Made by a program: the position numbers and the translations under genes. 35,799 bases of DNA from a virus: IMG/VR virus record IMGVR_UViG_3300037316_000006, positions 1 through 35,799 of that record. The stretch is one strand, 5' to 3'. Numbering within the stretch: the stretch's first letter is position 1; every line of letters begins with the position of its first letter. The notes under the pieces are model-generated. The model was not told where the DNA came from. It did not search any database and was given only the letters and a program-made list of their open reading frames with translations. This document shows positions 1 through 35,799 of the stretch, piece after piece.

Positions 1-290
1 TATTGTTTATTGATATTGGTTTTAGTGATCTTTGGAAATCAGGTTTAATTATTAAGGGCACATCAACAAGCGCTCCAACAGAAACAGATGATAGAAATGA
101 CCATATATTTAAACAAACAATAACATTACAAATAAGGAATGAATGGAGGAGACAGATCCCAATTAAAAATATAATAGATGTAATAAATTTTGGAATACAG
201 TTTGGCGGCACAACCCCCGCTACACCAATTGCGGTTAATTTGACAATTAATACAGACGAAACATTGTCAGATATGTTGGCAAATCTATAA
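1..290 (+). CDS. Unrecognised tail/neck-region protein, 5'-truncated
   Basis: This is the C-terminal part of a gene whose start lies outside the window. The frame is open from base 3 to the TAA at 288-290, about 95 residues. A TTG at base 3 could be read as a start, but it has no ribosome-binding site in view, so I treat the gene as partial. The visible protein has an Arg/Trp-containing stretch (NEWRRQIPIKNIIDVINFG) followed by a beta-like Thr/Pro/Val segment and the C-terminus DMLANL. I do not recognise a family. Because it sits just upstream of the sheath gene, where phages often encode neck, tail-completion or tail-terminator proteins, such a role is possible, but this rests on position only. 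Confidence 0.55.
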   Translation, partial: LFIDIGFSDLWKSGLIIKGTSTSAPTETDDRNDHIFKQTITLQIRNEWRRQIPIKNIIDVINFGIQFGGTTPATPIAVNLTINTDETLSDMLANL

Positions 291-388
291 ACATGTAACG
301 GAAATACAAAAATTAGGCATAAAAAGAGATAGTAAATAGATAGCGAATAAATGGCAATAATACGACATTTTACTAACAAGGACTTTAT

Positions 389-3300
389 ATGAGCAACATA
401 TCAGGCGCACAAGGAGCATTACCAGGCGTACTTACAAACGTCGTAACACAGAGCGCCAATGCTTCTGTTCCAGGCGGCATTCGAGTCTCCGCAATAATAG
501 GCCAGGGAGCAAGAAGTGATGTCATAGTTGCATCGGCTAATGGTAACGGAAATGATGGTTTAAACACAACCTATACTGGCACTAACGGATCAGATGGAAG
601 GCATTTTCTATTAGATTTTTTTCCTGTAATTAAAAATAGAACTCAGCTATTTAAAAATGGCACCCCTCTAATAGGATTAGAAGAGCCAATACCAGTAGGA
701 TCATTTAGTGATTCTTATGATTATGTATTAGATATTACAACTGGAGAGATTGAATTACAAACTGCGCATCTTGTTGATCAGGGAGGAAGTTTTTTTACTA
801 ATGGTTTAACTAACGTTGGCCAAGGATCTCTTCAAAATTTATTATTGAAAGATGCTAACGCTCCAACAGAAACTTGGACAATAAAATGCGTTTCGGTACA
901 AAGAAATAATCTAAATGTCCCAATAGCATCGACAGCAAATTTCGTGGCTTTCGGTTCAGTATCAGGCAATGTTGTTGATCAATATGGAAATACTGTAGTT
1001 TGGGTGGCTAATAATACGATTGCGACAAACAGTATATTAAGTTTTAGTATACTTGAAACAGCTCCACCATTTCGTGAAGGAGATTATTTCACGGTTAAGA
1101 TTGCATCTGGTGTTCTCGTAAGAGGTAATAGCTTAACTGCATCATATATTGCAGTTGACGATATTAATAATCCTACATTTTTATCTAGTGAACCACAAAT
1201 TCAAACAAATTATGGTAAGCCAAGTCTTTCCAATACCCTGTCACTAGGTTGCCAATTAGCATTTTCAAATCAAACACCTGGTATAATGTGTGTTGAAGCT
1301 GCTCCACCACTACCAAGACGAGTTTCTTACGAATTAGAAACTAATTTTAATGCTACTTCCGTAAACTGTAATGATTTCGTAATTCCCCTTCCATTGGGCG
1401 TATCACCAGATCCCAACTCACAAATACACGTTTTCGTTACTAACCCATCTACTGGTATTGAAACACAACTTCTGCCTAATAAGTTCCCATTTTTCACTCT
1501 TGGTACTGGAGGTAATCCTGCAACTTGCACATTTGTTTTTGATAATACCATTGCTCCTGGCGGAAATTCATTCTCATATTCTGTTAATACAACAAATGCA
1601 ACAATTGGTTTCGCGCAAGATGGGTATCTAAACGCATCTCTAACATCACCAACAAACGCAGCATTTTCTTCGAACACAATTACATTTGAACAATCAAATG
1701 TCGGACAAACACTAACTATAATTGATGCCAATAACCCAGCAAACGTAGGATCTTTTGGTATAACATCTGTTTCTGGCGGAGTCGCTACAATTTCTGCTTT
1801 AGCCACACCACCTTTTGCAGATTTCGTTAATATTGGAGACACAACACTTGCAGCAGGATCATATAGTGCAGTTCTACCACAAGCAATAATTAATGTAGGA
1901 TCAACTACTGGTCTATATAATCCAAATGTTCCAGCAGGAGGAGCACCTGGAGTAATTTATGTAGCAAATACACTTGGCGCTGTTCAAACTATAACATATA
2001 CTGGGGTTACATCAACTTCATTTACTGGTTGTACTGGTGGAACTGGTACTCTTCCAACAGGCGCAGGAAAACAAGTTGGCAATGCATCGTTCCAACTAAT
2101 TAATTCACTATTTGGTACTCCTGTTCCAAATGCAGCTGGAGTTCTAACAATTGCTGCAGTTGCTGGTACTGGAACAGCAAACGTTATATCATCTGTTGAC
2201 ATAACATCATACTTTGTAAACGGATATCAGCTACTTATAAATTATCCAAACAGCCCAATAGCAACAATTGATACGCAGGGTGGGGGATATCCACTTGATT
2301 CAGGATTATTTGATGTTGTTGGCGCTATATCATCAACAGCATTCACAATAACTAAATCTTTCGTTTCTGAACACAATCTAAAATTCGAAGTAGTAGATAC
2401 AACACAAACTTCTGATTATCTAGTACTTAATCACAATATAGTTCCAAATGGTAATTCACTACGGGTTACAATAGTTGACGTCAAAGATGCAGCATTTTTC
2501 GATGCCGGTTGGGAACTAGCTCTCGCATCTCTAGAAACACAGGAAATAGATATTCTTGTTACATTGCCACTACAAACTATTTCTGTTATATTCCAAAATG
2601 CACTAAATCATTGTTTGGAAATGAGCAATATACTTAATAGAAAGGAACGTGTATTGTTCTTGGGCGCAATTAATGGCCTAATTCCTGCTAACCTTACTGG
2701 AGCACAATTGGCAGCAGTTGAAAGCCTTGGAGTGCTAGAAGGAATTCAGGGAAATACGGTTGCAGAAATTCTTGCTGGAGACACAGAAGACTTGGCAAAT
2801 TATAGTGTACCAAATGCATATGGTGAAACTTATCGCGCAGTATATTTCTTTCCAGATCAAATCGTTGTTCAAGTTGGATCAGATAATCAGATAATTGATG
2901 GTTTCTATATTGCTGCCGCCGCTGCTGGGTACATGAGTGGACAAGCCAATGTTGCAATTCCACTAACAAATAAGGTTTTGAGCGGGTTTACAATATTGAA
3001 CAACAGAACATACAATAATACAACATTGATGCAGTTAGCCGCTGCCGGTGTAACGACTCTTGCACCAGTTGCCGGCGGAGGAAATGTACTGTGGGGCTTA
3101 ACAACTACACAAAGCGGATTCCCACAAGAACAGGAAATTTCGGTTGTATTTATCAGAGATCGTGTTGCAAAGAGTTTAAGAACAGGCTTCAAAGGCTTCA
3201 TTGGAAATCCAGAAGATTCAGATACACAGAGTACCCTAATGGCAAGAGCCGTGTCGTTGCTTAATTCGTTCATCGCTGGTAATTTGATATTGAGCTGGAG

Positions 3301-3412
3301 CGCATTGACGGTAGCACAAGATCTTGTAGAACCAAGGCAATGGAATATAAGTTGTGTTGTGGTTGCCGTCGAGCCGATCAACTGGATTTTTATAACTGTT
3401 GGTATTAGTTAA
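389..3412 (+). CDS. Contractile tail sheath protein (oversized, 1007 aa)
   Basis: This is the protein that polymerises around the tail tube and contracts to drive it through the host envelope. The C-terminal third (from about residue 750) reads like the conserved sheath core: an alpha/beta part with QANVAIPLTNKVLSGFTIL, a VVFIRDRVAKSLRTGFKGFIG helix region, and a final strand pair around EPRQWNISCVVVAVEPINW ending four residues from the C-terminus, as in sheath proteins that exchange C-terminal arms. At 1007 residues it is far longer than T4 gp18 (about 660). The extra length is beta-rich insertion between about residues 150 and 700. One part, with SFTGCTGGTG near residue 555, resembles a small domain common in phage structural proteins. 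Another, at residues 395-470, is a module repeated in other genes here. The start has a good AAGGA site 6 nt upstream. The tube gene follows after 20 nt. Confidence 0.9.
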   Translation: MSNISGAQGALPGVLTNVVTQSANASVPGGIRVSAIIGQGARSDVIVASANGNGNDGLNTTYTGTNGSDGRHFLLDFFPVIKNRTQLFKNGTPLIGLEEPIPVGSFSDSYDYVLDITTGEIELQTAHLVDQGGSFFTNGLTNVGQGSLQNLLLKDANAPTETWTIKCVSVQRNNLNVPIASTANFVAFGSVSGNVVDQYGNTVVWVANNTIATNSILSFSILETAPPFREGDYFTVKIASGVLVRGNSLTASYIAVDDINNPTFLSSEPQIQTNYGKPSLSNTLSLGCQLAFSNQTPGIMCVEAAPPLPRRVSYELETNFNATSVNCNDFVIPLPLGVSPDPNSQIHVFVTNPSTGIETQLLPNKFPFFTLGTGGNPATCTFVFDNTIAPGGNSFSYSVNTTNATIGFAQDGYLNASLTSPTNAAFSSNTITFEQSNVGQTLTIIDANNPANVGSFGITSVSGGVATISALATPPFADFVNIGDTTLAAGSYSAVLPQAIINVGSTTGLYNPNVPAGGAPGVIYVANTLGAVQTITYTGVTSTSFTGCTGGTGTLPTGAGKQVGNASFQLINSLFGTPVPNAAGVLTIAAVAGTGTANVISSVDITSYFVNGYQLLINYPNSPIATIDTQGGGYPLDSGLFDVVGAISSTAFTITKSFVSEHNLKFEVVDTTQTSDYLVLNHNIVPNGNSLRVTIVDVKDAAFFDAGWELALASLETQEIDILVTLPLQTISVIFQNALNHCLEMSNILNRKERVLFLGAINGLIPANLTGAQLAAVESLGVLEGIQGNTVAEILAGDTEDLANYSVPNAYGETYRAVYFFPDQIVVQVGSDNQIIDGFYIAAAAAGYMSGQANVAIPLTNKVLSGFTILNNRTYNNTTLMQLAAAGVTTLAPVAGGGNVLWGLTTTQSGFPQEQEISVVFIRDRVAKSLRTGFKGFIGNPEDSDTQSTLMARAVSLLNSFIAGNLILSWSALTVAQDLVEPRQWNISCVVVAVEPINWIFITVGIS
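1571..1801 (+). repeat. Recurrent virion module, copy 1 (in the sheath)
   Basis: Sheath residues about 395-471. The pattern is: a strand, then AQDGYLNAS, then an Ala/Phe/Ser segment, then VGQTLTIID, then an Asn-Gly turn with SFGITSVSGGVATIS. The same order (x-DG-Y/I, A-x-F-x-S, G/D-T-I/L-x-I, N-x-G-x-F-x-I, I-T/S-I) occurs in three other places in the window. This copy is the most diverged of the four, so its membership is the least certain. Confidence 0.45.
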
Positions 3413-3432
3413 ATAGGATTATGGAGAATTAA

Positions 3433-4053
3433 ATGGCATTACTACCGCTTCAAACAGGATCAATCATATTAGGGCCTAACGGGCGCGACGCTACGTTTAC
3501 TGGTATAAGCACGAATATTATTATTAAAGTAGGCGGTAACGCAATTGGTGCAATAAAAAGTATTAAAATTACAGAAGCAAGAAGTATTGGTATGGTAGAT
3601 GAAGTTGGAACCGACGGACATATTGATAGCGTTCCAACAAAATCTACTGATATCAGCGGATCTTGCCAGCGTACACGTTTCGATCTAATGAGAATTACAG
3701 AGGCATTTTCTCGCGACTTCCTACATGTGACGGCACAACGTATTCCATTCGATATCGACATATATGATAATTGGAATGGTAGCGGTCCAAATAGCATAAT
3801 TACAACAGTAAAAAATGTGTGGATTAAAACATTGGATTATACATATCAAAGTCAAGATTGGATTATAGTAGACGATATGTCATTTGAAGCAGAAACTATA
3901 TATTCAACACTTAATGGTGGCCCTGCTGCTACTGGTGGAAATAGAGGAATAATCTTGCAGCAAAATCCAATTGAACAGCAGGCCGACGTAGGTATGAGAC
4001 GTGGCGCCCTCGATGTGCCAGGACTTTTTTCCGATTATTTCACTAATCCTTAA
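3433..4053 (+). CDS. Tail tube protein
   Basis: A 206-residue protein directly downstream of the sheath, which is the usual place and size for the myovirus tail tube (compare T4 gp19, about 160 aa). It stacks as rings to form the DNA channel inside the sheath. The sequence alternates short beta strands with one helix (RTRFDLMRITEAFSRDFLHV, about residues 82-101) and contains IPFDIDIYDNW and WIKTLDYTYQSQDWIIVDDMSF, consistent with the single-domain tube fold. A GGAGA site lies 5 nt before the ATG. The C-terminal 40 residues (Gly/Gln-rich, then GALDVPGLFSDYF) look extended. The identification rests mainly on gene order plus fold-like pattern; I see no family-specific catalytic motif, and none is expected. 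Confidence 0.8.
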   Translation: MALLPLQTGSIILGPNGRDATFTGISTNIIIKVGGNAIGAIKSIKITEARSIGMVDEVGTDGHIDSVPTKSTDISGSCQRTRFDLMRITEAFSRDFLHVTAQRIPFDIDIYDNWNGSGPNSIITTVKNVWIKTLDYTYQSQDWIIVDDMSFEAETIYSTLNGGPAATGGNRGIILQQNPIEQQADVGMRRGALDVPGLFSDYFTNP

Positions 4054-4180
4054 TATAGTGATTATATAATCTAATAATCAATTCCTTAAAATCCTGCTCA
4101 GAATAGTCTAATTTTGCCGTATTGCATTGTTTACAACACGGAACAACATTATCAATAATATAACCATTTATTCGTTCTTG
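4043..4180 (-). pseudogene. Remnant of an HNH homing-type endonuclease (C-terminal end only)
   Basis: Read on the minus strand, 45 codons are open between a TGA at 4181-4183 and a TAG at 4043-4045. They encode a run containing INGYIIDNVVPCCKQCN, then TAKLDYSEQDFKELIIRLYN. This is the typical C-terminal half of small phage and mobile HNH endonucleases (pattern GY-x-x-DNVVPCC-x-x-CN-x-x-K followed by a short helix). There is no start codon in this frame, and the N-terminal half (the usual zinc ligands and LDRI segment) is missing. A possible scrap, LILLDKNE, is seen just upstream in another frame, which would fit decay by frameshift. The fragment overlaps the last 11 bases of the tube gene and stops where the muramidase gene begins. 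It is almost certainly non-functional. Confidence 0.7.
4060..4071. repeat. A+T-rich perfect 12-bp palindrome after the tube gene
   Basis: GATTATATAATC is its own reverse complement and begins 6 nt after the tube stop codon. It lies inside the HNH remnant, so it may simply be leftover coding sequence. It lacks the G+C stem and T-run of an intrinsic terminator. It partly resembles the TGATATATA motif found in other gaps. Confidence 0.3.
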
Positions 4181-4235
4181 TCAAGCAAAATCAACCAACC
4201 AATAAAATAGCATACCATTATAGAAAAGGATTATA

Positions 4236-5069
4236 ATGGCTAATTATTTTAAGGGGTTTGATATAAGCTCAATGCAAGGATATCCAATAAACTTTAATGC
4301 AGTAAAAAATGCAGGATATGATTTTTGCATATTTAGAAATGGTATTGGAAATGACGGTCATGATGCTTATTATTCGAAATATTTAACTGCCGCCGCTGCT
4401 GCAGGAGTATATACTGCGTGTTATAATTTCATTTATCCTCTACCAACTGACAATGTTCACGCTAATAGAGACCCTATTGATCAGGCAAAACTTCATTATT
4501 CAACCTCTGAAGGGCAACCAAATTTTGTTGATGCAGAATGGCCAGCACCAATTGATTTTGCTAAATGGGGAGTTAATGCAACATTTATAAACCAATGGAT
4601 GCTGGCATATCTACAAGAATACGAGAGTTTAAGTGGTCAGCAGCCTATAATTTATACATATCCGGATTGGGCGGCTAATGTCCATTTTGAGCCAGCATTC
4701 GCAAATTATAGGCTTTGGATAGCATCATATACAACAACGCCATATATTCCTAAGCCTTGGACTGATTGGGCATTTTGGCAGAATAGCAGCGGGCCCGTTA
4801 AATTACCAGGCACCAATATTGCTGTTGATACTGATTTTGCAAAAGATCTGTCTTTATGGACTTCTTCTCCGGTTGTAGTACCACCTCCAGTGCCGGTTGT
4901 TAATACGCCACCGCCACCACCAGTACCTGTTACTCCTCCACAACCGCCTCCAGTCGTTGTTTTGCCTCCACCACCTCCTCCAGTGCCAGCTCCAGTACCG
5001 GTTGTTTCAAACATATTTACAATAATATGGAACTTCATTACAAATCTTTTTAGAAATCGAAATATTTAA
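4236..5069 (+). CDS. GH25-type muramidase with proline-rich linker and hydrophobic C-terminal tail
   Basis: A peptidoglycan-cleaving N-acetylmuramidase of the glycoside hydrolase 25 family, acting either as endolysin or as a tail-associated lysin. Residues 1-210 carry the family pattern: GFDISSMQG at the N-terminus (Asp9), the barrel strands YDFCIFRNGIG and VYTACYNFIYPLP, the acidic catalytic pair in FVDAEWPAP (Asp99 and Glu101), then QQPIIYTYPDWA, YRLWIASYTT, WTDWAFWQNS and AVDTDFAKD. Residues 212-258 are almost only Pro and Val (a rigid linker), followed by a hydrophobic/aromatic helix NIFTIIWNFITNLF and the basic end RNRNI. There is no signal peptide. AAAGGA lies 5 nt before the ATG. It interrupts the usual tube-to-chaperone order, next to an HNH remnant, which suggests acquisition. 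I am sure of the family and unsure whether it acts in entry or lysis. Confidence 0.85.
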   Translation: MANYFKGFDISSMQGYPINFNAVKNAGYDFCIFRNGIGNDGHDAYYSKYLTAAAAAGVYTACYNFIYPLPTDNVHANRDPIDQAKLHYSTSEGQPNFVDAEWPAPIDFAKWGVNATFINQWMLAYLQEYESLSGQQPIIYTYPDWAANVHFEPAFANYRLWIASYTTTPYIPKPWTDWAFWQNSSGPVKLPGTNIAVDTDFAKDLSLWTSSPVVVPPPVPVVNTPPPPPVPVTPPQPPPVVVLPPPPPPVPAPVPVVSNIFTIIWNFITNLFRNRNI

Positions 5070-5105
5070 TATACTATTTCTTTCAAATAATTTAATCTGC
5101 TGATA

Positions 5106-5130
5106 TAGTAGTATATATAGGAGACTACTA
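5106..5130 (+). promoter_or_regulatory. Hairpin displaying the Shine-Dalgarno site of the tail chaperone gene
   Basis: TAGTAGT (5106-5112) pairs perfectly with ACTACTA (5124-5130), leaving an 11-nt loop ATATATAGGAG that contains the AGGAG ribosome-binding site. The 3' arm reaches the A of the ATG at 5130. The hairpin would hold the binding site single-stranded but could occlude the start codon. A 7-bp, mostly A-T stem is weak, so any effect on translation is inference. Confidence 0.4.
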
Positions 5131-5783
5131 TGGGATCATTTGATTCGCCAAATTTTAAGAGTAATATACCACAATCACAGCAAAATCCACTTCAGCAATT
5201 TACGGTTGGCCCACCAGATGAGGATTTACCAGCACAATCTCAAGCAGCTTCTACACGCACGACTAGTTTTGGCCCACCGCAACAAATACGCGATCTGTCT
5301 CCAAGTGAAGAAGAAGCTATGATGAGGGAGGCCAGAAGGCAAAAATTAGAGAATATAAATTCGCCAAAAATAGGGGATCTTGCCAAAAAGAGAATAGAAT
5401 TGCTTGCAGATATAGGGCGTTTAACAAAAGATGTAAAGATTGGTAATTACACATTTTCACTACGTACATTAAAAGCCAAAGAAACAAGGCAGGCAGCATT
5501 AAGTACATTTTCAACAGCAATTACTCAATTAGAAGCGTCTTATGAGGCGAGAAAACAACAATTAGCTCGTTCAATATTTAAAATTGATGGCGAAGATCTT
5601 GACATGATTATAGGAAACACAAGCTTGGAAGCACGAATGTCGTTTATAGAAGACAATTTGGAAGATATTGTTGTTGAAAAATTATGGGATGAATTTATTG
5701 CATTAAAAGAAGAAAGTAGAGTAAAATATGGTATCAATACTGTTAAGGATGTAGAGGAGGTGAGTGCAGACCTAAAAAAATAG
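5130..5783 (+). CDS. Tail assembly chaperone (gpG-like, upstream frame)
   Basis: A 217-residue, mostly helical, charged protein directly before the tape measure locus. This is the position of the lambda gpG and P2 gpE type chaperones, which coat the tape measure protein and recruit tube subunits; they are not in the finished virion. Residues 1-60 are Gln/Pro/Ser-rich and probably disordered. Residues 60-217 form helices (SPSEEEAMMREARRQK, a coiled stretch around LEASYEARKQQLARS, and EKLWDEFIALKEE). AGGAG lies 6 nt upstream of the ATG. The gene ends in CTA AAA AAA TAG, so its last codons form a -1 slippery heptamer, and a fraction of ribosomes should continue into the next frame. There is no strong sequence signature; the call rests on position and the frameshift. 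Confidence 0.8.
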   Translation: MGSFDSPNFKSNIPQSQQNPLQQFTVGPPDEDLPAQSQAASTRTTSFGPPQQIRDLSPSEEEAMMREARRQKLENINSPKIGDLAKKRIELLADIGRLTKDVKIGNYTFSLRTLKAKETRQAALSTFSTAITQLEASYEARKQQLARSIFKIDGEDLDMIIGNTSLEARMSFIEDNLEDIVVEKLWDEFIALKEESRVKYGINTVKDVEEVSADLKK

Positions 5784-5808
5784 TAAAGGAACCTGATCAT
5801 AGGTTCCT
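5754..5808 (+). promoter_or_regulatory. -1 programmed ribosomal frameshift element
   Basis: Three parts are visible. (1) The slippery heptamer A_AAA_AAA at 5774-5780 is in the zero frame (CTA AAA AAA) and is followed at once by the TAG stop. (2) A perfect 8-bp hairpin follows: AGGAACCT at 5787-5794, loop GATCAT, AGGTTCCT at 5801-5808, starting 6 nt after the heptamer. (3) A Shine-Dalgarno-like GAGGAGG lies at 5754-5760, 13 nt upstream of the heptamer, reminiscent of the stimulatory element of E. coli dnaX. After slipping, translation continues from 5780 (ATA GTA AAG ...) with no stop until 6130, giving a fusion of 333 residues (217 + 116). This matches the G/GT and E/E' arrangement of tail chaperones. 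The 7-A run could also allow transcriptional slippage. Confidence 0.88.
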
Positions 5809-5815
5809 GTGGTTT

Positions 5816-6130
5816 ATGTGTAAAACGTTCCAAAAATTTCCAGACGATCCAGAAATTGAAAATATGGATCCAATTATGAGAGCATGGATGTTTCACAATT
5901 GGGTTGAAGATTTTTTCGACGAACATAAAACACTAGAAAATCAAGGCTATTTAATAGGGTCATTTATAAATCCAGAGTTGGTAAGAAAGGCGCTTGGTGC
6001 TGGGAGCGAGACATTCATATCAAGCGATGAAGAATTTGATGCGTTGTCTGAAAGAATTAGAGAGGAAGGCAAACAACAGGATAAGAAATTAAAAAAACGA
6101 AAACGTAAGCTAAAACTTAAAGGGCAATAA
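5816..6130 (+). CDS. Tail assembly chaperone extension (gpT-like), made by -1 frameshift
   Basis: This is the downstream part of the chaperone pair. Its reading frame is open from 5780, which is where the -1 slip from the upstream gene enters. The ATG at 5816 has no Shine-Dalgarno site and its upstream region is occupied by the frameshift hairpin, so expression as a fusion is more likely than independent initiation. The residues include an acidic/aromatic helix (RAWMFHNWVEDFFDEHK), then GYLIGSFINPELVRKAL, and a very basic C-terminus (KKLKKRKRKLKLKGQ). In lambda the T-like part recruits the tube protein; here that is by analogy. The stop overlaps the tape measure start (TAATG), which indicates translational coupling. 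Confidence 0.8.
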   Translation: MCKTFQKFPDDPEIENMDPIMRAWMFHNWVEDFFDEHKTLENQGYLIGSFINPELVRKALGAGSETFISSDEEFDALSERIREEGKQQDKKLKKRKRKLKLKGQ

Positions 6131-8268
6131 TGGCTGATGATACAAATGACCCAACCAAGATTTTTGGATCTCTTGGTGGGGAAACAAAAGACATAGTAGA
6201 TGCATTTTTTAAGTTGCTTCACGATCAAATGAAGTCGGGAGCCGAAGATGCAAAAGATCTTACATCTGCTATTGATAAATTAGGCGATCAGGCAAAGAAA
6301 AATTCACAAAGCCTAACTGTATTGGGAGCTAGTGCCAATTTTAAATCCCTACAAGACCCACTAGATAAGATAATTGGATCTATGATGAAGCTTGGTACGT
6401 TTGCCGATACAAGCAAAATATTTGAGGGGTTTTCTAAGGGTACGCAACAAATTGGGGACATGAATAAGGGAATTAGTATTGCTACAGGTGGACTTGATAA
6501 AATAATTGATCTTGCTACCAAGAGAATTGCAAAGATGGATGAAGGGCCACTGAAAGATACGGCAGAGGCAGCACTAAATGTGGCAGCAGAGCTTGAATCT
6601 GGTTTCAAGAATTTCATATCTAATGCGCAAGCAGCTGATGATCTTGAACACTCATTTGTTGGATTAAGTGCCGCTGGTGGTGATTTGAGTTCTGTATTTG
6701 AAGGGCAAGGTGGACAGTTAAAAGACTTACAGGCATTAACAACATCATATTCTGCTGGTGTTGCAAATGCCGCTGATGTTACAAAATACGGAGTTCATCA
6801 GACTATGGATATGGCCAATGCATTAAAACAAATTCCAGGAATATATGATCAAATGATTACATCAGGCGATAAAGGAAACGAATCAACAACAAGTTTAATT
6901 GGAGTAATGAATTTAATGACTGGAACTGGACAATCACAAGAAACCGTTATTCATAATTTGACCAAAGCATATGACGATTTCGCTACTTCTGGTGATAATG
7001 TTGCGTCAAGTGCTCAAAAAGGTGCAGAATTTTTAGCAACAATATCTAGTGTTTCGAGTTCATTAAAATTACGGTTCCAAGATGTTCAAGATACTATGCA
7101 AGGTGTAGCAGATCAATTTAGGTTTGTAGGAAATGAGACAGATGCAGCGGCAAAAACAATAGGAAAATATACAGACGCATTACGAGAAAGTGGCGTATCT
7201 GGAAAAGCCGCATTGGAAATAACAAAAGGAATGATTGATGGTATTAGAGAAATGAGTGTTGGCACAAAAGCATTTCTGTCGTTGAGATCAGGCGGACCAG
7301 GTGGATTGCAAGGCGCATTTCAAATAGATCAATTGTTGAGGCAGGGAAAATTGGATCAAGTGGCGTCAATGGCAGAACGTAGTTTAAGGCAACAGATAGG
7401 TGGCAGAATTGTTACCCAAGATCAATCAGCGCAATCACCACAAGCAGCTGCACAATATATGAGGCAACAGCAATTACTACAAAGCGGAGTATTTGGAATT
7501 GGAAAAGGAATGGGAGCAGACCAGATCGGTAAGCTGATTGACGCAATGGCAAAAGGTGATACAAAAGGAATGGCAGCACAAATTAAGACAGGTCAAGATG
7601 CGGTTACAGCAGCTACAAAACAGGGAACACAATTACAAGATAGAGCAAACAACAGTCTAAAAGATATTAGCAGATCTGTAGAAAAAGGAGCATTATATAC
7701 GCAAATTGTTGCAGGCGCTATGATTAGAAATACTATGGGAGTTGGGGTTACAGGACAAACAGACAAAAATGCACGAGATGGAATTGCCGGAACTGGTATG
7801 GCAATTGGGTTACGAGAGCAACGTATAGGAATTCAAACAGGGGGCGGCGGTAATAATCCAGATGAAGTAACAAGACAACTGATAATGTTAACAAGAGGTG
7901 CTGAAAATGTCTCAGGAGCTATAAAGGGTGTTTTGGGCGGTGTTGGAAAAAGTATTGTTGGCATAAAAGACGCAACAATGGATGCAATTAGCGCATTACA
8001 TCAGATGATAGGAGAGGCACCAAACCCAATGTCTCCACAAATTTATGCTAATGCAACTAAAACCGGAAAACCAACAAACTCTATTCCGGCACACATGCAA
8101 TCACAAGGAACAAAATCAGGAGTTTCGTCAACAAATGCGCCAGGCTCTCCAATGACAATCAGACTGGAAATATCGCATCCAGAAGGAATGACAGTTAAGA
8201 AGTCAGATACGAGTTCAATTCATAAACATAACCAGGCTTCAACCGTTATTAATTTTGACAACCAATAG
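6130..8268 (+). CDS. Tail tape measure protein
   Basis: A 712-residue, largely helical protein directly after the chaperone pair, the standard position of the tape measure, which sets tail length and leaves through the tube with the DNA. It has long low-aromatic Gly/Ala/Lys/Asp/Gln-rich helices (for instance around GVANAADVTKYGVHQTMDMA and GKYTDALRESGVSGKAALEI), a Gln-rich part near residues 420-455 (AAAQYMRQQQLLQ), and a C-terminal beta-like tail (MTIRLEISHPEGMTV) that may dock to the hub. No peptidase or lysozyme domain and no clear membrane span was seen. At about 0.15 nm per residue the tail would be near 100 nm, in the T4 range. The start is fixed by AAAGGG upstream and the 1-base overlap with the previous stop. 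Confidence 0.8.
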   Translation: MADDTNDPTKIFGSLGGETKDIVDAFFKLLHDQMKSGAEDAKDLTSAIDKLGDQAKKNSQSLTVLGASANFKSLQDPLDKIIGSMMKLGTFADTSKIFEGFSKGTQQIGDMNKGISIATGGLDKIIDLATKRIAKMDEGPLKDTAEAALNVAAELESGFKNFISNAQAADDLEHSFVGLSAAGGDLSSVFEGQGGQLKDLQALTTSYSAGVANAADVTKYGVHQTMDMANALKQIPGIYDQMITSGDKGNESTTSLIGVMNLMTGTGQSQETVIHNLTKAYDDFATSGDNVASSAQKGAEFLATISSVSSSLKLRFQDVQDTMQGVADQFRFVGNETDAAAKTIGKYTDALRESGVSGKAALEITKGMIDGIREMSVGTKAFLSLRSGGPGGLQGAFQIDQLLRQGKLDQVASMAERSLRQQIGGRIVTQDQSAQSPQAAAQYMRQQQLLQSGVFGIGKGMGADQIGKLIDAMAKGDTKGMAAQIKTGQDAVTAATKQGTQLQDRANNSLKDISRSVEKGALYTQIVAGAMIRNTMGVGVTGQTDKNARDGIAGTGMAIGLREQRIGIQTGGGGNNPDEVTRQLIMLTRGAENVSGAIKGVLGGVGKSIVGIKDATMDAISALHQMIGEAPNPMSPQIYANATKTGKPTNSIPAHMQSQGTKSGVSSTNAPGSPMTIRLEISHPEGMTVKKSDTSSIHKHNQASTVINFDNQ

Positions 8269-8275
8269 GACATAG

Positions 8276-9190
8276 ATGAGCTTACTAAATCAACAAGGCA
8301 ACATTGGAAATTTACAAGGCCCAATTCAAGGTGGCAACAATCCGTTAGATGTAGTAGTTAATACTGTATCAAGCGCTGTATCTACTATTGGAAGTATATT
8401 TCCAGTATTATCAAGTTCTAGTGGCATATCACTACCAGCATCATTTCAACCAAACCAACAAGCAGGAATTGCAACAAGGAATATGGCATATTGGTTTGTT
8501 CCAGAAGTTGGGGTTGTTAATATGTATATTAACCCGCAAACAATATCATATAATTATAGAAAGCTTATACAGCCAGAACGAACCAAGGGCGGATACATAG
8601 TTCAATATTGGGGTGAAGAGCTTACTACATTAATAATACAAGGCCATACAGGTAGTAGTAGCGTAAATGGTTTAAATGTGTTAGAGAATGTATACAGAGC
8701 GGAGCAGTATTTGTTCGATCCATTAGCACAAACAATGGCGGTCGCAAACTCAATAACTGGATTAAACGGTGCGGTCGATAGTTCATTGGGAAATATTGGT
8801 GGCTTATCAGGTATTATATCAAATGGAACAAACGGGGCTCTACAATTAAGTCCATCAAGTCAAAATATACTACCAAGATATGTTCCATCACTAGCATCAC
8901 TAGCAATGGGTATTGAATTTTATTATGATTCATGGCGATGGAGGGGCTTCTTCACATCATTTTCGTTTAAAGAATCTGCCGAAAGACTAGGTTTGTTTGA
9001 TTACGATATAGCATTTACATCTACACAAAGAACAGGTATGCGATATAACTCATTACCGTGGACACACAGCGCTGTTGATGGTCCAAGTAACTGGGACACA
9101 AATCCATTGAGCATTAGTACGCTTGCTTCTACGGTTGGAAATACTAATTTTACTGGAACTGGCACAAATAACGGACCATTCTCAACCTAA
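8276..9190 (+). CDS. Baseplate/tail-hub structural protein after the tape measure
   Basis: A 304-residue protein that fills the slot, just after the tape measure, where myophages usually encode a small hub or tube-initiator protein (PBSX XkdP/T4 gp53-like position). The N-terminal 65 residues are Ser/Gly/Val-rich. The core starts at MAYWFVPEVGVVNMYINPQT and continues through YIVQYWGEELTTLIIQGHTG, with a second conserved-looking block FYYDSWRWRGFFTSFSFKE and LFDYDIAFTSTQRTG. This beta/aromatic pattern suits a ring-forming tail component. I see no LysM or peptidase motif. AGGA lies 5 nt before the ATG, overlapping the tape measure stop. The role is inferred from position. Confidence 0.55.
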   Translation: MSLLNQQGNIGNLQGPIQGGNNPLDVVVNTVSSAVSTIGSIFPVLSSSSGISLPASFQPNQQAGIATRNMAYWFVPEVGVVNMYINPQTISYNYRKLIQPERTKGGYIVQYWGEELTTLIIQGHTGSSSVNGLNVLENVYRAEQYLFDPLAQTMAVANSITGLNGAVDSSLGNIGGLSGIISNGTNGALQLSPSSQNILPRYVPSLASLAMGIEFYYDSWRWRGFFTSFSFKESAERLGLFDYDIAFTSTQRTGMRYNSLPWTHSAVDGPSNWDTNPLSISTLASTVGNTNFTGTGTNNGPFST

Positions 9191-9204
9191 AGAAAGATCA
9201 AGTT

Positions 9205-12200
9205 ATGGCAAACGACTTCATTGGAAATCTAGGGGCGGCATTAAGCCAGCAATTTTCTAACACAGATAATAAAAATGCTGGAATAAATATAGCAAATGGT
9301 AACCCTATTTTTGGTGGCGGGTCATTAGGTGAGTTTGCAAGTACATTCGATCAAACTACTGAGAGGTCATATACAGAAGAGGGTTCATTTTCTAGCGAGT
9401 TCTATTATGATAAGCCAAAACAATTACAGATATTAATGCAAGAACCTGATGTTACAGTGCTTGTTAAGAAACGAGCGTTTGCATCACTTGCCGAATCATT
9501 TAGAGTAGATTTGGCAGATCGACAAGACAAATTATTTTTTCGTGCAACCAAGGTACTTCTACAAAATAAATGTAAGCAGATAGCGGCTTATGAGAGGCTG
9601 TCTAAAATATCTGTTATTACATCTGATTTGGGATATGTTGATTACCATCTATTACCAATTATATTTGCTGCAACAGATACATTAACACAAATACCAGGAG
9701 CACTTGGTTTAAATAGCGTTCAAAGCTCAATTAACGGGTCACTATCTGGTTTCGCAAATATAGTGGGACGAGTACGTGAGATCGTTGCATTAGCACAAGA
9801 TCAGCACTATACTACTTGGACAACCGGTATTCCAGATGCATTCAATATTAATTTTGCGGCAGGGACTGGGGTTATTGAGTTTACTAATGTAACTTCATTA
9901 TCAACCACAACTACACTAAATTTTGGAGAAGGCTCATTTAATTTGCATTTTTCAGATCCATATGAATTGATGTTAATTACTAATCTTGATATAGAACAGG
10001 CAATATATGATGCCACAAACAAAGCATATAGTAACTCATTTATACAGATGGGAATTGGTGCACTAGATCAAACTATTTCTGCTCAAAAAAGCAATTTAAA
10101 TGCTATGAGGGCGTCAAGAGCTGTAGCGCCAATAGCATTTCAAATAACGCAGGATCCATATCTTGGTAGTACGGTTAAGGCATTCATTACAACTACTGGA
10201 TATAATATAAATTTTACCGCTAGTTTTACATCTGTTACATTAGACCCGGCGGCACTAGAGAGTGGTGGGGCTGTTGGGAACGATGGATTAAACGCATCGG
10301 AAGCAAGCATATTTAAATCCATTGTATCTATGTTATATACACAAATCACTACATCCGCCAATACAAGACAACGCGCAATAGCAGATAACCAAGACCCACG
10401 CCAATATTTAAATGCTATAAGAAAAAAACTACGACTTCATTATGGCAATAAATTACTAATTCAACCAATGGATAATGTTCATATTTTCATTGGATCTAAA
10501 AAAAGAATAGACAACAAAATAATTGGAGGCTTACAAGGATCATTTGCTGCTCAGGGATTTTTACAGGGTATAAATAATCTAACGCAAAATATAAAAGATA
10601 CATTTGCTATTAATGAAAATTTTGCACTAGAAAAATCGCTATTCGTTGGAGATGATTTTCCTACTTGGCTTTGGATGATCCTTCGTAATCAGTTTATATC
10701 TGAGAAGAACGGCACACAGGTATTTGCTGGTGTTGTAGAAACAGCAACATCTAATTATAGTAATGGAGCATTTTCGGTAAATGCAAGTGGTAAAGATAAC
10801 GCAACTTATTTTAATTATGGCGTTGTGAATTTTAAGCCGTCTGTTGATGTTTTTAATGGAGCACTATATGATCCGCTAACACCATTTAAATTAGAATTTG
10901 ATAGTGTTTCAGGCGCTGTAAAATATCCACCAAGTTCAGGAAATCAGCCACCAGCACCAGAACTATTAGATGAAAATAAGGCAATGTTTGATAGTGCATT
11001 TGTAAAAAACAAAAATGGATTACTTGCAGGGTTAGTGCCAACAGAAGATAGTTTCACAAATCAGGACGCAGATAGGATCAAAAATAATAGTGTTCGACGA
11101 GTATTTTACGATCCAGATGGAATGGTATATCGCTGGAAAGAGGGAATTGCCACATTAGTGCTGGCCGGCGATTCTTATGAAAGTAATCCGGCTAATGTAA
11201 TGCCACCAGCAATATTACGAGATCCATTTGCTGGTCAAGATATGATAAATGTTTTATCGTTACTTATTACCGGACAACCATATAATTTTACGACTTACTA
11301 CAAAGCTGTAATTGACTGGGATCATGGTAACCGAGATCCAATGTCAAATGAAGATCCTTCTGGCTCATATTATCGTGGATTAAGAACACAATTAAATTCT
11401 CAAAACGCCATATACGGAAACTTTATACCATTTAAAAAACTTGTTATGGATGATGCTACCGCCGTCTTAATACAAAATAATCAACTTAACGCAATTCAAT
11501 ATGATGCAGAGTTAAGCAATCTGATACAGCAAAGAGCAACTCTTGCTGACTCACTAGCAATGTTGGGAAAAACAACTGCAGCGTCTAATCAGGCATCACC
11601 AGACGGATTAGATAGTTTAATGGCACAAAGACTAAATGGAATAGATCAGCAAATACAAAATAGCATTAACAACATAAATGCATCTCTAAATTCTTCCAAT
11701 AGCATAATAAATTCAGTTGGTAGTGATGTTTCTTATAATTCAGATAATTCTGGCGTAAACACAGGTGGATCTAGAAAAGATTTGAGACGCAAAGTAGAGT
11801 TCTTAACCAGAAGAATTGCTTGGAAAGTTCGAGCAAATGAGGACAAAAACTATCTAATTGTTGATGACAGCTATGACAAGGACTATGATATTCAGGCGTT
11901 CGCTAAAATACCAGTAGATCCGGTGTTATTTCAGAGTGAATACAACACGGTAAAAGACAAGATAGATACGGTACGAACTGCAATGGGTGGCATGGAGGTA
12001 TTTGCAAACACGCAAGGGCATATAGAAGTTCGCAACCCAAAATATAATAGAGTTCCAAGCAGTGTATTTTTTAAAATGTTGCAGATGAAAAATTATCTAG
12101 GAATTCAGATATTTCCACAGTTTTTGGAAGACCTATATACCAATCAAGCCAATCAGCTAAACGAAAACATAGCAATTTTAGAAGACGAAATTAGGCTATA

Positions 12201-14208
12201 TTGTTTGGCATTGGGGCACGGTGCTTTTTCTAACGCAAACGCGGCAGATCAGGACTGCCAAAATTTTCTAAATAGTTTTGGGTCATCGGCAGGAACAACT
12301 GGTGGATTTCAATTCATTTCTGATCCAAATACCGGAACAATTGCTGGCGGCGCCCTCAATATAACAATTCAATCGCAACCAGACAGTATGCTTGCCGCTA
12401 TACAAACTAAACTATCTGCTATTGAGCCACAAGCATCAGTAAATGCATTTAATACTGTATCGGCCGCAAGAGTAATTCAGTCGACAGTCATGCCACCAGG
12501 AAGCTCTAATACCCCACTACAATTTGGAAATCTAAATACTATACAGGCAAATGTAGCATCAACAACAAGACAACAACAAATATTGAGCAGGTTACAACAA
12601 GCTGGCCATCCATTTGATTTTGCACAATTATTTAACAATACACAAAATGCAACTATAAGCAGCGCAACACTTTCCAATATTGATTTATTGCAGATAACAA
12701 CTAATATATCGTCCAATATTGCTGCTCGCCAAATTGCAATAAAACAAGCAGCATCAGCATTAACAACGGTTCAAGAGGGATTAAGAATGTTCGACGGAGG
12801 AGGTGGGCAAGGAGATACACCAGGCGCTAACTACGCATTATTCCCTGCATTATATAATTCAAGAAGTATACCGCAAGTTTTTGAGCACATGATTGAGGAC
12901 GAATCGTATGACGATCTTGGTGTTGGATCGGCTAAAAGATATGTGATCAAAAATCACGACATAATTAGTTATAGTATTTCAGAAAATAGGCCACAATTTA
13001 CATCTATTGAAGTAACTGGGATGTTGTCTGGTCAGTTTATTGAGAATTCTACATTAAATGGTAATACTGGGCTTGCTATTGGGCAATCAGGAAATGCAAT
13101 GGTAACGGCATTAGCAGTAGATTATGATTTATGGAGAATGTATGGTATGCAAGTTCCACAACCAATTAATGCTCCGTGGTTATCAGATCCAGATACTCAG
13201 TGTGCACCTTATGGGGTTTCATTATTAAACCAAGCAAGAAAACAAATATTCGGTGGTACAATAGACATAATAGGAAATGAATATCAACAACCAGGCGAAG
13301 TTATATATATTGAAAACAGAGATTTGCTATTCTATGTGCAAAGCGTTACTCACAACTTCGATTTCGGAAAAAGATTCAGCACATCATTAAATATAACATA
13401 TGGACATAACCCTGGCGAATATATACCAACATTTTTAGATGTTGTTGGTAAAGTTCTATTTAGAAACAAAGACACTCCTCATCTTGTAAATAAAAGACAA
13501 GGCAATGTATTTAATCAGGAGTTTCTTGGGACTATAATTGGAAATACCGCATTAACAGATAGTGCAGGTGTAGCATCCGACGTTTCTACTTCTACTATAC
13601 CATTTGGCACTGCGGCTGATGCAGCATCTGCTTCTTCTGATGCTTCTGCTACATCATCCGCTAACGTTGGGCTTTCAATAACATCGGGACCGTTTGGAGA
13701 CAGCAACAGACTTGCGCTTCAACAAATAATTGATCTCGCTGGACAGTCATTAAGTGCAGCATCTAATAATATGAACCCTGTATTAGAGGTAAGAGTATAT
13801 TTCAATAGTGCTAACGGTAATTTTAGTGCAGCATCATCATATGCAAAACAACTACAAGCAACTGTTATGGGCTACCTAACTGGTGCAAATAGTTTGGACG
13901 GAAACACACAGCCAACAGGAAGCCCAAATTCAAACGCTAACACACTTGCTGCATTCACTAACGCCGGGCCAGGAAAAGCACCACAAATAAAAAAACAAGA
14001 TGTAGATAGTAACCCAACAATAGAAGGAGAATTTAGATATCCGTCAGCTAAGGCATTTTCTTTTGCTCGTGCTATTACAGATACGACAACACAAGGGGCT
14101 ACTGGTGCAACACTACAACAGGCCATTGATAATGTAATATACAGCTATATAGTAGATTGTTGGATAGTATTTAACAACCCGCAAAATACAACATCAACGG
14201 ATCAATAA
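9205..14208 (+). CDS. Baseplate central hub protein (gp27/gpD/XkdQ-like), 1667 aa
   Basis: The hub that joins tube, spike and wedges. Two separated blocks look hub-like. Residues about 415-550 have NVHIFIGSKKRID, FPTWLWMILRNQF, QVFAGVVETATSNYSNG, then an SGKDN motif and NFKPSVDVFNG. Residues about 1250-1415 have RPQFTSIEVTGML, PGEVIYIENRDLLFYVQSVT and TSLNITYGHNPGEY. Between them lies a large insertion (about 560-1240) with coiled-coil-like Gln/Asn/Ser segments (LMAQRLNGIDQQIQNSINN) and a basic/acidic part (RRKVEFLTRRIAWKVR). After residue 1430 come an Ala/Ser low-complexity linker (near 1460-1490) and a helical end domain. Its length is several times that of T4 gp27 (about 390 aa). There is no strong Shine-Dalgarno site. 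The stop overlaps the spike start by one base. Confidence 0.7.
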   Translation: MANDFIGNLGAALSQQFSNTDNKNAGINIANGNPIFGGGSLGEFASTFDQTTERSYTEEGSFSSEFYYDKPKQLQILMQEPDVTVLVKKRAFASLAESFRVDLADRQDKLFFRATKVLLQNKCKQIAAYERLSKISVITSDLGYVDYHLLPIIFAATDTLTQIPGALGLNSVQSSINGSLSGFANIVGRVREIVALAQDQHYTTWTTGIPDAFNINFAAGTGVIEFTNVTSLSTTTTLNFGEGSFNLHFSDPYELMLITNLDIEQAIYDATNKAYSNSFIQMGIGALDQTISAQKSNLNAMRASRAVAPIAFQITQDPYLGSTVKAFITTTGYNINFTASFTSVTLDPAALESGGAVGNDGLNASEASIFKSIVSMLYTQITTSANTRQRAIADNQDPRQYLNAIRKKLRLHYGNKLLIQPMDNVHIFIGSKKRIDNKIIGGLQGSFAAQGFLQGINNLTQNIKDTFAINENFALEKSLFVGDDFPTWLWMILRNQFISEKNGTQVFAGVVETATSNYSNGAFSVNASGKDNATYFNYGVVNFKPSVDVFNGALYDPLTPFKLEFDSVSGAVKYPPSSGNQPPAPELLDENKAMFDSAFVKNKNGLLAGLVPTEDSFTNQDADRIKNNSVRRVFYDPDGMVYRWKEGIATLVLAGDSYESNPANVMPPAILRDPFAGQDMINVLSLLITGQPYNFTTYYKAVIDWDHGNRDPMSNEDPSGSYYRGLRTQLNSQNAIYGNFIPFKKLVMDDATAVLIQNNQLNAIQYDAELSNLIQQRATLADSLAMLGKTTAASNQASPDGLDSLMAQRLNGIDQQIQNSINNINASLNSSNSIINSVGSDVSYNSDNSGVNTGGSRKDLRRKVEFLTRRIAWKVRANEDKNYLIVDDSYDKDYDIQAFAKIPVDPVLFQSEYNTVKDKIDTVRTAMGGMEVFANTQGHIEVRNPKYNRVPSSVFFKMLQMKNYLGIQIFPQFLEDLYTNQANQLNENIAILEDEIRLYCLALGHGAFSNANAADQDCQNFLNSFGSSAGTTGGFQFISDPNTGTIAGGALNITIQSQPDSMLAAIQTKLSAIEPQASVNAFNTVSAARVIQSTVMPPGSSNTPLQFGNLNTIQANVASTTRQQQILSRLQQAGHPFDFAQLFNNTQNATISSATLSNIDLLQITTNISSNIAARQIAIKQAASALTTVQEGLRMFDGGGGQGDTPGANYALFPALYNSRSIPQVFEHMIEDESYDDLGVGSAKRYVIKNHDIISYSISENRPQFTSIEVTGMLSGQFIENSTLNGNTGLAIGQSGNAMVTALAVDYDLWRMYGMQVPQPINAPWLSDPDTQCAPYGVSLLNQARKQIFGGTIDIIGNEYQQPGEVIYIENRDLLFYVQSVTHNFDFGKRFSTSLNITYGHNPGEYIPTFLDVVGKVLFRNKDTPHLVNKRQGNVFNQEFLGTIIGNTALTDSAGVASDVSTSTIPFGTAADAASASSDASATSSANVGLSITSGPFGDSNRLALQQIIDLAGQSLSAASNNMNPVLEVRVYFNSANGNFSAASSYAKQLQATVMGYLTGANSLDGNTQPTGSPNSNANTLAAFTNAGPGKAPQIKKQDVDSNPTIEGEFRYPSAKAFSFARAITDTTTQGATGATLQQAIDNVIYSYIVDCWIVFNNPQNTTSTDQ

Positions 14209-16295
14209 TGACTAGCCCAATACATACTCCTGCTGGTTTTCTTAAAGTAGCAACTATTGTCAGTATTGATCAAACTAACATGAGGGCATACATTTCTTTT
14301 CGTCCATCATCTGCTGGAATGTCTGGTGTTGGAACTGCCGGAAGCACCCCTGTTATTGCACAATTACCAATTTCTTATCTTTCAGCTGGTGGTGGTTTTA
14401 TAGGAGGATACCCAGCACCAGGAACACCAGTTGTTGTATCACAGGCAGAAGGCGGTTCGCACTGGTTCATTGTTGCATTCCTTGCAAGAGATCCGGCAGC
14501 TAAAAATAATATTGGCGCTACACAAATTAAAATACCACAACCGTTAAAGCCAGGCGAGGTATCGATACAGGCAAACACAGATAGCAATATCAATTTAAAT
14601 CCCGACGGTATAATTATAGGGGAGCCAAGAAATTCTGTTACGTTTGACACAACAAGGAAGATTAATTTAAACACATTTGACTATAAATATTTCGTTGGGC
14701 AAGGCGAGAAAGAAATATCAGGTACAATAAAACGAGATAGAAAGCCAAAGAGAAATTATCCAGCATCTACAAGAATAAATGATCCGGCATATGATGATAA
14801 CCTAAAAATTATAGGAATGGATCCAGTTTCAGATGCAAGAAATTCAAATGTTGGCACTGCTATACGAAATCCAGCACGAATAGAAAAACACGAAACAATT
14901 TATGAATATGAAGATTTTGCAGACGTTAGAAGTAATGACCAGGAGTTGAACTTCTATCGAACAGGTATATTCACTGACAATACATATATACTAAATCGTC
15001 GCGAAAGCAGGGTAGACGCACTAAGCCTAACGCTTGCAGAACCAAACTATCTAATAGAGTCAGTCAAAGGAACTGTTGTTGATATATTTGGAAATTTAGT
15101 CGATATTAATAGAGACATATTACCAATAGGAAACAGTAATACGATCGCGTCAGCAACTAAGATTAAGTCTACTGTATCAACTTCTAATACATTTAACAAT
15201 GCATACGAACAGATAAAAAGATTAGAAAGAAGGAGCGTTGCATATCATTTTGAGATGAATGCAAGGAAAGAAACGATTGGTAGCGGACCACCAGATGTTA
15301 CTAATAACCAAGACTACGCAAGAGCAAGAAGTAGGTTCCATTTCGATATTGACAAAGAGGGTCAAATAAAACTTAATGTTCCGGCATCAAGTGAATTTGG
15401 TAATATAGGGTTGCTAACAAGATATGAAAATTATAGCACAGTATATCCAAATACAAAAAGTAATGATCCAAATGATATGGTATTTAATACAACATATACA
15501 GATATACTTATTGAACCATTCGGTGAACAAATTATAACATTGCGTGATGATCTTGGTAATATCGCTGGTCCGCCAAATCGTTTCTCAGATAAAAACAAAC
15601 CAACAAGAATAAAACACGGAACAGCATACCACGATATTAGTAAGACCGTTAGTTCATTACAGGCGGCTACTTTCTACAATCCATTTCCAAATGCAGAGGG
15701 AACAAAAACTACACCATTGGGCTCAGGACAAGTATCACCATTGGCAGCGGATATTGTTTCAAAAACTATTACAGTTTCGGGGACACAGGCAAATGCTGGT
15801 GGAAGGTCCGCCTCACTAAACTATGACGGTTCAGTTGAAATAAATATAGGAGCTAATACGGTAGATAGACAGTCATTGTGGGCCGATCTTCAAGGTGGCA
15901 TGGTATTGAATGTTGGGCGTGATTTAAAAAACAATGTTAGCTTAGCTGCTCAGATGGATGGCCAGGTATTGATGCAAATAGGTGGGGCTACAGTTCCAGC
16001 AGAAACTAATCCAGATTTCCCAAACAAAACTGGCAGATTCCAAGGAAGCAACACTGGATGGATAGCTGGAGTATTAGATATCCGTGTTATGTCGGCAAAT
16101 AGCGCTAGTGGAGAAATGACGGTAATTCGAGTAGATAATGGTGGAGTACAGGTAACGACACCGGGCAGAATAGTTTTTTATAGTGCGCAGGATATGTTAT
16201 TTAGGAGCCAGGGCAAAATTGAATTTGATGCTGACGAACTAGTTATGAATACAAGGCGTGTAACTAAAGACCCAGGGAGCGGCCCAATAAGATAA
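14208..16295 (+). CDS. Baseplate spike protein with OB-fold domain and C-terminal beta repeat (gp5/gpV-like)
   Basis: A 695-residue protein following the hub, as gp5 or gpV-like spikes do. Residues about 10-95 look like the OB-fold of phage spike and VgrG proteins: FLKVATIVSIDQTNMRAYIS, then IGGYPAPGTPVVVSQAEGG and SHWFIVAFLARDP. The middle (about 170-500) is charged and not recognised; it includes YEYEDFADVRSNDQELNFY. From about residue 535 the sequence becomes short repeated strands (SLNYDGSVEINIGAN, LWADLQGGMVLNVGRD, LAAQMDGQVLMQIGG, MTVIRVDNGGVQVTTPG), typical of the intertwined beta-prism of a spike. It would form the trimer at the tail tip. No lysozyme domain is present, so cell-wall cutting could fall to the GH25 protein. 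No PAAR-type tip is seen here. Confidence 0.72.
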   Translation: MTSPIHTPAGFLKVATIVSIDQTNMRAYISFRPSSAGMSGVGTAGSTPVIAQLPISYLSAGGGFIGGYPAPGTPVVVSQAEGGSHWFIVAFLARDPAAKNNIGATQIKIPQPLKPGEVSIQANTDSNINLNPDGIIIGEPRNSVTFDTTRKINLNTFDYKYFVGQGEKEISGTIKRDRKPKRNYPASTRINDPAYDDNLKIIGMDPVSDARNSNVGTAIRNPARIEKHETIYEYEDFADVRSNDQELNFYRTGIFTDNTYILNRRESRVDALSLTLAEPNYLIESVKGTVVDIFGNLVDINRDILPIGNSNTIASATKIKSTVSTSNTFNNAYEQIKRLERRSVAYHFEMNARKETIGSGPPDVTNNQDYARARSRFHFDIDKEGQIKLNVPASSEFGNIGLLTRYENYSTVYPNTKSNDPNDMVFNTTYTDILIEPFGEQIITLRDDLGNIAGPPNRFSDKNKPTRIKHGTAYHDISKTVSSLQAATFYNPFPNAEGTKTTPLGSGQVSPLAADIVSKTITVSGTQANAGGRSASLNYDGSVEINIGANTVDRQSLWADLQGGMVLNVGRDLKNNVSLAAQMDGQVLMQIGGATVPAETNPDFPNKTGRFQGSNTGWIAGVLDIRVMSANSASGEMTVIRVDNGGVQVTTPGRIVFYSAQDMLFRSQGKIEFDADELVMNTRRVTKDPGSGPIR

Positions 16296-16300
16296 AGTTA

Positions 16301-16309
16301 TGATATATA
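16301..16309 (+). promoter_or_regulatory. TGATATATA motif, copy 1 (candidate late promoter or processing site)
   Basis: A 9-base motif in the 34-base gap before the gene at 16330, ending 20 nt before its ATG and followed by AAAGGA. The identical motif occurs in two other intergenic gaps in the window. Function is inferred only from recurrence and placement. Confidence 0.3.
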
Positions 16310-16329
16310 GTATAAAGGAATAGATTATA

Positions 16330-18396
16330 ATGCCATGTAGACCTTTGACATCAACACAGCTTGCACCACCACCATTTGGAGGTTCTGGATTTTCCCCCCA
16401 GCTACCTAATCTAAACATACCATTTGGATCACAAGGTATGCCAGATTTATCCGAACTATACCAAATACTTGCATTTATAACTCCAGCTGGAACATTTAGA
16501 CCACATTTTGATCCACATTATTTAAATAATGTATATGGCGCTATCAATGATCTTTTATCAAAATTTATGCCATTTTTAATGATATATAAATTTTTATTAC
16601 CAGTTTTAAATCTAATTTTATGTATAATTGAAGTGCTATGCGCGTTAATGAATCCGTTTGCATTATCGAGGGCAATTTCTAGATTATTTCGTGTTTGCAT
16701 ACCAGAATTTTTAGCTTTGTTTCCATTCTTTGCTCTTATTATTATGATTATATCGTTACTACTTCTTATTATATCATTAATTATATACCTTATAGAAAGA
16801 ATAATTATAATTATGGAAATACTTATTGCTAACGTAATAGCATTAGGGCGAGCCGTTCAGAGAAATGAGGGCGATAGTATAGTTGCAATTTTAATAAAGA
16901 TAGGCGATCTTCTATGTTTTCTACAAAATCTATTTATCATATTTGGCGTTATTCTATTAATAGTTGAGATTATAAAAGCTATTCTTTCTCTTGGTTTTAA
17001 TATACCTCCTTGTGGAAGCGGATCAAGTTGTTGTGATAGCACTGTATGTCCACAGTTTATACAGCAGAATGGAAATTTAACATCATCAACTGGTAATTTC
17101 TTATATTATAATCAAGTTGGTATTGATAGTGGTCTAATATTGCCCGCCGGTTTCCCACCAATTGTAAAAACCGTACGATCAGAAAGTTGGCAATTTTATG
17201 ATCCAAAGCTTACTCAATCGCAAGCTTTTATTAACATAACGAACGCGTTTGATTTGCCGGCAGGAACATCGAAAGTATTTTTCCCAGGAGGCACAAATTA
17301 TACAGCATCAACGTCTCCTTCATCAGTTCCATATACAATTAGTTTTCGGTTTTTCTACAATCCAACAGCTTTCAATGTAACAGATCTAAAAGGCCCAAGA
17401 TATGTTCGAGCAAACAATGTAATAGTTCAAAACCCACCAACATCCGGAGTAGCATCATATACTGGACATGGTTTTGTGGCCCCTTTCAATGGAACGATCG
17501 ATCTAATTGGCGGAACTATGACAGAGGATGACGGAACCGATATTATCAATTCACAAGGACAAACAACTACACTAAATGCATTTATACACATACCAGTTTC
17601 TAATTCTGGGGTTGCAACAAATGACGGAGTACTATTTTCAGATCTCACATACACATTTACTATTAACTACGAAGTTCTTATGGGAGCTTCATTAATAACG
17701 GTCGGGTGTATGCCATCGGTTACAGCTGACAAGGATTTTATTAATAACACACTTGGTACGCAATTCAACACAAATGGCACTAAACTGGCCGCAATACCAT
17801 TACCAGATATTGCTACTGCTCAAGACTGTCTAACATCAGCCGTTACACAATTTACACAAAGCATATCGGTTGATACTGCTAATGCTTTTCAATCAAACAT
17901 AACTAATTGTTTAAACACACTACAAGATCAAGCACAAACAGCATTAGTATCGGTTATAAATGCAGGTTATGATCCATATAAAAGCACATTCTCGTTAGAT
18001 CCGGCTATCCAATTTACAAGTCTTCCAATTGTTGTTTCAATCTCACTAAATGAGAGTTCAGGGCAATCAATGACTACTAATTTACCAGGAGCAGCCGCGG
18101 CACAATTGGCAACCGGTCTTTCTGGTGTTGCAACGCTTGGAACTCTTGGGCAATTTTCATATGACGGACATGGTTTATTTCTTGTCAATATTACAAGCAA
18201 TCAACCAGGTAATGGAAAAATAAAAATAGCATTTGATAATTCATATATTAGCGTTCTCAATAACCCAACAGATATTACACAATCGCCATCTGTTATAGTT
18301 ACAGAAGTTCCATATACATTTGTTTCATCACCAGCCATATCTTCTGGTCAACCAAGAAGAAATGAAGGTGATATTGCAAGAGAGGGCGCAATTTAA
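16330..18396 (+). CDS. Baseplate-locus protein with a very hydrophobic, multi-span N-terminal region
   Basis: A 688-residue protein I cannot assign to a family. Residues 1-75 are Pro/Gly/Phe-rich. Residues about 79-221 are strongly hydrophobic: MPFLMIYKFLLPVLNLILCI, FPFFALIIMIISLLLLIISL, then YLIERIIIIMEILIANVIAL, a short polar break (AVQRNEGD), and LFIIFGVILLIVEIIKAILS. This suggests three to five membrane-spanning or tightly buried helices. A Cys-rich turn follows (Cys228, 234, 235, 240), which could bind metal or form disulfides. Residues 245-688 are beta-rich and soluble-looking, with Thr/Asn-rich strands. It lies between the spike and the gp25-like wedge and overlaps the next gene (TAATG), so it should be made with the baseplate. 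AAAGGA lies 10 nt before the ATG. A membrane-contact or channel role in genome entry is a hypothesis. Confidence 0.6.
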   Translation: MPCRPLTSTQLAPPPFGGSGFSPQLPNLNIPFGSQGMPDLSELYQILAFITPAGTFRPHFDPHYLNNVYGAINDLLSKFMPFLMIYKFLLPVLNLILCIIEVLCALMNPFALSRAISRLFRVCIPEFLALFPFFALIIMIISLLLLIISLIIYLIERIIIIMEILIANVIALGRAVQRNEGDSIVAILIKIGDLLCFLQNLFIIFGVILLIVEIIKAILSLGFNIPPCGSGSSCCDSTVCPQFIQQNGNLTSSTGNFLYYNQVGIDSGLILPAGFPPIVKTVRSESWQFYDPKLTQSQAFINITNAFDLPAGTSKVFFPGGTNYTASTSPSSVPYTISFRFFYNPTAFNVTDLKGPRYVRANNVIVQNPPTSGVASYTGHGFVAPFNGTIDLIGGTMTEDDGTDIINSQGQTTTLNAFIHIPVSNSGVATNDGVLFSDLTYTFTINYEVLMGASLITVGCMPSVTADKDFINNTLGTQFNTNGTKLAAIPLPDIATAQDCLTSAVTQFTQSISVDTANAFQSNITNCLNTLQDQAQTALVSVINAGYDPYKSTFSLDPAIQFTSLPIVVSISLNESSGQSMTTNLPGAAAAQLATGLSGVATLGTLGQFSYDGHGLFLVNITSNQPGNGKIKIAFDNSYISVLNNPTDITQSPSVIVTEVPYTFVSSPAISSGQPRRNEGDIAREGAI

Positions 18397-20105
18397 TGGA
18401 TCAGCAACAGAATCCGACAACATCACAAAACTCACAAGATAATCAAACACAATATTATGATGATCAAGAAACATTTAATGTAGATTTTGATAAATTATAT
18501 TCATCATTTGTTTCTTCTATTGACGCATTACGATCTCATTTTAATGCATTGGCAACAAACGCGCAGGAACTTAATACTCCACAATATCAAGAATCACGTT
18601 GTCATACATTCTATAGAATGATTGGGTTTCCGATAGTAGCGGATAGTGGCAGCTATCATAGTCCAGGTTTTGATCCCAATCTAAACACAAATTCAGTTCA
18701 GGCGGCAGTTAATAAATCAATAGATAGCGTAATAGCAAATAATATAGATATAACAAATCAATTTAAAAAAAGAGAACAAATTTTTAAGGACTTTAATAAG
18801 ATTTTTTCAAATGGCGGTATAAATGCGCAGTCAGTAGCACTTGGATCGATATTTATAAGATCGTTCAAAAAACAATTTTCAACCACAGCCACCGATCCAT
18901 TGGTGGCAGATCCTTCGCAAATACAGAATATATTTGAGCGAGTAACAGAAGTTGATGATTTCTATGGGCCACAGGGGTTTACTGGGACAACATCATTTTC
19001 AGGATATACTGTCCTTACTTCTAGGCATTTATTAAAACCATTTGTTGTTGATCCGAGAATTGATATTGCTATTAGACCAAACACAAATAGGATATGTGCT
19101 CCATTTCTTAAAGACAAATCGCAAACAAAGATATTTCAATCATCTGCTGGTGTCTCAGAAAGCTTGAAAAGGCCGTATATTGAGCGAGTTATATCGGTAA
19201 GATTTAATAATAGTAATGAGGCTAATAGTCAAGTACCCGGTAATGTATCACCAAGCGTACAACCAACCGGCACATATGTTCAAGGTATTATAAATGATAT
19301 AAAGGCTAATGATAATATAACAGATCCAGATCTAATTGCAGCAGCTACCAATATTTTGGGACAACTATACTCTGATGAACTTGTAATATTTAATAATTAC
19401 TATAAAATTATAAGGGTAATAATTAAAGAGCTGGTTTCATCTATTAGAGATGTTCAAGCTATTAGGCAAAATATCAATTTCGATCCAATACCAAGCTCAA
19501 CAGGCGGTGTTGAGGCTGGCACAGATGGAGGAGTTTTAGCGGCTATTGATCCGTTATCATCGGGGACAAGAGATAATAATAATCGAATAGGTGAAACTGA
19601 TATACTAAAACAAAATATGAAAAAGGCACTAAATGATATTACATTGGATACAGGATTACAAGGACTACCAGATCCTGGAGATTTTGCATTTTCAAATCTA
19701 GATGATAGCGTGTTTTCTATACAAAAGAATATACAACAGTCATATTCTGAAAATATAACAAATTTAACAAATATACGAAATCAACTTGGAAATAGTGGTA
19801 TAAACGATCTTCGTAATATAGAAATAATAATGGGTGAATTTAGCGGTCTTGGATTAATTGATATGATTGCAATACAGGCGGCATTATGGGTTATGCCACA
19901 GAACAGTTTGCTTGGACTTATTGATCTAAATGCATTTACGCGAATGCAAACATATAGAAAAACTACAATTAATCTAAATGGAGCTACACAGAATGATATC
20001 ATGACATCTCTAATGGATTTTGAGAAAACTTTAACTACCATATATTTACTAATACAGGACTACTATGACAGTATTTATGATGGTAGCTCTTCATCGATAC
20101 CCTAA
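18396..20105 (+). CDS. Uncharacterised baseplate-locus structural protein
   Basis: A 569-residue protein with no domain I recognise. The first 30 residues are Gln/Asn-rich and probably disordered. The remainder is mixed helix and loop: FDKLYSSFVSSIDALRSHFN (about residues 31-50), an Arg/Lys helix FKKREQIFKDFNKIF, a beta-like segment FTGTTSFSGYTVLTSRHLL, a helical hairpin around ELVIFNNYYKIIRVIIKELV, and a C-terminal helical domain (FEKTLTTIYLLIQDYYDSIY). It starts by a TAATG overlap with the hydrophobic protein upstream, so the two are probably translated together and may form a complex. Being placed between spike and gp25-like genes makes a baseplate component likely. No membrane spans or enzyme motifs were seen. 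Confidence 0.6.
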   Translation: MDQQQNPTTSQNSQDNQTQYYDDQETFNVDFDKLYSSFVSSIDALRSHFNALATNAQELNTPQYQESRCHTFYRMIGFPIVADSGSYHSPGFDPNLNTNSVQAAVNKSIDSVIANNIDITNQFKKREQIFKDFNKIFSNGGINAQSVALGSIFIRSFKKQFSTTATDPLVADPSQIQNIFERVTEVDDFYGPQGFTGTTSFSGYTVLTSRHLLKPFVVDPRIDIAIRPNTNRICAPFLKDKSQTKIFQSSAGVSESLKRPYIERVISVRFNNSNEANSQVPGNVSPSVQPTGTYVQGIINDIKANDNITDPDLIAAATNILGQLYSDELVIFNNYYKIIRVIIKELVSSIRDVQAIRQNINFDPIPSSTGGVEAGTDGGVLAAIDPLSSGTRDNNNRIGETDILKQNMKKALNDITLDTGLQGLPDPGDFAFSNLDDSVFSIQKNIQQSYSENITNLTNIRNQLGNSGINDLRNIEIIMGEFSGLGLIDMIAIQAALWVMPQNSLLGLIDLNAFTRMQTYRKTTINLNGATQNDIMTSLMDFEKTLTTIYLLIQDYYDSIYDGSSSSIP

Positions 20106-20132
20106 TATACTCGCATAGCATAGAGGTTTGCA

Positions 20133-20564
20133 ATGTCTTTTGATCTAGCCGTAATGAATGGAGATTTGGTAATTAAAAGTGGTGATCTTGCACAGATTAC
20201 TGGAGAGGATAAGCTGGTTCAAGATCTACTAAAAATAGCTTTAACAACGGCTGGATCAAATCCGTTACAACCCTGGTATGGTAGCCTTTTATCGCAATCA
20301 CTAATTGGATCATATATTAATTCTAGTGTTGTTATTTCAGTAGCCCAATCACAATTACAAAACGCAATACAAAATTTACAAACATTACAGCAATTACAAG
20401 TTCAGAGCGGGCAATCGGTTAGTCCGGCAGAACAGATTGCGTCAATAAAAAATGTGTCGATAGTTAAAAATACGATAGATCCAAGATTATATCAAGTAGT
20501 AATTCAAGTAATAAATCGTCAGTTCGGAACAGTAAGCGCAACATTTGGAGTTAATAATACATAA
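20133..20564 (+). CDS. gp25-like baseplate wedge protein
   Basis: A 143-residue protein of the size of T4 gp25 and the related W/XkdS-type wedge proteins, located immediately before the J-like gene as in P2-like and T4-like loci. The N-terminus MSFDLAVMNGDLVIKSGDLA, then ITGEDKLVQDLLKIALT and NPLQPWYGS, matches the family pattern: a short beta hairpin with G-D-L, a helix, and a region in which the P-x-YGS loop closes the domain. The C-terminal strands (YQVVIQVINRQFGTVSATFG) also fit. A Gln-rich helix (residues about 68-100) is somewhat longer than usual. In T4, gp25 nucleates sheath assembly at the wedge. AGAGGT precedes the ATG by about 7 nt. Confidence 0.78.
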   Translation: MSFDLAVMNGDLVIKSGDLAQITGEDKLVQDLLKIALTTAGSNPLQPWYGSLLSQSLIGSYINSSVVISVAQSQLQNAIQNLQTLQQLQVQSGQSVSPAEQIASIKNVSIVKNTIDPRLYQVVIQVINRQFGTVSATFGVNNT

Positions 20565-20567
20565 TAG

Positions 20568-20576
20568 TGATATATA
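20568..20576 (+). promoter_or_regulatory. TGATATATA motif, copy 2 (candidate late promoter or processing site)
   Basis: Identical to the 9-base motif before the 16330 gene. It begins 4 nt after the gp25-like stop codon and ends 17 nt before the J-like ATG, followed by TAGGA. Function is unproven. Confidence 0.3.
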
Positions 20577-20593
20577 ATAGAGTAGGATAATTA

Positions 20594-23500
20594 ATGGTTA
20601 ATATTCGCAGCACAAACCAAATTGTATTAAGTCTTATTGATTTTTTTAAAACAGCACTGCCTAATGCTGATATAAAACCAGGCAGTGTAATTAGAGACTT
20701 AATGATTGATGGCCCATCATCTCAAATAGCATTATTATATGATAGTCTTTCTAAAATATCAAATCTACAATCATTACGGCTAGTTATGGGCAGTGACTTG
20801 GATCGATTAGCACAAAACTTTGGTAGCACCAGGAATAGTCCAACCAAATCATCTGGAGTAGCATTACTAACGTTTTCATCAATTCCGGCCACCGTAGCAA
20901 TAAATTCAGGTTCACTGCTTACTGCATCTAATGGATCTACTTTTTCTGTGTTAAATGGTATATCTGTTAATTCAGCCTCAGCTAACACATATAAATCTAC
21001 GGCAGTTCAATATCAAGCCAATCTTGCATTTCTTGGTATTACAGATCAATATGCTGTTGAGGTTTCTGTTCAGGCAACAACTCCGGGGTCTGCTGGGAAT
21101 ATATCACAATACGCAATTAATACAACATCAATTCCAGGCGTATCAAATGCAACAAACACTTATCCATTTACTGGCGGTGCTGACCAAGAGACAGACGCGT
21201 CATTTAGAAACCGTGTTCTTGCTATATTTAGTGGATCTAATATAGGAACTGCTTTAGGGTATAAAAATTTGGCATTATCAAATACTGCAGTTTCAGACGC
21301 GGTTGTCATAGGGCCAGGAAACCCATTAATGATCCGAGATGGAACAGTTGTTATTCAAAATCCTGATGGAACATTTACAATTATTTCGGAAGGAACGGGC
21401 GGAAAAGTAGATATTCTAATTCTAGGATCAATATTAAGCACATTTACTGATACATTTATATATTTAGATAAAAGCAATGATAATGACCCGTCTAATTCAC
21501 TAAATAATTTTGTTCTTGGACAAATAATAGGAGATGCTAATAAGACAATAACACAAAAGCGATTAGATGATATAACAAATGGAACACTACCAGCGCAGCC
21601 AGTACAGGAAATACTTTCGGTAACGGGTACTTTAAGTGGAAGCAATTTTATTTCAGCATCAACTAATAGTTTAGGAATAACAACTGGTAATTATAGCTTA
21701 ATTAAGGACACAGGTAATTATGCTGGTAGCCCTTGGGGATTTGATACATTTCATTGGACATCAAACCAGATAGTGTTCAATGAAGATTTAATTAAATCGC
21801 AGTTTAATGGGCAAGATCCAACAACTTTTTCTGGTGTTTTGGAAATACCGAATATTACACAAAATATATCAATTACAAATGAGAATAGCAACGTATCATT
21901 AACAAACAACACTGTTATACAATTACTACATATACCAGCCACTAATGTTACACGAGTATTTAATACTAATACTGGTGAAAGCTATACTGTAATAAACCAA
22001 AATTTTGCAGGCACAGGAAGCACAAACACAAGCGGACAAATACAAATTTCAGGGAACACACTGCCATCAACTAGCGATATATTACAGGTAGATTATACAT
22101 GGGTTGTGTCTTACGATCCATATAGCGATTATGATGGCAAATATCTAAATAATAACCCTCGAATTTCTGGCGATAGTGTGGATTGGGGTATTTCAAATAT
22201 AGTTAGAGATGAACGTGTTTTATTTGCCGTGAATTCGTCAAATACTTTTTTCATAGGCTCAACATCGCTGCCTGTAACAACAGTTGTGTCTGCTAATATA
22301 TTTTCTTCTACTAGGGGGGTAGTTGTTACAAGCACAGTACCAAATTTTACTAATAGGTTAATGGTTAATATTGCCGCAATCGACATATCAATGAATACAA
22401 TTGAGTTGATCAGGCTTTCTGATACACCACATGAAGTTTATAATACGGCAGAAGGAGATGGGTTTTTAATTAACAAAAGAATAGTAGTAGGAACACAAAT
22501 AAAATATAACACGCTTGTAATTCTGCCAACTGATACAACCGCAGTCTTGGGCAGTATAATTGAGATAATATATAACCCAACTGATGTATTTAATATGGTT
22601 GGATCTACTGGTAGTTTTTCTGGCAATCAAATAACGGTACCGGTAGACAATGTTTCACCAGAAGTATTCGTTGCAGATACTTTTGTATTATGGCAGATTT
22701 TTAGTAACAACGCCGTGATAGCATCAGGTAGTGATGGATATATAATACCAATATCAGGAGATCCTCTTCAAGCTGATTTTTATAGTCCATCAAACAGTTT
22801 TGCCGGCATCTCTATAAGCGACACAATAGTTATTATGGATAGCACGTCAAGCGTATCAAATAATGGTGTATTTGCTATTATAAAAGTTCCACCAGCAACA
22901 GCATCAAACAACATAACAATACAAAAATCAAATCAAATATATATGGACGTTACATATATAGCAAACGTTCCAAATTTGCTTACAGTTGGTATTACAAATT
23001 TCCCAATTAGCAGGGCCGGCAATGGATATATTTTAAATAATAGCGTTGGGTCCGTGAATGTAGTTGAATCAAATACTATGAGAAGAGAAAATCAAACGAT
23101 ACAACTCAACGGATCAAGTCAAACATATGTAACATTGAGTATAGATAATGTCGAGTTTTCGTTATCACCATCTCAAATTGTGTCTGTTATAGATCTAACA
23201 TCACAATTAGAAATATGGAATATAGATTTTCCAGGTACAGTATCTACAAATGCAAATAATGATTATGTGTTGACATTTTCTGGTTTTAATTCTCCCACAG
23301 CTGGTGATAATGTACTTATAATTTATTTTGCGCAGGACGTAGCTCGTGTACAGCCGTTTACTTTCTATAACCAAATTTTTAAGATTGATTTTCAAAGTTT
23401 ATTATTTAACTTTACTACCAATAATTTCTATGTACCAGTTCAAAACTTTATTCATGAAATTGGAATTACGTTTGACATAATTGATACAACAACCGGAATG

Positions 23501-24940
23501 ACAATTGGATCAGCTACAGATGGTTATATTTCTGCCGTATCATCAAATGCCGCCATTGCAACTTTTGGCAGTGATACATTCAATTTCGCAAATATTGATG
23601 ATCTTACTGGTAAAACAATAAGATTAATAAATACTGTTAATGTCAATAACAAAGGTTTCTATGACATATTCTCAATTATTTCTAATAACAGTATAACGAT
23701 CGGCTTGCCACTTGCTAATTTTGATGTAAATCAAGTTAGTGTTGTTAGGATTAGAGATGGTAAAGATCTATGGACAACTTCTGGCACAATAGATGCGTTA
23801 AATAACATACTAAACCTGCCACAAAATGTACTAGCAATACAAAATGACGTCGTGGCTGTAATTCTATTTGGTAATAAGGCACTTCACCAATCACCAACTA
23901 AAATATCAGTAACTGTAGCAGACCAGGTTGTTAATACTGGCATTGTAACAATTGCGGGCACCACTGTAACACAAGTAGCGTCCATTATATTCCCAGCAAT
24001 AAATAATGGATTACGACAAAACGCATTATCAGCATTTAAAACATTTCTTGGATTAAGCTCTAATGCAAATATATCATCAAATAACTATATAGTTAGGGTT
24101 GTAAGTGTTAAAAAAGTGATAACAACTACCAACAATCAAATATTAAATACTGCTGCAACATACGATATTTTTGGAACCACATTATCTAATAACTCACTAT
24201 ATCCAAACGAGATGTTAGAAAATGAAACCATTCAAAATACAGAGTTCATTCTTCCAGCTACGATAAATAATATAAATAACACACCAAAAATAGGCGATAG
24301 TTTATTAATAACTTTTTATTATGCAACAGATGGTAATTCGGAAAATTTGTATTTCACTAAAAATGGAACACTATATACAAATAATAAATTTGCACTAGTA
24401 GATCAAATATATATATCAAGCGGATTTAATTCATCTCAATCAACAAGATTTACTGTTGCAGCATTCACGCAACCAGCAACTGGTTCACGATATGACGCAT
24501 TTTATAATTATCTAGCACCAAAAGAAAATGAAAGGATATTAATACAATATAACTATAATCAGCTAATAACTAATGTGACATTTACAATAGAAAATGCAAG
24601 ACCGATTGATGCTGATGTTCTTGTTAAAGCTGCTGCAGAGGTTCTTGTTGATGTAACATTAAGCGTAATTGTTTCTCAAACAAACATTAATAGTGCCGCA
24701 ATTGTTTTACAAAATGTTAAAAATGCAATCACGGGAACTATAAATACAAACACACTGGGTGCTACAATTTACTCATCGGCACTTATAGCTACTGCACAAG
24801 GAATAACTGGTGTAAATCTCGTAACAATTAATTATTTTAATAAGGATGGGTCTGCTGGACAAGTATCATCCTTAACTTGTCAAGAAAATCAATATTTTGT
24901 TGCAAACACTATAACTGTTAATCAGCAAATAGCATCGTAA
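20594..24940 (+). CDS. Baseplate J-like wedge protein with large insertions (1448 aa)
   Basis: A baseplate wedge protein of the phage J/Mu gp47/T4 gp6 group, which forms the ring that changes shape on contraction. The N-terminal 230 residues follow the family closely: IKPGSVIRDLMIDGP, GSDLDRLAQNFGSTRNSPTK, a beta domain with PATVAINSGSLLTASNGSTF, VQATTPGSAGNISQYAIN and PFTGGADQETDASFRNRVLA. The C-terminal 100 residues also look J-like (DADVLVKAAAEVLVDVTLSV, then ALIATAQGITGVNLVTINYF). Between them, about 1000 residues of beta-rich sequence are inserted, including two copies of a module shared with other genes here (residues 697-779 and 957-1037). P2 J is about 300 residues, so the insertion is very large. 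TAGGA lies 6 nt before the ATG. It follows the gp25-like gene, as expected. Confidence 0.85.
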   Translation: MVNIRSTNQIVLSLIDFFKTALPNADIKPGSVIRDLMIDGPSSQIALLYDSLSKISNLQSLRLVMGSDLDRLAQNFGSTRNSPTKSSGVALLTFSSIPATVAINSGSLLTASNGSTFSVLNGISVNSASANTYKSTAVQYQANLAFLGITDQYAVEVSVQATTPGSAGNISQYAINTTSIPGVSNATNTYPFTGGADQETDASFRNRVLAIFSGSNIGTALGYKNLALSNTAVSDAVVIGPGNPLMIRDGTVVIQNPDGTFTIISEGTGGKVDILILGSILSTFTDTFIYLDKSNDNDPSNSLNNFVLGQIIGDANKTITQKRLDDITNGTLPAQPVQEILSVTGTLSGSNFISASTNSLGITTGNYSLIKDTGNYAGSPWGFDTFHWTSNQIVFNEDLIKSQFNGQDPTTFSGVLEIPNITQNISITNENSNVSLTNNTVIQLLHIPATNVTRVFNTNTGESYTVINQNFAGTGSTNTSGQIQISGNTLPSTSDILQVDYTWVVSYDPYSDYDGKYLNNNPRISGDSVDWGISNIVRDERVLFAVNSSNTFFIGSTSLPVTTVVSANIFSSTRGVVVTSTVPNFTNRLMVNIAAIDISMNTIELIRLSDTPHEVYNTAEGDGFLINKRIVVGTQIKYNTLVILPTDTTAVLGSIIEIIYNPTDVFNMVGSTGSFSGNQITVPVDNVSPEVFVADTFVLWQIFSNNAVIASGSDGYIIPISGDPLQADFYSPSNSFAGISISDTIVIMDSTSSVSNNGVFAIIKVPPATASNNITIQKSNQIYMDVTYIANVPNLLTVGITNFPISRAGNGYILNNSVGSVNVVESNTMRRENQTIQLNGSSQTYVTLSIDNVEFSLSPSQIVSVIDLTSQLEIWNIDFPGTVSTNANNDYVLTFSGFNSPTAGDNVLIIYFAQDVARVQPFTFYNQIFKIDFQSLLFNFTTNNFYVPVQNFIHEIGITFDIIDTTTGMTIGSATDGYISAVSSNAAIATFGSDTFNFANIDDLTGKTIRLINTVNVNNKGFYDIFSIISNNSITIGLPLANFDVNQVSVVRIRDGKDLWTTSGTIDALNNILNLPQNVLAIQNDVVAVILFGNKALHQSPTKISVTVADQVVNTGIVTIAGTTVTQVASIIFPAINNGLRQNALSAFKTFLGLSSNANISSNNYIVRVVSVKKVITTTNNQILNTAATYDIFGTTLSNNSLYPNEMLENETIQNTEFILPATINNINNTPKIGDSLLITFYYATDGNSENLYFTKNGTLYTNNKFALVDQIYISSGFNSSQSTRFTVAAFTQPATGSRYDAFYNYLAPKENERILIQYNYNQLITNVTFTIENARPIDADVLVKAAAEVLVDVTLSVIVSQTNINSAAIVLQNVKNAITGTINTNTLGATIYSSALIATAQGITGVNLVTINYFNKDGSAGQVSSLTCQENQYFVANTITVNQQIAS
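22682..22930 (+). repeat. Recurrent virion module, copy 2 (in the J-like protein)
   Basis: Residues 697-779 of the J-like protein. It starts LWQIFSNNAVIASGSDGYI, has ADFYSPSNSFAGISISDTIV, then NNGVFAIIKV, and ends NNITIQKS. It aligns almost without gaps to the copy in the dockerin protein (WQI...ASGxDGxI...DTIV...NNGxFxI...NNITIQK). The two share an exact 18-base DNA run, AACATAACAATACAAAAA, at 22910-22927 and 33625-33642. Confidence 0.75.
23462..23704 (+). repeat. Recurrent virion module, copy 3 (second copy in the J-like protein)
   Basis: Residues 957-1037 of the J-like protein: GITFDIIDTTTGMTIGSATD, then GYISAVSSNAAIATFGSDTF, then LTGKTIRLIN, an NNKGFYDIF turn, and NNSITIG. It has the same order of conserved positions as copy 2 but is more diverged at the DNA level. 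Confidence 0.65.
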
Positions 24941-24944
24941 AATA

Positions 24945-27900
24945 ATGGCAAATCTTAGACTAATATCTGTTGTAGTTATTAATAGTAGCACTATAACCGC
25001 AAAGTTTTCTGAAAATTTAAACGAAGATATAGGTCTATCAAATATTGTATTAAATTCTCAAACACCAGGAGTACCAACACCATTAGTTTTGTCTGTCAGC
25101 ATTATTCAAAACACCATTACTATAACCACTCAGCCGTTAACACCTTTGGCCGCCTATTTTATTTCATTTATATCAACTCCCGGCCAACTATTCAACTCGT
25201 TAAACGGAGATGCGGTTATTCTCAATGATGGTGTAACAAATATTCAATTAATTTTGGGGCCATTAGATAGTGAAAATCCTATTCAAACTTATTTGCTAAA
25301 TTTCCTTCATGATGGCGTTTATAATATAGAACCACCATCAGTAATATATCAATATATTCAGGGTTTATCTACCGTATTATCAGAGGCACTATATGATATA
25401 GGTCAGTCTGGAAATGAAAATTATTTATCATTTACTGTTACAGATGAATTACAAACAAGGGGTGGCGGAGCGTTTGATAGATTAGACAATGAAAGCGCAT
25501 ATGAGGTACTGCGAGTTGGAATAAATCCAACAGGCAACAATTTGAATTCTGTAACTCCAGTGTTAGCGTTTCCAAGTTATCCTGTATCATTACAATCAAC
25601 TAATAACATAGAAACATTAATTGCCAATGCAGAAAACGATGTAGCAGGATCACTAAATTTAAACACATTGGTTCTTAATCTGAGCCAAAGATTTATTATA
25701 ATACTTAATAGTATAGTATTCATTTATAACTCATCAATATATACATACGATATATCTAAATATGGTTATCAAATACTTAATTCTATATATGATCCAGATT
25801 TTGCATTTACATATCTTCAATTATCAGATAGCCAAATACGATTAAGTGAACAAGTTCTAAATGACCCATTATTTTCATTGGAAAATATAGCATCTATACA
25901 GGTAAATTATCAATATAAAGATACTGGAAAAATAATAAATTCGTCGTCTCTTGTTGTTGATTCTGTTTTGCTATCTGGTAGAGAAACAGTACAGCCATTA
26001 GAAAATATATTTACATTACAGCACGCGCCAATAGTTACAAATAATGATGTAGTTGGTAGTGTTGGAAGCGTTGTATTTATTGATCCTAATGCTTTGCCAG
26101 GTTCTAATATTCCACACCCAGCATTTATATATGAAATAACATTTAGTCTTGGGTATTTGCCATCTCTGCCTGGTCAATATTCAGTAGATTATAATACTGG
26201 AAACGTTTATGTTTTTGGTGATACAATAAAACAAGATGGAACTGGGCCATACCCACCACTCGCTACATATTTATATAGAAGAGTGTATATTCCAGAAATA
26301 GATTATGTGTATGACGTAGGCTCTTTAGATTTAGTATCATTGCCTTTTGGTAGTCTTGTTAATTCTTCAGCAAATATTATATATAACTATGAAGATGTTT
26401 TGGCACAAGGAGTAGATTATATGGCAGATGTTCATATAGAATCTCTCAATGAAAATGTTCAAAATCGATTAATAGCATTGAACGCGATACAACCCCTCAA
26501 TTTCCCAGTTACAGATGTATTTAGGATTTACAATCAAACAACTGGCGAAATATATCCTGTGTTACGGTGGACGGACAGCACAATATACTTTAATTATGTA
26601 AAAGCTCCAAATATAATTAGTGAAATTGGAGAGCGAGCAACATTCCAAGACGTGCTAAATGAGACATTATTTGTTAGTAGCACAATACCAAATGGATCAG
26701 CTAATATTTTCAAGATATTTTTATCTAACAATAATATAATAGCACAAACACAAGACTGTGTAGGCTCATCAATAAATACAAGTATTTATTTTTCAAATAC
26801 TACAATTTTTATGCAGGAGAGGTATTTTGATCCGGTAGTATCACAGGCTATAAATAATGCTAGATTACAAAATATAGGCGATTATCAAATTGATTATATT
26901 AATGGTATTGTATATTGTCTTGTGTCTTTATTACAAAGTTTTTCAATTGGAAATATATCATATAAACGAGGCTATATAGATCCAGAGTTTTCACAAGCAA
27001 TAACGGTAAATAATATTTATTATAGATTTAGCGTATTAAGTCAAATAATAAAAACTTTTCAATATATTAGTTTTTCTAATGGAAGCATATTACCAGCAAC
27101 ATTTGATATATCCAACGAAAGTTTTTTTATGGGAAATATTACACAACCATATATTGTTGTTGGTGGCAGGGTTGGTTATGAAAGCGTAGATGCAACGTTT
27201 ATACCAAATGTTACGAACAACATTAAATTTGTGCGAAGCTTGTATGAGTATGATGATGTGGCTTTTAATATTAATCCTATTAATTTTGCTCAGGCGACTA
27301 CTTCAAATGGTATGAATATTTCAGTTAATTCTTTACAATTTAATGAATATCATAGTGTACAATTTGACGGCACAAATTATTATTTTTTTGCAAATACAAA
27401 TTTACTTTATCAGTCACCAAATATAGCAATGGCAATAACAGTGAGGCGATTATCTGATAGTGTAAACTTATCAGCCACTGTTGTTTTAGGATCGCCATTC
27501 AAAGTTATGCTTGCAAATATAAATTCTCCACATGTTGGCGATGCAGTTGAGCTTAATTATAGCTATACGATAAATCCAGGAGAAAGGGTTGTTGTTGATT
27601 ATAATAGAGGAGACTACTTAGTGGATTATAGTTATCTTGCTGATGATATTATAATTAGTTATGAATATGGAGATAATGTATTAGATTTTAGACAGTCATC
27701 TGCGTTAAGCCAAGGCGATACGTATTATGTAACATATAAAGTTGGAGCATTAAGAGATGCATTGCTCGCTAATTTTGGAACACTTATAAATATACCAATA
27801 TTAAATACTTTAGATGTTGCATTTAATCGCGAAAGATATCGAGATGCATTAATGGCGGCAATGCAATCTTTTACAGAGGGCCCCACAAAAACATCCATGT

Positions 27901-30900
27901 CAAATTTGGTCGAGATAATAGTTCATACTAAGCCACAAATTATTGAATCAGCCTTTTCAAATTGGTCTCTTGGTAGTAGTTTGCTGAACCCACAGAAAAT
28001 CACAACAACTGGGTCATTTGTGTTATCTAGTGCAAAATATGGAAGCGGTGTTATAGTAGACACACCTGGACAAACTATAAAATTTCCTGTGTCATCTAAT
28101 TTACGATTGGAACAGGGAGCCTTAGAAACGTGGGTAATACCAGAGTGGAATGGTATAGATAATGAAGCAGAATTAACAATTACTATTTTGAAAAATGGTA
28201 TTCCACTATTAGAAGAACAAGTGTTTATAGGCCCAGGAGCTTATCACCCAATTTTTTCTGACGGATATAGTTTTTCGATCAGCACAAAAGACAAAGTGCT
28301 AGGGGTTCCTAACGAAAGCAAAGATGGGGTTTTTATTTATTATACGTCAGATCCGAATGGCGATTTCAACAGATGGTATTTAGACGTATTAGATGGTTAT
28401 GCAGATGGGTATGGTATAAAGAATTATAACATTACGGTAAAGACCAATGGCAAGTTTTATGATGTTAAGTCAACGCTAAATCCACAACCATCTTCGGATA
28501 GTATTTTCAGCGGTACTAATTCTCTAACATACACAATATCTGGACTAACGAATATTGACGGATACTTCGATGGATATTATAATGACGGTTATACGAATGG
28601 AATCACATTTATAGCAGACAATCATCATTATTTATTTGATTTCGGAAAATCGTTAAGCTGTAACCGTTTTTCAATATATAAGGACGAAAGCGGATATATA
28701 AACCTCCGAGTAATCGATAACGAAAATAATGTATATATCGTAAGCTCAGATGTGTCTAGTTGGCGAGCAGGCCAACTTCACCATATAGCGGCTGCTTGGG
28801 CATTGAACACGAAAAATGGAAGAGATGAGATCCATTTATTCATCGATGGATTTGAGGTTCCTAATATTATAGCCTATAAGAGCAAGGTTCTGCCATATTC
28901 AGGAGAGGCATTTAGAACCATTGACCCAGAAATTGTTGGCACTATAACAAGTCTCCCAATGACATTTCCGGTCAAAACTGAAATCAATTTATATGCAAAT
29001 ATAGCAGTATTTTTAAAGCATACAGATGGATCAATACAAGAAATACCTGGGCAAAGAGCACTTCATCCGGCATATACTATTGGTGTGGATAGCAATGACA
29101 ATGTTTCTATAACGATATTAAACACCGCTGTATCAGGAGATATAGTAATTATTGAAACGCTAGGTTTAAACTTAAAATATGTTGATCAAAAATTTTATCT
29201 GTGGAACGGTATTGGAAACGATGGTTATGTAAATACAATAATGACACGACTACCAGCTCCAGCATTATTAGCAGATGTGAAAATAACTCATATATTGTTA
29301 GATGATTTTCTTATTGGCCCCCGAAACTCTGTGGTTGTTGGTGATATATTTACATGCAATACAATACTAACAGATCAGCCATCAATATCTGATAATGGTA
29401 GGACGCTAAAAATAAAAATAACTGGCACAAATGTTAATTATACAGCTCCGGTTACTATTACAATAAATGGCACAATAAATGGGGTTTCAAATACAAGCCA
29501 AACCTTTTCATTCTCCGCAAATGGAACACAGACCACAACTGGATATCAATTTTCACATGTTAATTATGTAAATGTTATCTGCACTTCGGCTAACCCACTA
29601 CTTAACTGTATTGTGCTATCAATAGAAGAACTTTATCCAATAACAATATCTGAAAACAGTATAACAGTTCCAATTATTAGGTATAGTTATCAAATGTTTA
29701 TTGGAAACACACTAAGCAGTCCTGGAGGAAATACCATTGTTGATCCAAATGCATTCTTTTCAATTGAAACTATAGGAAATTATCTTGTCATAGTATACCC
29801 TCCATCAGCCGCTGGTCAGTATAAGATTATGGCAGTTTCTGAAGATCATCACACGGCTACTATTAGCGAGATTCTGCCGGCATTTATAAATGGAACCTAT
29901 CAAATCTTAAACACAACAACATTCAGAAGCGGATTACAAAACGGATTTTTTACATTTGAGTTAGCAGATTCTGACGGTTATGGATCACCATACGATTTTG
30001 TTCAAGGATTATATAAATTTGAATATTATACTTACCTTTCAATACCAATTAGTGCCGGAACTCTTTATGGATATGTTGGGTCAGACATTTATGGAAAGAA
30101 CATGTTTAATGGTACGATAAATGATTTCCAAACAATTTCCGAAAAACTTACTGATACGCGGGTTGGTGAAACGGCACTAATCAATCAAGAAACAATAACA
30201 AAAGATTTTAATTCACTTGTTAAATTACAACCAACAGTTAACTCTCTTATGTTATTAAGTTTTAATACTTTCCCATTCACTAATTCCGCACTAGTGTATA
30301 CAACGGCAGATAAAACTCCAATTCAATCATCTTATGCTGTTAATGGTAATTTCGGCAAAAGCGTTTGTATAACAGATATACCACTAATAATTGATAACGC
30401 CGGCATTCTTCATTCTAAATCACAAGGCACAATTGAGTTTTGGGTAAGTCCTCTATATGATACTGGAAATGATCCAAATTATCGATATTATTTTGATGCT
30501 ACCGCTGCGACTAGCGAAAAGGTTGTTAGTATAAATAATGCTACAGTTATTGTATCGGGATTTATATCAAAGGTTTTAAGTGTAAAAGTACAAGTGGGAA
30601 ATCAATATATAGATTATTTTGCTGGTGGAAAAATAGACGCAAATATGCAAACTATTTATTTAAACCGATCTTTGCCTAATCAAAACACACCAGTGGTTGT
30701 AAATTATATTCCTGTTGGCACCAACGGAGATCGTATATCAATATATAAAGACCCATTCGGGTATATAAATTTTGATGTAGTGGCATCTGGTTTAGAATAT
30801 CAAATTAGGGCCCCCGCATTTTGGTCAAAAGGAACTTGGCATCGTTTAAAAGCGCAATATATTTTTAATACTGGTCTCGGTAGTGACGAGATTAGGTTTT

Positions 30901-31427
30901 TTGTAGACGGCTATGAGAGAGGAAATGTACTTGTTGGAGATGGCTATGTATTTGGTATTGGGCTAACACCAGTGTTTGGTTCATATTATATCGGGCCAAA
31001 TGCTATAAATAAAAGCATAGTATTTAAAGATACAATTAATCAATTTTTTATTGGGTCTGATTATGCCGGATCTGGCAATGCTTACGCGTTAATTGATAAT
31101 TTGAGAATAAGTGATATTTTTAGACCATTGTTTGTGTTATATGGTGAAACACTAGACGTAAATTACAGTAATAATTTATCAATTGTGTTTCCAGTTGTGG
31201 AAGATTTATATACCACATTGTTATTAGATTTCGATAGTTTAGTGGTGTTAAACACTAATTTTGCCACATTAAAAAACAGGACTACTGGATTATTTGATTT
31301 TACTATTAATGTATTTGATTCGTTTGGTATTATAAAGGGTTCTGCGGTTGTTAAACAAGTATTTGAAGAGCTTGTAAATATACTTAAGCCTGGAAATTCG
31401 CGATGTTTTATTAATTATATAGAGTGA
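24945..31427 (+). CDS. Giant tail/baseplate protein with two LamG-like (concanavalin-fold) domains (2160 aa)
   Basis: Starts 4 nt after the J-like gene, where gpI or gp7-like wedge and tail fibre genes usually lie. Residues 1-90 look like an Ig-like (SwmB-type) domain (ITAKFSENLNEDI ... LTPLAAYFISFI). Residues about 150-1000 are beta-rich and contain three short repeats of the form Y-x-V/I-DY-x-x-G (PGQYSVDYNTGNVYVF near 411, GDYQIDYINGIVYCL near 645, NRGDYLVDYSYLADDIIISY near 887). Two LamG-like jelly rolls follow. The first is at about 1045-1320 (GALETWVIPEW, SIYKDESGYINLRV, LHHIAAAWAL, IHLFIDGFEVPN). The second is at about 1820-2055 (GTIEFWVSPLY, SIYKDPFGYINFDV, WHRLKAQYIFN, IRFFVDGYERG). 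LamG domains often bind carbohydrate, so host-surface contact is plausible. There is no strong ribosome-binding site. Residues 1105-1216 are packed with DGY triplets. Confidence 0.7.
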   Translation: MANLRLISVVVINSSTITAKFSENLNEDIGLSNIVLNSQTPGVPTPLVLSVSIIQNTITITTQPLTPLAAYFISFISTPGQLFNSLNGDAVILNDGVTNIQLILGPLDSENPIQTYLLNFLHDGVYNIEPPSVIYQYIQGLSTVLSEALYDIGQSGNENYLSFTVTDELQTRGGGAFDRLDNESAYEVLRVGINPTGNNLNSVTPVLAFPSYPVSLQSTNNIETLIANAENDVAGSLNLNTLVLNLSQRFIIILNSIVFIYNSSIYTYDISKYGYQILNSIYDPDFAFTYLQLSDSQIRLSEQVLNDPLFSLENIASIQVNYQYKDTGKIINSSSLVVDSVLLSGRETVQPLENIFTLQHAPIVTNNDVVGSVGSVVFIDPNALPGSNIPHPAFIYEITFSLGYLPSLPGQYSVDYNTGNVYVFGDTIKQDGTGPYPPLATYLYRRVYIPEIDYVYDVGSLDLVSLPFGSLVNSSANIIYNYEDVLAQGVDYMADVHIESLNENVQNRLIALNAIQPLNFPVTDVFRIYNQTTGEIYPVLRWTDSTIYFNYVKAPNIISEIGERATFQDVLNETLFVSSTIPNGSANIFKIFLSNNNIIAQTQDCVGSSINTSIYFSNTTIFMQERYFDPVVSQAINNARLQNIGDYQIDYINGIVYCLVSLLQSFSIGNISYKRGYIDPEFSQAITVNNIYYRFSVLSQIIKTFQYISFSNGSILPATFDISNESFFMGNITQPYIVVGGRVGYESVDATFIPNVTNNIKFVRSLYEYDDVAFNINPINFAQATTSNGMNISVNSLQFNEYHSVQFDGTNYYFFANTNLLYQSPNIAMAITVRRLSDSVNLSATVVLGSPFKVMLANINSPHVGDAVELNYSYTINPGERVVVDYNRGDYLVDYSYLADDIIISYEYGDNVLDFRQSSALSQGDTYYVTYKVGALRDALLANFGTLINIPILNTLDVAFNRERYRDALMAAMQSFTEGPTKTSMSNLVEIIVHTKPQIIESAFSNWSLGSSLLNPQKITTTGSFVLSSAKYGSGVIVDTPGQTIKFPVSSNLRLEQGALETWVIPEWNGIDNEAELTITILKNGIPLLEEQVFIGPGAYHPIFSDGYSFSISTKDKVLGVPNESKDGVFIYYTSDPNGDFNRWYLDVLDGYADGYGIKNYNITVKTNGKFYDVKSTLNPQPSSDSIFSGTNSLTYTISGLTNIDGYFDGYYNDGYTNGITFIADNHHYLFDFGKSLSCNRFSIYKDESGYINLRVIDNENNVYIVSSDVSSWRAGQLHHIAAAWALNTKNGRDEIHLFIDGFEVPNIIAYKSKVLPYSGEAFRTIDPEIVGTITSLPMTFPVKTEINLYANIAVFLKHTDGSIQEIPGQRALHPAYTIGVDSNDNVSITILNTAVSGDIVIIETLGLNLKYVDQKFYLWNGIGNDGYVNTIMTRLPAPALLADVKITHILLDDFLIGPRNSVVVGDIFTCNTILTDQPSISDNGRTLKIKITGTNVNYTAPVTITINGTINGVSNTSQTFSFSANGTQTTTGYQFSHVNYVNVICTSANPLLNCIVLSIEELYPITISENSITVPIIRYSYQMFIGNTLSSPGGNTIVDPNAFFSIETIGNYLVIVYPPSAAGQYKIMAVSEDHHTATISEILPAFINGTYQILNTTTFRSGLQNGFFTFELADSDGYGSPYDFVQGLYKFEYYTYLSIPISAGTLYGYVGSDIYGKNMFNGTINDFQTISEKLTDTRVGETALINQETITKDFNSLVKLQPTVNSLMLLSFNTFPFTNSALVYTTADKTPIQSSYAVNGNFGKSVCITDIPLIIDNAGILHSKSQGTIEFWVSPLYDTGNDPNYRYYFDATAATSEKVVSINNATVIVSGFISKVLSVKVQVGNQYIDYFAGGKIDANMQTIYLNRSLPNQNTPVVVNYIPVGTNGDRISIYKDPFGYINFDVVASGLEYQIRAPAFWSKGTWHRLKAQYIFNTGLGSDEIRFFVDGYERGNVLVGDGYVFGIGLTPVFGSYYIGPNAINKSIVFKDTINQFFIGSDYAGSGNAYALIDNLRISDIFRPLFVLYGETLDVNYSNNLSIVFPVVEDLYTTLLLDFDSLVVLNTNFATLKNRTTGLFDFTINVFDSFGIIKGSAVVKQVFEELVNILKPGNSRCFINYIE

Positions 31428-31440
31428 AAATGAAATAATA

Positions 31441-31449
31441 TGATATATA
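31441..31449 (+). promoter_or_regulatory. TGATATATA motif, copy 3 (candidate late promoter or processing site)
   Basis: Third exact copy of the 9-base motif, 14 nt after the LamG protein stop codon and 51 nt before the next ATG, in the 73-base gap. The remainder of the gap is A+T-rich with AAGGA just before the ATG. There is no terminator hairpin. Confidence 0.3.
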
Positions 31450-31500
31450 ACAATAAACAAGGTAAGCCAATTAAAACGCATATAGTAATAATAAGGAAAA

Positions 31501-34500
31501 ATGGTTAATAGAATACCAGTTAGTTTGCCAGAACCAATATATTTTGACGCAATGGACGTTGACAATACCGATCTAACGCTTCAGCAAATTTATAATGATC
31601 AAATAACAGCAGGAATAAAGTCTAATCATTTTGGAAGTGGCGTATTACCAAATTCATTAATACAACGAGTATTGTTTGATAGTGAAACAACTGTTGGTCT
31701 GCTCGATGGAAAAGCATTAAACGCACAGGCTCAACCATCCGATAACAATCTTGGAAATCAGTTAGAGATATCTTTATCAGGATCAATGGTGGCAGGAAAT
31801 AGAACAGTAAAAATTCTTATTATAGGTCTGGATTTTCAACAAAATTTACAATATGATGCTGTGATTTTTCATAGAAATGAAACTCAATTTACATCTAAAC
31901 ATTATACAGCAATACTAACAATATTATTTAATGATCTTACAGGAATATCAACACAGTCATTTAATCTTGGAGGCAGGGTTCTTATTAAGGAAGCAAACCC
32001 ATTAACATTATCAAGAGACTGTGTAATGATTTCACAATCTACTGCGCCAAATTTATTTTTTAGAGATTTTTTCGTTTCTGTTGGTGGAACACTGTCGAAT
32101 GTGTTAACTGCCGCTCTACCATCATATAATATAAATACACTAAATATACAAACATCTTATATTCAACTTGCACAAATATTAGAAAATGATGTAAGCTCAC
32201 AAATCGGACAAAAATTTTTAGCCACTACAAATAATATTCAAAAAATAACATTATTAATATCAGTTAATAACACAATAACACCTAATGATTTTTTATGGAC
32301 TGGCGATCTTCTTATTAGTATTTATCCGCTACAATCAACGGTTTCTTGCCCAGCAGATATAGTGCCACAGATTGCAATTGATTTTGACCCATCTAATGTA
32401 CCACTTGCACAGTTAAGTTTTAATTATAGTTCTATGTTAGCTAATGGTATATTGCTATCTACTGTGCCACAACCAGTAGACTTTGTGTTTAGCAATACAC
32501 CAGTTGCTTCTGGTTTAATGATAGTACCAAATAATTATTATGTCGTTACTGCTAAACGAGCAGGATCTGATGATACTTGCGAAATACAATTTGCTGTTGG
32601 ATCTAATTCATCAACAATAACAAGAGAGACTATTTTTAATGGCAATGTATGGGTAGATATTCCTGGGCAATCTCTTTGGTTCCAGGTTTGGACTGATGCA
32701 GCAAAAGTGTCTGATGGTCAAGCATATGATTCTGGTAATGGTGTCCTTGTTCCTAAAACGAAAATAAACCCATTAACGGCATTAACACAAAATTATGTGC
32801 TTAACCAGATACCGTTTGTTAGGAACGATCTTTTTTATGGCCTACTACAAGCTACAACACAAAAAAGTGTCCCAGTTCAAGATGAAAGAACTGGTAATAA
32901 TATAGACTCTCAACAGCAACTTGTACCAACAATTACATTATTAAATACTAATGGCCTCTCTAATATTCAAAATGTTTCTGACCCTCTTATACTAGGTACT
33001 ATAAAAGATCAAAATGTTAAAGTATATAGTTTTGCGACAGCCACATCAACAGCCGCATTTCATGAATATGGATTGGTAGAAAATCAAGTTGTTATTAAGG
33101 TAATTACTGATACTACTGATGGATATAGATATGATCAAAATATAATAGAATTAGTTTCTGAACTAGTTGCCGGAAATTTAAATGGGGCACAATTTACTCC
33201 AAATTTAGCTAATCCATCTGTATTTTATAGAATAGCTAATGCTGAACTAATTACAATGCTCTATGGAGATGTTGATGGTAATGGTATAATAGACGATAAT
33301 GACATTCTTCTTGCCAATCAACTTATTAATCAAAATTTAAATATAATACCGACACATAATCAATATATTGTCAACACATCATTATTTGCTTCTGACATAC
33401 ATGTTTCTTGGCAGATATTAAATGGGATAACAGTTGTTGCGTCTGGTACTGATGGAATTATAACGGCTAATCCTAATAACGGAGCTATTGCAAATTTTAA
33501 TAGCGTATCAGGCAATTTTAATAGTATAATAAATATAGGTGGAGACACAATTGTATTATCTAATTCAACAGCTGCTGCTGGAAATAATGGTTCATTTACA
33601 ATAGAATCACTTATAGATAATAATAACATAACAATACAAAAAACTTATTATAATTCTGACACAATTCTACAAATTATGAGGGGAAATATTACTGGTAATA
33701 TGGTATTAAGTTCAACAGATATTAGCTACATAACGGATTATGTAGAAGCGGTTGCACCATTTCCAGCTACCACATCGCCAGCGAATAATGTAGGTAAAAC
33801 ATTTAACGCTATAAGATTTACATTAGAGGAATATGTAGATAGAGAAGATGATTACCCTTCTACTAATGCAAACAGATCAACAACATTGCACCCATTACCA
33901 GATATATTTCTTGATGGGTATGCACTATTTGCCGGTGTAGACCTGGAATTAAATTCAATACAATTTAATGTAGTTCAACAATTAGTATGGAACGATTATG
34001 AGGTTTTGACCAACTCAAATCCACGATTACTTACATGCTCATTCAACTATCAATCAGGCTATACAAACCCAAATTGTGGCATTGCTGGTATTACAACGGC
34101 GACTTCATATCCAATGGCTCCGTCGTTTGATCCTGGAAGAAATGATTTTTTCATACCAGATAACCTAATTGTTAATACTGGTGGACAATTCATAAGACCA
34201 GATGGTTATTTTATGAAGATGGATTTTGAAATTGGTACGGTAACTATTGAAGTTCCACCAGTGTCTTTTGATATGGAGCATAATGTTAATTTACTAACCG
34301 ATTTTGTGGCAGATTTTTCTGGTACTGGATATACTAATCTTGGATACCCTGCTATGAAATTTGCTGACTGCACAAATGTAACACTAGACGCATTGGTATT
34401 AAATCAAATTAGGTTTGGTGTAGCGGTTCAATCATTTTCTCCTCAACTAACTGGATTAGATGGATATTGTTTAGCAGGCGTGATTGTTGATGGAAAAATT

Positions 34501-34740
34501 GGTGTATCAGTAGATTATTCTACTGGGTTACTAACATTAAACTTTACAAATCTTTATCAGGATCCAGTACTACAAACATTGAACACAAAAGTAGAGGTTA
34601 CAGCATACCTCAAAAAAGCAGGCTGGGTCAATCAAAATATATTTGTAGATTCAACAAAAGCACAGAATATATTTTCTGTTCCAACGCCAACGCTATCCAC
34701 AACAGTTTGTGCCAATCCATCACTAGTGGTAATCATTTAA
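31501..34740 (+). CDS. Tail/baseplate protein with a split dockerin-like duplication (1079 aa)
   Basis: An adhesion-type virion protein. Residues 1-190 form a distinct N-terminal domain (DLTLQQIYNDQITAGIKSNH ... FFRDFFVSVGG) that I would expect to anchor it to the tail. Beta-rich sequence follows. Residues 589-610 are a clear type I dockerin calcium loop and helix (GDVDGNGIIDDNDILLANQL; Asp590, Asp592, Asn594, Asp598 and Asp601 as ligands). Residues 728-749 align to it position by position but have lost most ligands (GNITGNMVLSSTDISYITDY). The two halves, normally adjacent, are separated by 117 residues holding copy 4 of the recurrent module (634-715). The C-terminal 300 residues are beta-rich (SIQFNVVQQLVWNDYEVLTN; VAVQSFSPQLTGLDGYCLAG) and could be a partner-binding or cohesin-like fold, which I cannot confirm. 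AAGGA lies 3-4 nt before the ATG. Confidence 0.65.
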   Translation: MVNRIPVSLPEPIYFDAMDVDNTDLTLQQIYNDQITAGIKSNHFGSGVLPNSLIQRVLFDSETTVGLLDGKALNAQAQPSDNNLGNQLEISLSGSMVAGNRTVKILIIGLDFQQNLQYDAVIFHRNETQFTSKHYTAILTILFNDLTGISTQSFNLGGRVLIKEANPLTLSRDCVMISQSTAPNLFFRDFFVSVGGTLSNVLTAALPSYNINTLNIQTSYIQLAQILENDVSSQIGQKFLATTNNIQKITLLISVNNTITPNDFLWTGDLLISIYPLQSTVSCPADIVPQIAIDFDPSNVPLAQLSFNYSSMLANGILLSTVPQPVDFVFSNTPVASGLMIVPNNYYVVTAKRAGSDDTCEIQFAVGSNSSTITRETIFNGNVWVDIPGQSLWFQVWTDAAKVSDGQAYDSGNGVLVPKTKINPLTALTQNYVLNQIPFVRNDLFYGLLQATTQKSVPVQDERTGNNIDSQQQLVPTITLLNTNGLSNIQNVSDPLILGTIKDQNVKVYSFATATSTAAFHEYGLVENQVVIKVITDTTDGYRYDQNIIELVSELVAGNLNGAQFTPNLANPSVFYRIANAELITMLYGDVDGNGIIDDNDILLANQLINQNLNIIPTHNQYIVNTSLFASDIHVSWQILNGITVVASGTDGIITANPNNGAIANFNSVSGNFNSIINIGGDTIVLSNSTAAAGNNGSFTIESLIDNNNITIQKTYYNSDTILQIMRGNITGNMVLSSTDISYITDYVEAVAPFPATTSPANNVGKTFNAIRFTLEEYVDREDDYPSTNANRSTTLHPLPDIFLDGYALFAGVDLELNSIQFNVVQQLVWNDYEVLTNSNPRLLTCSFNYQSGYTNPNCGIAGITTATSYPMAPSFDPGRNDFFIPDNLIVNTGGQFIRPDGYFMKMDFEIGTVTIEVPPVSFDMEHNVNLLTDFVADFSGTGYTNLGYPAMKFADCTNVTLDALVLNQIRFGVAVQSFSPQLTGLDGYCLAGVIVDGKIGVSVDYSTGLLTLNFTNLYQDPVLQTLNTKVEVTAYLKKAGWVNQNIFVDSTKAQNIFSVPTPTLSTTVCANPSLVVII
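33265..33747 (+). other. Dockerin-like F-hand pair interrupted by an inserted domain
   Basis: The first half is at 33265-33330 (G-D-V-D-G-N-G-I-I-D-D-N-D, with a full set of calcium ligands). The second half is at 33682-33747 (G-N-I-T-G-N-M-V-L-S-S-T-D, where only the last Asp and the hydrophobic spacing remain). They are equal in length and align without gaps. In known dockerins the two halves are separated by about 10-20 residues; here the spacing is 117. Confidence 0.7.
33400..33645 (+). repeat. Recurrent virion module, copy 4 (between dockerin halves)
   Basis: Residues 634-715: HVSWQILNGITVVASGTDGI, then AIANFNSVSGNFNSIINIGG, DTIVLSNSTAAAGNNGSFTI, and NNNITIQKT. It is the closest relative of copy 2 in the J-like protein, with the shared 18-base run at 33625-33642. 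Confidence 0.75.
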
Positions 34741-34747
34741 GGATTAA

Positions 34748-35799
34748 ATGGCAACCATCATTATAGGCAATCCAATTACAATAACAATAAACGTTATATC
34801 ACCAAATCCACATTTAAATGCTACTGGTATTGTGGTTCTTGTTGCAAATGAAGAAACGGTTGCAACAAAATATATGACAGGTGGCAGTATTACATTCACG
34901 ATAGATACGAATAAATTAGGAGTAGGAAATTATAATTTTGTTGGATTTTATACAGGCGATATGAATTTTGCACCAGGAGAGTCGGCCGGGTTGCTGTATG
35001 ATGTTGAAACGGTCGTGAATACAAGTTGTGTTGTTGTATCAAGTAGTCCAGTAGCAGCGTTTGGTCAGGCGGTAACATTTACATGCACAATAACGGCTGG
35101 ACAACCAGTAACACAGGGAACAGTTAGTTTTTATGATAGTTTAAACCCATCACCAATAGGGTTTGCAACAAATATTACACAAACATCCACTGGCGGAATA
35201 GCAACATTCACAACATCAACGCTTGTAGTTGGAACATATAATATTTATGCAATATATAGTGGCGGTGGGGCATTTACCACAAGCACCTCTCCAAATATTT
35301 CTCAAACTGTCAATGAAATTATTCCGACGGTTGTTGTATCTGTCAACGTTAACCCTTCATTTTTTAATAATCCAATAAACATTACTGCAAGAGTTTCCGG
35401 ACCATCAAGTGTCCCATTAGGTAGTATAATTATTTCTGATAGCAATTTGGCAATTAGTGGCGCAATAACACTGTCCGGAGGGGTTGGCGTTTTATCTGGA
35501 TATACTGCGCTGGCTGGAGGATCTCATAGTTTAACAGCCGCATATACCAGTACAGATATGGTTTATGATAATGCAACATCTGCAATTTATACACAACTAA
35601 TTAACGCTGGTGCCACGACAACAGTTTTGACAAGCAGTGCAAATCCAGGAGCACACGGCAGCGTTACATTTACTGCTACTGTAACAAGCGCATCAAGTGG
35701 AACGCCAAATGGATATGTAGTATTTAAAAATGGTGGCGTAATTATTGGGGCATCAACTGGGTATTTATTAAATGGTTCTGGTATTGCAATTTCTCCACC
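34748..35799 (+). CDS. Ig-like repeat protein (Big_3_5 type), 3'-truncated by the window
   Basis: An open frame of 350 codons from the ATG at 34748 (AAGGA 4 nt upstream, overlapping the previous stop) to the last base, with no stop in view. It is made of tandem bacterial Ig-like domains of about 85-95 residues. Repeat 1 begins at the N-terminus (GNPITITINVISPNPHLNAT). Repeat 2 starts near residue 92 (SCVVVSSSPVAAFGQAVTFT; later GTVSFYDSLNPSPIGFAT and GTYNIYAIYSGGGAF). Repeat 3 starts near residue 195 (TVVVSVNVNPSFFNNPINIT). Repeat 4 starts near residue 290 (TTTVLTSSANPGAHGSVTFT; GYVVFKNGGVIIG). The pattern T-x-V-x-L/S-x-S-x-NP-x-x-x-G-x-x-VTFTA is typical of Ig-like repeats in surface and phage proteins. 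There is no signal peptide. It is probably a tail or capsid decoration or fibre acting as a weak adhesin. Confidence 0.75.
   Translation, partial: MATIIIGNPITITINVISPNPHLNATGIVVLVANEETVATKYMTGGSITFTIDTNKLGVGNYNFVGFYTGDMNFAPGESAGLLYDVETVVNTSCVVVSSSPVAAFGQAVTFTCTITAGQPVTQGTVSFYDSLNPSPIGFATNITQTSTGGIATFTTSTLVVGTYNIYAIYSGGGAFTTSTSPNISQTVNEIIPTVVVSVNVNPSFFNNPINITARVSGPSSVPLGSIIISDSNLAISGAITLSGGVGVLSGYTALAGGSHSLTAAYTSTDMVYDNATSAIYTQLINAGATTTVLTSSANPGAHGSVTFTATVTSASSGTPNGYVVFKNGGVIIGASTGYLLNGSGIAISP

Follow-up and report, generated by a model that had tools for sequence, protein, structure and literature searches.

A family of predicted beta-rich modules in several tail proteins of large uncultured phages

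It is already known that phage virions can carry promiscuous beta domains, that tail sheaths can have extra domains and that tail proteins show domain mosaicism (PMC9230969, PMC10684548). One such case is that of the Ig-like domains, which, according to Fraser et al. (2006) as cited in PMC9230969, are a promiscuous beta domain carried by different virion proteins, exchanged between them and proposed to bind cell-surface sugars weakly. Type 3 sheath proteins possess extra beta-rich domains outside the conserved sheath core, the number of which rises with genome size (PMC9230969). In large phages these extra domains are situated at a distance from the tube; adhesion or virion stability has been proposed as their role (PMC9230969). 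Baseplate and receptor-binding proteins belong to the mosaic classes of tail proteins, and domains are common to different functional classes (PMC10684548).

The module family described here resembles the Ig-like domains in being a beta domain that occurs promiscuously on different virion proteins, and differs from them in its restriction, so far as found here, to one uncultured phage group and in the presence of several copies in different proteins of one genome. Moreover, no Pfam Ig family reached its cut-off when 33 members were searched with hmmscan (CelD_N at best E 0.073 in 2 members, InlJ_IG at E 0.013 in 1), and no Ig domain occurred among the 50 PDB matches listed for a model of pLDDT 92, none of which attained E<=0.001. 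Like the type 3 sheath domains the module is a beta-rich sheath insert; unlike these, the same family also occupies a baseplate J-like protein and a dockerin-repeat protein. In contrast to the reported mosaicism, it has no match among the families of the libraries searched, and its spread is among different proteins of the same particle. The endosialidase beta barrel (PF12195) was considered and rejected, being hinted at by a single copy, c4 (1 of 33 members; 13.6 bits, E 0.067, against a 35-bit cut-off); endosialidases appear among the non-significant structure matches with a poor superposition (rmsd about 16), which sets the module apart. New are the module family itself, its fixed four-copy distribution across proteins of one particle and its clean empty and filled sites; a description of the module was not found in the literature searched, most subscription journals lying outside that scope. 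An undescribed beta-domain family thereby becomes available that marks tail proteins of 350-470 kb phages whose tail genes resist annotation, and the role of the extra sheath domains of large phages becomes testable with one domain in several structural contexts.

The window, that is, the whole stretch of 35,799 nucleotides analysed (IMG/VR record IMGVR_UViG_3300037316_000006), contains a contractile-tail gene cluster with a sheath gene, baseplate genes including J, and genes for a LamG protein and a dockerin-repeat protein (Table 1). The sheath protein matches Pfam Phage_sheath_1 at E 4e-6 over residues 823-906, slightly below the curated cut-off, as well as the PHROG tail sheath at E 0.002, and its homologues in relatives are 43-64% identical. 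By position, the 206-aa protein immediately downstream is a putative tail tube. The J-like protein is recognised by Pfam Baseplate_J (E 2.5e-24) and by a PHROG baseplate wedge subunit (E 9e-40). For the dockerin-repeat protein, Pfam gives a Dockerin_1 hint at E 0.094 over residues 588-619, under the curated cut-off, and an alignment judged by eye displays the two tandem calcium-binding-type repeats of a dockerin. Both repeats are clear in 7 module-free homologues; in the window the first is clear and the second degenerate. Elsewhere in the window, a candidate glycoside-hydrolase/DUF1906-type lysin with a proline-rich tail (4236-5069) separates the sheath region from the tail genes downstream, and the final, incomplete gene (34748-35797) encodes putative tandem bacterial Ig-like repeats.

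Table 1. Module copies, host proteins and neighbouring features in the window
Feature	Position	Strand	Remarks and basis
Tail sheath protein, 1007 aa	389..3412	+	Hosts c1 (S1) and decayed S2
Module c1 (S1), sheath residues 391-470	1559..1798	+	HMM; found in all 14 sheaths of the first comparison, from two clades
Unrelated insert between S1 and S2, type I-x-V..ITYTG..FTGCTGGTGTL	1844..2068	+	Sheath alignment
Decayed second sheath copy S2, residues 565-660	2081..2368	+	Profile of S2 orthologues, alignment
Baseplate J-like protein, 1448 aa	20594..24940	+	Hosts c2 and c3
Module c2 (J2), J residues 696-778, within a beta-turn	22679..22927	+	
Module c3 (J3), J residues 956-1037	23459..23704	+	Orthologue in 25 relatives, missing in 7
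LamG protein, 2160 residues	24945-31427		
Proposed c5, LamG protein	29691..29906	+	Membership in the module family not supported
Dockerin-repeat protein of the tail cluster, 1079 aa	31501..34740	+	Hosts c4
First dockerin-like repeat of the split pair, GDVDGNGIIDDNDILLANQLI	33262..33357	+	Pfam hint, alignment
Module c4 (D), residues 633-716, between the dockerin-like repeats	33397..33648	+	HMM, alignment, AlphaFold
Second, degenerate dockerin-like repeat, downstream of the module insert, GNITGNMVLSSTDISYITDYV	33682..33744	+	Alignment with 7 relatives

The original prediction held that four segments of the sheath, the J-like protein and the dockerin-repeat protein are copies of one module. This was borne out by leave-one-out HMMs, in which each held-out copy was recovered by a profile of the other three (c1 at E 4.9e-7, c2 at 6.2e-12, c3 at 5.5e-12, c4 at 1.7e-10; overall E 5e-7 to 6e-12), and the presence of the same module in three different virion proteins is thereby confirmed. 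Since such E-values stem from small databases, the gap to noise weighs more than their absolute values, and the best non-copy stretch in the 16 window proteins scored E 0.08-0.7 with the three-copy profiles. Profiles made from two copies retrieved held-out ones in 10 of 12 cases (E 2e-6 to 6e-15), the misses being c1 with the c2+c4 and with the c3+c4 model. Smith-Waterman comparison against 1000 shuffles yielded z values of 16.7 for c2-c4, 14.7 for c3-c4, 9.8 for c2-c3, 9.5 for c1-c3 and 6.2 for c1-c2; c1-c4 was the sole pair devoid of significance. The latter, together with an AT-rich window and its many beta-rich tail proteins, might be taken to indicate that the resemblance reflects a generic beta-rich composition dominated by N, G, I and T. 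This reading is scarcely credible, being refuted by the profile, profile-profile and structural results: extended to relatives, the family comprises 55 distinct HMM-recovered copies, every one below E 1e-13, followed by a half-match at E 3e-4 and then by 0.15; the best match to reversed sequences, using a 33-copy profile, was 0.022; and hhalign probabilities among the four positional families range from 96.6 to 99.7%. In addition, a decayed second sheath copy that the original prediction had not listed was found in the window at E 1.4e-6 by an S2 profile made without the window, and it is orthologous to an intact copy that stands in tandem with S1 in relatives.

A weaker fifth copy had also been proposed, in the LamG protein, and this one did not hold. 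No family HMM recovers the region (best E 0.57), and hhalign reaches 61% over a 31-column half-match; the region is kept in most LamG homologues, and the pattern in common with the module is confined to the C-terminal half. At another site of the same protein (window 28947-29042, residues ~1335-1366), several relatives (L001, L008, L013 and others) possess an insert of 145 aa, made up of two ~80-residue beta units, that is missing in the window. The second half of this insert aligns with the C-terminal half of the module at an hhalign probability of 87%, a possible distant superfamily link. The search of viral contigs with the LamG protein gave nothing usable.

The AlphaFold model of c4 has a mean pLDDT of 92.2 and a pTM of 0.83, with predicted strands at residues 18-27, 30-42, 49-54, 69-73, 83-92 and 95-99. 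Searched against BFVD, it retrieved just three matches at E<=1e-3, all from uncultured phages. These are a dockerin-domain protein, a J-like baseplate protein and a tail sheath, with query TM values of 0.85, 0.68 and 0.64, respectively. As the BFVD models come from a public library, this constitutes an independent form of the superposition of predicted copies that had been suggested as a check. The model of the sheath copy is weaker (pLDDT 70.6; strands 23-29, 32-38, 51-56, 69-74, 77-90 and 93-98) and has the same strand order as c4, plus an extra short N-terminal strand. Its structure search returned nothing at E<=1e-3; the J-like protein stood in third place and had the highest probability of all (0.98). 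Foldseek against the PDB found no confident neighbour of the c4 model (best E 0.44, query TM <=0.45), so the fold gives no pointer to a lectin. The statement that the module belongs to no named family likewise stands, as neither Pfam nor PHROGs nor the solved structures offered a convincing match. Most columns of low entropy contain hydrophobic residues, Gly, Ser or Asn (F15, D37-G38, S54, F59, N81, G83, I87, I98), a pattern suggestive of a scaffold whose surface varies and which has no invariant catalytic set. Apart from the family proper, a 495-aa protein on a contig of 335,988 bases (L038, 1906-3390) contains a half-module match at E 1.7e-4 to 2.8e-4, GRFITITGAANANNNGTFLI; it belongs to no Pfam family and shows a weak PDB hint to the cell-wall amidase 4epc (E 6e-4).

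Alignment with relatives reveals empty and filled sites in the J-like protein, the dockerin-repeat protein, the sheath and the homologues of a further gene of the tail cluster (16330-18396 in the window), in keeping with the original view of the same insert in several virion proteins. In the J-like protein, c2 breaks the turn between two apparent strands (QITVPVDNVS ... QIYMDVTY); the site is a short turn in 16 aligned relatives and is free of any module in all 32 distinct J homologues. The c4 copy separates two dockerin-like repeats that are joined by a short linker in 7 homologues. An extra copy, X, resides in one phage (L006) in the homologue of gene 16330-18396, after FYNP and before AFNP, at a site that is empty in the window protein and in 15 further homologues, of which one is partial; the linker preceding it, TTIFENGINTLQKPF, resembles the one preceding the dockerin-protein copies, TTTVTNGYNTFIDIF. 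In the sheath alignment, S2 is present in one clade and missing in the other. Because losses would have to be repeated in all other lineages, c2 and X are best read as gains. These empty and filled sites amount to a natural experiment on domain gain in phage virion proteins, from which the order of gains and likely donors may be deduced.

Surface exposure is inferred from the hosts, namely sheath, J and a tail-cluster protein, and from the sites, which are loops. Taken together, sequence comparison and predicted structures establish one family with one fold, empty sites in relatives, a constant four-copy set and lineage-specific extras. The modules constitute a single family of six-stranded beta domains of about 85-100 residues, plugged into probably exposed loops of tail proteins that are otherwise unrelated. 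The phages carrying them form a clade of very large viruses with contractile tails. On sheath and baseplate the modules would face outwards and, repeated over the surface, might adhere weakly to host-cell glycans or, alternatively, serve for cementing. By analogy with known virion domains, we regard it as rather probable that one module family in exposed loops of unrelated tail proteins forms such an outward-facing adhesion or cementing surface. The module is accordingly described here as most likely a surface display domain for weak adhesion or cementing, two roles that are not firmly told apart. The earlier suggestion of a common decoration domain fits both the insertion sites and the extra sheath domains of other large phages (PMC9230969), the fit being one of analogy.

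Searches of IMG/VR identified homologous loci on contigs as long as 473 kb, with sheath proteins of about 925-965 aa and J proteins of about 1365 aa as hosts. The module alignment, too variable, gave nothing usable as a query for the collection. The family profile was run over 43 contigs. Wherever coverage allows, these 43 contigs have a constant set of two copies in the sheath, one in J and one in the dockerin-repeat protein, and nine contigs of 349-473 kb each contain exactly these four confident copies and none besides. Compared with this set, the window has c2 in addition and a decayed second sheath copy. An assembly contact is favoured by the constancy over the nine contigs, by the tandem pair that most of the clade has in each sheath subunit and by the single copies in two baseplate-region proteins. 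Modules of adjacent sheath subunits, and those of sheath and baseplate proteins, would in that case bind one another and lend stability to the long tail, with no part in cell adhesion; cementing has been proposed for an extra sheath domain of phage 812 (PMC9230969). Partner copies are nevertheless dispensable in one clade (L016-L022), in which J and the dockerin-repeat protein are without module and the sheath, where found, has a single copy, and S2 is decayed in the window, so that we consider a pure assembly contact possible and rather doubtful. Outside this group, tblastn with two module members gave no match in 50,697 GenBank phage records, and the search for relatives in bacterial and archaeal genomes gave nothing usable.

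In a tree of 56 module rows and 107 columns, the sheath copies form positional clades (S1 100/98, S2 98/90), and J3 and D cluster by position too. Judging from this tree, the constant copies are ancient and have been inherited without change of position. c2 and X group with D (D+J2+X support 99/99); c2, on a long branch, adjoins the D copies found in the window and in the relatives closest to it (98/93). This suggests that c2 and X were donated by a dockerin-protein copy, either from their own genome or from a related one, and new copies would then arise from that source. AU tests rejected neither D alone (p 0.21) nor D+X (0.41), D+J2 (0.37) or J2+J3 (0.31). An origin of c2 by tandem duplication of c3 inside J is disfavoured, c2 as sister of c3 having a p-AU of 0.041 in one of several tests, for a hypothesis named after the tree had been seen; the grouping of J2 with all J3 copies (p 0.31) is not rejected.

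An exact 18-base run common to c2 and c4, AACATAACAATACAAAAA, does exist at positions 22910 and 33625. Its weight as evidence of recent DNA copying is small, given that 5% of synonymous resamplings (60 trials) reach 18 bases, and no other pair of copies shares a DNA run above its own synonymous null. The proposed recombination within the genome is hence plausible in the light of the 99/99 grouping and remains unproven in view of the AU values of 0.21-0.41 and the weak 18-base run. A bolder and doubtful extension would make one lineage-specific domain a genome-wide surface tile, with the dockerin-protein copy as donor cassette for loops of other tail proteins encoded by the same genome; if true, sheath, baseplate and other tail proteins would present the same binding or cementing face.

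Lineage-specific extra copies on long branches (J2 and X), the decay of the window's S2 and the unrelated insert next to it are also what a neutral passenger would leave behind, that is, a foldable domain tolerated in surface loops and spread by occasional illegitimate recombination with no selected function. S1, S2, J3 and D are, however, kept as orthologues across diverged genomes and cluster by position; since random passengers should be lost often, this retention renders such a history improbable, and a surface display domain for adhesion or cementing is preferred. The insert beside S2 occurs in the window and is missing in 13 aligned relatives (14 sheaths). In a related phage, another protein located close to the sheath (L030, 4484-6001) has a stretch 49% identical to it, and a LamG homologue (L013) has a similar but weaker one; by sequence similarity, this insert is a second domain common to different proteins.
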